Shown one piece after another: positions 1 through 64,000 of a stretch of 64,000 nucleotides of DNA; positions within the stretch are counted from its first letter, which is position 1, and the number at the start of each line of letters is the position of its first letter. The stretch covers positions 868,001 to 932,000 of the forward strand of contig NZ_CABPSJ010000001.1 in NCBI RefSeq assembly GCF_902459745.1, written 5' to 3'. The stretch comes from Pandoraea communis (GTDB taxonomy: Bacteria; Pseudomonadota; Gammaproteobacteria; Burkholderiales; Burkholderiaceae). The notes beneath the pieces are model-generated. The model did not search any database. It saw only the letters and a list, made by a program, of their open reading frames with translations, and was not told the origin of the DNA. A program made the translations under genes and the position numbers.

Positions 1-170
1 GCGAAGTCCATCACCATGCCGTTATCGGACGCACCGCTCTCGCGGCTCACTTCGCCCGCCAGCGTGATCTCGAGCACGTAGCGATGCCCGTGCAGGTTAC
101 GGCACTGGCTTCGGTGATCGGGAATGCGGTGGCCCGCATCGAATTCGAGTTTCCGGGTAATCGTAATCAC
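1..170 (-). CDS. queD: 6-carboxy-5,6,7,8-tetrahydropterin synthase (partial, N-terminal part)
   Basis: QueD converts 7,8-dihydroneopterin triphosphate to 6-carboxytetrahydropterin, the first committed step to preQ0 and queuosine. Only the first 56 codons are present; the gene runs off the left edge. Reading the minus strand from a GTG at 168-170 gives a short N-terminus with FDAGHR, then C-x3-H-G-H, the pattern carrying the catalytic Cys and two zinc-binding His of the family. It begins 9 bases after the queE stop, so queC-queE-queD look like one operon. The start is uncertain: GTG is the only good candidate before the conserved region and its ribosome-binding site is weak. Confidence 0.85.
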   Translation of the reverse strand, partial: MITITRKLEFDAGHRIPDHRSQCRNLHGHRYVLEITLAGEVSRESGASDNGMVMDF

Positions 171-179
171 GGCAACGGC

Positions 180-815
180 TCAGGGAATATTCAGGTATTT
201 GTGCGTCTGCATCGACAGCGACCAGCGCGGATGCGATTTGCAATAGTCGATCGCCAGCTTCGTGTTGGTGTCGCGCAGCGGGCCATCCATCGGCTGGAGA
301 TAGAAGTGCCGGAAGTCGAGCGCTTCGTAGTCGGCCAGACGCTGACGATCCTGCGGCACCACCACCTTCAGTTCATCGCCGCGCGTGACGACCATCTCCG
401 CATCGGCCTTCGGGCTCACGCACACCCAGTCGATGCCCTCGGGAATGACTTGCGTGCCGTTGGTCTCGACCGCAATGCGAAAACCCTCGGCGTGCAGCGC
501 ATCGATGAGCGGCGCGTCGAGTTGAAGCAGCGGCTCGCCGCCGGTGCACACGACAAACCGATGCGCCCGGTCGCCCTGCGGCCACAACGCCACGATTTGC
601 GCGACGAGTTCGGCCGGCGTGCGGTACTTGCCGCCATTTTCGCCGTCGGTGCCGACAAAGTCGGTGTCGCAGAACTGGCAGACGGCGTCAGCGCGGTCCT
701 CTTCGCGGCCGGTCCACAGGTTGCACCCTGCAAACCGGCAGAACACCGCCGGGCGGCCGGCGTTCGCGCCTTCGCCCTGCAAGGTGTAGAAGATTTCCTT
801 CACTGCGTACGTCAT
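180..815 (-). CDS. queE: 7-carboxy-7-deazaguanine synthase
   Basis: Radical-SAM enzyme of 211 residues that contracts 6-carboxytetrahydropterin to 7-carboxy-7-deazaguanine in preQ0/queuosine synthesis. The cluster-binding cysteines are at 31, 46 and 49 (C-x14-C-x2-C), the insertion-bearing spacing typical of QueE rather than the C-x3-C-x2-C of most radical-SAM proteins. A TGGEP motif follows near residue 91 for SAM binding. It lies 22 bases downstream of queC and just upstream of queD, as expected for the pathway. Full length, no anomalies. Confidence 0.96.
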   Translation of the reverse strand: MTYAVKEIFYTLQGEGANAGRPAVFCRFAGCNLWTGREEDRADAVCQFCDTDFVGTDGENGGKYRTPAELVAQIVALWPQGDRAHRFVVCTGGEPLLQLDAPLIDALHAEGFRIAVETNGTQVIPEGIDWVCVSPKADAEMVVTRGDELKVVVPQDRQRLADYEALDFRHFYLQPMDGPLRDTNTKLAIDYCKSHPRWSLSMQTHKYLNIP

Positions 816-837
816 GATTCTCTCGATAGTCGAAGGA

Positions 838-1575
838 TCAGGCCGCGCCGCGATCCTGATCGTTACTGCGGGCGCGCCACTGCTCGTAGCCGCGCTGGCG
901 CAACTGGCACGCCGGACATTCGCCGCAACCGTAGCCCCATGGGTGCAGCACGCTGCGCTCGCCCAGATAGCATGTGTGCGTGTCTTCGCGCACGGTCTCG
1001 ACGAGCAACTCGCCGCCCAGATCCTGCGCCATCTGCCACGTGTCGGCCTTGTCGATCCACATGAGCGGCGTCTCGACGATGAAGCGCTGATCCATGCCCA
1101 GATTGAGCGCGACCTGAAGCGCCTTCATGGTGTCGTCGCGGCAGTCGGGGTAGCCCGAAAAATCGGTCTCGCACATCCCGCCGACCAGCACGCGCAAACC
1201 GCGCCGATACGCAATAGTCGCACCAATCGTCAGAAACAGCAGATTCCGGCCCGGCACAAAGGTATTCGGCAATTGGTTTGCCGCCATCGCAATCGTGGTC
1301 TCGCGCGTGAGCGATGTCTCGCTGATCTGCCCCAGGATCGACAAATCGATCATGTGGTCGTCGCCCAGACGCGGTGCCCACTGCGGGAAACGCTCACGCA
1401 GCTTGGCCAGCACGTCGGTGCGGCACTCCAGCTCCACGCGATGGCGCTGGCCGTAATCGAAGCCCAGCGTCTCGACGCGCGCATAGCGCGACAGCGCCCA
1501 CGCGAGGCAGGTGGTCGAATCCTGTCCACCGGAGAACAGAACCAGAGCGGAATCGGTGCTTGTCGTCATGATCAT
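838..1575 (-). CDS. queC: 7-cyano-7-deazaguanine (preQ0) synthase
   Basis: ATP-dependent enzyme (245 residues) that turns 7-carboxy-7-deazaguanine into the nitrile preQ0 using ammonia. Visible signatures are the SGGQDS pyrophosphate-binding loop at residues 15-20 and four zinc-binding cysteines at 202, 217, 220 and 223 near the C-terminus. First gene of the queC-queE-queD operon. Two in-frame ATG starts lie two codons apart (1573-1575 and 1567-1569) and the sequence does not separate them. Confidence 0.96.
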
Positions 1576-1755
1576 GCGCTAGCAGTATCGCCCTCGCCGT
1601 CAGGACATCACGACGATGAGGGCAGGGGCACGCGCTTGCGGCCACCCCTCGGGCAGCCCGCGTGCGGGATGTGTCACGCGATTTTGAACCGCGATGCCCC
1701 GCGTTGCTATCGCCGGGACGTTATACCCATCATCGGGCGGCGTTTTCGTTCAAAC

Positions 1756-1787
1756 GCAAAAAGGGCTTGCGATGTGCGCAAGCCCTT
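1756..1787 (-). terminator. Rho-independent terminator after tRNA-Phe
   Basis: On the minus strand an 11-bp perfect stem (arms 1761-1771 and 1777-1787, 5-base loop) runs into a T-rich stretch, directly downstream of the tRNA-Phe 3' end. It probably ends the tRNA transcript before the queC operon. Confidence 0.85.
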
Positions 1788-1793
1788 CGAATT

Positions 1794-1869
1794 TGGTGGC
1801 CTGGGTCGGAATCGAACCAACGACACGCGGATTTTCAATCCGCTGCTCTACCAACTGAGCTACCGGGCC
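1794..1869 (-). tRNA. tRNA-Phe (anticodon GAA)
   Basis: The 76-base minus-strand sequence folds as a complete cloverleaf: acceptor stem GGCCCGG, D-arm GCTCAGTTGGTAGAGC, anticodon stem GCGGA/TCCGC around loop TTGAAAA (anticodon GAA), T-arm with GGTTCGATTCC, and an encoded 3' CCA. It has its own promoter and terminator and so is independent of the neighbouring operons. Confidence 0.98.
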
Positions 1870-1881
1870 AAGAGAAAAGCG

Positions 1882-1910
1882 ATTATAGAGACTGCGAGCG
1901 CTTTATGCAA
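1882..1910 (-). promoter_or_regulatory. Sigma-70 promoter of tRNA-Phe
   Basis: On the minus strand TTGCAT (1905-1910) and a consensus TATAAT (1882-1887) are separated by exactly 17 bases. The -10 box ends 12 bases before the mature tRNA 5' end, so transcription would start almost at the tRNA. Seen directly; not tested. Confidence 0.82.
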
Positions 1911-1975
1911 GCCCTATATCGAAAATATCCGCAGGAAAGCGGCATCGCGGCGCGCCTGCGCGCGCCATGCCGCCA

Positions 1976-2713
1976 TCAAGTCTTGCTCTTGGAAAGCTCC
2001 ACGCCCAATTGCTTGAGCTTGCGATACAAGTGCGTGCGTTCCAGCCCGGTTTTTTCGGCCACGCGCGTCATGCTGCCGTGTTCCTTGGCCAGGTGATAAG
2101 CGAAGTACGCGCGCTCGAAAGCATCGCGCGCCTCGCGCAGCGGAACGTCGAACGAAATGTCCGCAGACATGCCCGCGGCCACCCCAGCGGTGCCCTCGGC
2201 ATCGTGCACGCCAATTGGCGTGTGATGCGTGGCCGCACCGTTCAGGCCCGTGCCCGCGTGGCGCGTTTCGCTCTCACCGAAGACGCCCGTATCCAGCGCG
2301 TCGTCGTCGGCATCGAATGCACTCGCGACGCCACCGGACAGATCGCGCTTACCGCGTGCCAGCCCCTGTTCCACTGCTTGCAACAGCTTCTGCAAGGCGA
2401 TGGGCTTTTCTAGGAAATTGAGCGCACCGATCTTGGTCGCCTCGACGGCGGTGTCGATCGTCGCGTGGCCCGACATCATGATCACAGGCATGGTCAGCAA
2501 CTGCTGTGCCGCCCACTCCTTGAGCAAGGTCACGCCGTCGGTATCGGGCATCCAGATATCGAGCAGCACGAGGTCAGGCGTGTGCGTGGCGCGGAACGCA
2601 CGCGCTTCCTGCGCGTTCTCCGCCACCTCCACGACATGCCCTTCGTCGCTCAGAATCTCCGAGAGCAGCTCCCGGATCCCCATTTCGTCGTCCACCACCA
2701 AAATGGTTGCCAT
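1976..2713 (-). CDS. ntrX: NtrX-like response regulator, receiver plus Fis-type helix-turn-helix
   Basis: Response regulator of 245 residues. The receiver domain (about 1-120) has the acidic pair near residue 8, phosphoacceptor Asp52 and Lys103. A variable linker follows, then a Fis-type helix-turn-helix (about 205-240). The AAA+ sigma-54-activation domain of classical NtrX is absent, a form I recall as common in betaproteobacteria, so it should bind DNA without driving sigma-54 promoters. Its ATG directly follows the stop codon of the kinase gene, indicating translational coupling. Regulon cannot be read from the sequence; in other bacteria NtrYX affects nitrogen, redox and envelope functions. 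Confidence 0.88.
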   Translation of the reverse strand: MATILVVDDEMGIRELLSEILSDEGHVVEVAENAQEARAFRATHTPDLVLLDIWMPDTDGVTLLKEWAAQQLLTMPVIMMSGHATIDTAVEATKIGALNFLEKPIALQKLLQAVEQGLARGKRDLSGGVASAFDADDDALDTGVFGESETRHAGTGLNGAATHHTPIGVHDAEGTAGVAAGMSADISFDVPLREARDAFERAYFAYHLAKEHGSMTRVAEKTGLERTHLYRKLKQLGVELSKSKT

Positions 2714-5065
2714 TTACGCTACCTTCGTGTGTTCTGCCGGCTTGTTGCGCGGCAGGTCCTGGTCGTCAGCCAATTGAGTAAACAAGATAGAAATCTGCGC
2801 CCCTGCACTGCCTTCGCCCTCGGGTAACGACCGGTTGCGAATGTCGATGCGCGCCTGATGCTCATCGATGATCTTCTTGACCATCGCGAGTCCCAGCCCG
2901 GTGCCCTTCGACTTGGTCGTCACGTAGGGCTCGAATGCGCGGGTCAGAATGCGGGCCGGAAAACCCGGCCCATTGTCCGTGATCGTCAAACGCGCCGCAG
3001 TGCGCTTCGGCTCGCCGGGATGCACATCCGATCCTGCGTATTCTACTGTCTTCGTTTCCACCGTGATAATAGGGTTTTCGGTTCCGCCCACGGCATCTTG
3101 AGCATTCTGCAGCAGATTATGAATAACCTGACGCAATTGCGTCGAGTCGCCACGAATTTCCGGCAGCTCGGCGTCGAGATACGGACGAATCGCACCACGC
3201 CCTTCGTCCACACCGTATAACGTCAACACCTCGCCGATCAACTCGTTGAGTTGCAGCGGATGCATGATCGCCGGCGGCAGACGCGCGTAATCGCGAAAAT
3301 CGTCGACCATACGCTTCATTGCCGCCACCTGATTGACGATGGTTGTCGCGCCGCGGCGCAGTACCTCGGCATCGGCCGGCGGCAACTTGTCCGACAATTT
3401 CATCTGCAATCGCTCAGCCGACAGTTGAATCGGCGTGAGCGGATTCTTGATCTCGTGCGCCAGACGCCGCGCCACTTCGGCCCACGCGACCGAGCGCTGC
3501 GCGGAGATCACGTCGCTGATGTCGTCGAACACCACCACATAGCCGCCGCCCGCGCGCGTCGGCACCCCGGCCACCGCCACCATCGGTTCCGGCAGATGTG
3601 AGCCGCGCACGAGGAGCGTGACGGCGTCGGTCTCGCCCGGCAGCGTCAGGCCAATCTGCTGTTGCCAGTGCCCGCCCGGCCCGAGATCGGCATTCGCATC
3701 GCGATCGGCGAAAGCGCGGCGCAACGTCTCGCCGAACTCCACCAGCGCCGGAATATGCGCGGGTGAACGGTTCAGCTCGCCCTGAAAGCTCTGCTTGAAG
3801 ATGCGTTCGGCACCGGCGTTGGCCGTCGTCAGCCGGAATTCCTGGTCGAAGACGAACACCCCGGCCGTCAGACTCGACAGAATACTCTCCAGGTGAGCCT
3901 TGGAGCTTTCGAGCGCGAGACGGTTGCGCTCGACTGTCGCCCGGGCGTCCGACAATTGACGCGTCATCGCATTGAACGCCTGCGTGAGGAAGCCGAGTTC
4001 GTCGTTGGTACGCACTTCCCCCTTCGGCGACAAATCGCCCGCCGCCACTTCCTGCGTGCCGCGTGCCAGCAGGAACAGCGGGCGCGCAAGCTGATTGCCG
4101 AGCGCCAGCGCGAGCATCATCGCGACGAACGTCGCCAGGAACAGCGACAGCGTCAGCGTGCCGATATACATCTTGCGCAGGCCGGTACGGCCAAGCGCCT
4201 TTTCCTGATATTCGCGATAGGCGTTCTGCACTGCCTCGGCGTTCTGCGCGAGATTGGCCGGCACCAGTTGCGTGACTTGCAGGAAACGCTCCTCGTCCTG
4301 CAACGACGACGAGTAGCCCGACGGGATACGAATCACGACCCGCCATCGCAACTGATCGTTGCCCTGGCGCTTGTCGTAACCCTCGCTGCCGCCTTCGATG
4401 GCGGTATAACCGCGCGACTGCGTGCGCGCCTGACGCAACATGAGGGCCGTTGGCAGTTCGGGCACAAGCGCATTGAAGTTGCCCGACGCCGACGCGAGCA
4501 CACGCCCGTTACCGTCCACGATCGTGGCGTCTTGCAAACCGAACTGGTCGCGCATGCGCAGGAGCGTCAGCGTGCCGCCCTTGTCGCCGCTCGACGTGAG
4601 ATTGTCGGCAACGAGCCGCGCTTTCGCGCTCAGATCCGACAAGCCGTTATTCAGAATGGCGCGGCCGAGTTCGAGTCCCGAGTCGAGCGCCGTCTCCACG
4701 CGCACATCGAACCACGATTCGATACTGCGCGAGACGAACTGCAACGACACCAGATAAATGATGCCGCCCGGCAGCACGCCGACCAGTGCGAAGAAGATCG
4801 CGAGCTTGGCCAGCAAACGCGTGCCGAAGCGGCGCTGACGCAGGCGCACCAGAATGATCCAGACAAGCGCACCGACGATGAAGATGAAGATGATCGCCAC
4901 CGCAATGTTCGCGGTGTAAAGCAGCGAATAGTAACGATCGAAGAATTCGGTATTGGCCGACGCGAGCGCGAGCAGGCAGAACAGCCCGATGGCGACCAGC
5001 GCCATCGTGACGAGCAGCGTGCGAATGATGATGTGCTTGAGCAGTCCGCCGCCGTTATTTGACAC
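2714..5065 (-). CDS. ntrY: NtrY-like membrane histidine kinase
   Basis: Sensor kinase of about 783 residues. There are three N-terminal membrane helices, a large extracytoplasmic region, a fourth helix near 300-325, a HAMP linker, a PAS-like segment (about 385-525), the dimerisation domain with phospho-His near 537 in a HEIKNPLTP motif, and an ATPase domain with an NGPGF box. The start is chosen at the GTG 5063-5065: a GGAG lies six bases upstream and it overlaps the DUF4390 gene end by 11 bases. A second in-frame GTG at 5092 is possible but lacks a clear ribosome-binding site. Partner of the adjacent NtrX-like regulator. Confidence 0.9.
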   Translation of the reverse strand: MSNNGGGLLKHIIIRTLLVTMALVAIGLFCLLALASANTEFFDRYYSLLYTANIAVAIIFIFIVGALVWIILVRLRQRRFGTRLLAKLAIFFALVGVLPGGIIYLVSLQFVSRSIESWFDVRVETALDSGLELGRAILNNGLSDLSAKARLVADNLTSSGDKGGTLTLLRMRDQFGLQDATIVDGNGRVLASASGNFNALVPELPTALMLRQARTQSRGYTAIEGGSEGYDKRQGNDQLRWRVVIRIPSGYSSSLQDEERFLQVTQLVPANLAQNAEAVQNAYREYQEKALGRTGLRKMYIGTLTLSLFLATFVAMMLALALGNQLARPLFLLARGTQEVAAGDLSPKGEVRTNDELGFLTQAFNAMTRQLSDARATVERNRLALESSKAHLESILSSLTAGVFVFDQEFRLTTANAGAERIFKQSFQGELNRSPAHIPALVEFGETLRRAFADRDANADLGPGGHWQQQIGLTLPGETDAVTLLVRGSHLPEPMVAVAGVPTRAGGGYVVVFDDISDVISAQRSVAWAEVARRLAHEIKNPLTPIQLSAERLQMKLSDKLPPADAEVLRRGATTIVNQVAAMKRMVDDFRDYARLPPAIMHPLQLNELIGEVLTLYGVDEGRGAIRPYLDAELPEIRGDSTQLRQVIHNLLQNAQDAVGGTENPIITVETKTVEYAGSDVHPGEPKRTAARLTITDNGPGFPARILTRAFEPYVTTKSKGTGLGLAMVKKIIDEHQARIDIRNRSLPEGEGSAGAQISILFTQLADDQDLPRNKPAEHTKVA

Positions 5066-5912
5066 GGGCAGCTCCGGGCGGCAATGCCGCACTGAAGGCG
5101 AGCGGCAGATTGCCCGTCAGACGGGGCGAGGCATCCGTGGTGCCGAACGCTGCCGTTGCCGCGCCGGCCTGCCCCGCCATGCCGGCGCTCGCAGACGCGC
5201 TTGCCGGCGCGACAGCGGGCACGCTCACCGGGGCAGCAGCGCCGGACGACGCCTTCGGTACGACGCTCGACGTTGCGACGACAGGTAACGCCGGCAGGCT
5301 GGCCGCTGCCGGCGGCGCACTCGGCGAGAACATGAAGCGCGCCCAGTCCGAACTGAGATTCCAGTCGCGGTTGTTCACGGCATCGATCTGGAACGGCTTG
5401 GGCATGAGGGCGTTGTCGAGGCGCATGCGCACCGACGCCTGGTATTGGGTGCCTGCCTTGGCGACGCCTTTTTCAATGACGCGCCAGCCGCTCACGTTGC
5501 GCACAAGCGCAAGCGCATCGCGCAACGAGGTGAAGCCGAGCTGCAGCCCGCCGCTGTTGCTGTTGCCGTTGTTGCTCGAGACACGGTATTGACGTGTGAG
5601 CGGCTGGAACCAAAGCCGCACGCTCTGCGAAGTGGTCACGACTTTCTCGTCGAACCAGTACCAGCGCGAGCGCGTGAGTTCGAAGTCGGTCGTGAAGTAA
5701 AGCGAGACGCCGCGATTGACCGCGTCTTCAAGGCTGCTGTTGAGTTCGAACGCGAAGCGCGCGTCGAGCGACCAGCCGCCTTCGGAAGGCTCGAGTCGAG
5801 CTTCGCGCACCTGAATTTCGTTTTCGGCGCGTGCGGGCGCTGCGAAGCCGAGCGCAAAAACGCACAGCAACAGCGGCAGCAAACTGGCCAGGAGCCGTTG
5901 GGAAAAAGTCAC
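5055..5912 (-). CDS. DUF4390 exported protein
   Basis: Protein of 285 residues with a clear signal peptide (hydrophobic core about 8-22, cleavage after an APARA sequence near 29). The middle resembles the DUF4390 family, found in betaproteobacteria between rsmB and an NtrY-like kinase, as here. Function unknown. The last 90 residues are an Ala/Pro/Ser/Val-rich tail that looks disordered. It starts with GTG and overlaps the rsmB stop by 3 bases (GTGA), so translation is probably coupled. Position beside the kinase suggests, but does not show, a role in envelope sensing. Confidence 0.85.
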   Translation of the reverse strand: MTFSQRLLASLLPLLLCVFALGFAAPARAENEIQVREARLEPSEGGWSLDARFAFELNSSLEDAVNRGVSLYFTTDFELTRSRWYWFDEKVVTTSQSVRLWFQPLTRQYRVSSNNGNSNSGGLQLGFTSLRDALALVRNVSGWRVIEKGVAKAGTQYQASVRMRLDNALMPKPFQIDAVNNRDWNLSSDWARFMFSPSAPPAAASLPALPVVATSSVVPKASSGAAAPVSVPAVAPASASASAGMAGQAGAATAAFGTTDASPRLTGNLPLAFSAALPPGAARVK

Positions 5913-7222
5913 CGTTTCTGGAAGCGAGCGTAGTAGAAGCCGTCATGGGCGCCGCCAGGGGTCATTAGCAATTGCCCGGGAGCGTCCAATCGTACCGCAT
6001 CTGTGCGGACACGTTCAAACCATTGCGCTTGCGATTCGTTTTCCGCCGGGAAGACGGAGCACGTCGCATAAATCAGTTCACCGCCCACAGCCAGGGTATC
6101 CCAGAGCGCGAGCAGAATGCGCTGCTGCTCTTTCACCAGGGCCGCGATGTCGGCCTCGCGGCGCAGCCAGCGAATGTCGGGGTGACGCCGCACGATGCCG
6201 GCCGCCGAACACGGCACGTCTGCCAGGATGCGGTCGAACGGCACGCCGTCCCAGCCGCCGCCGGACCACTTCGACGGGGTGCCGGCGTCGCCGATGCGCA
6301 CGTCTGCGCTCAACCCCAGACGCTCGAGGTTCTCGTAGATGCGCGGCACCCGGGTGCGATCCGACTCCAGCGCCGTGACCTGCACGTCGGCCATCTCCAG
6401 CAGATGGCAGGTCTTGCCGCCGGGGGCCGCACAGGCGTCCAGCACGCGCAGCCCTGCGCGCGGGTTCTCGCCAAGCACGAGCGGCGCGGCCAGTTGTGCG
6501 CCGGCATCCTGCACCGACACCCACCCGTCGGCAAACCCCGGAAGACGGTCCACCGGCACCGCCTGCGCCAAACGCAACGCCACCGGGCCGATCACTTCGG
6601 ACGCCATGCCCTCCTGCGTCAGCCGCGCTTGCATGGCGGCCACGCTGACGCGTCGCGTGTTGACGCGCAGGGTCATCGGGCCGCGGCTGTCCCCTGCGGC
6701 AAGCAGCGTCTCCCATTGATCCGGATAGGCCCGGCGCACAGTGTCGATCCACCACGCGGGGTAGTTCCAGCGCGCTTCGGGTTGCTTGGCAATCTCGGCC
6801 AGCAGGGTGTCGCGCTCGCGCAGATAGCGGCGCAGCACGGCATTGGCCAGCCCCTTCGCGGCGACGGTACGGCGCTGCGCGGCAATCGCCTCGACGGCCT
6901 GATCGACGACAGTAAATTCGGTGTACGCAGCGTCCTCGGCGGCGTCCTGCAGCAGCGCGAGGGCGCACAGCAGGATGTCGCGCACGCGGGCTTGCAGCGC
7001 GGACTCGACCAGCAAGGCGAGCAACGCACGGCTGCTGCCCAGACGGCGCACGGCGCGGTAAGCGAGATCCTGTGCGGCGGCGCGCACGGTCGGCGCGCAC
7101 TGCGCGGTGGCTTGCGCCAGCGCTTGCGGCAACGCGGTGCCCTTCTGGACGGATTCGAGGGCCTGCGCAGCGCGTTGCAGCGCAAAGGCCAGAGATTCGG
7201 TGGGCAGATTCGGTTGCGGCAT
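5909..7222 (-). CDS. rsmB: 16S rRNA m5C967 methyltransferase
   Basis: SAM-dependent methyltransferase that makes 5-methylcytosine at position 967 of 16S rRNA. With the start at the ATG 7220-7222 it has 437 residues: an N-terminal NusB-like RNA-binding domain (about 1-130) and a C-terminal methyltransferase with DACAAPGGKT (about 262-271) and two catalytic cysteines near 338 (VPCS) and 388 (ATCS). Earlier in-frame starts up to 7327 would add a non-conserved Arg-rich stretch and are less likely. First gene of a run with the DUF4390 protein, kinase and regulator. Confidence 0.95.
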   Translation of the reverse strand: MPQPNLPTESLAFALQRAAQALESVQKGTALPQALAQATAQCAPTVRAAAQDLAYRAVRRLGSSRALLALLVESALQARVRDILLCALALLQDAAEDAAYTEFTVVDQAVEAIAAQRRTVAAKGLANAVLRRYLRERDTLLAEIAKQPEARWNYPAWWIDTVRRAYPDQWETLLAAGDSRGPMTLRVNTRRVSVAAMQARLTQEGMASEVIGPVALRLAQAVPVDRLPGFADGWVSVQDAGAQLAAPLVLGENPRAGLRVLDACAAPGGKTCHLLEMADVQVTALESDRTRVPRIYENLERLGLSADVRIGDAGTPSKWSGGGWDGVPFDRILADVPCSAAGIVRRHPDIRWLRREADIAALVKEQQRILLALWDTLAVGGELIYATCSVFPAENESQAQWFERVRTDAVRLDAPGQLLMTPGGAHDGFYYARFQKR

Positions 7223-7396
7223 GGGCGTTCTACAAACGAACATGCCCGCGCGACGGCGGGCATGGGAGGCTATCGGACGGCTGTCGGGCGACAGGATAGC
7301 AGACTGGCGAACATTGCCCGAGGGCAACAGGCGCGCCAGCGGGCCAGGTTGTCGCCGGCGATGTCAGCCCTCACTTCCAGCGCATCGCTCACGCGA

Positions 7397-8257
7397 TCAG
7401 GCCGGATATTGCCCGGTGCGTGCCATCTCCATCAGACGGGCAATGCGCTCTTCGGTCGCCGGGTGCGTCGAGAACAGATTGGCGATCGTGCCGCCGGAGA
7501 GCGGGTTCATAATCATCATCTGCGCCGTGGCCGGATGTTGCTCGGCCGTCTCGAACGGAATGCCCTGTGCGTAGCGGTGGATCTTGTCGAGCGCCACCGC
7601 AAGCGCCTGCGGATCGCCGGAAATTTCCGCACCGCCCCTGTCTGCCTCGAATTCACGGGCGCGCGAAATCGCCATCTGAATCAGCGATGCGGCCAGCGGC
7701 GCGAGAATCGCCACGGCAATGCTGGCGATCGGATTGGCGGGGCGGCCGTTCTCGTCGCGTCCGCCGAAGAACATGGCGAAGTTGGCAAGCGCCGAAATGG
7801 CACCGGCCATCGTGGCGGAGATGGTCGAGATGAGAATGTCGCGATGCTTCACGTGCGCCAGCTCATGCGCCATCACGCCACGCAGTTCGCGATCGGAGAG
7901 CACGCGCAGAATGCCCGTTGTGGCGGCCACTGCGGCATGCTCCGGATTGCGCCCGGTCGCGAACGCGTTGGGGGCGTCTTCGTTGATCAGGTAGACCTTC
8001 GGCATCGGCAGGCCGGCACGCTGCGACAGCTCACGCACCATGTTGTAGAACTGCGGTGCGCTCGTCTCGTCGACTTGCTGCGCGTTGTACATGCGCAGCA
8101 CCATCTTGTCCGAGAACCAGTACGAAAAGAAATTCATCGCGAGCGCGAACGCCAGCGCGAGCATCATGCCCTGCTTGCCGCCGATCATGCCGCCCACCAC
8201 CATGAACAACGCGGTGATGGCCGCCATGAGCAGGGTGGTCTTCATCCAATTGAACAT
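7397..8257 (-). CDS. htpX: Membrane zinc metalloprotease HtpX
   Basis: Inner-membrane M48 protease (286 residues) that degrades misfolded membrane proteins. It has two N-terminal membrane helices (about 6-24 and 30-48), the HELAH zinc site at 131-135 and two further hydrophobic segments after it. The start at the ATG 8255-8257 follows a purine-rich GAGGAGAAGAG. An in-frame extension to 8302 is not conserved in kind. The leader carries a sigma-32-like promoter, in keeping with a heat-shock role. Confidence 0.95.
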
Positions 8258-8326
8258 GGTGTTCTCTTCTCCTCTGCAAATCTTGATGACCTGGGGAGCC
8301 ACGTACTTTACGTGTCCTCGGGCGTT

Positions 8327-8354
8327 AGATGGTGCCAGGCGTCAAAAATTCAAC
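8327..8354 (-). promoter_or_regulatory. Sigma-32-like heat-shock promoter of htpX
   Basis: On the minus strand GTTGAAT (8348-8354) and CACCATCT (8327-8334) are separated by 13 bases. The sigma-32 consensus is CTTGAAA, 13-15 bases, CCCCATnT. The site lies about 70 bases upstream of the htpX ATG. HtpX is a known heat-shock gene in enterobacteria, which makes the match more credible. Confidence 0.55.
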
Positions 8355-8473
8355 GGCGGCGGCTTCAGCTTAGATACTTTTCGGATGTTTGCCTGAATTT
8401 CCTGCCAATTCACCGATGTTTTGCGACTCTTCCGTGCTGTTTTGATGGCAGGAACGCACAAACCGGCGAGTCA

Positions 8474-9457
8474 TCACGCCGCCGCCGGGTCGACCGTCAC
8501 GAACCGGTCGCCCGGCGTCAGCGCAAACCCCGCGAGGAATTCACGAACCGGGAGGCGCTTGCCGCCCGGCTTCTGACATTCGGTCACGCGCAATGCGCCT
8601 TGTCCGCAAGCGACGACGATAGCGTCAGCGCTCACTTCGAGAACGGTACCGGGTGTGGCGCCCGCCGTACCCGGTACAGCGCTCGCGCGCCACAGCTTTA
8701 TGGGCGTGTCGTGCACCGTGCCGAGCGCGCCGGGGAACGGGTCGAACGCCCGCACCTGACGCGCCAGCACCTCGGCCGGCTTGTGCCAGTCGAGCACGGC
8801 CTCCTGTTTCGCGATCTTCTCCGCATAGGTCACCCCCGCCTCGGGCTGAGCGACGCTCGGCAGATGTCCGTCACGCGCGAGCTGGCGCAGCGCGTCGACG
8901 ATCAGCTTGCCGCCCAGCGCCGCCATGCGGTCGTGCAGCACCGCCGTCGTGTCTTCGGGGCCGATGGGCTCGGCCTCACGCAGAATCATGGCGCCCGTAT
9001 CGAGCCCCGCGTCCATCTGCATGATGGTGATACCGGTCTCGGGGTCGCCCGACTCGATGGCTCGGTGAATCGGCGCGGCGCCACGCCAACGCGGCAACAG
9101 CGAGCCGTGAATATTCAGGCATCCGTAACGCGGCAGATCGAGCACTTCCTGGGGCAAGATCAAGCCGTAGGCGGCCACGACCATGACGTCCGGCGCCAGC
9201 GCGCGCAGTTGTTCGATGGCGGCCGTCGCTTCCTCGGGGTACTTGCCGTTACGACGCAGCGACGGCGGCTGCGATACCGGCATGCCGTGTGCCAGCGCGT
9301 AGCGTTTGACCGGACTGGCTTGCAGCTTCATCCCACGTCCGGCCGGGCGATCCGGCTGAGTGAGTACCAACTCGACGGGAAAACCAGCGGCATCGATGGC
9401 GGCAAGCGCGGTTTGTGCAAATTCCGGCGTACCGGCGAAAACGATGCGAAGCGTCAT
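8474..9457 (-). CDS. fmt: Methionyl-tRNA formyltransferase
   Basis: Enzyme of 327 residues that formylates initiator Met-tRNA from 10-formyltetrahydrofolate. It shows the N-terminal GTPEFA motif, catalytic Asn115 and His117 within [16 protein letters not shown], a DAGLDTG segment near 150 with the catalytic Asp, and a C-terminal tRNA-binding domain. In relatives fmt normally sits beside def; here a glycosyltransferase gene separates the two. Confidence 0.97.
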
Positions 9458-9487
9458 GACGAACTTCCTCTTGCTGAACGCGGTAAC

Positions 9488-11242
9488 TTATTTGACGGCA
9501 TGGGTGGCCGCAGTGGCCGCACCGGTGGAAGCGTCCGGCGCGACGAAAGCGCGGAAACGCTCGTTGGTATCGCCTGCTCGGCCGCCCTGCCAGATCTCGC
9601 GCCATCCGGGGGGCGCAGGAATGCGCGCGGCGGCCTTGTCGAGCAGCAACAGCACGCCGCAGCGCGACGCCTGCGTCAGATCCGGGAGCTGCACCGGACG
9701 CACATCGATGAAATAGTCGAGCATTGCGCGCTCCGACTCGCCGACGTTGAACGACCCGACGCAAGCATTTGCCGCCGGGGAGCCAGCGGGTGCCAGGCGA
9801 TCGAGCGATTCGCGCAGCGCAGCGAACGGCGTGCGGTAACTGCGAGCCTCGTTGACCCATGGCAGCAGCAGCGTCGAGAGAGTGCCCCAGACGAACATCA
9901 GCCCGGCGAAACCGAAGACGAGGGCGCCCAACTGACGACGATGCACGATCGCCGTCACCCAGAGCCCCGCGATGCCAAGCGCCGCCAGCAACAGGCCCGG
10001 CGAGAACGGCAACACGTAGTCGAGCGGCAGCCACTTACCGATCGGCCCGGCCGCGACGTGTCCGTTGCCGGTCAGTTGCAGCCCCCAGCGCACCCACAGA
10101 AACAGGCCCAGCACACTCATGAGCACGAGCGCCACGCCCGACCACGTCTTCTCGAGCCACGCGGGCAGGCGCGCACCCGCACCGAGCACAGCGATGGCGG
10201 GGAAGAGCGGCAACATATAGATATCGCGAATGGCCGACGAAACCACGAGCGTCAGCACGAACAATCCCGAGTACAGCCAGAGCATGACGTGCTCCGGACG
10301 CTCGCTCAGAAAGCCCCGCACCCCGCCCCCCTGCCGCAGTTGCGCAATCAATGCACCGACCGCCAGCCAGCCAGCGGGGAACGTCAGCCCGATCAGGCTC
10401 CTGAGGTCGCTCCAATACGACTTGCGCTCACCGCCGAGATGGACGAAGCCGAAGAAACGGCCGAAGTTGTTGTCCCAGAACCATTCGATGAAGAGCGGCT
10501 CGGAGGCGCGCCAGAACAGCATCGGCCAAATGACGACCCAAGGCAGCGCCGCCAGCACTGCCCATGCCAGCGCAGCGGCGTAACGACGCGTGCGATAGGC
10601 TGGCACGACGAGCACCGCCAGTGCGGTCAGGGCCAACACGCCGGGCACGAGCAAGCCTTTGCTCAAAAATGCGATCCCGGCGCCCGTGCCGAACAGCAGC
10701 CCCCACAGGCGGGGCGAATTCTCCGTCTTGGCCAGGCGGGCCAGCGCCGCAAGAGCGAGCGCCGCGCCCGCCAGTTGCGGCACGTCTGCGGTAAGTTTGT
10801 GAATGTTCTCAATGGTCCCGAAGCTACCCACCATCAGCATGGGTGCGAGCCAATTGAACCTATCCGTGCTCTGCGGGTGGGCCGGGTCGCAGAGGCGCTG
10901 CGCCAGACGGCCGACACAAAGCACCGCCATCACAAGCCAGGCCAATACCGCGAGTTGTGCGCCATCGAAGACCGGCAGCACGCCGGACGTCAATCGCGCG
11001 AAGAGCGCTCCCGTCCAATACATGACGGGCGGCTTCTCCACGAAGGGATCGGCAGCCACGTGAGGCACAATCAGATCGTGGCCGCGAAAGAAATTCAGGA
11101 CCATGCCGACGGAATATGGCTCGTCGGCCTTCCAGGGGTCGCGATCGAACAGTCCCGCCAGTACGAAGGCGAACAGGAGTACGGCGCTCAACCAGTAGAT
11201 CGTGCGGGTGCGGGATGACGACGAAGTAATGGCGATGGACAT
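9488..11242 (-). CDS. ArnT/PMT-type polyprenyl-phosphate-dependent glycosyltransferase
   Basis: Multi-pass membrane protein of 584 residues resembling the ArnT/PMT (GT83) family, which moves sugars from undecaprenyl-phosphate carriers onto lipid A or other periplasmic acceptors. The first loop has DRDPWKADEPYS with the acidic pair typical of the catalytic region, then VEKPPVMYW. About 11-12 hydrophobic segments cover residues 15-430, followed by a soluble C-terminal part. Acceptor and sugar cannot be assigned: aminoarabinose transfer to lipid A is one possibility, but no arn genes are nearby. It ends 30 bases before fmt and lies 144 bases after def on the same strand. Confidence 0.82.
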   Translation of the reverse strand: MSIAITSSSSRTRTIYWLSAVLLFAFVLAGLFDRDPWKADEPYSVGMVLNFFRGHDLIVPHVAADPFVEKPPVMYWTGALFARLTSGVLPVFDGAQLAVLAWLVMAVLCVGRLAQRLCDPAHPQSTDRFNWLAPMLMVGSFGTIENIHKLTADVPQLAGAALALAALARLAKTENSPRLWGLLFGTGAGIAFLSKGLLVPGVLALTALAVLVVPAYRTRRYAAALAWAVLAALPWVVIWPMLFWRASEPLFIEWFWDNNFGRFFGFVHLGGERKSYWSDLRSLIGLTFPAGWLAVGALIAQLRQGGGVRGFLSERPEHVMLWLYSGLFVLTLVVSSAIRDIYMLPLFPAIAVLGAGARLPAWLEKTWSGVALVLMSVLGLFLWVRWGLQLTGNGHVAAGPIGKWLPLDYVLPFSPGLLLAALGIAGLWVTAIVHRRQLGALVFGFAGLMFVWGTLSTLLLPWVNEARSYRTPFAALRESLDRLAPAGSPAANACVGSFNVGESERAMLDYFIDVRPVQLPDLTQASRCGVLLLLDKAAARIPAPPGWREIWQGGRAGDTNERFRAFVAPDASTGAATAATHAVK

Positions 11243-11386
11243 CTCGGCAAACGGTCGGGAGTTGGCCCGACGGCAGACGTTCGAGACGCCCCGTCGCAGC
11301 GGCGGAAGGCGAGCCCATGGGCGCGCGAGCGCTGCAAGTATAGAGGACTTTACCGGGCTAGCCCACGGCAGGCGAGCCTGACGAGG

Positions 11387-11890
11387 TCAGGCGCGCTCGA
11401 CCTGCTTCTTCATCTTTTGCTTGATGCGATTGCGCTTGAGCGGCGAGAGGTACTCGACGAAAACGCGTCCCTTGAGGTGATCCATCTCGTGCTGAATGCA
11501 CACGGCGAGCAGCCCGTCGGCGTCGAGTTCGAACTTCTCGCCCTTCTCGTTCAGGGCACGCACGCGCACGCGATCGGCACGCTCGACTTCGTCATAGATG
11601 CCGGGCACCGAGAGGCAGCCCTCCTCGTAGACCTTCTGTTCGTCACTGCGCCAGAGGATCTCGGGATTAATGAACACGCGAAGTTCGTCGCGCGTTTCCG
11701 AGAGATCCATCACGATGACCTGCTCGTGCACGTCGACCTGCGTTGCCGCAAGGCCGATGCCGGGGGCCTCGTACATGGTCTCGGCCATGTCCTTGACGAG
11801 TTGCTGGATCCGGTCGTCGACCTGGGCGACCGGCTTGGCCACCTTATGCAGACGCGGATCGGGATATTGAAGAATTGTCAGTAATGCCAT
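11387..11890 (-). CDS. def: Peptide deformylase
   Basis: Metalloenzyme (167 residues) that removes the formyl group from nascent proteins. The three family motifs are present: GIGLAATQ (44-51), EGCLSVP with metal ligand Cys92, and QHEMDHLKG with His134, Glu135 and His138. The ATG at 11888-11890 is the family start; in-frame ATGs upstream would add 17 unrelated residues. Divergent from dprA, sharing a 131-base control region. Confidence 0.97.
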
Positions 11891-12021
11891 GATGAAAACG
11901 GGAATTCGCCGCATTGCCTTGGGGTGGCCGCGAACGCACAATCTTGCGGTGGTGACGGCGTCGCGAGGCTCGCGCCGCTGCGGATGCCACCCTTGGCCCC
12001 CCGGTCAATGCTTACCGGATA

Positions 12022-13461
12022 ATGAAAAATTTTAGCATAGCGCCCCTGTCGGCGCTGGCGGCCGGCGATACGCTGCCGGCCCGAAACGCCCGCTCCGGCG
12101 CCCTTTCTGATGCCCTTTCTGACGCTTGTTCCGGCGCCATCGCGGGCGTCGCTGCCGACGGCACCGCTGACGAAAGTCCCCCCCTCACGCCCAATAGCGA
12201 TCAGATCGGGGCCGACGGCTCGGAAATCAAGGACTGGCTGCGGCTGTGTCACACGCCCGGCGTGCCGCCTGCGGCAGTACGGCGTCTGTTGGCGGCCTTC
12301 GGGCCGCCCGAGGCGGTCTTTCGCGCGCCGCGCCGCGACCTCGCCCACGTCGTGCCCAATGACGTCGTAGCCCGGTTGCTGGCACCGGTTTGCGCCGATT
12401 TGGCCACACAGATCGCCCACACCATCGACTGGGCCAGCCGGCCGGGGTGCGCGGTTGTGACGTTGTCGGAGCCGGCCTATCCACGCGCGCTTCTGACGCT
12501 CGGCGACGCCCCTCCCATCCTTTACTGCTGCGGCGACATCGGTCTGCCGAACCGGGCGGGCAACATGGCGGCAGCCCTCGTCGGCAGCCGCCGCGCCACG
12601 CCGCAAGGTCGCGACAACGCACGGCATTTCGCACGCGTGCTGGGTCAGGCAGGCGTTACCGTCGTGTCCGGACTGGCGGCCGGCATCGACGCCGCCGCGC
12701 ACGAGGGTGCGCTGGAGACGGCGGGGCGCACCTGCGCGGTCGTCGGGACGGGTGCCGACATCGTCTACCCGGCGCGCCATCGCGCACTCGCCGGGCGCAT
12801 CGCGGAGCGCGGGCTGTTGCTTTCCGCATTCCCGATCGGCACACCGCCCCGGCCGGATCATTTCCCGCGCCGCAACCGGTTGATCGCGGCGCTGGCGCGG
12901 TGCACGGTCGTCGTGGAAGCCGCAACGCACTCGGGCTCGCTCATCACGGCACGTCTGGCGGGCGAACTGGGCCGGGACGTGCTCGCCATTCCAGGCTCGA
13001 TCCACGCGCCGCAAAGCCAGGGCTGTCACACGTTGATCCGGGATGGCGCGACACTCGTGACCTCCCCCGAAGACGTCTTCGAGGCGCTGGGTATCGTGCC
13101 GCTTGCCGCGAAGGCCGACACAAGGCGGTCTGGCGAGGGGCGTGCGCGCCCTCCCGGACAACGGCACGCGCCGCGAGGGCCGCAAGCGGCCGGCCCGGTC
13201 GACGTTGACAGTGACGGGAACGCTCACGGCCTGCCCACTGTCCATCCCACCGTGACCGCGTCTGCAAGCATGCCACCGGACGTGACGGCGGTCGTGGAGG
13301 CACTGGGTTATGATCCCGTCAGCGCGGACACGCTCTGCGAGCGCACCGGCATGGGCGCCGGCGCAGTGCTCGCTCACCTGAGCGTGCTCGAACTCGATGG
13401 CCGGATCGCTCGCCTGCCCGGCGGCCGGTTTGTCCGGCTGACAGCCCAGGGCGCACGCTAG
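12022..13461 (+). CDS. dprA: DNA processing protein DprA/Smf
   Basis: DprA (479 residues) loads RecA on incoming single-stranded DNA during transformation. After a low-complexity N-terminus (1-65) and a SAM-like helical region (about 65-140), the Rossmann-like DprA core begins near 187 with VGSRRATPQG, then SGLAAGIDAAAH, FPRRNRLIAAL and AIPGS motifs. A Pro/Arg-rich linker (about 360-410) leads to a C-terminal winged helix (about 415-475). The first 50-60 residues are Ala/Ser/Gly-rich, so the true start may lie further in. Divergent from def. Confidence 0.93.
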   Translation: MKNFSIAPLSALAAGDTLPARNARSGALSDALSDACSGAIAGVAADGTADESPPLTPNSDQIGADGSEIKDWLRLCHTPGVPPAAVRRLLAAFGPPEAVFRAPRRDLAHVVPNDVVARLLAPVCADLATQIAHTIDWASRPGCAVVTLSEPAYPRALLTLGDAPPILYCCGDIGLPNRAGNMAAALVGSRRATPQGRDNARHFARVLGQAGVTVVSGLAAGIDAAAHEGALETAGRTCAVVGTGADIVYPARHRALAGRIAERGLLLSAFPIGTPPRPDHFPRRNRLIAALARCTVVVEAATHSGSLITARLAGELGRDVLAIPGSIHAPQSQGCHTLIRDGATLVTSPEDVFEALGIVPLAAKADTRRSGEGRARPPGQRHAPRGPQAAGPVDVDSDGNAHGLPTVHPTVTASASMPPDVTAVVEALGYDPVSADTLCERTGMGAGAVLAHLSVLELDGRIARLPGGRFVRLTAQGAR

Positions 13462-13562
13462 CGAATGCGCTGCCGGCCGAGGTCGAGACCGAATCGTGCA
13501 AGACCGGGGCATTGCTGACGATCGCGCTTCCCAAATACCGAGATACCGATATCACCGACACC

Positions 13563-13952
13563 ATGCCCGTTTTCGATCCCGTCGCCGACCGTTCTGCGCT
13601 GGCCGCCGCACTGGCCGATGGCAACACGCGCCTCGTGGCCTGCCTGTGCGCAGCGTGGTGCGGCACCTGCCGCGAATACGCGCAGACGTTCGAACAATTG
13701 GCGGCCAGCCATCCGGAGTTGTGTTTCGTCTGGGTGGACATCGAGACGCACGCCGACTGGCTCGACGATCACGACATCGAGAACTTCCCGACCTTGCTGG
13801 TTCAGGACGCGCGGCAACCAGCCGGACAGGCGCGTTTCTTCGGTCCTGTGCTGCCTGCCATCGGCATTCTCGAACGCATGCTCGACGCCCGCGTGCTGGG
13901 CGACGCCACCGTTATCGCCCCCGCGCTGCGCGAGCATCTCCTTGCCGGATAA
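13563..13952 (+). CDS. Thioredoxin-like protein with WCGTC active site
   Basis: Small protein (129 residues) with a thioredoxin fold: CAAWCGTC redox motif near residues 29-36, the VDIETHADWLDDHDIENFPTL segment with the conserved cis-Pro, and no signal peptide, so it is probably cytoplasmic. It would reduce or exchange disulfides; partners unknown. The ATG 13563 is preferred because the in-frame upstream extension to 13512 is not thioredoxin-like. It follows dprA by 101 bases on the same strand. Confidence 0.85.
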   Translation: MPVFDPVADRSALAAALADGNTRLVACLCAAWCGTCREYAQTFEQLAASHPELCFVWVDIETHADWLDDHDIENFPTLLVQDARQPAGQARFFGPVLPAIGILERMLDARVLGDATVIAPALREHLLAG

Positions 13953-14095
13953 TGCCTGTCGGCCTCCCACGACGGGAACGCCGGGCACAGCGGGGTGCTA
14001 CGCCGCTTGCCTGACGTCGCCCCACCGGCCCCGCGCTTGCCGCCGGCCTGCGACGCGCTTATGATGTGCCGCTCTCAGGCACCCCTTGTGCCCGA

Positions 14096-14136
14096 TCCGG
14101 CGGCAACGCCGGATTGGCTATATGTTATAAAGCCAA
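14096..14136 (+). promoter_or_regulatory. Hairpin and AT-rich inverted repeat in topB leader
   Basis: A perfect 7-bp GC hairpin (TCCGGCG / CGCCGGA, loop GCAA, 14096-14113) is followed at once by an inverted repeat TTGGCT (14114-14119) / AGCCAA (14131-14136) enclosing TATATGTTATA. The first could end the upstream transcript; the AT-rich centre could hold the topB -10 region. No convincing -35 box was found. Confidence 0.4.
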
Positions 14137-14178
14137 CGAATGTCGCTTGGCGACACCCCCTCAACATTACCTAACGTC

Positions 14179-16896
14179 ATGTCAAAAGCTCTGATCATTG
14201 CCGAGAAACCGTCCGTCGCGAATGACATCGCGCGGGCGTTGGGCGGCTTTACCAAGCATGACGAGTACTTCGAGAACGACGATTACGTCGTCTCGTCGGC
14301 GGTTGGCCACCTCGTCGAAATCGGCGCGCCGGAAGACTATGAAGTCAAACGCGGCAAGTGGAGCTTCGCCAACCTGCCCGTGATTCCTCCCCACTTCGAC
14401 CTCAAGCCGATTGCCAAGAGCGAATCGCGTCTGAAGGTGCTCACCCGTCTCATCAAGCGCAAGGACATCGACGTCCTGATCAATGCCTGTGACGCGGGGC
14501 GCGAAGGGGAACTGATTTTCCGCCTGATTGCGCAGCACGCGAAGGCAAAGCAGCCGGTCCAGCGTTTGTGGCTGCAATCGATGACGCCGCAGTCGATTCG
14601 CGACGGCTTCAAGCGCCTGCGTACCGACGACGACATGTTGCCGCTGGCCGACGCCGCGCGCAGCCGTGCCGAGGCCGACTGGCTGGTGGGCATCAACGGC
14701 ACGCGCGCCATGACCGCCTTCAACAGCAAGGGCGGCGGCTTCTTCCTCACGACTGTCGGTCGCGTGCAAACGCCGACGCTGTCGATCGTGGTGGAGCGCG
14801 AAGAGAAGATTCGCAAGTTCGTATCGCGCGACTACTGGGAAGTGAAGGCCGAGTTCGTCGCCGCCGCAGGCTTCTACGAAGGCCGCTGGTTCGACCCGAA
14901 CTTCAAGCGCAACGAATTCGATCCGGAACAGCGCGACTCGCGCCTCTGGAGCGTGGCAGCGGCCGAATCGGTCGTGGCCGCAGTACGTGGCAAGCACGGC
15001 ACGGTCACGGAAGAATCGAAACCGACGTCACAACTCTCACCGCTGCTGTTCGATCTGACGAGCTTGCAACGCGAAGCCAACAGCCGCTTCGGTTTCTCCG
15101 CGAAGAACACGCTGGGTCTGGCGCAGGCGCTGTACGAAAAGCACAAGGTGCTGACGTACCCGCGTACCGACGCACGTGCCCTGCCGGAAGACTATCTGGA
15201 CACCGTCAAAGAGACGATGGCCGTGCTCAAGGAGAGCAACAACTATCACCAGTTCGCCAGCCAGGTACTGAGCAAGGACTGGGTCAAGCCGAACAAGCGA
15301 ATCTTCGACAACAGCAAGATCAGCGATCACTTTGCCATCATCCCGACGCTGCAGGCGCCGAAGAACCTCTCCGAACCGGAGCAGAAGCTGTACGACCTCG
15401 TGGTCAAGCGCTTCCTGGCGGTATTCTTCCCGGCGGCCGAGTCTCTGGTGACGACCCGCATCACCGAGGTGGTCGGTCATCACTTCAAGACCGAAGGCAA
15501 GGTGCTGGTCAACGCCGGCTGGCTCGCCATCTACGGCAAGGAAGGCGCGGGCGACGGGAAAGACAGCAAGGACGGCAAGGACGGCAAGGAAGAGCAGCCG
15601 AACCTCGTGCCGGTCGCCAAGGACGAGAAGGTCGGCGTAGACAAGGTCGAAGCCGTCGGCCTGCAGACCAAGCCTCCGGCGCGCTACAGCGAAGCGACAC
15701 TGCTCTCCGCCATGGAAGGCGCCGGTAAGCTGGTCGAAGATGGTGAGTTGCGTGAGGCGATGGCGGGCAAGGGGCTGGGTACACCTGCCACACGCGCGGC
15801 CATCATCGAAGGCTTGCTGACTGAAAAGTACCTCGTGCGCGAAGGCCGCGAGCTGCACCCGACGGCCAAGGCGTTTCAGTTGATGACGCTGCTGCGCGGC
15901 CTCGGCGTGGACGAACTCACGCTGCCCGAACTCACGGGCGAGTGGGAAGCCAAGCTCTCGCAGATCGAGCGCGGCGGCCTCAAGCGCGATGAGTTCATGC
16001 ACGAGATCGCACAAATGACGCAGACCATCGTCAAGCGTGCGAAGGAATACGACTCGGACACGATCCCCGGCGACTACGCAACGCTCACCACGCCGTGCCC
16101 GCATTGCGGCGGGGTGGTCAAAGAGAACTACCGCCGCTTCGCGTGCACGAACTGCAGCTTCTCGATCTCGAAGATCCCGGGCGGACGGCAGTTCGAGATC
16201 CCGGAAGTCGAAGAACTGCTCAAGAACAAGACGATCGGACCGCTGTCGGGTTTTCGCAGCAAGATGGGACGTCCGTTCTCGGCCATTCTCAAGCTCTCGC
16301 CCGATGACGAGATGGGCTACAAGCTCGAGTTCGACTTCGGTCAGGACAATGGCGACGAAGACGGCGAAGCCCCGGACTTCACGGGACATGAGCCGGTCGG
16401 CAAGTGTCCGAAGTGCGGCGGACGCGTATTCGAGCATGGCATGCGTTATGTCTGCGAGAACGCGGTCGCGAACCCGAAGACCTGCGATTTCACATCGGGC
16501 AAGGTGATCCTCCAGCAGGAGATCACACGCGAGCAGATTCACAAGTTGCTGACCGAAGGCAAGACGGATCTGCTGACGAACTTCAAGTCGTCGCGCACGG
16601 GCCGCACGTTCAAGGCCTATCTGGCCAAGCAGAAGGACGGCACCATCGGCTTCGAATTCGAGGCGAAGGCCCCGAAGAAGACCGCTGCGAAGGCAGGCGA
16701 CGCCGAGGGCGACGAGAAGGCCGCACCGGCGCGCAAGACGGCAGCGAAGACGGCTGCCGCCAAGGCACCGGCCAAGGCGCCTGCGAAGAAGGCAGCCGCC
16801 CGGAAGACGACGGCAAAGGCCAAACCGGCCACGAAGCCGGCGTCGGGGGCGTCGGACGACGCAGCCGCTTTCGACGACGACGACGCACCGTTCTAA
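14179..16896 (+). CDS. topB: DNA topoisomerase III
   Basis: Type IA topoisomerase of 905 residues that decatenates DNA and resolves recombination intermediates. A TOPRIM domain opens the protein (Glu9 in IIAEKPS; DAGREGE at about 105-111). The cleavage Tyr is near 327 in the LTYPRTDAR motif. Two zinc-ribbon-like CxxC repeats lie near 639-660 and 745-775. Residues after about 840 are an Ala/Lys-rich tail with AKAPAKK-type repeats, like histone H1 or AlgP tails. The ATG 14179 is chosen because the protein family starts SKALIIAEKPS. Confidence 0.96.
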   Translation: MSKALIIAEKPSVANDIARALGGFTKHDEYFENDDYVVSSAVGHLVEIGAPEDYEVKRGKWSFANLPVIPPHFDLKPIAKSESRLKVLTRLIKRKDIDVLINACDAGREGELIFRLIAQHAKAKQPVQRLWLQSMTPQSIRDGFKRLRTDDDMLPLADAARSRAEADWLVGINGTRAMTAFNSKGGGFFLTTVGRVQTPTLSIVVEREEKIRKFVSRDYWEVKAEFVAAAGFYEGRWFDPNFKRNEFDPEQRDSRLWSVAAAESVVAAVRGKHGTVTEESKPTSQLSPLLFDLTSLQREANSRFGFSAKNTLGLAQALYEKHKVLTYPRTDARALPEDYLDTVKETMAVLKESNNYHQFASQVLSKDWVKPNKRIFDNSKISDHFAIIPTLQAPKNLSEPEQKLYDLVVKRFLAVFFPAAESLVTTRITEVVGHHFKTEGKVLVNAGWLAIYGKEGAGDGKDSKDGKDGKEEQPNLVPVAKDEKVGVDKVEAVGLQTKPPARYSEATLLSAMEGAGKLVEDGELREAMAGKGLGTPATRAAIIEGLLTEKYLVREGRELHPTAKAFQLMTLLRGLGVDELTLPELTGEWEAKLSQIERGGLKRDEFMHEIAQMTQTIVKRAKEYDSDTIPGDYATLTTPCPHCGGVVKENYRRFACTNCSFSISKIPGGRQFEIPEVEELLKNKTIGPLSGFRSKMGRPFSAILKLSPDDEMGYKLEFDFGQDNGDEDGEAPDFTGHEPVGKCPKCGGRVFEHGMRYVCENAVANPKTCDFTSGKVILQQEITREQIHKLLTEGKTDLLTNFKSSRTGRTFKAYLAKQKDGTIGFEFEAKAPKKTAAKAGDAEGDEKAAPARKTAAKTAAAKAPAKAPAKKAAARKTTAKAKPATKPASGASDDAAAFDDDDAPF

Positions 16897-16939
16897 GCGG
16901 GTCAAGCACCGCGTTGCGCCGTTCTCCACGGGGCAATGA

Positions 16940-16973
16940 AAAACGGCCACTTCCTCACGGGAGTGGCCGTTTT
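16940..16973. terminator. Bidirectional terminator between topB and lysR
   Basis: A perfect 12-bp stem with arms AAAACGGCCACT (16940-16951) and AGTGGCCGTTTT (16962-16973) around a 10-base loop lies between the convergent topB and LysR genes. It has A- and T-tracts on both sides, so it can act on both strands. Confidence 0.88.
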
Positions 16974-16996
16974 GTCATCTGGTGGTACGAAGGACG

Positions 16997-17965
16997 TCAC
17001 ACCGGAATTTCGGTAGTCGGCGCAGCCGGAGACGATAGCTTGGGCGGCACCCAGCGCTCGGCGGCCGAGATACCTTCGTTCTGACGGAAATATTCGACCG
17101 TCAGATCGATGAAGCCACGCGTCTTGGCCGACAGATACTTGCGGCTCGGATAGACCAGCGAGACATCGACCGGTGTCTGCGAGAAGTTGCGCAGCAGCGC
17201 GACGAGATCGCCGTCGCGCACGTCGTTCCCCACGAGATACGACGGCAAGAACGCAATGCCGTGCCCCAACAGCACCGACTGGCGCAACAGTGCCGTGTTG
17301 TTGCAGATGAACTTGTTCTGCACACGCACACGCACTTCGCCATCCGGGCCGGCGAACACGCGATCGTCGCTCCAGAAGTCGTTCGGCAGGCCCAGCACGC
17401 CGTGCTCGCCCAGCTCCTGGGGCGTCACGGGCTCGCCGTGCTCAGCGATGTACGCGGGCGATGCGCACAGCATCACGCGCGTCTCGGCAAGCACACGCGA
17501 GATCAGGCTTTCGCTATTGATCATGCGCGTGAGCAGAATGCCGCAGTCGTAGCCTTCTTCCACCAGATCGATCGCGCGATCGGTCAGCGTGAGATCGACC
17601 ACCACTTTCGGGTGCATCTCCTGATACTTCTTAACGAGCGGGGCGAGATTGCGCAAACCGAACGAAACCGGGGCGACAACCTTCAGGGTGCCTTTCGGAT
17701 CGCGCGATGCGCTGGAGATGAGGGCGTCGGCTTCGTCGACTTCGTCGATGATTTGCCGGCAGCGTTCGAGATACACCTGTCCCGCGCCGGTCAGCGACAG
17801 GCTGCGAGTCGTGCGGTTGAGAAGACGAACGCCGAGATGCGATTCCAGTTCGGCGACGTGCCGCGTGACCACGGCCGCCGACAGATCCATCTGGGCAGCC
17901 GTACGGGCAAAGCTCCCGTTGTCGGCTACCTTGACGAAAACGCGCATCGATTGCAGTCGGTCCAT
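16997..17965 (-). CDS. LysR-family transcriptional regulator
   Basis: Regulator of 322 residues with the standard LysR layout: winged helix-turn-helix at 1-60 (RLQSMRVFVKVADNGSFARTA and the AELESHLGVRLLNRTTR recognition region), then a periplasmic-binding-protein-like effector domain to about 300. It resembles the AaeR/DmlR-type branch of LysR proteins, but its ligand is unknown. It is divergent from hemN with a 424-base gap, and convergent with topB. No obvious co-transcribed target. Confidence 0.9.
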   Translation of the reverse strand: MDRLQSMRVFVKVADNGSFARTAAQMDLSAAVVTRHVAELESHLGVRLLNRTTRSLSLTGAGQVYLERCRQIIDEVDEADALISSASRDPKGTLKVVAPVSFGLRNLAPLVKKYQEMHPKVVVDLTLTDRAIDLVEEGYDCGILLTRMINSESLISRVLAETRVMLCASPAYIAEHGEPVTPQELGEHGVLGLPNDFWSDDRVFAGPDGEVRVRVQNKFICNNTALLRQSVLLGHGIAFLPSYLVGNDVRDGDLVALLRNFSQTPVDVSLVYPSRKYLSAKTRGFIDLTVEYFRQNEGISAAERWVPPKLSSPAAPTTEIPV

Positions 17966-18389
17966 GTTCTTTCCAATCGTGATGTGCCGCGTCGTTCAGG
18001 CAAAAACGAGCATGGGCGGACCGGTGATTCACCGGCACTGAGGATACCCGCGGGCACCGGCCGGACCGCCACCCCGAACCGTTCCGGGGCGCGCCGCGCG
18101 CGTGCCGCCAGGGATGTCGACACGGCGGGGGGACTTCAACAACGCGTAGCTTACCGTAGACGGCCAAAATTTGCCTGACATGGCAACGATCTCGGTGCAC
18201 GGCTGCTGCGTTGCATGCACGTCGTGATACCCGAATCTGCGTCTGACGGCGGTTTTGACGCAGCGCGGCCGCGAATCACGCCATTCGCGCGCAGCTTACC
18301 GGCTGCCAGCGGGAGGTTTGACGCAGGTCAGGGCGCGGCGTTCGCCGCGACGCTACAGTCGACTATCACCGACCGTTACAGGCTTCGTC
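17966..18389. other. Divergent intergenic region lysR-hemN
   Basis: 424 bases without a convincing gene. It holds a direct repeat TTTGACGCAG at 18254-18263 and 18317-18326; the second copy is part of an Fnr/Anr-like site. A GC-rich hairpin GCGGCG-TT-CGCCGC lies near 18337-18350. No clear -10 box was recognised for either gene. Confidence 0.5.
18318..18331 (+). promoter_or_regulatory. Possible Fnr/Anr-type site upstream of hemN
   Basis: TTGAC-GCAG-GTCAG, about 60 bases before the hemN ATG, matches the Fnr/Anr pattern TTGAY-N4-RTCAA except for the last base. HemN works without oxygen and is under Fnr/Anr control in several proteobacteria, which gives the weak match some weight. Confidence 0.35.
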
Positions 18390-19937
18390 ATGACCCCCTT
18401 CCCCCTTTTGTCGGCGCCGTGCACCAACGCCTCAGCCACCGGCGAACCACGCGCCGCCGGTTCGCGGTGCCCCGGCTGCACGTCGCACGCATCTGCCGAA
18501 GGACACGGACAATCGCGGTGCGCGACACGCGCGGCGTCGCAAACGGCCCTCGCCATTCCCCCCGCCCCGATTCACTTCGATGCGCGGCTGCTCGGCCGGT
18601 ATGACGTCAACGGGCCGCGCTACACGTCGTATCCGACGGCGCTGCAATTCCATGACGATTTCGGCGCCAGCGACTACGCGCGCGCGGCGGCCCAGTCCAA
18701 ACGCACCGGCAAGCCGCTCTCGCTTTACGTACACGTTCCATTCTGCGATACCGTGTGCTTCTATTGCGCGTGCACCAAAATCGTCACCAACAATCGCGCC
18801 CATGCCGAAGCCTACGTCGAGCGGCTGCACGTGGAGATTGCGCGTCAGGCGTCGCTGCTCGGCGCGGGCCGCACGCTCGCGCAAATGCATTGGGGCGGTG
18901 GTACGCCCACCTTCCTTGCGTTGGAACAGATCGCCTCGCTCATCGACGCCATCGGCCGCCAATTCGTGATGACGACCGACGACAGCGCCGAATACTCCAT
19001 CGAGATCGACCCCCGCAGTGCGGGTCCGGCGTCGATTCGTGCCCTGCGTGCGCTTGGCTTCAATCGCCTGTCCATCGGCGTACAGGATTTCGACCCCCGC
19101 GTTCAGGAGGCCATCCATCGCGTGCAGCCGCGCGCACTGGTCGAAGCCGCACTTGATGCCGCGCGAAGCTGCGGCTTCCGCTCGGTCAACTTCGACTTGA
19201 TCTACGGCTTGCCGCACCAGACGCCCGAGTCGTTTTCCAACACGCTCGACGCCGTGATCGAGATGGCGCCCGAACGCCTGTCGGTGTTCAGCTACGCGCA
19301 TCTGCCGCAGCAGTTCAAGATGCAGCGTTGCCTGCCCGACACCTTGCCGGACGGCCCGCAAAAGCTGGCGCTGTTGCAGACGATCATCGCCCGCCTGACG
19401 GCGGCGGGCTACGTCTACATCGGCATGGATCACTTCGCCCGCCCCGACGACGAACTCGCGCGCGCGCAAGCGGCCGGCACCCTGCATCGCAACTTCCAGG
19501 GATACAGCACGCGGGCGGATTGCGATCTTATCGGCGTCGGCATGTCGGCCATCGGCCGTGTGGGCGATAGCTATGCGCAAAACGCCAAGACCCTGAAGAC
19601 CTATTACGACGCCGTCGATTCGGGCGGACTCGCCATCACGCGCGGCGTGCGCCTCGATGAAGACGACCGCATCCGGCGCGAGGTCATTTCGCGTCTCATG
19701 TGCAATATGTCGCTGAACTTCGCCGACATCGAGCAGGCCTACGACATCGATTTCGTCACCTACTTCGCGAGCGAGCTGGGCGAGTTGGCCGATCTGGCCA
19801 CCGACGGTCTCGTGGCCATCGGCGCCCACGGGCTGCGCATCCTGCCAGCGGGGCGTCTGCTCGTACGTGTCGTGGCGCAGGTCTTCGACAGCTATCGCCG
19901 CAGCACCGCAAACACGCGGTGCGCAAAAGTGATGTAA
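18390..19937 (+). CDS. hemN: Oxygen-independent coproporphyrinogen III dehydrogenase
   Basis: Radical-SAM enzyme that decarboxylates coproporphyrinogen III to protoporphyrinogen IX in anaerobic haem synthesis. The cluster motif C-x3-C-x2-C is at 119, 123 and 126, preceded by NGPRYTSYPTALQF, a true HemN signature distinguishing it from HemW. GGGTP lies near 171. The C-terminal HemN domain is intact. At 515 residues it is 50-60 longer than usual because of an N-terminal Cys/Ala-rich stretch before the conserved domain; ATG 18390 is the last plausible ATG before that domain. Confidence 0.94.
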   Translation: MTPFPLLSAPCTNASATGEPRAAGSRCPGCTSHASAEGHGQSRCATRAASQTALAIPPAPIHFDARLLGRYDVNGPRYTSYPTALQFHDDFGASDYARAAAQSKRTGKPLSLYVHVPFCDTVCFYCACTKIVTNNRAHAEAYVERLHVEIARQASLLGAGRTLAQMHWGGGTPTFLALEQIASLIDAIGRQFVMTTDDSAEYSIEIDPRSAGPASIRALRALGFNRLSIGVQDFDPRVQEAIHRVQPRALVEAALDAARSCGFRSVNFDLIYGLPHQTPESFSNTLDAVIEMAPERLSVFSYAHLPQQFKMQRCLPDTLPDGPQKLALLQTIIARLTAAGYVYIGMDHFARPDDELARAQAAGTLHRNFQGYSTRADCDLIGVGMSAIGRVGDSYAQNAKTLKTYYDAVDSGGLAITRGVRLDEDDRIRREVISRLMCNMSLNFADIEQAYDIDFVTYFASELGELADLATDGLVAIGAHGLRILPAGRLLVRVVAQVFDSYRRSTANTRCAKVM

Positions 19938-19964
19938 CCGAAGCGCTGTTCACGTCACAAAAAG

Positions 19965-19996
19965 AAACGCCCGGTGGAGATCCCACCGGGCGTTTT
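19965..19996. terminator. Bidirectional terminator between hemN and ybdD
   Basis: A perfect 13-bp stem (arms 19965-19977 and 19983-19995) with a 5-base loop is followed by T residues on the plus strand and by TTTCTTTTTG on the minus strand. It lies between convergent hemN and ybdD. Confidence 0.9.
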
Positions 19997-20032
19997 CGTC
20001 GTGAACGTCGACGTTGCGATGCTATCGGTGCG

Positions 20033-20230
20033 TCAGCAGCATCGTCCACCGCTCTTGCCGCCGTAGCGCGCTTCCTGACGCTCGCGGAAGAAGGCTTCGT
20101 AGCTCATGGCCTCCTGATCCGGATGCGTGGCGCGCATGTGCGCCACGTACGTCTCGTAGTCGGGCAGGCCGACCATCAGACGCATGGCCTGTCCGAGATA
20201 CCGGCCAACCTTACCGACTTCGTCGAGCAT
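20033..20230 (-). CDS. YbdD/YjiX-family small protein
   Basis: 65-residue protein of the YbdD/YjiX (DUF466) family, recognised by the GRYLGQAMRLMVGLPDYETYV core, the HP-x(3)-EAMSYEAFFRERQEARYGG segment and a Cys-Cys end. Such proteins are almost always encoded just after a CstA-family transporter, as here (17 bases downstream), and probably work with it; in E. coli the YjiX partner is reported to be needed for pyruvate uptake. The start ATG is at 20228-20230. Confidence 0.92.
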   Translation of the reverse strand: MLDEVGKVGRYLGQAMRLMVGLPDYETYVAHMRATHPDQEAMSYEAFFRERQEARYGGKSGGRCC

Positions 20231-20246
20231 GGCGCCTCTCCCGGTG

Positions 20247-22313
20247 TCAGACCTGACGGCCGGCCGGCATCGGCTCGAACGGCGTTTCCCGGGCCGTCGG
20301 CTTGTTGGCCTGGCGCGCCACCATAATGGTCCGCAGACCGAAGACCGCCACGGCCACCACCACGAACATGAAGACACCTGCGAGCGTTGCATCGACATAA
20401 TCGTTGAACACGATCTGCTGCATCTGCGCGACCGACTTCGCCGGGGCGAGCAGCTTGCCGTCTGCGAGTGCCGCCTGATACTTCCCGGCGTGGGCGAGGA
20501 AGCCGACCTTCGGATCCGGATCGAACATCTTCTGCCACCCGGCGGTGAGCGTGCAGGCGAGCAGCCACAGCGTCGGCAGGATCGTCACCCAGGCGAAGCG
20601 TTCACGCTTGAGCTTGAAGAGCACACACGTTGCGAGAATCAGCGCGATGGCGGCCAGCATCTGGTTGGAGATGCCGAACAGCGGCCACAGCGTATTGATG
20701 CCACCGAGCGGATCGACCACCCCCTGATACAGGAAGTAGCCCCACGCGGCGACACAAAGTGCCGTGGCGATCAGGTTCGCGGGCAACGACTCCGTACGCT
20801 TGAGCGACGGTACGAACGTGCCGAGCAGATCCTGCAGCATGAAGCGGCCGGCGCGCGTGCCTGCGTCGACTGCCGTCAGAATGAACAGCGCCTCGAACAG
20901 GATCGCGAAGTGGTACCAGAACGCCATCATCGCTTCGCCGCCCGCCACCTGATGCAGGATGTGGGCCATGCCAACGGCCAGCGTCGGTGCGCCACCGGCA
21001 CGCGAGATGATCGTGTTCTCACCGACCGCGTGGGCGGTGGCAGTCAGCACGTCGGGCGTGATGGAAAAGCCCCAGCCCGAGACGACTTGCGCCACGGCTT
21101 CCGGCGTCGTACCGATCACGGCGGCCGGGCTGTTCATCGCGAAGTACACGCCGGGGTCGATCACGGAGGCCGCGACCAGCGCCATGATGGCCACGAACGA
21201 CTCCATCAACATGCCGCCGTAGCCGATGAAGCGCGCGTTGACTTCGTTATCGAGCAGCTTGGGCGTAGTGCCCGACGAAATCAGCGCATGGAAGCCTGAG
21301 ACGGCGCCGCACGCAATCGTGATGAAGAGGAACGGGAACAGCTTGCCCGACCAGACCGGACCGCTGCCGTCGACGAATTGCGTGAGCGCCGGCATCTTCA
21401 GTTCAGGCGCGACCACCAGAATACCGATCGCCAAGGCCAGAATCGTGCCGATCTTCAGAAAGGTGGACAGATAATCGCGCGGGGCGAGCAGCAGCCACAC
21501 CGGCAACACGGACGCGACGAAACCGTAGCCGATCAACATCCACGTGAGTTGCTTGCCGTCGAACGTGAACAGCGGCGCGAGTGCGGCGCTGTCGTGCACG
21601 CTTTGGCCGAAGTAGATCGCGGCCATCAGCATCACGAAGCCGATGATCGACACTTCGCCGATACGGCCCGGGCGGATGAAACGCGTGTAGATCCCCATGA
21701 AGAGCGCGATCGGAATCGTCAGCCCGACGGTGAACGTGCCCCACGGGGAGCCGGCGAGCGCCTTGACCACGATCAGCGCCAGCACGGCGAGAATGATGAT
21801 CATGATGAGGAAGGCACCGAACAATGCGATCACACCGGGGATCATGCCGAGTTCGGACTTCACGAGATCGCCCAGCGAACGGCCGTCGCGACGCGTGGAG
21901 ATGAACAGCACCATGAAGTCCTGCACCGCGCCAGCGAACACCACCCCGGCGAGAATCCACAACATGCCCGGCAGATAACCCATCTGCGCGGCGAGCACCG
22001 GGCCCACAAGCGGTCCCGCGCCGGCGATGGCGGCGAAGTGGTGACCGAACAGCACGTAGCGATTGGTCGGCACGTAGTCCAGCCCGTCGTTGTGACGCCA
22101 GGCCGGCGTCATGCGCGTGCCGTCGAGTTGCGCCACACGCGTGGCGATGAACTTGCTGTAGAACCGATAAGCGATCAGATAAACGCAGATGGCTGCGATC
22201 ACGATCCAGAGTGCGCTAACGGTTTCGCCGCGCGATAGGGCTACCGTGCCAAGCGCGCAAGCGCCGACGACGGCCACCGCTGCCCAGGGCAGTTGTTGCC
22301 AGATGCGATTCAT
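20247..22313 (-). CDS. cstA: CstA-family carbon starvation / pyruvate-peptide transporter
   Basis: Polytopic membrane transporter of 688 residues. CstA was first linked to peptide uptake under carbon starvation and its homologue BtsT (YjiY) is a pyruvate:proton symporter. Diagnostic stretches include NRYVLFGHHFAAIAGAGPLVGP near residue 80-100, many hydrophobic helices throughout, and SGTTPKLLDNE in the middle. ATG 22313 (after GGAGAGACA) is preferred over an in-frame extension to 22598 that is Arg-rich and non-conserved. Divergent from a histidine kinase gene, whose regulator probably controls it. Confidence 0.95.
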   Translation of the reverse strand: MNRIWQQLPWAAVAVVGACALGTVALSRGETVSALWIVIAAICVYLIAYRFYSKFIATRVAQLDGTRMTPAWRHNDGLDYVPTNRYVLFGHHFAAIAGAGPLVGPVLAAQMGYLPGMLWILAGVVFAGAVQDFMVLFISTRRDGRSLGDLVKSELGMIPGVIALFGAFLIMIIILAVLALIVVKALAGSPWGTFTVGLTIPIALFMGIYTRFIRPGRIGEVSIIGFVMLMAAIYFGQSVHDSAALAPLFTFDGKQLTWMLIGYGFVASVLPVWLLLAPRDYLSTFLKIGTILALAIGILVVAPELKMPALTQFVDGSGPVWSGKLFPFLFITIACGAVSGFHALISSGTTPKLLDNEVNARFIGYGGMLMESFVAIMALVAASVIDPGVYFAMNSPAAVIGTTPEAVAQVVSGWGFSITPDVLTATAHAVGENTIISRAGGAPTLAVGMAHILHQVAGGEAMMAFWYHFAILFEALFILTAVDAGTRAGRFMLQDLLGTFVPSLKRTESLPANLIATALCVAAWGYFLYQGVVDPLGGINTLWPLFGISNQMLAAIALILATCVLFKLKRERFAWVTILPTLWLLACTLTAGWQKMFDPDPKVGFLAHAGKYQAALADGKLLAPAKSVAQMQQIVFNDYVDATLAGVFMFVVVAVAVFGLRTIMVARQANKPTARETPFEPMPAGRQV

Positions 22314-22515
22314 TGTCTCTCCTCGGAACTGCCTCCTGCGGGCAGCAACCCGGAACCGTGCCGTTGCAGCACTGTCCCGCCTTTTGGTGTGGCGCCATCG
22401 AGACGCCTCGAATCGCGGCTCGCTGCGAACGCCCCTCTTTCGGGGGTCTGCATACAGCGAGAACCGGCGACGTTGCGCGCAAACGCCACATGCGGACATG
22501 CGAAGTTGCGCAACA

Positions 22516-22534
22516 CTTGCGAGAAGCTTGCGAG
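22516..22534. repeat. Tandem CTTGCGAG repeat with 11-base period
   Basis: Two identical copies of CTTGCGAG separated by AAG, directly after the palindrome GTTGCGCAAC. One helical turn between copies fits two regulator subunits binding the same DNA face. Confidence 0.5.
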
Positions 22535-22618
22535 TTACACTCGGCAGCCCCGGCCACGATTCGGCGTGTAGTATTGGCGTTTGCCCACTGCGCCACAAGC
22601 GCGGAACTACGCAGGTCC

Positions 22619-22638
22619 GCTACGTGCTACTACGTAGC
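22619..22638. promoter_or_regulatory. Inverted repeat GCTACGT-N6-ACGTAGC
   Basis: Perfect 7-bp arms around GCTACT, 42 bases before the sensor kinase ATG. Its core TACGT-N6-ACGTA recurs at 56059-56074 in the control region of another kinase/LuxR-type regulator system. Likely operator for a NarL/LuxR-family response regulator. Confidence 0.5.
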
Positions 22639-22679
22639 CAAATGCTGTGGAACACGGCATTGCAGGCTTTTCGAATGGC

Positions 22680-24065
22680 ATGAATCTCCGACAGAAATTT
22701 TTCGTCCTGGCACTGTTACCGGTCGCATTGGCCATGGTCGCCATCGCGCTGGCCGTACGGCATCAAGGCAACGAGCTTTCGCGCGCGCAGCACGAAGCCG
22801 TGCAAACGACGTCGCTGGCCAACAAGCGGGCCGAGCTGCTGCATTACGTGGGTCTGGCGCGCAATGCCATCGAGCCGCTGTACAACGGCCCCGACACCCC
22901 GGCCGCGCGCGAACAGGCCCTCGCCACCCTTGCCCGCATGGAATTCGGCAAGGACGGCTACTTCTTCGTCTACGATCTCGAAGGCCGCAGCCTGATGCAT
23001 CCGCGTCAACCCGAGCTGGTCGGCCACAACCTCTGGTCGCTCAGGGACGAGTCGGGCGCACCCACCATCCAACGCCTGATCGCAGCGGCACGCGCGGGCG
23101 GCGGCTACGTGCAGTACCCGTGGGAGAAACCGTCCCGCCAGCAAATGACACCGAAGCTCGGCTACGTCATTGCCCTGCCACGCTGGAACTGGATGATCGG
23201 CACGGGCATTTATCTCGACGATGTCGAAGCCACGCTGCGTGAGTCGGACGAGCGCGCGCAGTCGAACATCGATCGCACGCTGATCTGGATCACGCTCATC
23301 GCCTCATCGTGTCTGGCGATCGTCGGCCTGTGCGGGCTCGTCGTGAACATCACCGAACTCAAGACCGCCGACGCGAAGCTGCGCCAACTGGCGCGTCAGG
23401 TCGTGGCGTCGCAGGAACTCGAGCGATCCCGTATCTCGCGCGAGTTGCACGACGGCATCAGCCAGCTTCTGGTCTCGGTCAAGCTGCTGCTCGAGTCGGC
23501 ATCGATGCGCCTGCCGGGCTCACCCGCCGCCGCCAGCACCACGTTGGGCGTTGCCATCGAACGGCTGAACGGCACGCTCGGCGAAGTGCGGCGCATCTCG
23601 CAAGCGTTGCGCCCGGCCATGCTCGACGATCTCGGTCTGGCCGCCGCCATCGATCAGCTCGCACGGGAATTCGGCTCGCACGCGGGGCTTCCGGTCGAAA
23701 TGAATGTCGAAGGCGACGCTCCCGTTCTGGACGACAACATCAAGACGATGCTCTACCGCATCGCACAGGAGGCGCTCACCAACATCGAGCGCCATGCGCA
23801 GGCGTCGCGCGTCTCGATTCTGCTGATCTTCAAAGCCGACGGCATTCATCTGTCGATTGCCGACGACGGACGCGGCTTCGACGTGTCCGACGTGCACCAC
23901 GACCCCCGCCACGGCATCGGCCTGCGCAACATGCGTGAGCGCCTGGACGCCGTCGGCGGCGTACTCGGTATTCAATCGTGGCCCGGCCTTACCACCATCA
24001 GTGTGTGGGTGCCTCTCACGCCTGCCGCCGTGAAAGCGGCGCTTCGTGCAACAACACGCAAATGA
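22680..24065 (+). CDS. Cache-domain sensor histidine kinase (NarX/DegS-like HisKA_3)
   Basis: Membrane sensor of 461 residues. One N-terminal helix (about 7-27), a periplasmic single-cache domain (about 30-198) with the GKDGYFFVYDLEGRSLMHP and NWMIGTGIYLDD segments typical of small-molecule cache sensors, a second helix (about 200-224), then a HisKA_3 dimerisation domain with phospho-His257 in SRELHDGISQ and a HATPase_c domain (DDGRGF, GIGLRNMRER). Overlaps the regulator gene by 4 bases (ATGA). Divergent from cstA, so it probably senses pyruvate or a related organic acid. An in-frame GTG at 22647 is a less likely start. Confidence 0.92.
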   Translation: MNLRQKFFVLALLPVALAMVAIALAVRHQGNELSRAQHEAVQTTSLANKRAELLHYVGLARNAIEPLYNGPDTPAAREQALATLARMEFGKDGYFFVYDLEGRSLMHPRQPELVGHNLWSLRDESGAPTIQRLIAAARAGGGYVQYPWEKPSRQQMTPKLGYVIALPRWNWMIGTGIYLDDVEATLRESDERAQSNIDRTLIWITLIASSCLAIVGLCGLVVNITELKTADAKLRQLARQVVASQELERSRISRELHDGISQLLVSVKLLLESASMRLPGSPAAASTTLGVAIERLNGTLGEVRRISQALRPAMLDDLGLAAAIDQLAREFGSHAGLPVEMNVEGDAPVLDDNIKTMLYRIAQEALTNIERHAQASRVSILLIFKADGIHLSIADDGRGFDVSDVHHDPRHGIGLRNMRERLDAVGGVLGIQSWPGLTTISVWVPLTPAAVKAALRATTRK

Positions 24066-24694
24066 CGCAAGCTCACCCTATCCGATTGCTGCTGATCGAC
24101 GATCACCCGCTCGTTCGCGACGGACTCCGTGCGCGCTTCGACGCCTCGCCCAATCTCCAGGTCGTGGGGGAAGCGGGCAATGCACAGGAAGCGCTCACGC
24201 GAGCGAAAACATCGTCGCCGGATCTCGCGCTGATGGACATCAGCATGCGCGGCACGAACGGCATCGAACTGACGGCACAGTTCCGCGAGCAGTTTCCGCA
24301 CATCGCCGTGTTGATACTCTCGATGCACGACAATGCCGAATACGTGCGTCAGGCGGTTCGTGCCGGTGCACGCGGCTACGTGCTCAAAGACGCGCCTGCG
24401 CACGAGATCGTGACCGCCATCGAACGCGTAGCCCGCGGCGACGCGTACTACAGCGCCGCCATTGCTGCGCGCGTGGTGCAGGCCTCGACGTCGCATGCGC
24501 CAATCGACTCGCTCACGCCCCGCGAACGCGAAATCCTCACGCGTATCGCCTGCGGACTGGCGAACAAACAGATTGCGACGGAAATGGATTTGTCGGTCCG
24601 GACGGTGGAGACCCATCGGCTCAACATCAAGCGCAAGCTCGGCATCGAAGGGCAAGCGGAGTTGATCAAATTCGCGGTGGAGAATCGACTGTAA
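24062..24694 (+). CDS. NarL/LuxR-family response regulator
   Basis: Response regulator of 210 residues: receiver domain with DDH at 13-15 and phosphoacceptor Asp59, and a LuxR-type helix-turn-helix in the last 65 residues (LTPREREILTRIACGLANKQIA, then TVETHRLNIKRKLGI). It is translationally coupled to the cache kinase upstream. Divergent cstA-ybdD is the likely target; the symmetrical motifs at 22505-22638 are candidate sites. Confidence 0.94.
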   Translation: MTQAHPIRLLLIDDHPLVRDGLRARFDASPNLQVVGEAGNAQEALTRAKTSSPDLALMDISMRGTNGIELTAQFREQFPHIAVLILSMHDNAEYVRQAVRAGARGYVLKDAPAHEIVTAIERVARGDAYYSAAIAARVVQASTSHAPIDSLTPREREILTRIACGLANKQIATEMDLSVRTVETHRLNIKRKLGIEGQAELIKFAVENRL

Positions 24695-24725
24695 GGTGTC
24701 GGCGGGGCAATCGCCCGGCATCGAT

Positions 24726-25145
24726 CTACTGGTGAAACGGGTTGTACACCTCCACGCCCGTGCCGGAGAAATCCTTGACGTTACGCGTCACTACAATGAG
24801 TTCGTGAACTAGCGCAGTCGCCGCGATCAACTTATCGACGGGATGCTGTTGATGCGGCACCCGCAGGCGAGCCCACATGTTGCAGACGCTCTGATCGACG
24901 GGGAGAATCTGCTGCAGAAAATCGCGATGCACGGTCTTCACCCAATTGTCCACAAGCGTTGCCTGACGCGGATCGTTGCGGTAACGCAGCAAGAGCGCAC
25001 CACGTCGCAACTCCCCAAGCGTGATGACCGACAGGTAGCGAGGTATCGCGTTTCGCGTCGTGTGACGAATAAATCGTTGCACACCAACGTCACCTCCCCC
25101 TAACTTCCTGCACTCACTGATCACGTTCGTATCGAACAGATACAT
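24726..25145 (-). CDS. vapC: PIN-domain toxin, VapC/FitB type
   Basis: 139-residue PIN nuclease. The four acidic residues of the active site can be placed at Asp5 (LFDTN), Glu45 (LGELRRG), Asp104 (PVDKLIAATA) and Asp125 (NVKDF). Toxins of this type cleave RNA and are held inactive by a DNA-binding antitoxin. The start ATG at 25143-25145 lies 17 bases after the antitoxin stop; an earlier in-frame start at 25166 overlaps that stop. Length and order match FitAB in Neisseria. Confidence 0.92.
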   Translation of the reverse strand: MYLFDTNVISECRKLGGGDVGVQRFIRHTTRNAIPRYLSVITLGELRRGALLLRYRNDPRQATLVDNWVKTVHRDFLQQILPVDQSVCNMWARLRVPHQQHPVDKLIAATALVHELIVVTRNVKDFSGTGVEVYNPFHQ

Positions 25146-25162
25146 TGCAGTACTAAATTGGC

Positions 25163-25369
25163 TCAATTGACACGTTCGAAATCGCTGTCGAGTCCGACGT
25201 TAGGGAAATTCATGATCGCTTCCCCGATACATCGGAACCCCGGTAGTCTCGCCACGTTATCCAGAATCGACAACACCTCTTCCTCCGGCGTTCTCCCATG
25301 CAATGCCGCACGCGATCGAATCGATCGCATAAGCGGTTCATCAATCCCCTCGATCAGCATCATGTGCAT
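25163..25369 (-). CDS. vapB: FitA-like ribbon-helix-helix antitoxin
   Basis: 68-residue antitoxin. The N-terminal half (LIEGIDEPLMRSIRSRAALHGRTPEEEVLSIL) looks like the Arc-type ribbon-helix-helix of FitA antitoxins, and the C-terminal half would wrap the PIN toxin encoded next. A GGAGG precedes the ATG at 25369 (a second ATG lies three codons in). The pair probably represses its own promoter. Confidence 0.85.
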   Translation of the reverse strand: MHMMLIEGIDEPLMRSIRSRAALHGRTPEEEVLSILDNVARLPGFRCIGEAIMNFPNVGLDSDFERVN

Positions 25370-25510
25370 ATGCCCCTCCCTTCATTCATAAACAAAAATC
25401 GGCGTCCGAATTGAACACCCGAACAACAGGGGAAATGCTAGCACCGGAGAACTTTCGAAAACCGGCCAAGACCTCGCCCGGTGCAGCTTTCGGAAGGATC
25501 ACAAGGCAAT

Positions 25511-25544
25511 AAAAAAATCCCACCGAGGTTTTCCTCGATGGGAT
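25511..25544 (-). terminator. Rho-independent terminator of pckG
   Basis: On the minus strand a 12-bp stem with one mismatch (arms 25533-25544 and 25517-25528, loop AAAA) is followed by seven T residues. It lies 80 bases beyond the pckG stop. Confidence 0.9.
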
Positions 25545-25625
25545 CGTATGGTGCACCCGTTGGCGCTACCGCCGATACCGGCGATCGCACAGGGTCAGTG
25601 CACTATCGCTGCGATATCTGACGAA

Positions 25626-27512
<1,887 letters not shown>

Positions 27513-28073
27513 GGGGGTTGTCTCCATGCAGAGTCGGGAAATCGATGCGGACGACGGGCGTCTGTTGCGCGGGCACCCTGGATCGCCGGGCGACCCATCC
27601 GGTTGGGGATACCGGACAGGCGGACGTGCCCCGGCGGTTGCCGCAGGCGCTGGCAATCCAGGCGCTCGCAGGTTCAGGCCGCGTGAAAAATGGTGTGTGT
27701 TGTACGTCTTGCGACACACGCAGCAACACACGCGGGAAGGCAGAGGGCAACACGCGCATCGATACGTGCGCTTCAAGCGTCTCGTTCACCAGGTCCGACT
27801 TGTGTGTACGGGGTGGATTCGATTTTTTGCCATCGTGTTCAGGCGGTTTCGCCATGGTTGCCAGGACACCTGCCATACTATGCAAAACGAGGCGTCAGCA
27901 TACCACCGCGCAAATCGCACCGGTGCTGCGTCGCAACAAGGCCGGCGGGGGATTTGCCCCGATAGACGCCGTCCATGTCAACGACCAGAACACCCGCCCG
28001 TGCGGCGGCCTCCGACAATTGTTCCGTCCGCGCAGGACTCCCCGGTTCCGCGCCGATCCGATTACGTTTTGCC
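27513..28073. other. Divergent intergenic region pckG / 2-hydroxyacid dehydrogenase
   Basis: 561 bases with no gene I can support. An imperfect dyad centred near 27713 has perfect 8-base arms GTGTGTTG (27695-27702) and CAACACAC (27724-27731), with further GTGTG/CACAC symmetry between. On the minus strand TTGCTG and TACAAC 16 bases apart overlap this dyad and could be a weak pckG promoter with a leader of about 180 bases. A 69-codon minus-strand frame at 27878-28087 overlaps the next gene and is probably not real. Confidence 0.4.
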
Positions 28074-29084
28074 ATGAAAATTGCCATTCTCGACGACTAT
28101 CAGGACGCCGTTCGCAAGCTCGACTGCTTCTCCCTGTTGGCCGGTCATGACGTCAAGGTCTTCAACAACACGGTCAAAGGCGTCGGGCAACTCACTGCCC
28201 GCGTCGGCGAAGCCGAAGTGCTCGTGCTGATCCGCGAACGCACCGCCGTCACGGCGCAGCTCATCGACAAACTGCCGCGTCTGCGGATCATCAGCCAGAC
28301 CGGGCGCGCCGGCACTCACATCGACATCGACGCCTGCACCGCCCATGGCGTGGCTGTGCTCGAAGGCGTGGGCTCGCCCATCGCACCCGCCGAACTTACC
28401 TGGGCGCTGATCATGGCCGCCCAGCGCCGCATTCCGCAGTACGTCTCCAGCCTCAAGCACGGCGCCTGGCAGCAATCGGGCCTGAAATCGTCGAGCATGC
28501 CGCCGAACTTCGGGCTGGGTCAGGTACTTCGCGGCCAGACGCTCGGCCTCTGGGGCTACGGCAAGATCGGCCGCCTCGTGGCAGGCTACGGCCGCGCATT
28601 CGGCATGGAGGTGATGGTGTGGGGCCGCGAGGGTTCGCGTGAAGCTGCCGCGGCCGACGGCTTGCGCGTGGCGAACAGCAAGGAAGAACTCTTCACGCAA
28701 AGCGATGTGCTCTCGCTGCACCTGCGTCTGAACGACGAGACGCGTCACCTCGTCAAACTCGAAGATCTGCTGCAGATGAAACAGACCGCCCTGTTCGTGA
28801 ACACGAGCCGGGCCGAACTGGTGGAAGAAAACGCGCTGATCACGGCACTGAACCGCGGCCGTCCGGGCATGGCGGCCATCGATGTCTTCGAGAGCGAGCC
28901 GATTCTGCAAGGCAACCCGCTGCTGCGTCTGGAGAATTGCGTGTGTACGCCGCACATCGGCTATGTCGAGCGTGAGAGCTACGAGCTGTATTTCCGCGTA
29001 GCTTTCCAGAACATCGTCGACTTCCTGAACGGCGACCGCACTCACGTCGCGAATCCGGCTGCGTTGCTCGGCTTCGGTCGATAA
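28074..29084 (+). CDS. D-2-hydroxyacid dehydrogenase family protein
   Basis: NAD(P)-dependent oxidoreductase of 336 residues related to phosphoglycerate dehydrogenase and hydroxypyruvate reductase. It has the Rossmann GYGKIG at 161-166, the catalytic Arg246 (NTSRAELV), Glu275 (FESEP) and His294 (TPHIGY), with the two-domain arrangement of the family. Substrate not predictable; it could act on glyoxylate, hydroxypyruvate or another 2-oxoacid. ATG 28074 fits the family start MKIAILDDY; an in-frame extension to 27975 is not conserved. Confidence 0.9.
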   Translation: MKIAILDDYQDAVRKLDCFSLLAGHDVKVFNNTVKGVGQLTARVGEAEVLVLIRERTAVTAQLIDKLPRLRIISQTGRAGTHIDIDACTAHGVAVLEGVGSPIAPAELTWALIMAAQRRIPQYVSSLKHGAWQQSGLKSSSMPPNFGLGQVLRGQTLGLWGYGKIGRLVAGYGRAFGMEVMVWGREGSREAAAADGLRVANSKEELFTQSDVLSLHLRLNDETRHLVKLEDLLQMKQTALFVNTSRAELVEENALITALNRGRPGMAAIDVFESEPILQGNPLLRLENCVCTPHIGYVERESYELYFRVAFQNIVDFLNGDRTHVANPAALLGFGR

Positions 29085-29094
29085 CGCCGCCGCA

Positions 29095-29120
29095 CACGCC
29101 TCGCGCAACGGCGAGGCGTG
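29095..29120. terminator. Hairpin terminator between convergent genes
   Basis: Perfect 10-bp stem CACGCCTCGC (29095-29104) / GCGAGGCGTG (29111-29120) with a 6-base loop, in the 38-base gap between the dehydrogenase stop and the patatin stop. T-tracts are short, so efficiency is uncertain. Confidence 0.6.
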
Positions 29121-29122
29121 CG

Positions 29123-29971
29123 CTATTTCATCGTGTCCAGATGACGCAGGAACGCCTCGCCGTCCTTGCGGCCCAGCGCGAATGCCGGGCCCATCATGTC
29201 GGGGCGCGTGTAATCCCAACTGGAAATCGGTACGGGCACGCTTGGCTGCACATATAGCCGGTCTTGTCCGCCGTGATGCTGCGTGAAGATCTGCGGACGC
29301 GGATAGCGCCGCGTCACCAGCACAAGCACCTGGCCGGGCGTGGCATCGAGCGCGTCGACGGGCACGTTGTCGACCATGCCGCCATCGAGCACGGCCCGCC
29401 CGTCGCGACGGAGAATCGGTGTGAACGGCGGCGTACAGGACGATTGCAGCATCAGATCGGCCAGATCCCCGGTGGACCGGCAATCCTGCGCGCGCACGAA
29501 TTCGGGAGTGAAGCCAAGCCGGCGGGCGAGCGTCGGATGCAGCGTACGACGCACGTGCTTGTCGATGTTGTAGGCCACCAGCGCTGCCGCCGTGGCCGTG
29601 CGCGGCCCGAGCCAGCGCGGGATGTGCGACACGCCGACGCGAATCTCCGGCCCGGCGGCGAGCTTGTCGAGCTGGCCCTCATAAATGTCGAGCAGCGCCT
29701 GCCGGTAGATGCGGTAATGCGGAAACACCCGCTCACGGCGCAGCAGGTTGCCCCAGTAGGCGTTCTTGCGATTGTTCGCGAGTGCCCGCCGGTAATAGTC
29801 CATCACCCAGTCCGACTCGCGCATGTGCAGCATGCACGCGGTGGCGGCACCGGCCGATATCCCGGTGATGACGCGCGGGCGCAGCGGCACCTCGCGCGCG
29901 ACGCGCTCCCAGAATCCCGCCTGCCACCAGCAACGGTTGCCGCCGCCGGCGAATACGATCTGATCGAACAC
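29123..29971 (-). CDS. Patatin-like phospholipase
   Basis: 282-residue lipid acyl hydrolase. Oxyanion-hole glycines GGGN at 9-12, nucleophile Ser39 in GISAG, and catalytic Asp196 in DGG form the patatin Ser-Asp dyad. No signal peptide or membrane helix is visible, so a cytosolic or membrane-surface enzyme is likely. Substrate unknown. It reads in the same direction as the thioesterase gene 56 bases upstream and may share its transcript. Confidence 0.9.
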   Translation of the reverse strand: MFDQIVFAGGGNRCWWQAGFWERVAREVPLRPRVITGISAGAATACMLHMRESDWVMDYYRRALANNRKNAYWGNLLRRERVFPHYRIYRQALLDIYEGQLDKLAAGPEIRVGVSHIPRWLGPRTATAAALVAYNIDKHVRRTLHPTLARRLGFTPEFVRAQDCRSTGDLADLMLQSSCTPPFTPILRRDGRAVLDGGMVDNVPVDALDATPGQVLVLVTRRYPRPQIFTQHHGGQDRLYVQPSVPVPISSWDYTRPDMMGPAFALGRKDGEAFLRHLDTMK

Positions 29972-30027
29972 CTGGCCCCCTTCGGTGATATCGCGTTATC
30001 GACGTTGAGCGTCTTGCAACGGTGCGC

Positions 30028-30429
30028 TCAAAGCAGCGCGTAGGTCGTGGTGGCGTGCACCGCCATCTTGCCCGACGCATCGAGAATCTCGATCTCGCCG
30101 AACACCAGATTCTTGCCGCGACGCAGAATCCGCGCGATCACGCGCAAATCGCCCTCGGCCACCGGACGCATGAACTGCGTGTTGAGCGTGACGGTCGTCA
30201 TTGGCTGGAAACCGCCAAGCGAGGCCGAGAGCGCCACCACCATGGCCGTGTCGGCCACGGCCATGAAGACCTGTCCGCAGATGACGCCGCCGCCATGTTT
30301 GAACGCGGCGTCGAACGGCAATCGCAATTCGCTTTGTTCCGGCCCGGTCGCCTCCACTTGCAGATTGAGTTGTCGCACCCACGGCGCGACGAGTTCATCG
30401 AGCATCTTCTGCGCCTGCACCCGCTCCAT
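30028..30429 (-). CDS. PaaI-type hotdog thioesterase
   Basis: 133-residue hotdog-fold protein. The segment FDAAFKHGGGVICGQVFMAVADTAM holds the His-Gly-Gly and acidic residue typical of PaaI-like acyl-CoA thioesterases. Substrate unknown. The ATG at 30427-30429 is preceded by GGAGGGGCGGG, a strong ribosome-binding site; longer in-frame forms to 30495 are unlikely. Confidence 0.87.
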   Translation of the reverse strand: MERVQAQKMLDELVAPWVRQLNLQVEATGPEQSELRLPFDAAFKHGGGVICGQVFMAVADTAMVVALSASLGGFQPMTTVTLNTQFMRPVAEGDLRVIARILRRGKNLVFGEIEILDASGKMAVHATTTYALL

Positions 30430-30471
30430 CCCGCCCCTCCTCCAAGTTCGTTGTGACGCCGATGATAGCCC

Positions 30472-30507
30472 CAAAACAACAGCGCCACCCGGCAAAGGGT
30501 GGCGCTG
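30472..30507 (-). terminator. Rho-independent terminator of the 30541-31128 gene
   Basis: Minus-strand stem of 11 perfect pairs (arms 30497-30507 and 30480-30490, loop of 6) followed by TTGTTTTGG, 34 bases after the stop of the upstream gene. Confidence 0.88.
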
Positions 30508-30540
30508 GCGTCATGCGCGTGATCCGCAATCAGCGGCAAC

Positions 30541-31128
30541 TCATCCGTTCGTCTTGTCCTGATGAATTCGCTCGCTTTGATGATTTTCGCGATGCTGGAT
30601 ACCGGCCTGCTCGCCCTTGCTCACATGACCGTTCTTGCCCGCGTGCGCTTCGGCGGTGTCGACATGGGCCTGCCCGCGCTCAAGACTACCGGCCTGGCGA
30701 TTATTCAACGTGCCGGCGGCCTGTCCCTGAGCGATGCGCTTTTCCTGGTTGACGTTACGTTGCACGTCGGCCTGCATGCGCTCCGACGACTTCGACGTGG
30801 GATTCACCACCTGACCGTTGTGCTTGAGCTGATCGATCTTCGCGCTTTCCTTGTTCTGCGCGTTGGCGATGCGTGCCTTCTCGGCGGCGGTATCTCCCGT
30901 GTGAGCGGCATGGGCTTGCATGCGGTCGATCTTCGCCTCGCCCTTCTCGATGCTCGACGCTTCCTTGGTCGTCAGTTGACCGCTCTTCAGTCCGTTCTCG
31001 ACGCGCTGCTGTTGATGGATGTCGCGCGCCGTCTCGGTGGTGGTGCTTTGCGCAAACGCCTGCGAGGCGAACACACCGCCGAGGGCAACCGTCACGGCAC
31101 TCAGAATCAGCGTTTTACGAACATTCAT
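30541..31128 (-). CDS. Exported protein with internal duplication, unknown function
   Basis: 195-residue protein. Residues 1-27 form a signal peptide (SQAFAQ cleavage site). The mature part is hydrophilic and helical, and two copies of a roughly 38-residue unit are visible at about 37-74 and 126-163: each has Q-x(2)-R-[VI], a small-residue turn, then S-[IL]-E-[KR]-G-[EQ]-A and an acidic, Ala/His-rich end. I do not recognise a named function; similar duplicated small exported proteins occur in Burkholderiaceae. The ATG 31128 gives the signal peptide; a longer frame to 31176 does not. It has its own terminator. Confidence 0.8.
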   Translation of the reverse strand: MNVRKTLILSAVTVALGGVFASQAFAQSTTTETARDIHQQQRVENGLKSGQLTTKEASSIEKGEAKIDRMQAHAAHTGDTAAEKARIANAQNKESAKIDQLKHNGQVVNPTSKSSERMQADVQRNVNQEKRIAQGQAAGTLNNRQAGSLERGQAHVDTAEAHAGKNGHVSKGEQAGIQHRENHQSERIHQDKTNG

Positions 31129-31512
31129 GATGGAATCCTTATTGACTTTGGCTGTGCTTTCGAAATGCCCGGACACGATCGGGTGGATACGTGTTCGGGG
31201 AACCGGCGGGACCGGGGCCGTTGGCGGGCTTGCCAGCGAATGACCGTGTCCTTATGCGGATTAACGGGGCGCGCGAGCGTCGCGCCGACAGCCGTCGTGT
31301 AACCGGGCAGTCCGAAAAGTAACGGCTTGTAATCCGCGCGCCGGGTCCGGGGCGGGCTATGTCCCTGAAATCGCTCAGACAGTCACAGACAGCGCCGTAA
31401 CGATTTGATACAGTGGTGCCCATTTGGCCGGCACGCCCTGCCGCAGAGCGTGCCACCCCGTTCCCCCTCAGTCCCCATCCGCGAACAAGCGAGTCAAGAA
31501 GGAGCCTTCCCC
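31129..31512. other. Divergent intergenic region before doxX
   Basis: 384 bases without a supported gene. An imperfect hairpin (CCCGGACACG near 31181 with CGTGTTCGGG near 31191-31200) and GC-rich dyads are present. No convincing promoter pair was seen for either flanking gene. Confidence 0.4.
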
Positions 31513-31920
31513 ATGCAGAGCACCAGAGACGACCTCGGCAAACTCATCCTGCGCCTTACCCTCGGCATCCTGCTGCTATTTCACGGCGTCAGCAAAGTGA
31601 TCAACGGCGTCGGTTTCATCGAGGGCATGGTGACTTCGCACGGCCTGCCGAGTTTCCTCGCCTACGGCGCCTACCTGGGTGAAGTGCTCGCGCCGGTGCT
31701 GCTGATTCTCGGCGTGCTCACCCGTCTGGGCGGCCTGCTCGTCGTGTGCAACATGCTTGTCGCCTTCTCACTGGTCCACCTGAGTCAACTGGGCGATCTC
31801 TCGAAGACCGGCGGCTGGGCGCTGGAACTGCAAGGCTTCTATCTGCTCGCGGGCCTTTGCGTGATTCTCTTCGGTGCCGGCCGCTACAGCGTGTCCGGTG
31901 GCCGTGGCACCTGGGACTGA
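31513..31920 (+). CDS. DoxX-family membrane protein
   Basis: 135-residue inner-membrane protein with four predicted helices (about 12-30, 45-68, 72-92, 105-122) and the LILRLTLGILLLFHGVSKV opening typical of DoxX/SURF4-like proteins. Members are linked to thiosulfate:quinone oxidoreductase or redox balance, but the role here is unknown. A strong ribosome-binding site (AAGAAGGAG) precedes ATG 31513; upstream in-frame sequence to 31405 is not membrane-like. Confidence 0.87.
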   Translation: MQSTRDDLGKLILRLTLGILLLFHGVSKVINGVGFIEGMVTSHGLPSFLAYGAYLGEVLAPVLLILGVLTRLGGLLVVCNMLVAFSLVHLSQLGDLSKTGGWALELQGFYLLAGLCVILFGAGRYSVSGGRGTWD

Positions 31921-32051
31921 TCGGAGGCCGGAGACCAGCTAACGTCGCCCATCGGGAACCGGCCGCCGGGCGCGGCGTTGCGCCGGCGGTCGTGACGGCC
32001 CGCGCTTGCCGCCCTTCTCGATGGGCCGCAGGCGCGGGCCGAGTCGTTTCG

Positions 32052-32158
32052 GCGTATTGCATACGCGGGCGCCGGTAACGTCGGGTAATACAGCGGTTGC
32101 ACTTTGCAACTTGTTCCTCGTGGCGATGGCGTACTCTGAAACTGCCAATTCCGGCAGT
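32052..32158. repeat. Three perfect inverted repeats upstream of the Spy-like gene
   Basis: GCGTAT-TGC-ATACGC (32052-32066), GTTGCA-CTT-TGCAAC (32096-32110) and ACTGCC-AATTCC-GGCAGT (32141-32158) lie within 107 bases, the last ending 19 bases before the ATG. They may be operator sites or leader hairpins. Their arms differ, so they are probably not copies of one site. Confidence 0.45.
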
Positions 32159-32177
32159 ATCAACAGGAGTCAACACC

Positions 32178-32738
32178 ATGCGCAAACTGAAGATCGCCGC
32201 CGCGTCGGCAATCCTCGTCGCCACCTCGATGTTCGGCGTCGCCCATGCCGCAGACGCCACCGCGCCGGCCACGGGTCCGCATGCCGCCATGCACCCGATG
32301 CGCGGCGATCACGGTCCCTGGGGGCTCGGCGACATTCGCAAGCTGCACGATCAGCTCAAGCTCAACGCGCAGCAGGAACAAGCCTGGCAGCAGGCCGTGA
32401 ACACGTCGAAGCAGAACCACGACGCCATGCGCAAGAATGGCGAACAGTTCCATCAGATGATCGCGCAGGCGAAGGATCAGCAAGTGCTCGATCTGGCCGG
32501 CATGCGTGCCGCACGCGAAAAGGTATTCGATCAGAACCGTCAGCTTCACAGCCAAACGGAAGATGCCTGGCTGAACGTCTACAACGGGCTGAACAACGAT
32601 CAGAAGATCCTCGTGAGCAACGCCATCAAGGCGCGCTGGTCCAGGATGAAGACCTGGCACGACAAGGCAATGCAGCATCGCGGCCAGATGCCCATGGGTG
32701 CGCCGGCGATGCAAGCGCCGGCCGGTCAGGCGCAATAA
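32178..32738 (+). CDS. Spy/CpxP-like periplasmic protein (LTxxQ type)
   Basis: 186-residue exported protein: signal peptide to about residue 26 (AHA-AD), then an all-helical, Gln/Lys/Met-rich body. The LKLNAQQEQAWQQAV stretch near 55-70 resembles the LTxxQ motif of Spy/CpxP and periplasmic heavy-metal sensor relatives. These act as ATP-independent chaperones or stress feedback proteins. The Met/His/Pro-rich end (PMGAPAM) could bind metal. ATG 32178 follows an AACAGGAG ribosome-binding site. Confidence 0.82.
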   Translation: MRKLKIAAASAILVATSMFGVAHAADATAPATGPHAAMHPMRGDHGPWGLGDIRKLHDQLKLNAQQEQAWQQAVNTSKQNHDAMRKNGEQFHQMIAQAKDQQVLDLAGMRAAREKVFDQNRQLHSQTEDAWLNVYNGLNNDQKILVSNAIKARWSRMKTWHDKAMQHRGQMPMGAPAMQAPAGQAQ

Positions 32739-32794
32739 CCGCGTAAATACGAGGCCGGCGCCGCCGGCGCTCGACTGCCCGGCATATCGTGAGA

Positions 32795-32833
32795 CGCCCG
32801 CCCCCTGCCGTCGTGCAGGGCCGGGCGTTTTTT
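32795..32833 (+). terminator. Rho-independent terminator of the Spy-like gene
   Basis: GC-rich stem CGCCCG...CCCTG / CAGGG...CGGGCG with a small bulge, followed by six T residues at 32828-32833. Confidence 0.88.
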
Positions 32834-32922
32834 ATTAACGCGAGCATGCCCGCCGGCGCGAGTCCGTCGACCCAGGCGTCGACTGCGCGGGTTTCGGCTG
32901 GCGATATTGGCGATCCGGCTTG

Positions 32923-32940
32923 CGTCATATCGATATGACG
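32923..32940. promoter_or_regulatory. Perfect 18-base palindrome, possible operator
   Basis: CGTCATATCGATATGACG is fully self-complementary and AT-rich in a GC-rich setting, 133 bases upstream of the SsuA-like gene. It looks like a dimeric-regulator site; the regulator is unknown. Confidence 0.5.
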
Positions 32941-33073
32941 GCGGCCTCGCTATGCAAAGACGAATCGCTTATTGGCGCGAGCGGCTGGCATCGCGATACA
33001 AGAAGGAATCACTTGCCTTGCATGCCCGGCGCTTTCGCCGCGTTGTCACGACTTTCAGCACTCTCGCTTCGCC

Positions 33074-34138
33074 ATGTCCCGTCAGATCGATTGCCTCCTG
33101 CCCGCCCAAACGCATCGCGTCTCCGAAACGGCACCGCCATATCCTCAGCGCCGCCGCTTTCTTCAGCGCGCAGGGACGGCGATGTTCGCGGGGGGCGCCG
33201 TGCATGTCTTCGGTGCCGCGAGCGCATTGACACTCGGTGACGATGCCCGTGCGGCCACCTCGCCGCTCACAATGCGCATTGGCTATCAGAAGTCGTCGAC
33301 GCTCATCGTGCTGGCCAAGGCACGCGGCACGCTGGCGCACGCGCTCGCGCCGCACAACGTCACGCTCACGTGGCACGAGTTCACGAGCGGGCTACCGCTG
33401 CTCGAGGCGCTCAACGTCGGGAGCATCGATTTTTCGGCCGACGTGGCCGATACGGTGCCGGTGTTCGCACAGGCCGCGGGCGCGCGCATCGCCTATGTCG
33501 CGCGCGAGACGCCCTCGCCGGATGCCGAAGCGATTCTGGTGCCGCAAAACTCGCCGATCAAGACGCTCGCGGATCTCAAGGGCAAGCGCATTGCCGTGAC
33601 CAAGGGCGCAGGTGTGCATTACCTGCTGATCGCGGCGTTACAAAGCGTAAGTCTGCGTATCAACGACGTGCAGCCGGCCTACCTCACGCCCGCGGACGCA
33701 CGCGCGGCGTTCGCCAGTGGCAACGTCGACGCCTGGGTGACGTGGGACCCCTTCCTGGCGGGCATCGAGCGTCAAGACAAGGTGCGCACGCTGACGAGCG
33801 CGCGCGGGCTCGCGGGCTATCAACGCTACTACCTCGCGACCCCCGCGTTTGCCCGCGATCACGACGCCGTGCTGCGCGAGGTTTATCGGACATTGCGCGA
33901 GACAGGTCAGTGGGTACGTGCTAACCCGCGCGATGCCGCAGCGCAGCTCGCCCCCCTCTGGGGACTGGATACCGCCACGGTCGAAGCCGCCAACAGGCGC
34001 CGCAGCTACGACGTGCAACCGGTGGTGCGCGACGCCATCGCCGAGCAGCAGCGCATTGCCGACGCCTTCACGCAAGCGGGTCTGCTGCCCAGACGGGTCG
34101 ACGCCGCCGATGCCACCTTCTGGCAACCGCCGGCCTGA
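33074..34138 (+). CDS. SsuA-like aliphatic sulfonate binding protein, Tat-exported
   Basis: 354-residue periplasmic binding protein of the SsuA/NitT/TauT family. A twin-arginine-type signal (RRRFLQRAG at about 25-33 and a hydrophobic stretch) precedes a mature domain starting LTMRIGYQKSS. Diagnostic segments: EFTSGLPLLEALNVGSIDF and KGKRIAVTKGAGVHYLL. The ligand is probably an organosulfonate or similar sulfur source. No ABC permease or ATPase gene adjoins it, so it is an orphan here and would rely on a transporter encoded elsewhere. ATG 33074 gives the Tat signal; a frame to 32972 does not improve it. Confidence 0.87.
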   Translation: MSRQIDCLLPAQTHRVSETAPPYPQRRRFLQRAGTAMFAGGAVHVFGAASALTLGDDARAATSPLTMRIGYQKSSTLIVLAKARGTLAHALAPHNVTLTWHEFTSGLPLLEALNVGSIDFSADVADTVPVFAQAAGARIAYVARETPSPDAEAILVPQNSPIKTLADLKGKRIAVTKGAGVHYLLIAALQSVSLRINDVQPAYLTPADARAAFASGNVDAWVTWDPFLAGIERQDKVRTLTSARGLAGYQRYYLATPAFARDHDAVLREVYRTLRETGQWVRANPRDAAAQLAPLWGLDTATVEAANRRRSYDVQPVVRDAIAEQQRIADAFTQAGLLPRRVDAADATFWQPPA

Positions 34139-34473
34139 GCGCTGCGACACGCGGCGCAATACCTAGCAAAACTGATAGTTCGGTCAGGAAAGCGTCGCCA
34201 TGGCGTAATTCCCACAATATCGTGTGAATTTCTCAGGTATTCCCAACGGAATTCATACACGTGTTTATACTTCAGTATGTAATACCTGAAGCATTCGGCC
34301 GGAGCCCCCCCGGAACGGCCTTGGCGTCTCGCCAGATTGCCGACTCGGCGCCGACGGCAGCCCCTCGCTGCCTTCCGGAAACGTCGGTCTGGTTCGACGA
34401 CATCATGAAATTCGCACACCGGTGCAACACGTAAAAGTGTGCGCCGGTGTTGCCTATTCGCCGTCCAGGGATA
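34139..34473. other. Leader and control region of the BTAD regulator
   Basis: 335 bases without a gene. It holds an AT-rich stretch (about 34185-34290) with inverted repeat TCAGGTATT (34233-34241) / AATACCTGA (34281-34289) and CTTCAG/CTGAAG (34270-34291), and a block of overlapping, mutually exclusive stems at 34413-34453 just before the start codon. Confidence 0.45.
34413..34453 (+). promoter_or_regulatory. Overlapping alternative hairpins before the BTAD regulator start
   Basis: CGCACAC (34413-34419) can pair with GTGTGCG (34437-34443), while GCAACAC (34424-34430) can pair with GTGTTGC (34447-34453), and CACCGG (34417-34422) with CCGGTG (34444-34449). The stems interlock, so only some can form at once. 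The block ends 20 bases before ATG 34474 and could affect translation or transcription. Confidence 0.4.
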
Positions 34474-37400
34474 ATGCAAGTCACCAGATCGCTCTACCTG
34501 CTCGGACCGATGCGGGTCGAAAAAGGCAAACAGGCATGCGCCGTGAAATACACGAAAGCGCGCGGGCTGTTGGCCTATCTCGCGCTTCAACCGGGCTATC
34601 ACACACGCGGCGCACTCGCCGACCTCTTCTGGCCGGATGAAGACGGCCAGGGCGGTCGCGACAAACTCAAGCGCATGCTCTTTCACCTGCGCGACACGCT
34701 CGGCGACGAACTCTTCGAATCGGATCGCCAAGTCGTGCGCTTGCGTCCCGAGACGGGCCTGTGGATCGACGCCCACGTCTTCGCGAACATGATCGAGCAG
34801 GCCGATCGCACGCTCGACGGCGTCACGGGTCTGGATCTGGCGGCGCATCTCCAACATCTGGCCGATGCCGTCGCCCTTTACCAGGGGCCTTTCCTGCACG
34901 GCCTGTCGGTACGCGACACGCCCGATCTCGAGCAATGGATCGAGTTGCAACGCGACGAATACCAGCGTCGGCGCGTCTTCGGCGAACGACTGCTCGCCGA
35001 CGGCTACGCCCGTCTGGGCGATCTCGATCAGGCACTCGCTCACGCACGACAGCTCGTGGCGCTCGCCCCGTTCGACGAATCGTGCTGGCAGTGCCTGCTT
35101 GCACTGCTGCTGCGCGCGGGACGTCGCGACGAGGCCGAAACCGAATACCGCCGCTTGTGCGACATCCTGCGCGAAGAACTTGATGAGACGCCCGGCGCGG
35201 CGCTCACGCAGTTGCTGGAAACACCACCCGCGCGAATGGAACAGCGCGCCACGGGGCCCGAGCGCCGCCAATTGACGGTCGTGGCCATCGAACTCGCGCC
35301 CAACGGCATCGACGATCCCGATCAACTCGTGGGTGTGATGCGCCCGCCACTCGTGCAATGTGAAACGATCCTGCGTCAGTCGTGGGGCTACACGATGCGC
35401 ACGCCAACCGGCGGCCTGCTCGGCTATTTCGGATATCCCACCGCACTGGAAGGCGCCGGACGCCACGCCGTCGAAGCCGCCATGCGCTGCGTGCAGGCAA
35501 GCACCGCACGCGTGGGCATCGGTGTGGGCGTTCACACCGGACTCGTCATCAGTTCGGTCGCCGACGACAGCCCCGACACCGGCGGGCGCGTCTCACGCTC
35601 CGCAACGCAGTTGGCCGACATGGCGCTGCCCGGCGAAGTGGTGATCTGCGATGCCACGCAGCGCCTCATCGGTGTCGCCATCGCGACCACGCCCCATGGC
35701 AGTGTGCGCGAGCGCCATGCGAATCGAGATATCCCGGTGTTTCGGGTCAATCCCGACCCCACCCCGGAGCGCCGCTCGCGCCGGCGTGCGGCCATGCTCT
35801 TCGGCCGCGATGCGGCGCTGGCCGAACTCGCCCGTGCACACGCGGCCATGCGCGACGCCGCTACCGGTCAGGGCACGCTCGCGCTGGTGATCGGCGAGGC
35901 CGGTATCGGCAAGACGGCGCTGGTGCGTCATTTCATCGAAACGCGCGGCCTGCGCGCGATCGATCTGGCCTGCGCACAAGACGGCGCGGGCACGCCGTTC
36001 CATCCGATTGCCCGCTGGCTGCGCACGCAGTCCGCAGCCGACGCCTCGCAACTCCCGCAACCCGCCCTGCTCGCGCATCGGCGCCTGCGAGCGCTATTCG
36101 ACATGCACGCCGACGGCAACGTGCCGCACGCGTGGAAGCAGGTCGTGCTCGACGAAGCCCCCGCCCTGCTCGCCGCGCTGCTACCCGACGGCGGTGTGCT
36201 GATGCTCGACGACGCCCACTGGACCGATCCGTCCACGCAGGAATTGCTCGCGCTCATGGCGGAAAATCCGCCGCGCGGCCGTCTGTTGGTCGTATGCGCG
36301 CGCCCCGAATTCGAGCTGCCATGGCATCACACGGTGAGCTTGTGCCGCATCGACCTGGCGCCGCTCGATGCGGGCGCCGCCGCCTCCATCGTGCGCGCGG
36401 CGACGCCACGCGTGGCGCTGCCGGCGGCCATGCGCGAGCGCATCGTGCATCTCGCCGAAGGGGTACCGTTGTTCCTGCAAGAGCTGGCGCGGGCTACCGC
36501 CGCACAGCAAGGCGGACGCGGTCCGGTCGGCGCCATGCCGATGCCGGCCAGCCTTCAGGAATTGATGATGGCGCGCATCGACGCCGCCGGCAGCGCGAAG
36601 CCAGTGGCTCACTTTGCGTCGTGCCTCGGCCCGGAGTTTCAGGCCGACGTACTCGCCGTCGCAAGCGGACGTTCGATGGCGCTCGTCGAGCGCGCGCTCG
36701 ACACGCTCGTTGCCTGCGCCCTCGTGCAACGTCAGGACAGTGGCCGCTACGTCTTCCGTCACGCGCTGCTGCACAAGGCCGCCTACGATGCGCAGCCGCA
36801 GGAACGCCGTCAGGATGCGCACCGCCGGATCGCGCTCGCCATGCGCGAGCACGACGCGTCGGCCGTGCAGACCGAGCCCGAAGTGCTTGCCTGGCATTTC
36901 CGTCAGGCCGACGAGCCGCAGGCGGCCATCGAGCACTACCGTCTTGCAGGCGAATTCGCGACGGGGCGCCAGGCATTCCGTGAAGCGTGCGCGCACTATC
37001 AAAGTGCACTGGATGTCTTGCGGCAGACGGGCGCCAACGCCCAGACCGCGCAGCAGGAATTGCAATTGCGCATGGCGCTCGGCGTGCCGCTCGTCTCGCT
37101 GCATGGTTATGGCTCGGAGCCTGCGCGTCACAATTTCGAAACGGCGCTCGCGCTCGCGCAGCCGATGGGCGACGCCATCGCGCTGTTCCCTGTCTACTGG
37201 GGGCTGTGGCTCGGCTCCAGTTCGTGGAGCGACTTCGATCGAAGCATCGACCTTGCCCGCAAACTCATCCTCATCGCCGAACAGGCCGATACCGGGCCGT
37301 TGCTCGCACACGCGTACTACGCGCTGGGCAACAGCCTGTGCTGCTACGGCGACTTCAACGGTGCGGTAACGGCGCTGGAAACCGGGCTCGCGCATTACCG

Positions 37401-38235
37401 GCCCGAACACGCCGACACGGGGCTCGGCGAAGACGCCCGCATCACCGGACTGTCGTTCCTCTCGTGGGCGTACTGGTTCACCGGACGTCACGACGCGTCG
37501 ATCGCCGCCAGTGAAGAAGCGCTGGCGATGGGACGTCAGCAAGGCCGTCGGTACTCCTTCTCGTTTGCGCTGGTGTTTGCGGCGATGTTGCGACGCTTGC
37601 GTCGTGAAGTGGCGTCTGCCGAGGCACTGGCGAGCGAGGCGACCGAAGTGGCGACGGAGGCGGGCGTGGCTCTCTGGGCGCTCGCCGGACAGACGATTCG
37701 TGGCTGGGCACTCGCCTCTCGCGGCGACGTGAACGGTCTCGAGCGCATTACCGACAGCGTGGGCCGTCTGAGCGAGATCATGGGTGGCGTCGAAGGCATA
37801 TTCTTCGGTCTGCTCGTGGAAGCATGCGCGGGAACGGGCGACATCGCGCTCGGGCTGCACGCGGCCGAGCGCGGTGCCCACGTGGCGACGCGCCGCAGCG
37901 ACGCCCATTGGCAAGCCGAATTCCTGCGTCAGAAGGGCGACTTCCTGCGCGCCGGACATCATCCCGACGACGCGGTGCGCCCTTGGCTGGAACAAGCCTT
38001 GCAGATCGCACAGGCGCAGGCGTCGCCGTCGCTCATCTTGCGTGCGACGCTCAGCCTGTTGCGCCTGAGTGGGGGCAACGCGCCAGGCGACGACGATCGG
38101 GTGCGGGTACTGCGCGAGGCGCTCGACGCGCTCGAAGGCGGCGAGACGCTTGCCGACGTACAGGAGGCACGCACCCTGATTGCCAACATGTCGGCGCCGC
38201 AGCCCGCACGCCGCACCGCCCGCTACGGAAGTTGA
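34474..38235 (+). CDS. BTAD / pseudo-cyclase / AAA ATPase / TPR transcriptional regulator
   Basis: 1253-residue regulator. In order: an N-terminal winged helix and bacterial transcriptional activator (BTAD) domain as in SARP/AfsR proteins (1-255), a class III cyclase-like domain (about 263-440), an AAA-type ATPase with Walker A GEAGIGKT near 474-481 and a Walker B-like LMLDDAH near 577, and TPR-like helices to the C-terminus (about 830-1230). In the cyclase-like domain both metal-binding Asp positions look lost: IELAPNG where active forms have a CDLVGST-type motif, and TGGLLGYFGYP where they have GDGLL. It is therefore probably a sensor or scaffold domain. Target genes unknown; the SUOX-fold gene follows 134 bases later. 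ATG 34474 follows AGGGAT. Confidence 0.87.
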   Translation: MQVTRSLYLLGPMRVEKGKQACAVKYTKARGLLAYLALQPGYHTRGALADLFWPDEDGQGGRDKLKRMLFHLRDTLGDELFESDRQVVRLRPETGLWIDAHVFANMIEQADRTLDGVTGLDLAAHLQHLADAVALYQGPFLHGLSVRDTPDLEQWIELQRDEYQRRRVFGERLLADGYARLGDLDQALAHARQLVALAPFDESCWQCLLALLLRAGRRDEAETEYRRLCDILREELDETPGAALTQLLETPPARMEQRATGPERRQLTVVAIELAPNGIDDPDQLVGVMRPPLVQCETILRQSWGYTMRTPTGGLLGYFGYPTALEGAGRHAVEAAMRCVQASTARVGIGVGVHTGLVISSVADDSPDTGGRVSRSATQLADMALPGEVVICDATQRLIGVAIATTPHGSVRERHANRDIPVFRVNPDPTPERRSRRRAAMLFGRDAALAELARAHAAMRDAATGQGTLALVIGEAGIGKTALVRHFIETRGLRAIDLACAQDGAGTPFHPIARWLRTQSAADASQLPQPALLAHRRLRALFDMHADGNVPHAWKQVVLDEAPALLAALLPDGGVLMLDDAHWTDPSTQELLALMAENPPRGRLLVVCARPEFELPWHHTVSLCRIDLAPLDAGAAASIVRAATPRVALPAAMRERIVHLAEGVPLFLQELARATAAQQGGRGPVGAMPMPASLQELMMARIDAAGSAKPVAHFASCLGPEFQADVLAVASGRSMALVERALDTLVACALVQRQDSGRYVFRHALLHKAAYDAQPQERRQDAHRRIALAMREHDASAVQTEPEVLAWHFRQADEPQAAIEHYRLAGEFATGRQAFREACAHYQSALDVLRQTGANAQTAQQELQLRMALGVPLVSLHGYGSEPARHNFETALALAQPMGDAIALFPVYWGLWLGSSSWSDFDRSIDLARKLILIAEQADTGPLLAHAYYALGNSLCCYGDFNGAVTALETGLAHYRPEHADTGLGEDARITGLSFLSWAYWFTGRHDASIAASEEALAMGRQQGRRYSFSFALVFAAMLRRLRREVASAEALASEATEVATEAGVALWALAGQTIRGWALASRGDVNGLERITDSVGRLSEIMGGVEGIFFGLLVEACAGTGDIALGLHAAERGAHVATRRSDAHWQAEFLRQKGDFLRAGHHPDDAVRPWLEQALQIAQAQASPSLILRATLSLLRLSGGNAPGDDDRVRVLREALDALEGGETLADVQEARTLIANMSAPQPARRTARYGS

Positions 38236-38369
38236 CCGCGCGCACCGGCAAGCCGTTGCCGGCGCGGGGCCCGCTCAGGCCCTGCGAATAGGCGCTATCA
38301 GGCACGTCGTATGTCCGCCGGAGGCCCGGCCGCTATATTGAAGCGACCGGTGCCCCCAACCCATCCGAC

Positions 38370-38939
38370 ATGCCCATCGACCCCATGCGTATGCCGTCCG
38401 GCCCTTCGCCGGACAGTCGCCCGACCGCCAGCAACGCGCCGTTCACGCGGGTGAGCGCCGCACACGCGGCCTCCGCCCCGCTCGTCTCGCGCGAAGTCGT
38501 CGTCTCCGGCTACGTCAATCGCCATCACTCGTTCGATCTCTGTTCGCTCATGCGTCTGCCGACGCAACTGACCGGGCCGCTCGACGTCGTCTGCCTGTCT
38601 GGCCGGAAAGTGCGAAGTGCGAGCGATTACAAAGGCGTGCGGCTGACCGCGCTGCTCGACGTCGCACGGCTGCATCTGCCGCAAGCGCGCGATTTCACGC
38701 GGGCGTTCGTATTGGCGCAAGGGGCAGACGGCTACACCGTCCTGTTCTCGTGGCACGAGCTGTACAACACGCCGGTGGGTGTCGGCACGCTCGTCGTCTA
38801 TGAACGCGACGGCCTCCCGCTTGGCGACGACGAAGGAGGCATCGGCCTAATTTCAACGTGCGACCTGCGCGTGGCGCTACGCCAGGTACGAGCCCTCAAG
38901 CGGCTCTTCGTCCATCTGGCCGATCCGCTCACGCGCTGA
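38370..38939 (+). CDS. SUOX-fold (molybdopterin-binding oxidoreductase-like) domain protein
   Basis: 189-residue protein. After about 40 low-complexity residues comes a short domain resembling the sulfite-oxidase molybdopterin-binding fold: CLSGRKVRSASDYKGVRLTALLDVA and GADGYTVLFSWHELYNTPVG are characteristic. The usual cofactor-ligating Cys context is not evident and no signal peptide is seen, so it may not carry molybdopterin. Function unknown. It sits between the BTAD regulator and the agmatine deiminase remnant on the same strand. Confidence 0.7.
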   Translation: MPIDPMRMPSGPSPDSRPTASNAPFTRVSAAHAASAPLVSREVVVSGYVNRHHSFDLCSLMRLPTQLTGPLDVVCLSGRKVRSASDYKGVRLTALLDVARLHLPQARDFTRAFVLAQGADGYTVLFSWHELYNTPVGVGTLVVYERDGLPLGDDEGGIGLISTCDLRVALRQVRALKRLFVHLADPLTR

Positions 38940-39002
38940 GCCCCTTCGCAGCGACCGTGCGCCACCGACACTGGTGGCACGCTTCTCACGGTAACGCGAA
39001 CC

Positions 39003-39302
39003 ATGACGGCACCTCATCGCAATTCAGACTCGACAGGCAAGAACGCCATCGGCCGCTGGCGCATGCCGCCCGAGTGGCACCCGCACGCCGTGCGCCGGAA
39101 CTTCAACGCCTGGGATCTGCCTCCCGAGGGGGTTGTCATGGCGTCGTTCGGCGATCCCGCGGCCGATGCGCATGCGCACGACATCGTGAAACAGGCATTC
39201 CCCGACAGACACGTCGTGCAGTTGCCGCTTCGCGGGATTGCCCGGCGCGGCGGCGGCACTCACTGTTGCACGCAGCAACAACCGGCCGCCGCGCGGCCCT
39301 GA
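39003..39302 (+). pseudogene. aguA: Agmatine deiminase remnant with large internal deletion
   Basis: An open 99-codon frame that joins the two ends of an agmatine deiminase (AguA). Residues about 20-29 (RMPPEWHPHA) match the N-terminal start of the family, and residues about 48-96 (SFGDPAADA, FPDRHVV, then GGGTHC and TQQQPA) match the C-terminal end including the catalytic Cys region. The roughly 250 or more residues between, carrying the other catalytic residues, are missing. Family enzymes are about 340-370 residues, so this cannot be active as an AguA. No frameshift or stop is present, so a small protein could still be made. Confidence 0.78.
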
Positions 39303-39316
39303 ACCATCAGGCCGTC

Positions 39317-40360
39317 TTAACTCGACACCGCACGACGTTTGCGCGGGGCCGTCGCCTTCGCCGCCACCCCCGCCTTCGTGCTTGCCGTCTTCGGCTTCGC
39401 CTGCGGCTTGCCGGCAGTCTTCGCAAGAACCGCCCCCTCGCCCGCCGCCTTACGCACCGCCCGCTTCGGCGGCACGGTGGCCGCTTCCGGCGACATCTTC
39501 ACCGCCGCAGACTTGCGACGCGGTATCTGCGGCGCACCAGCCCCAAGCTGGGAGCGCACGCGCTGCTGCATATCGGCGATATCCGAATCGAGAATCAGGC
39601 GGCCGCGCAGCTTCCCGTTCATCCGTTTGATATAGGTGCGCGCCTCCTGCATATGGAAATGCATGAGTTCGCGCACGCGCTCGGCGTCGCCCGCGCGCGC
39701 CGCATCGGTAATCTCGCGATGAATGTTGACGTTCGCCGTGCCGAACTTCTCATGCTCGCGGCGCGGCGTCTCGTTGCCGAACACGATCAACTGGCGAATC
39801 ATCTCGTTGACGAGTTCGCAGGTGAAACGCAAAAAACTGTTGGGATTGGCGGCCGCGAGAATGTCGTGAAAGTCGACATCGGCCTGACGCTGACGCAGCA
39901 ATTCGCGGCGATCGTGCGACGCCGGGCTGCAGCACGCCATGTTTTGCTCCAGCGCTTCGAAGTCGGCCTCGGTCAGATGCGGCACGGCACCGGCAGCCAG
40001 TTCCGGTTCGAGCAACTGACGCACCGTATAGATGTCGTCGATGCTCACTTCCTTAAAGAAGAGATAGTTCTGCATGAGCTGGAACGTGCGCTCGAGCGGC
40101 ACCTCCACTACCATGCCACCGCCCGACGGCCCCGTGCTCACCTTGATGAGCCCCTGCACTTCGAGCGACTTGAGCGCTTCGCGAATGGTGCTCTTCGACA
40201 CCCCGAACATCTGCTGCAACTCCACTTCCCGCGGCAAACGATCGCCGGGCAACAGATTGCCCTCGGTAATCAGGCGCTTGATGGCTTCGGCAACGAGATC
40301 GCCGCGTTTTTGCTGTTTGATTTCCAACGGCTCTCGCACCATTTGCGCATCCAATGCCAT
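39317..40360 (-). CDS. GntR-family (FadR subfamily) regulator with Lys/Ala-rich tail
   Basis: 347-residue transcription factor: winged helix-turn-helix (about 17-85, with LLPGDRLPREVELQQMFGVSKSTIREALKSLE), then an FCD ligand-binding domain (about 95-240). The last 75 residues are a Lys/Ala/Pro/Arg-rich tail like that of histone H1, unusual for this family. It is divergent from the binding-protein gene of the ABC cluster and is probably its repressor. The start at ATG 40360 follows GAGG; an in-frame GTG at 40432 would add 24 residues. The tail may give extra non-specific DNA contacts (inference). Confidence 0.9.
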   Translation of the reverse strand: MALDAQMVREPLEIKQQKRGDLVAEAIKRLITEGNLLPGDRLPREVELQQMFGVSKSTIREALKSLEVQGLIKVSTGPSGGGMVVEVPLERTFQLMQNYLFFKEVSIDDIYTVRQLLEPELAAGAVPHLTEADFEALEQNMACCSPASHDRRELLRQRQADVDFHDILAAANPNSFLRFTCELVNEMIRQLIVFGNETPRREHEKFGTANVNIHREITDAARAGDAERVRELMHFHMQEARTYIKRMNGKLRGRLILDSDIADMQQRVRSQLGAGAPQIPRRKSAAVKMSPEAATVPPKRAVRKAAGEGAVLAKTAGKPQAKPKTASTKAGVAAKATAPRKRRAVSS

Positions 40361-40425
40361 GTAGCGCCTCAAAAAGGTCTTGTTCACACGAATTTCCGAC
40401 GGTGCCGCCTCGGAATTTTTTCCGA

Positions 40426-40454
40426 TTGACACTCCAAAGCATTATACCTACGAT
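40426..40454 (+). promoter_or_regulatory. Sigma-70 promoter of the ABC/amidohydrolase operon
   Basis: Consensus TTGACA (40426-40431), 17-base spacer, TACGAT (40449-40454), reading toward the binding-protein gene. The inferred start near 40461 lies just before the inverted repeat at 40466-40483. Confidence 0.65.
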
Positions 40455-40465
40455 CAAATCCATCC

Positions 40466-40483
40466 TATTTATCATTATAAATA
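40466..40483. promoter_or_regulatory. AT-rich inverted repeat, candidate GntR operator
   Basis: TATTTAT-CATT-ATAAATA with perfect 7-base arms, nested between CCTAT (40464-40468) and ATAGG (40490-40494), just downstream of the promoter start point. A bound repressor here would block transcription. It does not match the common TGGTnnACCA FadR-type core, so the assignment to GntR is tentative. Confidence 0.45.
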
Positions 40484-40633
40484 TGACGGATAGGGATAAG
40501 GCCCCGGACGTTGCAAGTCGTTACCGTCAGGTCGCTGCCCCGGATCTATTTTTTCAGGTCTGCGGCCGGTCGGCGTGTCACGCGCTGCACGTTGGCACCC
40601 CATGAACGATTGCTCTCTTTGCTGGAGACCCAA

Positions 40634-41839
40634 TTGAATCGTCGTGAACTGTTGAAGCTCGCCGCTGCGGCGTCTCTGCCTGGCTCCCTATTCACCGCTC
40701 GCGACGTGTTCGCGCAAAGCACCGGCGCCATTCAATTGGCATGTCCGGTGCCGATGTCCGGGCCGTTCGCCGCCAACGGCAAATTCGCCGATCTCGGCAT
40801 GAAGCTCATCGTCGAGCAGTACGGCAAAGTGCTGGGCCGCCCGCTCGCCTACACCACACTCGACACCGAGGGAAAACCCGCCACGGCCATCCGCCGTGTG
40901 CAGGAAATCGCACAGCAGAAGGGCGCGCGCTTCTTCGCCGGCGGCATTCTGTCGTCCGAGGCGCTGGCGATGGGCAAGGAAGCCGAGAAGGCTGGCGGCA
41001 TCTTCATCACCACGGCCGGTGCCGACGAAATCACGGGCAAGGATTGCAACAGCGCCACGTTCCGCTGGTCGGTGCCGACCTTTGGCGCCATCGAGCAAAC
41101 GGTGCGTCCGCTCATCGAATCGATGCCCAAGGCCAAGCGCTGGTACACGATCACGCCGCAATACGTGTTCGGCGAAGGCCTGCTCACTGCCGCGAAGAAC
41201 ATCTTCAAGGAGAAGGGCATCGAGCACGTGGGCAATAGCTATCACTCGCTCACGGAGAAAGAGTTCTCGGGCTATCTCACGAACGCGGCTGCCGCCAAGC
41301 CCGACGTGCTGCTGATCCTGAACTTCGGCTCGCAATCGTCCGACACGCTGCGTCAGGCGGTGAGCTTCGGCATGAAGAAAAACTGCACGATCCTGATGGC
41401 GTGGGCGTCGGGCCTGGAACAGTTCGAGACACTCGGCGCCGATCTGTGCGACGGTGTGTACTTCGGCGCGCAGTACTGGCACGCCGTGGCCTCGCCGCTG
41501 AATCTCGATCTCGTCAAACGCACGCAGGACCGCTTCAAGCAGAACCCGAACTACAGCCTCGCGGGCTCTTACATCTGCACCAAGCTCATGCTCGACGCCA
41601 TGGTCAAGGCGGGCAGTGCTGATCCGAAGGCGGTCATCGCTGCGATGGAAGGCATGAAGTACGACGGTCTCACCGGTCCGGAGGAAATCCGCAAGGGCGA
41701 CCATCAGGTGCTCAAGAACTACTATCTGCTCAAGGGCAAGCCCAAGTCGAAGATGAAGAATCCCGACGACTACGCCGACATCGTCAGCGCCGGGAAATCG
41801 TTCCTGCCACTCGACAAGACCGAGTGCAAGATGGCCTGA
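40634..41839 (+). CDS. Branched-chain-type ABC transporter substrate-binding protein
   Basis: 401-residue periplasmic binding protein (type I fold, LivJ family). It probably starts at TTG 40634: GGAG lies 6 bases upstream and no good ATG is near. The N-terminus RRELLKLAAAASLPGSLF looks like a Tat-type signal ending at DVFAQS. The mature domain has CPVPMSGPFAANG, DTEGKPATAIRRVQEI and YHSLTEKEFSGYLT segments. Ligand unknown; the linked carbamoylase-type enzyme and M81 protein suggest a nitrogenous compound such as an N-carbamoyl amino acid, ureide or peptide-like amide rather than leucine. Confidence 0.88.
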   Translation: MNRRELLKLAAAASLPGSLFTARDVFAQSTGAIQLACPVPMSGPFAANGKFADLGMKLIVEQYGKVLGRPLAYTTLDTEGKPATAIRRVQEIAQQKGARFFAGGILSSEALAMGKEAEKAGGIFITTAGADEITGKDCNSATFRWSVPTFGAIEQTVRPLIESMPKAKRWYTITPQYVFGEGLLTAAKNIFKEKGIEHVGNSYHSLTEKEFSGYLTNAAAAKPDVLLILNFGSQSSDTLRQAVSFGMKKNCTILMAWASGLEQFETLGADLCDGVYFGAQYWHAVASPLNLDLVKRTQDRFKQNPNYSLAGSYICTKLMLDAMVKAGSADPKAVIAAMEGMKYDGLTGPEEIRKGDHQVLKNYYLLKGKPKSKMKNPDDYADIVSAGKSFLPLDKTECKMA

Positions 41840-41878
41840 CGAAGCCGCGCAACGCCATCGCTGTCTGAAGTGTCGCTC

Positions 41879-41902
41879 GCGGGGACGCCTTGCCGTCCCC
41901 GC
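41879..41902 (+). promoter_or_regulatory. Intercistronic hairpin between binding-protein and permease genes
   Basis: Perfect 9-bp stem GCGGGGACG (41879-41887) / CGTCCCCGC (41894-41902) with a 6-base loop and no T-tract. In other binding-protein operons such structures stabilise the first gene's mRNA or attenuate transcription so that more binding protein than permease is made. A parallel hairpin lies in the urt operon (54647-54672). Confidence 0.6.
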
Positions 41903-41979
41903 ATGTGTCGTCTGCGCCGCGCGGCGAAAGCCGGGCGGCGCACGGTGCTCCACGTCCACTCAAGCTCTCCGGGACGCGC

Positions 41980-42837
41980 ATGAACGTCTATTTGCTGCAA
42001 GTCATCAATGGCGTCGGGATCGGGATGTTGTACTTCCTGCTCGCCGTCGGGTTATCGATCATCTTCGGCCTGCTGCGCTTCGTGAACTTCGCGCACGGCG
42101 CCTTCTATCTGCTCGGTGCCTATTTCTGCTATCAGGCGCTGCAATGGGGGCTGTCGTTCTGGCTCGCGCTGATCGTCTGTCCGATCGTCGTGGGCGCGCT
42201 CGCGTGGATCGCCGAGAAGGTGCTGCTCTCGCATATCTACGAGAAGGCGCACGAATTCCATATCCTCGTCACGGTCGGCCTCGCACTGGTTGTGCAGGAA
42301 CTGGTCATCATCGTGTGGGGGCCGCTGGGCGATAACGTCGCCGTGCCCGAGGTACTCGACGGCGTGGTGATGTGGGGCAGTTTCATCTATCCGAAATACC
42401 GGCTCTTTCTCATCGGCTTCACCGCAGTCTTCGCCGCCGTGCTCTGGTGGCTGCTCGAAGGCACGCGTCTGGGCAGTGCGGTGCGCGCGGGCAGCGAGTC
42501 GTCCGAGATGGTGTCGCTGCTCGGCATCAATGTGTTCCGGGTGTTCAGTCTCGCCTTCGCGCTTGGTGCGGGCACGGCTGCGCTTGCGGGCGTGCTGGCC
42601 GCACCGGTGCGCGGCGTCGAACCGTTCATGGGTATCGAAGCGCTGGGCATTGCCTTCGTGGTGGTCGTTATCGGCGGCATGGGCAGTTTCGCCGGCGCGC
42701 TCGTGGGCGGTCTCGTCATCGGCATCGTGCAGAGTCTGATGAGCACGATCTGGCCGGAAGGCGCACGACTGATGATTTATGTGGCGATGGCAGCCGTGCT
42801 GCTCATGCGTCCGCACGGCCTGCTCGGGAGGGGATGA
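41980..42837 (+). CDS. livH: Branched-chain-type ABC permease (LivH-like)
   Basis: 285-residue inner-membrane permease with about eight hydrophobic segments and the LivH signature LAVGLSIIFGLLRFVNFAHGAFYLLGAY near residues 18-45. Cytoplasmic coupling region near 190-215. Ligand follows the binding protein. ATG 41980 is preferred; it overlaps the next gene by 4 bases. Confidence 0.93.
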   Translation: MNVYLLQVINGVGIGMLYFLLAVGLSIIFGLLRFVNFAHGAFYLLGAYFCYQALQWGLSFWLALIVCPIVVGALAWIAEKVLLSHIYEKAHEFHILVTVGLALVVQELVIIVWGPLGDNVAVPEVLDGVVMWGSFIYPKYRLFLIGFTAVFAAVLWWLLEGTRLGSAVRAGSESSEMVSLLGINVFRVFSLAFALGAGTAALAGVLAAPVRGVEPFMGIEALGIAFVVVVIGGMGSFAGALVGGLVIGIVQSLMSTIWPEGARLMIYVAMAAVLLMRPHGLLGRG

Positions 42838-43826
42838 TGCTGGTACGTTACCGTTTTTGGCTGCTCGCCGCCGCTGTCACACTGATCCTGCCGGTCACGC
42901 TGTCGTCGGGCACGCTCGCGACCGAAGTCCTCGTCTACGCGCTCGCCGTGCTCGGCTGCAATCTGCTGCTCGGCTATACCGGCCTGCTCTCGTTCGGTCA
43001 GGGCATCTTCTTCGGCCTGGGCAGCTACACGCTGGGCATCATGCTCACACGCACGGCGTTGCCCATGCCGCTCGCCGTCGTCACGTCGATCATGCTGGGC
43101 GCGGTGATCGCGGCCGTCGTCGGCAGCTTCGCGATCCGCCAGAAGGGCACCTACTTCGTGATGCTCACGCTCGCGTGCGCGCAGATGTTCTACTTCCTCG
43201 CCTACACCGCGACGGACTGGACCGGCGGCGACAACGGGCTGCTCGACATCCCGCGCAAGTCGCTGGCTATCGGCGGCAAGACACTCATCCCGCTCGAGAC
43301 GCCGTGGCAGTACTACACCTTCGTCGCCGTCATCTTCCTGATCGTCTTCGCGGCACTGTTGCGCGTAGCCGATTCGGTGTTCGGCCGCACGCTGCTCGCC
43401 ATTCGCGACAACGAAACCCGCGCCGCCGCCATCGGCTATCACGTGAAGACGTTCAAGCTCGTGGCGTTCGCCATCTCGGGCGCCGTCACGGCGCTCGCCG
43501 GTGCCTTGCATGCGCTGATGACGGGTATCGCGCCGCTGTCCAACATCGAGTACCACACGAGCGAAATGATCCTCGTGATGACGGTGATCGGCGGCACGGG
43601 CAATCTGTTCGCTTCGGTGCTGGGCGCAGCGTTCTACGTACTCGCCGCCGACTGGCTCTCCACGCTCTGGCCGCGCTGGCTGTTGTTGCTCGGCCTGCTG
43701 CTCATCGCCGTGAGCTTGTTCATGCATCGCGGCCTGTGGGGCGTGGGGGAATCGCTGTGGTACCGCATCACCGGCAAACGCCGCGACGCCAACGGCAAAC
43801 TGGATACGCAAGGAGATGCGACATGA
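42834..43826 (+). CDS. livM: Branched-chain-type ABC permease (LivM-like)
   Basis: 330-residue permease, the partner of LivH, with multiple helices and the LivM motif LLGYTGLLSFGQGIFFGLGSY near residue 47-67. Two consecutive ATG codons (42834 and 42837) begin it; the first overlaps the livH stop. Its own stop overlaps livG by 4 bases. Confidence 0.93.
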   Translation: MMLVRYRFWLLAAAVTLILPVTLSSGTLATEVLVYALAVLGCNLLLGYTGLLSFGQGIFFGLGSYTLGIMLTRTALPMPLAVVTSIMLGAVIAAVVGSFAIRQKGTYFVMLTLACAQMFYFLAYTATDWTGGDNGLLDIPRKSLAIGGKTLIPLETPWQYYTFVAVIFLIVFAALLRVADSVFGRTLLAIRDNETRAAAIGYHVKTFKLVAFAISGAVTALAGALHALMTGIAPLSNIEYHTSEMILVMTVIGGTGNLFASVLGAAFYVLAADWLSTLWPRWLLLLGLLLIAVSLFMHRGLWGVGESLWYRITGKRRDANGKLDTQGDAT

Positions 43827-44599
43827 GCGGCGCGCCTAACGTGCTTATTGAAGCCAGCGGCATCGTCAAACGCTACGGCAAGTTCACGGCGCTGCATGGC
43901 GTGGATCTGCGCGTGGCCCCGCGCACGGTGCATTCCGTCATCGGCCCGAACGGCGCAGGCAAGACCACGCTGTTCCACATGCTCACCGGCACCGTGCCTG
44001 TCTCAGGCGGGCGCATCCTGTTCGACGGTCACGACGTGACGACCGAAGCCGATTACCGGCGTGTGCAACGCGGCATCGCCCGCTCGTTTCAGGTGACGGC
44101 GCTGTTCCAGAACCTGTCGGTGCGCGAGAACCTGCGACTGGCTGCGCTGGGTGTCACGCCGCGCCATGCGCTCTCGTGCTGGCGCAAGGCCGACGGCCCG
44201 CGCGCCTGCGCCAGCGTCGTTGACGACGTGCTCACGCGGCTCGCCCTCACGCGTCACGCCGACACTGCGGCGGGGGCGCTCTCGCACGGGCAGCAACGCC
44301 GCCTCGAAGTCGGCATGGCGCTGGCGGCGCGTCCCAAGGCCATCTTTCTCGACGAGCCGACGTCCGGCATGGGCATCGACGATCTCGACGACATGAAGCA
44401 ACTCATCCGCGGCCTGCGCGACGATCACACCGTGGTGCTCATCGAACACAACATGAACATCGTGATGGACATCTCCGACACGATCACCGTCATGCAACAA
44501 GGCCGCGTACTGGTCGAGGGCAAGCCGGACGCCATTCGCGCCGACGATCGCGTGCGCGCCGCCTATCTCGGCAACATGATTACCGGAGGCCGCGCATGA
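43823..44599 (+). CDS. livG: Branched-chain-type ABC ATP-binding protein (LivG-like)
   Basis: 258-residue ATPase with Walker A GPNGAGKTT near 43-51, an LSHGQQRRLEVGMAL signature in place of the usual LSGGQ, Walker B AIFLDEP near 175-181, and the C-terminal LivG extension. It joins livF by a 4-base overlap. Confidence 0.93.
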   Translation: MSGAPNVLIEASGIVKRYGKFTALHGVDLRVAPRTVHSVIGPNGAGKTTLFHMLTGTVPVSGGRILFDGHDVTTEADYRRVQRGIARSFQVTALFQNLSVRENLRLAALGVTPRHALSCWRKADGPRACASVVDDVLTRLALTRHADTAAGALSHGQQRRLEVGMALAARPKAIFLDEPTSGMGIDDLDDMKQLIRGLRDDHTVVLIEHNMNIVMDISDTITVMQQGRVLVEGKPDAIRADDRVRAAYLGNMITGGRA

Positions 44600-45297
44600 T
44601 TCTCGACGTCGCAGGCATTCACAGCTATTACGGCAAGAGCCACATCCTGCAAGGCGTGTCGCTGAGCGTCGGCGACGGCGAACTCGTTACGCTCCTGGGC
44701 CGCAATGGCGCGGGCAAGTCGACTACGCTCAAGACCATCGCCGGCGTGGTCACGCCCAAGGCCGGCAGCATCTCGTTTCTGGGCAAGCCCGTCGCCGGGC
44801 AGCCCGCGCACCGCATCGCGGCAAAGGGCGTGTGTTTCGTGCCCGAGCATCGGGGCATCTTCAAGCTGCTCACCGTCGAAGAGAATCTCAAGCTCGGCGC
44901 GCGGCGCGATTCGCCGTGGCAGCTTGCCGACATCTACCGCATCTTTCCGCGCCTGCAGGAGCGTCGCAAGAATGGCGGTGCGCAACTCTCCGGCGGCGAA
45001 CAGCAGATGCTCGCGATCGGCCGCGCGCTGATGAATCATCCGCGCCTGCTCATGCTCGACGAGCCGGTCGAGGGCCTCGCCCCCGTGATCGTCGAAGAGA
45101 TCGTGGCGCAGTTGAAGCTCATCAAGCAGGCGGGCGTGGCCATCCTGCTCGTCGAACAGAATCTGGAAGTCTGCACGCAACTCGCCGACCGGCACTACAT
45201 CGTCGAGCAGGGCGTCATCGTGTATGGCGCGGACAACGCCGCTTTTCTCGCCGACGAGGTCGTCAAGGACCGTTATCTCGGCGTGGGCGTGGCGTGA
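44596..45297 (+). CDS. livF: Branched-chain-type ABC ATP-binding protein (LivF-like)
   Basis: 233-residue ATPase: Walker A GRNGAGKST near 35-43, LSGGEQQMLAIGRAL signature, Walker B LLMLDEP near 153-159. Pairs with LivG in the importer. The gene ends 117 bases before the amidohydrolase. Confidence 0.94.
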   Translation: MILDVAGIHSYYGKSHILQGVSLSVGDGELVTLLGRNGAGKSTTLKTIAGVVTPKAGSISFLGKPVAGQPAHRIAAKGVCFVPEHRGIFKLLTVEENLKLGARRDSPWQLADIYRIFPRLQERRKNGGAQLSGGEQQMLAIGRALMNHPRLLMLDEPVEGLAPVIVEEIVAQLKLIKQAGVAILLVEQNLEVCTQLADRHYIVEQGVIVYGADNAAFLADEVVKDRYLGVGVA

Positions 45298-45414
45298 TCC
45301 GCGCGTCCCGCATTCCCCCGGCGCGCGTCGTCAAGCCGCTAGGCGAGCGCGCCGTTCTGCCAACGCATGCGTCATCGTGAACCGCGCGGCGCACGCTCTG
45401 AAGGACTTGTGAAC

Positions 45415-46677
45415 ATGGAACGTCTCGATCAACCGGCAGCCGCAGTGCGCGTCGACGGCGCGCGCCTGTGGGACAGCCTCATGCAACTCGCGCAAATCGG
45501 CGCGACCGCCAAGGGCGGTGTCTGCCGTCTGGCGCTGACCGAACTCGACCGCCAGGGCCGCGATCTGTTCGTGAAGTGGGCAAAGGAGATCGGTTGCACG
45601 GTGCGTATCGACGCCATCGGCAACATCTTCGCGCGCCGCGCCGGACGCAACAACGCATTGCCGCCCGTCATGACCGGCAGCCACATCGACACCCAGCCGA
45701 CCGGCGGCAAGTTCGACGGCAACTACGGTGTGCTCGCCGGACTGGAGGTGCTGCGCGCGCTGAACGACCACGCCATCGTGACCGAAGCGCCGCTCGAAGT
45801 TGCCGTCTGGACCAACGAGGAAGGGTCGCGCTTCGTCCCCGTGATGATGGGGTCCGGCGTCTATGCCGGCGCCTTCACGCTGGAGCACGCGCTCGCACAG
45901 AAAGACCACGACGGCGTGAGCGTCGCCGAAGCGTTGCGCGCCATCGGCTATGCCGGCGCGGCATCGGCAGCCGGTCAGACAGGGGCTGTCGGGGCGTACT
46001 TCGAAGCCCACATCGAACAAGGCCCGGTGCTCGAAGCTCACGAGAAAACCATCGGCGTAGTGCAGGGTGCATTGGGGCAGCGCTGGTACGACGTTACCGT
46101 CACCGGGATGGAGGCGCACGCGGGCCCCACACCGATGGAATTGCGGCGCGACGCGTTGCTCGCCGCTGCCCAGTTGATTCAGGCAGTGAATCGCATCGCG
46201 TGCGAGCACGCACCGCACGCACGCGGCACCGTCGGCTGGGTCGACAACTATCCGAACTCGCGCAACGTCATTCCGGGCCGGGTGAAGCTCTCCGTCGATC
46301 TGCGCGCGGCCGACGACGCCACGCTCGACACCCTGAACGCCAAGCTGCGCGCCGAGTGCGCTGCGTTGAGCACGAAGGGCATCGACGTCGCCATCGAACA
46401 GGTGGTGTACTTCCCGCCGCAACCGTTTGCGCCGGCACTCGTGGACGCGATTCGCGATGGCGCCAAAGCGCTCGGCCTGTCGTCGATGGATGCCATCAGC
46501 GGTGCCGGGCACGATGCGGTTTATCTGGCGCGCGTGGCCCCGACGGCGATGATCTTCGTGCCGTGCAAGGACGGCATCAGCCACAACGAAATCGAAGATG
46601 CCGATCCGGCACACCTCGAAGCCGGTTGCAACGTGCTGTTGCAGGCGATGCTGCAACGCGCGGGAGGTGCCGCATGA
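45415..46677 (+). CDS. M20-family carbamoylase / allantoate amidohydrolase-type enzyme
   Basis: 420-residue zinc- or manganese-dependent hydrolase of the hydantoinase/carbamoylase family, covering N-carbamoyl-L-amino acid hydrolase, allantoate amidohydrolase and beta-ureidopropionase. Visible metal ligands: His in TGSHIDTQ, Asp in FDGNYG, Glu pair in NEEGSRF, His in AHIEQGP, and a C-terminal GAGHDA. A lid/dimerisation insertion spans about 210-330. It would release ammonia and CO2 from the imported ligand. Substrate not resolved. Overlaps the M81 gene by 4 bases. Confidence 0.92.
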   Translation: MERLDQPAAAVRVDGARLWDSLMQLAQIGATAKGGVCRLALTELDRQGRDLFVKWAKEIGCTVRIDAIGNIFARRAGRNNALPPVMTGSHIDTQPTGGKFDGNYGVLAGLEVLRALNDHAIVTEAPLEVAVWTNEEGSRFVPVMMGSGVYAGAFTLEHALAQKDHDGVSVAEALRAIGYAGAASAAGQTGAVGAYFEAHIEQGPVLEAHEKTIGVVQGALGQRWYDVTVTGMEAHAGPTPMELRRDALLAAAQLIQAVNRIACEHAPHARGTVGWVDNYPNSRNVIPGRVKLSVDLRAADDATLDTLNAKLRAECAALSTKGIDVAIEQVVYFPPQPFAPALVDAIRDGAKALGLSSMDAISGAGHDAVYLARVAPTAMIFVPCKDGISHNEIEDADPAHLEAGCNVLLQAMLQRAGGAA

Positions 46678-48173
46678 AGGTCATGATCGCGCGAATGAAT
46701 CACGAGACGAACACATTCTCGCCGGTGCCCACACCGCTCGAAGCCTTCGGCAATCACGGACCGACGTACGACGAGGCCGCCTATCGCGACAACAAAGGCA
46801 TGCGCACGGCGATGGCCGCGTTCATCGACCTGGCCGAAGCCGCAGGCGCCGAAATGGTGACGCCCGTCTCCGCCAGCGCCAATCCGAGTGGCCCGGTGGC
46901 GGCCAGCGCCTATGACGAACTGTGCCGCCGGATCGTGGCGGCGGCAAGCGGCGTCGACGCCATCCTGCTCGATCTGCATGGCGCGATGGTCGCCGAGAAC
47001 AGCGACGACGGCGAAGGCGATTTGCTCGAACGCGTGCGCGCAGTGGCGCCCGGCACGCCGATTGCCGTGGCCCTGGACCTTCATTCGAACATCACACCGA
47101 AGATCGTGACCCATGCGGATATCGTCGTGGGCTTCAAGACATACCCTCACATCGACATGTACGAAACCGGCGAGCACGCCGGACGGCTTCTCTTTGAGAG
47201 GCTCGCAGGCAAGCGCCGCCCCAAGGTGGTGTGGCAACAGCCGCCGCTGATGGTGCACACGCTGCGCAGCACCAGTCACGGCGGCGCGATGAAACGCGCC
47301 CTCGACGCCGCGCGGCGGGCCGAAGCCGAGGAGGGCATCCCGGCGGTGTCGGTGTTCTCCGGCTTCTCGCTCGCCGACATACCCGCGCCGTGCATCAGCG
47401 TCGTGGTCACAGCGGACGACGGCGAGGCGGGCGTGGCGCGTGCGCAGGCTGTCGCGGACCGTATCGCGGCACAGATCTGGGACGAACGCGACGGCTTCGT
47501 CTATCGCAGCGCACCGCTGGCCGAATCGATTGCGCAAGCGAAGCAAATGGCCGACGGTGCCGACAAGCCGGTGCTGCTGCTCGATCACAGCGACAACTGC
47601 ATGTCGGGCGGCACCTGCGACACGATGGACGTGCTCGAAGCCGCACTCGCGGGTGGCCTCACGGGCATCGGCGTCGGTCCGCTGTGCGACCCGGAAGCAG
47701 TGGCGACGTTGATCGCCGCAGGCGAGGGCGCCGAAGTCACGCTGGCCGTCGGCAACAAACGGCCGATGCCGCAATTGGGCATTACCAAGACGCCCCCGGT
47801 CCTCACGGGCATCGTGCGCAAGATCGGCGATGGCGAATACGTCGTCACCGGACCGACGTACACGGGCCAACGCTGCTACATGGGACGCACGGTGCTGTTC
47901 GATATCGGTCCGGCGCGTATTGTCGTGACGGAACGCACGCACGAGGCGTGGGACCACGGCGTCTTCACCTGCGTTGGCCTCGATCCGCGCAGCGAACGCT
48001 TCCTGCTGCTCAAGTCGCGCATGTATTGCCGTCCGGTGTTCGTGCCGATCTCGGCAGGGCTCGTCGAATGCGATAGCGACGGCGTGACGAGTTCGAATTA
48101 CGCGCTGTTCCCGTTCTCGCACCTGAACCGTCCGGTGTATCCGCTGGATCGGGAGGTGAAGTTCGGCGGATAA
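46674..48173 (+). CDS. M81-family (MlrC-like) metallopeptidase homologue
   Basis: 499-residue protein of the M81/MlrC family, named for microcystin-degrading enzyme MlrC but widespread with unknown substrates. N-terminal M81 domain (about 1-290) with MNHETNTFSP and the Asp/His-rich DLHSNITPKIVTHADIVVGFKTYPHIDMYETG metal region; C-terminal MlrC domain with DHSDNCMSGGTCDT near 305. Translationally coupled to the carbamoylase. A joint role in splitting an imported amide, ureide or cyclic compound is inferred. Confidence 0.9.
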   Translation: MKVMIARMNHETNTFSPVPTPLEAFGNHGPTYDEAAYRDNKGMRTAMAAFIDLAEAAGAEMVTPVSASANPSGPVAASAYDELCRRIVAAASGVDAILLDLHGAMVAENSDDGEGDLLERVRAVAPGTPIAVALDLHSNITPKIVTHADIVVGFKTYPHIDMYETGEHAGRLLFERLAGKRRPKVVWQQPPLMVHTLRSTSHGGAMKRALDAARRAEAEEGIPAVSVFSGFSLADIPAPCISVVVTADDGEAGVARAQAVADRIAAQIWDERDGFVYRSAPLAESIAQAKQMADGADKPVLLLDHSDNCMSGGTCDTMDVLEAALAGGLTGIGVGPLCDPEAVATLIAAGEGAEVTLAVGNKRPMPQLGITKTPPVLTGIVRKIGDGEYVVTGPTYTGQRCYMGRTVLFDIGPARIVVTERTHEAWDHGVFTCVGLDPRSERFLLLKSRMYCRPVFVPISAGLVECDSDGVTSSNYALFPFSHLNRPVYPLDREVKFGG

Positions 48174-48182
48174 GTATGCGGT

Positions 48183-48203
48183 GGCGGGCCTTCACGGCCC
48201 GCC
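48183..48203. terminator. Hairpin between convergent M81 and amiE genes
   Basis: Perfect 8-bp stem GGCGGGCC / GGCCCGCC with a 5-base loop in the 35-base gap between two convergent stops. There is no T-tract, so it may be a weak or Rho-assisted end. Confidence 0.45.
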
Positions 48204-48208
48204 CCCAC

Positions 48209-49670
<1,462 letters not shown>

Positions 49671-49722
49671 CTCCGCCTCCTGTTGTCCTATCTCGTGAGT
49701 GATGCGCGTGACGCACGCCGCG

Positions 49723-50961
49723 TCAGCCCTTCACCAGATCCGGCGAACACGGCATGTCGACGCTACCCGTCACATGACGAATCGGTCCGTCGGCATTCGG
49801 ACGGATGTCGAAGTCGAAGATCTGCGTCGGCAACCACAACGTCGCACACGCATTCGGAATGTCGACCACGCCGCTGATATGCCCCTGCACCGGCGCACAA
49901 CCGAGCAACGAGTACGCCTGTGCCCCCGAGTAGCCGAACTTCTTTAGATACTCGATGGCGTTCAGACACGCTTGACGATAGGCGAGCGTGACATCCAGAT
50001 AGTGCTGCCCGCCCTGCTCGTCGACCGAGATACCCTCGAAGATCAGATAGTCGTTGTACGCCGGCGTGATGGGACTCGGCTGGAACACCGGATTGCGAAT
50101 GCCGTATTTGGCCATGCCGCCTTTGATCACGTTGACACGCATGTGCACCCACCCCGCCATCTCGATGGCGCCGCAGAACGTGATCTCACCGTCCCCCTGA
50201 CTGAAGTGAAGGTCGCCCACAGACAGCCCTGCGCCATCGACATACACCGGGAAGAAAACCTTCGAGCCGCGCGAGAGATCCTTGATGTCGCAGTTCCCAC
50301 CATGCTCGCGCGGCGGCACCGTGCGCGCGCCTTCGGCGGCAGCCTTGTTGCGCGCGTCGCCCGTCAGCTTGCCCATATGCGCCGTCGCGGCGAACGGCGG
50401 GTTGGCCAGCGGCGGCACGCGGTCCGGCGCCGTCGCGATCAGGCCGACCTCGCGCTCGTTCCACGTCTGAAGCAATTTCGGATCCGGCAGACAGCCGATC
50501 AGTCCCGGGTGAATCAGTCCGGCGAAATTCACGCCCGGAATATGCCGCGAACTCGTGTAAAGCCCGTGGAAATCCCAGATCGACTTCTGCGCATGCGGAA
50601 AATGATCGGTCAGAAAGCCACCGCCGTTCGTCTTCGAGAAGAAGCCGTTGAAGCCCCACTGACTGTCCTGCTTCGCGCCGATGTCGAGTAGATCGACGAC
50701 CAGCAGATCGCCGGGCTGCGCGCCATGCACGCCCACCGGCCCCGAGAGAAAATGCACAATCGACAGGTCGATATCGCGAACATCGTCGGCGCTGTCGTCG
50801 TTCTTGATGAAGCCGCCGGTCCAGTCGTATGTCTCGAGAATGAAGTCGTCGCCGGGATTCACCCAGCACGCCATCGGGATGTCCGGATGCCAACGGTTAT
50901 GCACCTGCTCGTTTTCATACGCGGATTGGTTCAGGTCGACCTTGATGAGAGTTTCGGCCAT
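49723..50961 (-). CDS. fmdA: Formamidase
   Basis: 412-residue acetamidase/formamidase family enzyme that hydrolyses formamide to formate and ammonia. Diagnostic stretches: RWHPDIPMACWVNPGDDF near 23-40, VGVHGAQPGDLL near 77-90, and EHGGNCDIKDLSRGSKVFFPV near 220-240. ATG 50961 follows GGAGCGAG; in-frame frames to 51018 are longer than the family. It lies between the urea/amide transporter and fmdB. Confidence 0.95.
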   Translation of the reverse strand: MAETLIKVDLNQSAYENEQVHNRWHPDIPMACWVNPGDDFILETYDWTGGFIKNDDSADDVRDIDLSIVHFLSGPVGVHGAQPGDLLVVDLLDIGAKQDSQWGFNGFFSKTNGGGFLTDHFPHAQKSIWDFHGLYTSSRHIPGVNFAGLIHPGLIGCLPDPKLLQTWNEREVGLIATAPDRVPPLANPPFAATAHMGKLTGDARNKAAAEGARTVPPREHGGNCDIKDLSRGSKVFFPVYVDGAGLSVGDLHFSQGDGEITFCGAIEMAGWVHMRVNVIKGGMAKYGIRNPVFQPSPITPAYNDYLIFEGISVDEQGGQHYLDVTLAYRQACLNAIEYLKKFGYSGAQAYSLLGCAPVQGHISGVVDIPNACATLWLPTQIFDFDIRPNADGPIRHVTGSVDMPCSPDLVKG

Positions 50962-50984
50962 TGCACTCGCTCCTGGTTTCAAAT

Positions 50985-51026
50985 GCCGGTGCCAGACACC
51001 GGCGATCAATGACGCCACGCGGCGTC
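50985..51026 (-). promoter_or_regulatory. Two hairpins between urtE and fmdA
   Basis: A 7-bp stem GCCGGTG/CACCGGC (50985-51003) and a 6-bp stem GACGCC/GGCGTC (51011-51026) occupy most of the 68-base gap between the transporter genes and fmdA. They may process the transcript or set different expression of transport and enzyme genes. Confidence 0.4.
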
Positions 51027-51029
51027 GGA

Positions 51030-51719
51030 TTACACGGAGAGGTATTCGCGTATGCGCCCGGCATCGCCGGTGTCCCGCGTGCTCTGATGAACGAAGCGCC
51101 CGCCCTCGATAACGAACAGTCGGTCCGCCACGTCCATCGCGAAACTCAGCACCTGCTCGGAAACGACCACGGCGATGTTGCGCGTCGCGCGAATGTGATT
51201 GAGCGCCCGGGCAATGTCCTTGATGACGGACGGCTGAATCCCCTCGGTCGGCTCGTCGAGCAGCAGTACCTTGGGATTGGTCGCGAGCGCGCGCGCAATG
51301 GCGAGTTGTTGCTGCTGTCCGCCGGAGAGATTGCCGCCCTTGCGGCGGCGCATGTCGAACAGCACGGGAAACAACGCGTAGAGATCGTCGGGAACGGACT
51401 GACTCGCCGCATTCTCGAGCCCGGTCTGGATGTTCTCTTCGACGGTGAGCGATGCAAAAATCTGGCGGCCCTGCGGAACGTAACCGATCCCCTTGGCCAC
51501 GCGCCGGAAGCTCTCCTCCCTCGACACGTCGACACCGTCCACACGAACGGTGCCGCGATTCGCGGGCAACATGCCGATCAACGACTTGAACAACGTTGTT
51601 TTGCCCATCCCGTTGCGGCCCATCACCGCAACGCTTTCGCCGCTGGCGACGGAAAAGCCGATGCCGTGCAGCACCTCGCTCTGGCCATAGCTGACGACAA
51701 GATCATCGACTTCCAACAT
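51030..51719 (-). CDS. urtE: Urea/short-chain amide ABC ATP-binding protein UrtE
   Basis: 229-residue ATPase. Walker A GRNGMGKTT near 35-43, an LSGGQQQQLAIARAL signature, Walker B LLLDEPTEGIQPSVI. The GMGKTT variant and EGIQPSVI stretch are typical of UrtE. Partner of UrtD in the importer; 14 bases after it. Confidence 0.94.
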   Translation of the reverse strand: MLEVDDLVVSYGQSEVLHGIGFSVASGESVAVMGRNGMGKTTLFKSLIGMLPANRGTVRVDGVDVSREESFRRVAKGIGYVPQGRQIFASLTVEENIQTGLENAASQSVPDDLYALFPVLFDMRRRKGGNLSGGQQQQLAIARALATNPKVLLLDEPTEGIQPSVIKDIARALNHIRATRNIAVVVSEQVLSFAMDVADRLFVIEGGRFVHQSTRDTGDAGRIREYLSV

Positions 51720-51733
51720 GATGTGTCCTCCGA

Positions 51734-52477
51734 TCAGTGTCCGAGATAAACATCGATCACACGCGGGTCGGATTGCACCTTGGCCATCGGGCCCTCGGCG
51801 AGAATCTTTCCCTGATGCATCACGGTGACCTTGTGCGCAATCCGCTCGACGAAAGCCATGTCGTGCTCGATGACGATCATTGAGCGGTTGCGACAGATTC
51901 GATCGAGCAGCTCAGCCGTCAGCTCGCGCTCGCGCACGCTCATACCGGCAATCGGCTCATCCAGCATTAAAAGTTCGGGATCCTGCATAAGAAGCATACC
52001 AATTTCCAGCCACTGCTTCTGTCCGTGCGACAGCAAACCGGCTTCGAGGTCGAGCAAGGCCGACAGACCGATCTCTTCAGCAACGGATCGGACACGATCC
52101 GCAACCTCGCTATCCGTGCGGTAGAAAAGCGCACCGAACACGCCGCGCCCACGCGGGAACGACACTTCGAGGTTCTGCGCGACGCTCAGGTTTTCGTAGA
52201 TCGACGGCGTCTGAAACTTGCGGCCTATCCCCTTGTGCACGCGTCTGAACTCGGCCAGTCGCGTGATTTCCTCGTTGCGAAACTTGATGCTGCCCGCCGT
52301 CTCCTTCGTCTTGCCGCAGATAAGATCGAGCAGCGTCGTCTTGCCGGCGCCGTTGGGACCGATCACGACACGCAACTCACCACGCTCCAGATACAGATTC
52401 AGGGAATCGATCGCCTTGAACCCATCGAACGAAACAGTGAGATCTTCTATCGCCAGAAGAAAGTCGGTGTTGCTCAT
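51734..52477 (-). CDS. urtD: Urea/short-chain amide ABC ATP-binding protein UrtD
   Basis: 247-residue ATPase with Walker A GPNGAGKTT near 40-48, an LSHGQKQWLEIGMLLMQ signature and LLMLDEPIAGMSVRE, the usual UrtD variant. It overlaps urtC by 4 bases and precedes urtE. Confidence 0.94.
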   Translation of the reverse strand: MSNTDFLLAIEDLTVSFDGFKAIDSLNLYLERGELRVVIGPNGAGKTTLLDLICGKTKETAGSIKFRNEEITRLAEFRRVHKGIGRKFQTPSIYENLSVAQNLEVSFPRGRGVFGALFYRTDSEVADRVRSVAEEIGLSALLDLEAGLLSHGQKQWLEIGMLLMQDPELLMLDEPIAGMSVRERELTAELLDRICRNRSMIVIEHDMAFVERIAHKVTVMHQGKILAEGPMAKVQSDPRVIDVYLGH

Positions 52478-53658
52478 GCTTTACGCTCCCTTTCTGCCTT
52501 GCTCCCGGCGCCGAGAAAACGGCGAATTCGCGGGCGCACATGCGCATCGAAAAGACCGGCCAGACCGTTCGGGAAGGCCATCACCACGCCGATGAACATG
52601 GCCGCCATCAGATACAGCCAGAGGTTGGGGAAACTCTCGGAGAACCAGCTCTTGCCCAGATTGACGAGAATCGCGCCGTACACCGCGCCGACAAGAGACA
52701 TACGTCCGCCGACCGCCGCATAAATCACCATCTCGATGGACGGCACGATGCCCACGAACGACGGCGACATGAAACCGACCTGAAGCGTGAACATCGCGCC
52801 GCCGATCGCAGCGAGCAACGCGGCGAAGCAGAACGAGAACACCTTGAACATCGAGACGTCGTAGCCCGAGAACCGCACGCGGTCCTCCTTGTCTCGCATG
52901 GCCAGCAGCAGCGTACCGAGCTTGCCGCGCTGCACCCACCGGCACAGCAGCAACGCGACGATCAGCAACGCCGCGTTGACAAAGTAAAGAACGAGCTTCG
53001 CGTGGTCCGTGCGAATGTCCCAGCCGAGCAGCGTGCGCAGATCGGTGATGCCGTTCACCCCACCGGTATATCCCTGTTGGCCGATGATGAGCACCGACAG
53101 AATCAGCGCGACGGCCTGCGTGATGATGGCGAAATACACGCCGCCGACCCGCCGTTTGAACATCGCGTAACCGATCACGAAGGCAAGCGCCGTCGGCACG
53201 ACGAGCACCGCGAGGATCGAGAACGGCAGATAGTGAAACGGCTTCCACCAATCCGGCAGCGCGGTGAGCTGATTCCAGTCCATGAAGTCCGGAATGCCCG
53301 GGGTGGTCTGCGTGCTCGTGGCTGCGGCGCTCGACGCTTCGAGCTTGAGAAACATCGCCATCGCATACCCGCCAAGCCCGAAGAAGACGCCCTGCCCGAG
53401 ACTGAGCACGCCGCCGTAACCCCATGCGATCACCAGTCCGACGGCGACGAATGCATACGTCAGGTACTTGCCCATGAGGTTCAGGCGAAACGCGTCGAGC
53501 GCGAGCGGAAACACGACGACGATGAGCACGGCCAGTATCACGATGCCCGCGTAGCCCGAAGCATCGAAGCGCGCCAGCATTGCGCGCCAGCCGACGGGCG
53601 GGACGGGGGCCTCGGCTCGGAGGGAGACGCCGCCCGCCGAGGTTTGGATGGGTTCCAT
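52474..53658 (-). CDS. urtC: Urea/short-chain amide ABC permease UrtC
   Basis: 394-residue inner-membrane permease with about ten hydrophobic segments and a GYGGVLSLGQGVFFGLGGYAMAM motif near residue 80-100; the EAS...GIPDFMD insert near 107-125 is typical of UrtC. ATG 53658 has GGAG at the right distance; an ATG two codons upstream is too close to the ribosome-binding site. Confidence 0.93.
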   Translation of the reverse strand: MEPIQTSAGGVSLRAEAPVPPVGWRAMLARFDASGYAGIVILAVLIVVVFPLALDAFRLNLMGKYLTYAFVAVGLVIAWGYGGVLSLGQGVFFGLGGYAMAMFLKLEASSAAATSTQTTPGIPDFMDWNQLTALPDWWKPFHYLPFSILAVLVVPTALAFVIGYAMFKRRVGGVYFAIITQAVALILSVLIIGQQGYTGGVNGITDLRTLLGWDIRTDHAKLVLYFVNAALLIVALLLCRWVQRGKLGTLLLAMRDKEDRVRFSGYDVSMFKVFSFCFAALLAAIGGAMFTLQVGFMSPSFVGIVPSIEMVIYAAVGGRMSLVGAVYGAILVNLGKSWFSESFPNLWLYLMAAMFIGVVMAFPNGLAGLFDAHVRPRIRRFLGAGSKAERERKA

Positions 53659-53716
53659 GTACATCTCTCCATACAGAGGAATCGGTCGACGACCGGGACA
53701 CCGGCGCACCGGCGAA

Positions 53717-54634
53717 TCACACGCGCCGGACTTTCGAGGCGAACAGGCCCTGCGGGCGCAGCATTAGAATGACCACTACGGTGAGGAGCGTCACCACGCG
53801 GGCAATCGAACCGGAAAGGAAAAACTCGCTGATCGACTGCATCTGCGCAATGCCGAAGGCCGAGGCCACCGTGCCGAGCAGGCTCGCCGCACCGCCGAAC
53901 GTCACCACCAGGAACGAATCGACGATATAGAGCGAGCCGCTGGTCGGCCCTGTCGACCCGATGGCCGTGAACGCCGCACCGGCGACGCCGGCGATGCCGC
54001 AGCCGATCGCGAATGTCATCCGGTCGGTGCGGCGGGTATTGATGCCCGCCGCATTTGCCATCGGCCGGTTGGCGACGGTCGCGCGCACACGCAGCCCCCA
54101 ACGCGAGCGGTACAGCGCCAGCAACAGGCCGCCCGTCATGACGAGCGCGAGCGCCATCACGAACATGCCGCTCACCGGAATGTCGAGACCGGGTGCCGGC
54201 TCCCACGACCCCATGAGCCAGTCGGGCAGCGCCGGGCTGACTTCTTTCGGTCCGAACGTCGAACGGAACACTTGCTGCATGCCCAGACTCAGGCCCCAAG
54301 TAGCGAGCAACGTGTCGAGCGGACGCCGGTACAGATGCCGGATCAGCGCCCATTCCGCCAGCCATCCCGCCCCGAAGGCGAGCACGAAGGCAGCGACGAT
54401 GGCGAAGAAGAAATACACGGGCGCGAATACCGGCCAGACGTTCTGGGTGACCCACGAGAACATGTAGACGGTATAGGCGCCGATGGTCATGAATTCGCCG
54501 TGCGCCATGTTGATGACGCCCATCTGCCCGAAGATCACGGCCAGTCCGAGCCCCATGAGCAGCAGAACGCTGAACAGGCGCAGTCCCGCAAAGCCTTGCA
54601 TCAGCGTGATATTGAAAATGTCGTTGGCGGACAT
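53717..54634 (-). CDS. urtB: Urea/short-chain amide ABC permease UrtB
   Basis: 305-residue permease of the UrtB type with seven to eight helices, LMGLGLAVIFGQMGVINMAHGEF near 27-49 and the TNRRLRVRAT-like coupling stretch (residue about 180, here SRWGLRVRATVANRPMANAAGI). Second gene after the binding protein, separated from it by a strong hairpin. Confidence 0.93.
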   Translation of the reverse strand: MSANDIFNITLMQGFAGLRLFSVLLLMGLGLAVIFGQMGVINMAHGEFMTIGAYTVYMFSWVTQNVWPVFAPVYFFFAIVAAFVLAFGAGWLAEWALIRHLYRRPLDTLLATWGLSLGMQQVFRSTFGPKEVSPALPDWLMGSWEPAPGLDIPVSGMFVMALALVMTGGLLLALYRSRWGLRVRATVANRPMANAAGINTRRTDRMTFAIGCGIAGVAGAAFTAIGSTGPTSGSLYIVDSFLVVTFGGAASLLGTVASAFGIAQMQSISEFFLSGSIARVVTLLTVVVILMLRPQGLFASKVRRV

Positions 54635-54646
54635 CTGACGCTCCTC

Positions 54647-54672
54647 GCGCGACGACCGTCCGGTCGTCGCGC
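54647..54672 (-). promoter_or_regulatory. Intercistronic hairpin between urtA and urtB
   Basis: A perfect 11-bp stem GCGCGACGACC / GGTCGTCGCGC with loop GTCC in the 55-base gap after the binding-protein gene. There is no T-tract. It is placed like the hairpin at 41879-41902 in the other ABC operon and probably protects urtA mRNA or limits read-through. Confidence 0.65.
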
Positions 54673-54689
54673 CTGTGCGGGTTGAGGGA

Positions 54690-55964
54690 TTACATGTAGC
54701 CCTTCGGGAACGGATCCGGATGGATCGGCTCCGGCGAACTCGCCACGACCTTGAACTGTCCGTCCGCCTGCCCTTCGCCGATCAGCGATCGGCTCCACAG
54801 GTGATGGTTCGGATCGACCTTCGCGTAGCCCTGGGGTGCGTTGGGCAGTTCAATGCCCGCAGACGCGGCGACCACCTTGTTCACGTCGAAGCTGCCCGCG
54901 CGCTCGCACGCGGCCTTCCAGATCCAGGGGCCGAGGTAGGCCGCCTGTGTCACGTCGCCGATCACCGATTTCGCGCCGTAACGCGCCTTGAATGCGGCGA
55001 CGAACTTCTTGTTGTTGTCGTTATCCAGCGACTGGAAGTACTTCATCGACGAGTAGAAGCCTGCGAAGTTTTCGCCGCCGATACCCAGCACTTCGTCTTC
55101 CGTGACGGAAAGGGTCAGCAGGAATTGCTTCTGGGGCGTGATGCCCGCTGCCTTGAGTTGCTTGTAGAACGCCACGTTCGAGCCCCCCACCACCGTCGCG
55201 AAAATGCAGTCGGGACGTGCGAGCTTGATCTTGTTCATCAGCGAATTGAACTCGGTCGTGCCGAGCGGGTAATACTCTTCGCCGACCACCTTCGCGTGAA
55301 GATGCTGCTCGATATGACGGCGCGCGATCTTGTTCGACGTGCGCGGCCAGATGTAGTCGGAGCCGATCAGGAAGAACGTCTTGGCCTTCTTCGTGTTCGA
55401 CGCCCAGTCGAGCGCCCAGAGAATCTGCTGCGTGGCTTCCTGACCGGTATAGAAGACGTTCTTCGACTGCTCCAGACCTTCATAGAACGTCGGGTAGTAC
55501 AGCAAGCCGTTGTCCTTCTCGAACACCGGCAGCACCGCCTTGCGCGAGGCCGACGTCCAGCAACCGAAAACGGCCGCGACGTGGTCGTTCTCGAGCAGCT
55601 TCTTGGATTTCTCGGCGTAGGTCGGCCAGTCGGATGCACCGTCTTCCTGAATGATGTTGATCTTACGTCCGAGCACACCGCCCATCGCATTGATCTGTTC
55701 GATGGCAAGACGCTCTGCCTGAATCGAGCCCGTCTCGGAGATCGCCATCGTGCCGGTTGCCGAGTGCAACTGGCCGACCGTGACCGTGGTGTCGGTCACG
55801 GCGAGGCCGGTGGTGTTCACCTTGGCCGTCGGCGGCACCTGTGCGAACGACGTTCGCGGCAGGCCCAGCGCCACGAGCGGGGCCGCGGCGAGGCCGCCGA
55901 GCAACCGCCTGCGCAACGGCGAAGCCATGCGCTCGTCATCTTCGAATCGATCGTCTGCGGACAT
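54690..55964 (-). CDS. urtA: Urea/short-chain amide ABC binding protein (UrtA/FmdD-like)
   Basis: 424-residue periplasmic binding protein. After an acidic N-terminus comes RRRLLGGLAAAPLVALGLP, an export signal with twin-Arg character, ending near SFAQ. The mature domain has GQLHSATGTMAISETG, EDGASDWPTYAEKSKKLL and YWP/YYP-type aromatic contacts (LLYYPTFYEGLEQSKNVFYTG) typical of UrtA/FmdD binding urea or amides. ATG 55964 follows GGAG by 6 bases; the in-frame GTG at 55967 is weaker. First gene of the operon; diverges from the permease-kinase gene. Confidence 0.93.
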   Translation of the reverse strand: MSADDRFEDDERMASPLRRRLLGGLAAAPLVALGLPRTSFAQVPPTAKVNTTGLAVTDTTVTVGQLHSATGTMAISETGSIQAERLAIEQINAMGGVLGRKINIIQEDGASDWPTYAEKSKKLLENDHVAAVFGCWTSASRKAVLPVFEKDNGLLYYPTFYEGLEQSKNVFYTGQEATQQILWALDWASNTKKAKTFFLIGSDYIWPRTSNKIARRHIEQHLHAKVVGEEYYPLGTTEFNSLMNKIKLARPDCIFATVVGGSNVAFYKQLKAAGITPQKQFLLTLSVTEDEVLGIGGENFAGFYSSMKYFQSLDNDNNKKFVAAFKARYGAKSVIGDVTQAAYLGPWIWKAACERAGSFDVNKVVAASAGIELPNAPQGYAKVDPNHHLWSRSLIGEGQADGQFKVVASSPEPIHPDPFPKGYM

Positions 55965-56054
55965 CACGTTCTCCTGATCATAGGCCCTGTGCGAGAAGCG
56001 CGGCGGGCGGGTTTCACGGGTTTGAACGCAATGTAGGGAGCCAATTTGACGATC

Positions 56055-56078
56055 GGAATACGTCGATTGACGTATTCC
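56055..56078. promoter_or_regulatory. Long inverted repeat in the urtA / permease-kinase control region
   Basis: Perfect 10-base arms GGAATACGTC and GACGTATTCC around GATT, 91 bases upstream of urtA ATG and 85 bases upstream of the kinase ATG. Its core TACGT-N6-ACGTA also occurs at 22621-22636. Best candidate binding site for the LuxR-type regulator at 59560, serving both divergent genes. Confidence 0.65.
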
Positions 56079-56162
56079 CCGGGTGGGGCGGTGGAATGTA
56101 ATTTGCTTTGGGCTTTACACCCGACGCTTTTTTGCACCAATCCGGATCGTCTTCACGTCTTC

Positions 56163-59100
56163 ATGGCCAAGATGCACCAAAGTTCAGTCAGCGCGCTCAG
56201 CACTCAGCGCATCGTGAAGGTGCGGCGGGATTACAACGCCTGGGTCGGCGACGAGACGCTGGAAGACTATGCGCTGCGCTTCACCCCGCGCTCGTTTCGC
56301 CGCTGGTCGGAATTACGCGTCGCGACCACGGCAATCGGCGGCGTGTCGTTTCTGGTGCTGGAGGCCATCGGCGGCAGCCTTGTCATCAATTACGGCTTCA
56401 CCAACGCGGTCTGGGCCATCGCCGCCGTCTCGATCCTGATTTTCCTGACGAGCCTGCCGATCAGCTATTACGCGGCGCGCTACGGCGTGGACATGGATCT
56501 GCTCACGCGCGGCGCCGGCTTCGGTTACATAGGCTCGACGGTGACGTCGTTCCTTTACGCCATCTTCACATTCCTGTTCTTCGCGCTCGAAGCGGCCATC
56601 ATGGCGCTGGCGTTACAGCTCTATTTCCACATCTCGCTGGCGCTCGCGTATGTCGTGAGTTCGCTCGTCGTGATTCCGCTGGTGATGTTCGGCATCACGC
56701 TCATCAACCGGCTGCAAAGCTGGACGCAGCCCCTGTGGATCGTGTTGTTCGTGTTGCCCTACGCCGCAGTGCTGTGGCACCACCCTGGGATGATGCGCGA
56801 GTGGACCACGTTCGCGGGATTCGCCCCGCAAGGCCGGGCGTTCAGTCTCATTGCGTTCGGGCAGGCGTCGACGGTCGTGTTCGCGCTGATCGTGCAGATC
56901 GGCGAACAGGTGGACTATCTGCGCTTTCTGCCGCCGCTGACGGCGCGCAACCGCAAGCGCTGGTGGCTCGCGCTATTGTCCGCCGGTCCGGGCTGGATCG
57001 TACCCGGTGCGCTGAAGATGCTCGGCGGCGCCTTCCTCGCATTCGTGGCGATCCAGCATGAAGTGGGTGTCGCACAAGCCGCGCAGCCCACGCAGATGTA
57101 TCTCGTCGCGTATCACATCCTGCTCGATCCGGCAGGGCTGGCTAGCTGGGCGCTGCCGGCCATGACGCTTTTCGTCATCGTCTCGCAACTCAAGATCAAC
57201 GTGACGAACGCGTATGCAGGATCGCTGGCCTGGTCGAACTTCTTTGCACGTCTCACGCACAGTCATCCGGGGCGCGTGGTGTGGCTCGTCTTCAACGTGA
57301 TGATCGCGTTGCTGCTCGTGGAGATCGGTGTCTTCGAGGTGATCGGCAAGGTGCTCTCGCTGTATGCGAATGTCGCCGTGGCCTGGATAGGCGCGCTGTG
57401 CGCCGATCTCGTCATCAACAAACCATTGGGATACAGCCCGCGTCACATCGAGTTCAAACGCGCGCATCTCTATGATGTGAATCCCGTCGGGCTGGGCGCG
57501 ATGTTGCTGGGCGTCGTGGCGGCCCTCACGGCCCGGGCCGGCGTCTTCGGCGAGCTTGGCGAGGCGATGTCGCTGTTCCTCGCCTTCGGCGTGGCGTTCG
57601 TCTGCGCGCCGATCATTGCCATCGCGACACGCGGCAAGTACTACCTCGCGCGCGAGCCGCAATCGACCGGCGACGCCGGATCGCTGCGCTGTGCGATCTG
57701 TGAGCACGCATTCGAGCCGGAGGACACGGCCCACTGTCCGGCATATGGCGGCACGATCTGCTCGCTTTGCTGCTCGCTGGACTCCCGCTGCCACGATCGC
57801 TGCAAGCCGCACGCGCGCTTCTCCGCGCAGGCCGATCGCGCATTGCACTCCGTGTTTCCGCGCCTGCGACTGGGGCCGGCCGCGTTGCGGCTCATTCGCT
57901 ATGCGAGCCTCGTGCTGGCCATCCTTATCGTGTTGGCCGGCGTTCTGCTTCTGATCTGGTCGCAGAGTGTGGCGTCGATCAGCGCGGCGGAAGTCGGGGT
58001 CATAGGCAGCAGCTTCCTCAAGATCTTCTTCTCGCTCGCCCTCGTGGGCTGCATCGCGGCGTGGTGGTTCGTGCTGGAGCGCGAGAGCCGCCGCGTCACG
58101 GAAGAGGAATCGCAACGGCAGAACGAATTGCTGATGCAGGAAATCGAAGCGCACCAGAAGACCGACGAGGCGCTCAAGCGCGCGACCGCAGCCGCCGAGT
58201 CGGCGAATCAGGCCAAGAGCCGTTATGTATCGGGCCTCAGTCACGAACTACGGACGCCGCTCAACAGCATCCTCGGCTACGCGCAGCTTCTGATGCAGGC
58301 GAAGGAAGAACTGTCCCCAACACGCTACAACGCGGTTCGCACCATCCATCGCAGCGGCGAGCATCTGCTTGCGCTGGTCGACGGACTGCTGGACGTCGCG
58401 CGCATCGAGGCCGGCAAGCTGCAATTGAACATCACGAAAGTGTCGCTGACCGATTTCGTGTCTCACGTGTCGTCGATGATGAGTCCGTTGGCGATGGAAA
58501 AGGCGCTCGCCTTCGATGTCCAGACCGTCGGTCGAATTCCGGGAACGGTGAAGTGCGATCAGAAGTACCTCGGGCAGATTCTCACCAACCTGATCGGCAA
58601 CGCGATTCGCTTCACGTCGGCAGGGACGGTGACGCTGCGCGTGAGTCACGCGCTGGACACGCTGAAGTTCGAAGTGATCGATACCGGACCCGGCATCGCC
58701 CCTGAGGAAATGGCGCGTCTCTTCCTGCCGTTCGAGCGCGGCGACGCCGCCCATGCGAACGATCACGGCGCGGGCCTCGGACTGACGATCTGCCGATTGC
58801 TCACGCATGCGCTCGGCGGCAGTCTGGACGCGCACAGCGAGGTCGGACGCGGCACGCGCTTCATCGTGAAACTCTTCGCACCGGCGGTGCGAAGCGCACC
58901 CGACGTCTACACCGAGTTGGCGGGCATTCGCGGGTACGCCGGTCCGCGCCGCACGATTCTGGTGGTGGACGACCTGGCCGATCAGCGGGGGATCGTCGTC
59001 CAACTGCTCACGCCGCTGGGCTTCGACGTGACCGAAGTCGCCAGCGGTCCCGACGCGTTGCGATGGCTCGGCACCCACACCGCCGACGCGATCATCATGG

Positions 59101-59597
59101 ACATCTCCATGCCGTTGATGGATGGCTACGAAACCAGCCGCCTGATTCGCGAGAATCAGCTCTCGGAGGCGCCCGTCGTATTGCTCTCGGCCAACGCTTT
59201 CGCCGACGATCGCGAGCGTGCCGGCGCGTCCGGCTGCGCAGGCTATCTGGCCAAGCCGTTGCAGGTGAATCTGTTGCTCGACAAGCTCGCGCAACTGCTT
59301 TCGCTGGAATGGATTGCGTCGGAACCGACGGCGCCGCCCAGCCGGGCGCGGGCGGAAACATCGGCGGCGACGTCCGGCGCCATCCAGCTCGCGCTGCCCG
59401 AGGGGGTCTTGCAGCGTATCCGCGAGCATCTCGACGTCGGCTATGTGCAGGGGGTCGTCGAGCAACTCGACGAGGCGCGTCGCGTCCACCCGGCGTTGTC
59501 CGCCCAGATCGACACGCTACGCGCACTTGCCGAACGCTTTCAGCTAAGGGAACTTGAAAATGAGCTTGTCCACCTGCCCCGCGCCACCGGCGCATGA
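56163..59597 (+). CDS. NCS1 permease - histidine kinase - receiver fusion sensor
   Basis: 1144-residue hybrid. Residues 1-500 form an NCS1-family (purine/cytosine/allantoin permease) domain opening DYNAWVGDETLEDYALRFTPRSFRRWS with about 12 helices. Next is a Cys-rich segment (about 510-551, CxxC, CxxCC and CxxxC), two further helices (about 578-605 and 615-640), a coiled coil, a HisKA domain with His694 in SHELRTPLNS, HATPase_c (DTGPGI, GAGLGLTI), and a receiver with Asp980. A C-terminal helical segment resembles kinase-associated modules. The design recalls CbrA/CrbS (SLC5-kinase fusions). It probably senses a nucleobase, ureide or amide. ATG 56163 is preferred; upstream sequence is not conserved in kind. 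Confidence 0.9.
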   Translation: MAKMHQSSVSALSTQRIVKVRRDYNAWVGDETLEDYALRFTPRSFRRWSELRVATTAIGGVSFLVLEAIGGSLVINYGFTNAVWAIAAVSILIFLTSLPISYYAARYGVDMDLLTRGAGFGYIGSTVTSFLYAIFTFLFFALEAAIMALALQLYFHISLALAYVVSSLVVIPLVMFGITLINRLQSWTQPLWIVLFVLPYAAVLWHHPGMMREWTTFAGFAPQGRAFSLIAFGQASTVVFALIVQIGEQVDYLRFLPPLTARNRKRWWLALLSAGPGWIVPGALKMLGGAFLAFVAIQHEVGVAQAAQPTQMYLVAYHILLDPAGLASWALPAMTLFVIVSQLKINVTNAYAGSLAWSNFFARLTHSHPGRVVWLVFNVMIALLLVEIGVFEVIGKVLSLYANVAVAWIGALCADLVINKPLGYSPRHIEFKRAHLYDVNPVGLGAMLLGVVAALTARAGVFGELGEAMSLFLAFGVAFVCAPIIAIATRGKYYLAREPQSTGDAGSLRCAICEHAFEPEDTAHCPAYGGTICSLCCSLDSRCHDRCKPHARFSAQADRALHSVFPRLRLGPAALRLIRYASLVLAILIVLAGVLLLIWSQSVASISAAEVGVIGSSFLKIFFSLALVGCIAAWWFVLERESRRVTEEESQRQNELLMQEIEAHQKTDEALKRATAAAESANQAKSRYVSGLSHELRTPLNSILGYAQLLMQAKEELSPTRYNAVRTIHRSGEHLLALVDGLLDVARIEAGKLQLNITKVSLTDFVSHVSSMMSPLAMEKALAFDVQTVGRIPGTVKCDQKYLGQILTNLIGNAIRFTSAGTVTLRVSHALDTLKFEVIDTGPGIAPEEMARLFLPFERGDAAHANDHGAGLGLTICRLLTHALGGSLDAHSEVGRGTRFIVKLFAPAVRSAPDVYTELAGIRGYAGPRRTILVVDDLADQRGIVVQLLTPLGFDVTEVASGPDALRWLGTHTADAIIMDISMPLMDGYETSRLIRENQLSEAPVVLLSANAFADDRERAGASGCAGYLAKPLQVNLLLDKLAQLLSLEWIASEPTAPPSRARAETSAATSGAIQLALPEGVLQRIREHLDVGYVQGVVEQLDEARRVHPALSAQIDTLRALAERFQLRELENELVHLPRATGA

Positions 59598-60546
59598 CGT
59601 ACGCACGGAGGCGAGCGACCCGCCGGAGTGGCTGGGAAACCGTCCTGTCGTGCTCATCGTGGACGACACACCCGACAATCTCGCCTTTCTCTCCGATACC
59701 CTGCAAGCGAACGGTTATGCGGTGCTCGTCGCGTTAAGCGGCGAGGCGGCATTGAAGTGTCTGTCGCGGGTCACGCCGGATGTCGTGCTGCTCGACGCGA
59801 TGATGCCCGCGATGGACGGCTTCGAGACCTGCACGCGGATCAAACAGGACCCGCGTCACGAGCATCTTCCGGTCATCTTCATGACGTCACTGACGGAAAG
59901 CGAGCATGTCGTGCGTGGCTTTCGCGTCGGGGGTATCGATTACGTGACGAAACCCGTGCGCCCGGAAGAGGTGTGCGCGCGCATTGGCGCGCATGTGGTG
60001 CGCTCGCGCGCGCAATCCTATGCACAAGCGGCGCTCTCGCTCGACGCGCGCGCGGCGCTCATCGTCTCGGAGGACGGCACGATCCGCTGGCAGAGTCCTC
60101 AGGCGGCGCGGCAGATCGCGGCCTACGGGGCGACGCACGAGGACGTCGTCGAACCGCGTTTGCCTGCGCCATTGCTGCATTGGTTCGTAACCTGGCTTGC
60201 GCACGGCGCGCCGGCGGACGTCGTCCATGAATGCGTACTCGAGAACGTTCGCCGTTCCGCCACGGCTGCCCCGGCCCCGAAGAGCGGTGAGTGGATCGTC
60301 ACGCTCACGGAAGCCGACGACACCGCTTACTGCACGGCGCTTGCCCTGCGCTTCGGCCTGACCGCACGCGAAGCCGAAGTGCTCCTGTGGGTGTCGCGCG
60401 GCAAAGCCAATCGCGACATCGGGGACATCCTCGGCATGGCGCCCCGCACGGTCAACAAGCACCTCGAACACCTGTTCCGAAAGCTCCACGTGGAAACCCG
60501 CGCGACCGCCGCCGCGCTGGTGGTGAAGGTCCTCGATCGGCGGTGA
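59560..60546 (+). CDS. REC-LuxR response regulator, partner of the permease-kinase
   Basis: 328-residue regulator. A receiver domain (about 30-145) has DD at 35-36, phosphoacceptor Asp79 and the Lys of TKPVRPEE. A middle segment (about 155-250) resembles a degenerate PAS. A LuxR-type helix-turn-helix closes the protein (about 262-326, LTAREAEVLLWVSRGKANRDIG, TVNKHLEHLFRKLHV). It overlaps the kinase end by 38 bases in another frame, so the two are co-expressed. Likely controls the divergent urtABCDE-fmdAB-amiE operon. Confidence 0.9.
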   Translation: MSLSTCPAPPAHDVRTEASDPPEWLGNRPVVLIVDDTPDNLAFLSDTLQANGYAVLVALSGEAALKCLSRVTPDVVLLDAMMPAMDGFETCTRIKQDPRHEHLPVIFMTSLTESEHVVRGFRVGGIDYVTKPVRPEEVCARIGAHVVRSRAQSYAQAALSLDARAALIVSEDGTIRWQSPQAARQIAAYGATHEDVVEPRLPAPLLHWFVTWLAHGAPADVVHECVLENVRRSATAAPAPKSGEWIVTLTEADDTAYCTALALRFGLTAREAEVLLWVSRGKANRDIGDILGMAPRTVNKHLEHLFRKLHVETRATAAALVVKVLDRR

Positions 60547-60611
60547 AGTCGGCCTTCATGCAGCGAGACTGATTGGCACGGCGTTCGCACGGGGCCACCT
60601 ATCTCGGACGA

Positions 60612-61922
60612 TTACTCGTCGAGCGCCTTGTTGCCGGTTTCCTCGAACATCGATACGGCGATGAGCGAGATGACCACGCAGGCGATCATGTACCAGGCCG
60701 GCGCCATCTTGTTGCCGGTCGTGCGAATCAGCCAGCCCGCGACGAGCTGCGCCGTACCGCCGAACACCGACACCGCGATGGCATACGCGCTCGACATGTA
60801 GCCCGCACGCAGATGCTTCGGGAAGTTCTCCGGCATCAGCGCGTAAGCCGGGGCCGAGCCCATCGTGTAGCAGAGCATCAGCACGATCAGGGCGGCAAGC
60901 ACCACCGGCAGCGACGGGAAGTGCGTCATGATCCAGAACGCCGGATACAGCAGCACGATGAGCCCCACGCGCCCGGCAATCGTAAGCGGCTTGCGGCGGC
61001 CCATCTTGTCCGACAACGCGCCGTAGATCGGGCACATCACCAGCGAGATCGTGCTGGCGGCAACGCCGGCGAGCATCGACATCTTCGGCGGCAGGCCCAG
61101 GTACTGAATGCAGTACGTCGGCATGTAGTACATCATCACGTACGTCGACACCGACATCCCCATGATCGAGAAGATCGTGAGGAACCAGTTGCGCACGTAC
61201 AGGCCATGCTTGGGATCGTCACGACCGGCAACAGTCTTCGGCTTCGGCGGCTCTTCCTGAATGTGACGGCGCAGGTAGATACCGACCGGCGCGATCAGCG
61301 TGCCCAGCAGGAACGGGATACGCCAGCCCCAGCTATGCATGGTGTCGTCCGAGAGCAGGAAGCCGAGGCTTGCGGCCAGCCCCGAGCCGAGCAGCGCGGC
61401 CGCGCCCTGGCTCGCCAACTGCCAGCTTGCACGGAAGCCACGGCTCTTCGCACCCCCCATTTCCAGCAGCGTGGCCGTCGCCGCGCCAAACTCGCCGCCT
61501 TGCGCAAAGCCTTGCAGCAAACGCGCCGCCACGATCAGCAGCGGTGCCGCCAGACCGATCTGCGCATACGTCGGCGCAAGGCCGATGGCCACCGAACCGA
61601 GTGCCATCAGACCGATGGTGAGCGTGAGCGCCGGCTTGCGCCCGGCACGGTCGGCATAGCGGCCGATCACGATGCCGCCCAGCGGGCGCATCACGAAGCC
61701 CACGGCAAACACGGCGAACGCGAGCAGCGACGACGTGATGGGGTCGTCCGCCGGGAAGAACTGCTTGCCGATGGTCAGCGCGAAATAGCTGTAGACCGTG
61801 AAGTCGAAGAACTCCAGCAGGTTGCCGATGACGGCGGCGAAAACGATCTTGCGCTGCTGCGCCGGGCTCATTGTCGACGGCTGTGCGCCGTCAACCGGGA
61901 ACGATTGCGTTGCGATGCTCAT
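60612..61922 (-). CDS. MFS transporter, metabolite:H+ symporter (MHS) family
   Basis: 436-residue transporter with 12 predicted helices, the GNLLEFFDFTVYSYFA opening and the RPLGGIVIGRYADRAGRKPAL inter-helix loop of the MHS (ProP/citrate/KgtP-like) family. Substrate probably an organic acid or amino-acid derivative. Start ATG overlaps the upstream amidohydrolase stop by 4 bases, so transport and hydrolysis look coupled. Confidence 0.93.
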   Translation of the reverse strand: MSIATQSFPVDGAQPSTMSPAQQRKIVFAAVIGNLLEFFDFTVYSYFALTIGKQFFPADDPITSSLLAFAVFAVGFVMRPLGGIVIGRYADRAGRKPALTLTIGLMALGSVAIGLAPTYAQIGLAAPLLIVAARLLQGFAQGGEFGAATATLLEMGGAKSRGFRASWQLASQGAAALLGSGLAASLGFLLSDDTMHSWGWRIPFLLGTLIAPVGIYLRRHIQEEPPKPKTVAGRDDPKHGLYVRNWFLTIFSIMGMSVSTYVMMYYMPTYCIQYLGLPPKMSMLAGVAASTISLVMCPIYGALSDKMGRRKPLTIAGRVGLIVLLYPAFWIMTHFPSLPVVLAALIVLMLCYTMGSAPAYALMPENFPKHLRAGYMSSAYAIAVSVFGGTAQLVAGWLIRTTGNKMAPAWYMIACVVISLIAVSMFEETGNKALDE

Positions 61923-63109
61923 GCGCGATCCTTGCTGAGAAAGCGTTCGACCAGTCGCGTCCAGAAGGCGGCCCCGATGGTCAGATTGTCGTCGTTGAAG
62001 TCGTACTTGGCGTTGTGCAGCATCGGCTTGCCTTCGCCGTTACCCAGGCGAATGAAGCAGCCCGGCACCTTCTGCAGGTAGTAGGCGAAGTCCTCGCTGC
62101 CCGCGATCGGCGGGAACGGCGAGATGATGTGCTCGGCACCGACCAGCGCTTCGGCCACGCCGCGCGCAAATTCCGTCTCTGCCTCGCTGTTCACCAGCAC
62201 CGGATAACCGCGGATGTACTCGATGTCGGCGCTCGCGCCGTAGCCTTCCGTATGCGACGTCACCAGCGCGCGGATACGCGCTTCGAGCGTGGCGCGCACC
62301 TTCGCAGAGAACGAGCGCACGCTCAGTTCCATCGTGGCGTCTTCGGGAATCACGTTGGGGGCAAAACCGGCATGGAACGTGCCGACGGTGACCACTGCGG
62401 CTTCTGTCGGGTCGATATTGCGTGCGACCACGGTTTGCAAGGCCATCACGAGGCTGCTGCCGATCACCACCGGATCGATGGCCAGGTGCGGGCGCGCCGC
62501 GTGGCCGCCACGGCCGTGAATGCGGATCTTGACGGTGTCGCACGCGGCCATGAGCGGACCGGCGCGAAAACCGAACGTGCCCGTGGCCACGCCAGGGTGA
62601 TTGTGCAGACCGAAGATCGCTTCGCACGGGAAGCGCTCGAACAGGCCGTCGGCAATCATCTGCTCGGCGCCGCTGTTCGAACCGGCTTCTTCCGCCGGCT
62701 GGAAAATCAAATGGACGGTGCCGTCGAAATTGCGCGTCTTCGCCAGATGTTGTGCCGCGCCGAGCAGCACGGTCGTATGGCCGTCATGGCCGCAGGCGTG
62801 CATCTTGCCGTCGTGCACGCTGGCATACGCGAGACCGGTCTGCTCGTGAATCGGCAGCGCATCCATGTCGGCACGCACCCCCACCGTGCGACCGCTCGTG
62901 CCCACGGTGAGCGAGGCCACTACGCCGTGACCGCCAACGTTACGCGTGACCTGATAACCCCAGCTCTCGAGCTTCTCCGCCACGTAGCGCGACGTGTCGA
63001 CTTCCTCGTAGGACAGCTCGGGGTGTTGGTGGATATGGTGACGAATGTCGGCCAGTTGCTCGCGGGCATCGGCCAGATCACCCACTTCGCAATAGCGAAT
63101 CTCGCTCAT
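61919..63109 (-). CDS. M20 amidohydrolase (hippurate hydrolase / aminoacylase-type)
   Basis: 396-residue metal-dependent amidohydrolase. Ligands visible: Cys and His in ACGHDGHT, Glu-Glu in QPAEEAG, His in LHNHPG, and a C-terminal SEDFAYYL. It would split an N-acyl or N-aroyl amino acid imported by the downstream MHS transporter. ATG 63109 has GAGGAG upstream; an in-frame start at 63187 adds unrelated residues. Divergent from a LysR gene. Confidence 0.93.
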   Translation of the reverse strand: MSEIRYCEVGDLADAREQLADIRHHIHQHPELSYEEVDTSRYVAEKLESWGYQVTRNVGGHGVVASLTVGTSGRTVGVRADMDALPIHEQTGLAYASVHDGKMHACGHDGHTTVLLGAAQHLAKTRNFDGTVHLIFQPAEEAGSNSGAEQMIADGLFERFPCEAIFGLHNHPGVATGTFGFRAGPLMAACDTVKIRIHGRGGHAARPHLAIDPVVIGSSLVMALQTVVARNIDPTEAAVVTVGTFHAGFAPNVIPEDATMELSVRSFSAKVRATLEARIRALVTSHTEGYGASADIEYIRGYPVLVNSEAETEFARGVAEALVGAEHIISPFPPIAGSEDFAYYLQKVPGCFIRLGNGEGKPMLHNAKYDFNDDNLTIGAAFWTRLVERFLSKDRA

Positions 63110-63376
63110 CGGGGACTCCTCATTTTTTTGAATATCGCGGAGTATTGCACCGACGAAAATCCCCACCCATGACGTAAACCACGGCAAAATGTTGCTCTCA
63201 AGTCAACAATTGGACTCGCTGTCACGATAGGTAAATACCGGCATCGACGGCACAAATCATTTCCAATTCAATGGCTTACAGAGAATCACCGGCGCATTGG
63301 ACGCGTCCGGCGGCGGCCACCGGGTCAACGCCGGGGCGGACCGGCGTATTCGCTCGAACGTAACAGTGAAGCAAAC

Positions 63377-64000
63377 ATGGCAAACGCGTCGTGGATGGAC
63401 GACATTGGCGAGCGTCCGCTCAAATATCTCGCCGAAATTGCCGCGACGGGCGGCGTGCGCATGGCCGCCGAAGCGCTGAGCGTGAATCCGTCCGTGGTCA
63501 GCCGGCAGGTCGCGGCACTTGAGCGGCGTCTGCGTTTCCCGTTGATCGAGCGGCGCGGACGCAATGTGAGCGTCACCGAGATCGGTCAGGTGCTCATCGA
63601 CTATTACCGCGACGGTCAACGCCGTCAGCACGACCTGTCGGCGCGGCTGGAGGAATACCGGCATCTGAAGCGCGGCAGGGTCGCTATCGGGGTCGGGGAA
63701 GGTTTCATCGGCCGCCTGATCGCGCAGGCATTGCAACGATTCTCGATGAGCTATCCGGACATCCTCGTCGAGATTCGCTCCGGCCCGACGCCCGCGGTGC
63801 TCTCGCTGGTGCGCGACGACGTGGTGGATATCGGCCTGTGCGCGCGCTCGGCGGACGATCCCGCCATGCGCATACACCCGTTCGCACCGAAAGCCCTTTG
63901 CGCCGTGGTCGCGCCCACGCATCGCTTCGCCAGGATGACGAGCGTGCCGCCGTCGGAACTGGTGCACGAGCGGCTCATCTTCATGACCGAGGCGCACGGT
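63377..64000 (+). CDS. LysR-family regulator (partial, C-terminal end cut by the window edge)
   Basis: 208 codons with no stop at the right edge. Winged helix-turn-helix at about 13-70 (KYLAEIAATGGVRMAAEALSVNPSVVSRQVAALERRL), then the start of the effector-binding domain (GRVAIGVGEGFIGRLIA). Divergent from the amidohydrolase/MHS gene pair, which is its probable target. The 267-base gap contains a small palindrome GGACGCGTCC (63299-63308). Confidence 0.88.
   Translation, partial: MANASWMDDIGERPLKYLAEIAATGGVRMAAEALSVNPSVVSRQVAALERRLRFPLIERRGRNVSVTEIGQVLIDYYRDGQRRQHDLSARLEEYRHLKRGRVAIGVGEGFIGRLIAQALQRFSMSYPDILVEIRSGPTPAVLSLVRDDVVDIGLCARSADDPAMRIHPFAPKALCAVVAPTHRFARMTSVPPSELVHERLIFMTEAHG

What the first reader, a model, noticed from the sequence alone, without database searches (positions are those of the whole stretch)
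22619..56078. Same palindromic core, TACGT-N6-ACGTA, in two unlinked kinase/LuxR-regulator control regions
The cstA/cache-kinase divergent region (22621-22636) and the urtA/permease-kinase divergent region (56059-56074) both contain TACGT-N6-ACGTA, with longer arms in each (7 and 10 bases). Ten fixed bases are expected by chance about 0.06 times in 64 kb (64000/4^10, uniform base use). Both copies lie between a transport operon and a kinase gene paired with a NarL/LuxR-type regulator. This suggests the two systems use related operators or cross-talk.
Basis: partly seen in the sequence, partly recalled or inferred. Interest (0 to 1): 0.72.

Follow-up and report, generated by a model that had tools for sequence, protein, structure and literature searches.

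The report
Two transporter switches, look-alike operators
Two short palindromes in this bacterium look like real landing sites for two different sensor-regulator pairs, one beside a pyruvate-type transporter gene and one beside a urea transporter gene; they share an outer core, probably because both regulators belong to the same large family, but their inner bases differ in a way that suggests each site serves its own system.

Summary
TACGT-N6-ACGTA occurs exactly twice in the window and only twice in the 5.7-Mb Pandoraea genome. Both copies are conserved, operator-like sites.

Site 1 (22621-22636) goes with an MctSR-like cache kinase/LuxR pair and its transporter. In 64 of 74 cstA upstream regions an operator-like site (0-2 mismatches) precedes a conserved promoter, 22 bp away in 60, with a half-site between. 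Where cstA lies apart from the kinase, the site is at cstA (8 of 8). In 6 genomes MctP takes cstA's place beside the site.

Site 2 (56059-56074) lies between urtA and a permease-like hybrid kinase; 58 of 62 loci with divergent urtA have an exact site. A -10-like hexamer starts 23 bp from the operator on the urtA side (29 of 33 distinct sequences) and 23 or 24 bp away on the kinase side (32 of 37).

Both have the 16-bp 7-2-7 geometry of NarL operators, which explains the shared form; the recognition helices differ. Inner positions 6/11 are R/Y in 45 of 45 cst sites and Y/R in 78 of 85 urt sites. Related operators: yes. Cross-talk: no evidence, and inner bases argue against it. Binding is inferred.

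The parts
22621..22636 (.). Site 1: MctR-like operator TACGTGCTACTACGTA, 7-2-7 inverted repeat (TACGTGC-TA-CTACGTA)
   Evidence: exact pattern in 28 of 28 close Pandoraea loci; in 63 more distant loci 17 exact, 33 within one mismatch; promoter layout
22608..22614 (-). Conserved half-site TGCGTAG between the palindrome and the -35-like box of cstA
   Evidence: RCGTAG present in the gap in 64 of 64 scored promoters; conserved block in alignment
22593..22598 (-). cstA -35-like box TTGTGG, 22 bp from the operator
22570..22575 (-). cstA -10-like box AATACT, 17 bp from the -35-like box
20247..22313 (-). cstA, carbon starvation protein of the pyruvate/proton symporter type
   Evidence: Pfam PF02554 879.8 bits; NCBIfam CstA 1157.6 bits, just below its cut-off of 1188
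22680..24065 (+). MctS-like sensor kinase (sCache_2, HisKA_3, HATPase)
   Evidence: NCBIfam MctS 447.1 bits, below the cut-off of 700
24062..24694 (+). MctR-like response regulator (receiver + GerE), recognition helix TVETHRLN
   Evidence: NCBIfam MctR 236.5 bits, below the cut-off of 300
56059..56074 (.). Site 2: urea-system operator TACGTCGATTGACGTA, 7-2-7 inverted repeat within a 10-bp-arm palindrome (56055-56078)
   Evidence: exact pattern in 66 of 80 loci of related regulators, and in 10 of 10 Pandoraea loci with the kinase
56030..56035 (-). urtA -10-like box TACATT, 23 bp from the operator
   Evidence: TANNNT at offset 23 in 29 of 33 distinct single-site sequences with divergent urtA, at no other offset within 40 bases
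56097..56104 (+). kinase -10-like region TGTAATTT, 22-24 bp from the operator
   Evidence: TANNNT at offset 23 (26) or 24 (6), 32 of 37 distinct sequences; sequences
54690..55964 (-). urtA, urea ABC transporter substrate-binding protein
   Evidence: TIGR03407 527.2 bits, cut-off 492.75
56163..59597 (+). hybrid kinase with an N-terminal permease-like membrane half, HisKA, HATPase and receiver
   Evidence: no Pfam match of the N-terminal half at E 1e-3
59560..60546 (+). response regulator (receiver + GerE) of the urea system, recognition helix TVNKHLEH

Best explanation
The two palindromes are separate operators for two separate NarL/FixJ-type response regulators, each coded beside its site. Site 1 is bound by the MctR-like regulator (24062-24694) after phosphorylation by the cache kinase. 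It activates the divergent cstA promoter from about -65, helped by a conserved half-site near -48. The likely signal is pyruvate or a related monocarboxylate. Site 2 is bound by the regulator at 59560-60546 after phosphorylation by the permease-like hybrid kinase. It lies about 43 bp upstream of the inferred urtA start and at a similar distance from the inferred kinase start, so one operator can switch on urea uptake and its own sensor in both directions. The sites look alike because this regulator family reads two 7-bp half-sites with TAC at their outer ends, separated by 2 bp. The inner bases (positions 6/11) keep the two systems apart. Shown by computation: the sites, their conservation, the fixed promoter spacing, their link to the transporter genes and the inner-base difference. 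Inferred: binding, activation, start sites, signals and insulation.
For: Among all 1024 palindromic 5-N6-5 patterns, TACGT ranks first in 63 cache-kinase upstream regions outside the close Pandoraea group (17 exact, 33 within one mismatch; next is its variant TGCGT with 10 and 23) and, separately, in 76 urt loci (63 exact; next 12). An operator-like site with 0-2 mismatches, a gap of 22 bp in 60 cases, and TTG-N20-AWTACT occur together in 64 of 74 cstA upstream regions, with RCGTAG in the gap in 64 of 64. In 8 genomes whose cstA is not directly beside the kinase (6 at 41 kb or more, 2 at about 1.3 kb) the site is at cstA with 0-1 mismatch in 8 of 8, and the best match in the 250 bases before the kinase has 3-4 mismatches in 8 of 8. 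In 7 genomes with the site but no cstA at E 1e-100, the divergent gene is MctP above cut-off in 6, and 5 of 7 printed upstream regions show the same layout. urt system: exact site in 58 of 62 loci with divergent urtA; in Pandoraea the 10 of 32 genomes with the kinase are exactly the 10 with TACGTCGATTGACGTA. Inner positions 6/11: R/Y in 45 of 45 cst sites, Y/R in 78 of 85 urt sites. Geometry: the engineered NarL 7-2-7 site TACCCCTAAAGGGGTA is 16 bp (PMC4549865, passages); heptamer TACYYMT (PMC4886647, passages).
Against: No binding or expression data. 10 of 74 cstA upstream regions miss the scored promoter pattern. 30 of 63 distant kinase upstream regions have no site within one mismatch. 14 of 80 urt-regulator loci lack the exact site. 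7 of 85 urt sites break the inner-base rule and 5 of these look like the cst type, so the discriminator is not absolute. Both NCBIfam scores for MctS/MctR lie below their cut-offs. Four TACGTC-N4-GACGTA places in Pandoraea are not at the urt kinase: two in G006 and one in G026, which lack it, and a second in G002. Related loci are not independent samples.
Confidence: 0.83

Rival explanations
1. The two systems cross-talk: one or both regulators bind both operators, coupling carbon and urea uptake.
For: The outer ten bases are identical and these are the only two exact copies in the genome. Five urt sites from Methylophaga and a related unnamed bacterium have a cst-like inner pair.
Against: Inner positions 6/11 differ in the large majority, recognition helices differ, the cst operator is present in Pandoraea genomes without the urt kinase, and promoter layouts differ.
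Confidence: 0.1
2. A third, unlinked transcription factor binds both sites and the neighbouring regulators act elsewhere.
For: The same core lies at two loci; no binding test is available. Some loci keep Asn in the helix yet lack the site (L105, L106, L110).
Against: In Pandoraea the urt-type site TACGTCGATTGACGTA occurs only in the genomes with the kinase (10 of 10 against 0 of 22). In three Methylobacterium loci the arms read TACGC while the helix reads TVTKH instead of TVNKH. In rhizobial MctSR loci the repeat reads TACCC and the helix has Lys instead of Leu.
Confidence: 0.05
3. Chance recurrence of a short palindrome with no function.
For: Ten fixed bases only; with one mismatch allowed the window shows no further match.
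Against:: conserved far beyond chance at both loci separately.
Confidence: 0.01

Closest known systems
NarL 7-2-7 operators (E. coli)
   Same: 16-bp inverted repeat, TAC at the outer ends, 2-bp centre; receiver + GerE regulators. NarL is the best-scoring solved relative of the site 1 regulator by sequence.
   Different: Half-site TACGTNN instead of TACYYMT; different target genes and recognition-helix residues.
MctSR / MctP of Rhizobium
   Same: Cache kinase + LuxR regulator beside a transporter; a 7-2-7 repeat in the same loci; best NCBIfam names for P0001 and P0008. In six Burkholderiaceae genomes MctP stands in cstA's place beside an orthologous kinase and site.
   Different: Rhizobial repeats are TACCC-N6-GGGTA (8 of 11 alphaproteobacterial loci); in the window the target is CstA; family scores are below cut-off.
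CrbR ACTU motif (Pseudomonas) and RpuR direct repeat (Sinorhizobium)
   Same: Transporter-type sensor kinases with response regulators and conserved promoter motifs for acetate or pyruvate uptake genes (PMC5715377 and PMC9100948, passages).
   Different: None of the ACTU matches listed in the passages seen carries TACGT-N6-ACGTA; the RpuR motif is a direct repeat.
FixJ-type activator promoters
   Same: Operator just upstream of a -10 with a weak or absent -35 (resemblance recalled, not tested).
   Different: FixJ site sequences were not compared here.

Membership tests
NarL/FixJ-type response regulator operator | Inverted repeat of two 7-bp half-sites 2 bp apart (16 bp) | tested here: met
   the inner bases of the arms are not always complementary
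NarL/FixJ-type response regulator operator | Linked receiver + GerE regulator | tested here: met
NarL/FixJ-type response regulator operator | Half-site matches NarL TACYYMT | tested here: not met
   TACGTGC / TACGTCG; consensus from PMC4886647
NarL/FixJ-type response regulator operator | Bound by the regulator | not testable with these tools
   no binding assay
MctSR system | NCBIfam MctS/MctR equivalog cut-offs | tested here: not met
   447.1 of 700 and 236.5 of 300 bits
MctSR system | Controls a monocarboxylate transporter next to it | tested here: inconclusive
   Window neighbour is CstA; in 6 of 7 genomes with the site but no cstA at E 1e-100 the neighbour is MctP; control itself not shown
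Urea uptake (urt) regulation | UrtA family cut-off met for the divergent gene | tested here: met
   TIGR03407 527.2 of 492.75 bits

The most novel reading that the evidence does not exclude
Two only distantly related NarL/FixJ-type regulators have converged on the same TACGT half-site and are insulated by the inner pair (positions 6/11). Changes of one helix residue go with changes of the half-site: Leu to Lys at the NarL Lys192 position with TACGT to TACCC in the MctR family, Asn to Thr at the Lys188 position with TACGT to TACGC in the urt family. This would be a simple readable recognition code for a very large regulator family.
Probability: 0.3. Interest if true: 0.62.

Novelty: new member of a known kind. 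Interest (0 to 1): 0.5.

Why it matters
It proposes an operator, promoter layout and target for two widespread transporter/sensor pairs for which my searches found no published operator, which lets their regulons be predicted from sequence. It also gives matched natural variants of regulator helix and operator, which make the DNA-recognition rules of the NarL/FixJ family directly testable. The caution for genome reading is that identical short cores in one genome can reflect a shared regulator family and need not mean shared regulation.

Tried and rejected
Rejected: chance; a word frequent in this genome, or a third exact target in it. The 57 places per strand with up to one mismatch (the two exact ones included) are fewer than the 114 of the control pattern, so they were not used as a regulon. 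Exact sites elsewhere in Pandoraea relatives: 10 proteins from 8 of the 16 relative loci fetched were scanned at E 1e-5 and gave no common theme (M20 peptidase, SSF symporter, MFS, JmjC, lumazine synthase, GGDEF, two TPS-domain proteins, LysR, one without match). Six proteins beside three of four fetched near-match sites of the own genome included no kinase or LuxR regulator. No paper naming the exact core was found in the held open-access library; searches for the two systems listed none that I recognised as describing these operators, but I read only listings there. A search for NarL contact residues found nothing useful, so the role of Lys188/Lys192 in DNA contact is recalled; the residue alignment is and the native numbering is recalled. 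The PMC12997753 passages seen gave no site sequence.

Results against a simple helix-operator code: L105, L106 and L110 keep Asn (TANKH, TINKH) yet lack the site; L102 (TVKKQ) and seven TVHKH loci also lack it; L229, L242 and L243 have ETHRK helices but no TACCC repeat in the stretch held, though in L242 and L243 the transporter genes run the other way. The covariation may be single events in related lineages. The TACCC repeats lie at or just after the end of the regulator gene, and in L225 and L227 are followed by T-rich sequence, so some could be terminators instead.

Rows dropped: the 9 paralogue loci L176-L184 were left out of the 63-region test, and 4 of 80 loci (L066, L101, L102, L104) were left out of the 76-locus test. 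The spacing count included 8 single-site loci without divergent urtA; one search repeats it without them.
Full report
Observation. TACGT-N6-ACGTA is at 22621-22636 and 56059-56074. Dinucleotide shuffles of the window give 0.01 exact matches on average, never two. The whole genome (5,708,603 bases, 17 contigs) has exactly these two, against 8 for the backward control. The nearest named relative of the site 2 regulator is from Pandoraea horticolens (98% identity).

Site 1. The site lies between cstA (minus strand) and a cache-domain kinase followed by a receiver-GerE regulator. The kinase has a match at E 1e-60 in 32 of 32 Pandoraea genomes (4 of them only 51-55% identical) and at E 1e-80 in 133 of 200 genomes drawn from the family. 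I fetched 100 loci, not every match. The 28 with a kinase at least 80% identical all carry the exact operator pattern; of all 100, 45 do. Of 63 more distant ones (9 paralogues left out), 17 carry it exactly and 33 within one mismatch, the best of all 1024 palindromic patterns of this shape. The intergenic alignment shows a conserved block from the operator to a -35/-10 pair reading toward cstA. A scripted count found an operator-like site (0-2 mismatches), a gap and TTG-N20-AWTACT in 64 of 74 cstA upstream regions: gap 22 in 60, 23 in 1, and 32 in 3. In the three gap-32 cases (L133, L156, L192) the script chose a one-mismatch match shifted by 10 bases; another one-mismatch match lies at gap 22. 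RCGTAG lies in the gap in 64 of 64. The 10 misses are L157, L158, L163, L167, L196, L197, L198, L200, L201 and L224. L163 shows the same elements with one extra base. L224, from Pseudomonas mandelii, has an exact palindromic operator followed by TACGTAGTT but no scored promoter.

The site follows the transporter. Of 21 genomes whose kinase has no cstA directly beside it, 8 have cstA at E 1e-100: 6 at 41 kb or more from the kinase and 2 about 1.3 kb away. In all 8 the site is upstream of cstA (5 exact, 3 with one mismatch), and the 250 bases before the kinase hold nothing better than 3-4 mismatches. Of the other 13 genomes, 7 have a site at the kinase with 0-1 mismatch and 6 do not. In 6 of those 7 the neighbouring gene is MctP, 742-756 bits against a cut-off of 625; for the seventh (L249) the one ORF tested matched nothing. 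The printed upstream sequences of L246, L247, L248, L249 and L250 show operator, a TTACGTA half-site, CTTGT and AATACTAC in the same order; L251 and L252 differ.

Site 2. Of 80 loci of related regulators (the best 80 of 382 confirmed), 66 carry an exact site upstream of the kinase (47 single, 19 double). Among 62 with a UrtA match on the opposite strand (39-100% identity), 58 do. The four without are L105 and three Methylobacterium loci (L107, L108, L112), which have TACGCGATTTTGCGTA instead. Of the 18 loci without divergent urtA, 8 have the site and 10 do not. The site reaches Oxalobacteraceae (two copies in 19 loci), Methylophaga and one Acetobacteraceae locus. In single-site loci with divergent urtA, a TANNNT hexamer begins exactly 23 bases beyond the operator on the urtA side in 29 of 33 distinct sequences, and at no other offset within 40 bases; on the kinase side it begins at 23 in 26 and at 24 in 6 of 37 distinct sequences, and at no other offset. 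I infer an activator-dependent promoter on each side of one operator.

Why they look alike. Both sites are 16 bp with TAC outer ends and inverted symmetry, the geometry called 7-2-7 for NarL (PMC4549865 and PMC4886647, passages seen). The recognition helices are not alike: TVETHRLN at site 1 and TVNKHLEH at site 2. The inner pair at positions 6/11 is R/Y in 45 of 45 exact cst sites and Y/R in 78 of 85 urt sites. The 7 exceptions are L074, L078, L079, L082, L088, L096 and L100, six Methylophaga and one unnamed gammaproteobacterium; 5 of them are A/T, like some cst sites.

Linked change of regulator and operator. In rhizobial MctSR-type loci an inverted repeat TACCC-N6-GGGTA lies at or just after the end of the regulator gene in 8 of 11 alphaproteobacterial loci examined; in 6 of the 8 the next annotated genes are an MctP operon or TRAP genes, and 2 records carry no annotation. 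Their helix has ETHRK instead of ETHRL. That Leu/Lys position aligns with NarL Lys192 (native numbering recalled). In three Methylobacterium loci TVTKH goes with TACGC. Seven TVHKH loci lack the exact site, but so do three loci that keep Asn (L105, L106, L110) and one TVKKQ locus. These are few evolutionary events with exceptions, so they are a lead.

What is not shown. No binding, phosphorylation, start site or expression was measured. Signals are inferred from the transporters: CstA imports pyruvate in E. coli (PMC5847655, title and start of abstract in the listing) and UrtA is a urea-binding family. MctS and MctR equivalog cut-offs are not met, so the pair is called MctSR-like.

Judgement. 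A true observation with a sound operator interpretation and an unsupported cross-talk inference. The finding is a well-conserved pair of operators of a known kind, with a testable recognition rule.

Noticed in passing
window 56163-59597 (hybrid kinase), between the permease-like half and the kinase: A cysteine-rich stretch (CAICEHAF...CPAYGGTICSLCCSLDSRCHDRC) sits between the membrane part and the kinase; it could bind a metal and matched no Pfam family at E 1e-3.
   Followed up: no
L072, L075, L077, L080, L081, L084, L086, L087, L089, L091-L093, L095, L097-L099, L101, L103, L111: These 19 loci (mostly Herbaspirillum, also Collimonas and one other Oxalobacteraceae) carry two copies of the urt operator 128-279 bp apart, one nearer urtA and one nearer the kinase.
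   Followed up: partly
L246-L248, L250-L252: The divergent partner of the cache kinase is MctP instead of CstA, suggesting exchange of one monocarboxylate transporter for another under the same regulator.
   Followed up: partly
L225-L228, L240, L241, L244, L245: Rhizobial MctSR-type loci have a NarL-like TACCC-N6-GGGTA palindrome at the end of the regulator gene; ATCTTGT begins 26 bases beyond it in 5 of 8. An operator or, in some, a terminator.
   Followed up: partly
L221 and L222, position 2001: Exact TACGT-N6-ACGTA about 320 bp upstream of TPS-domain protein genes in two Pandoraea genomes.
   Followed up: no
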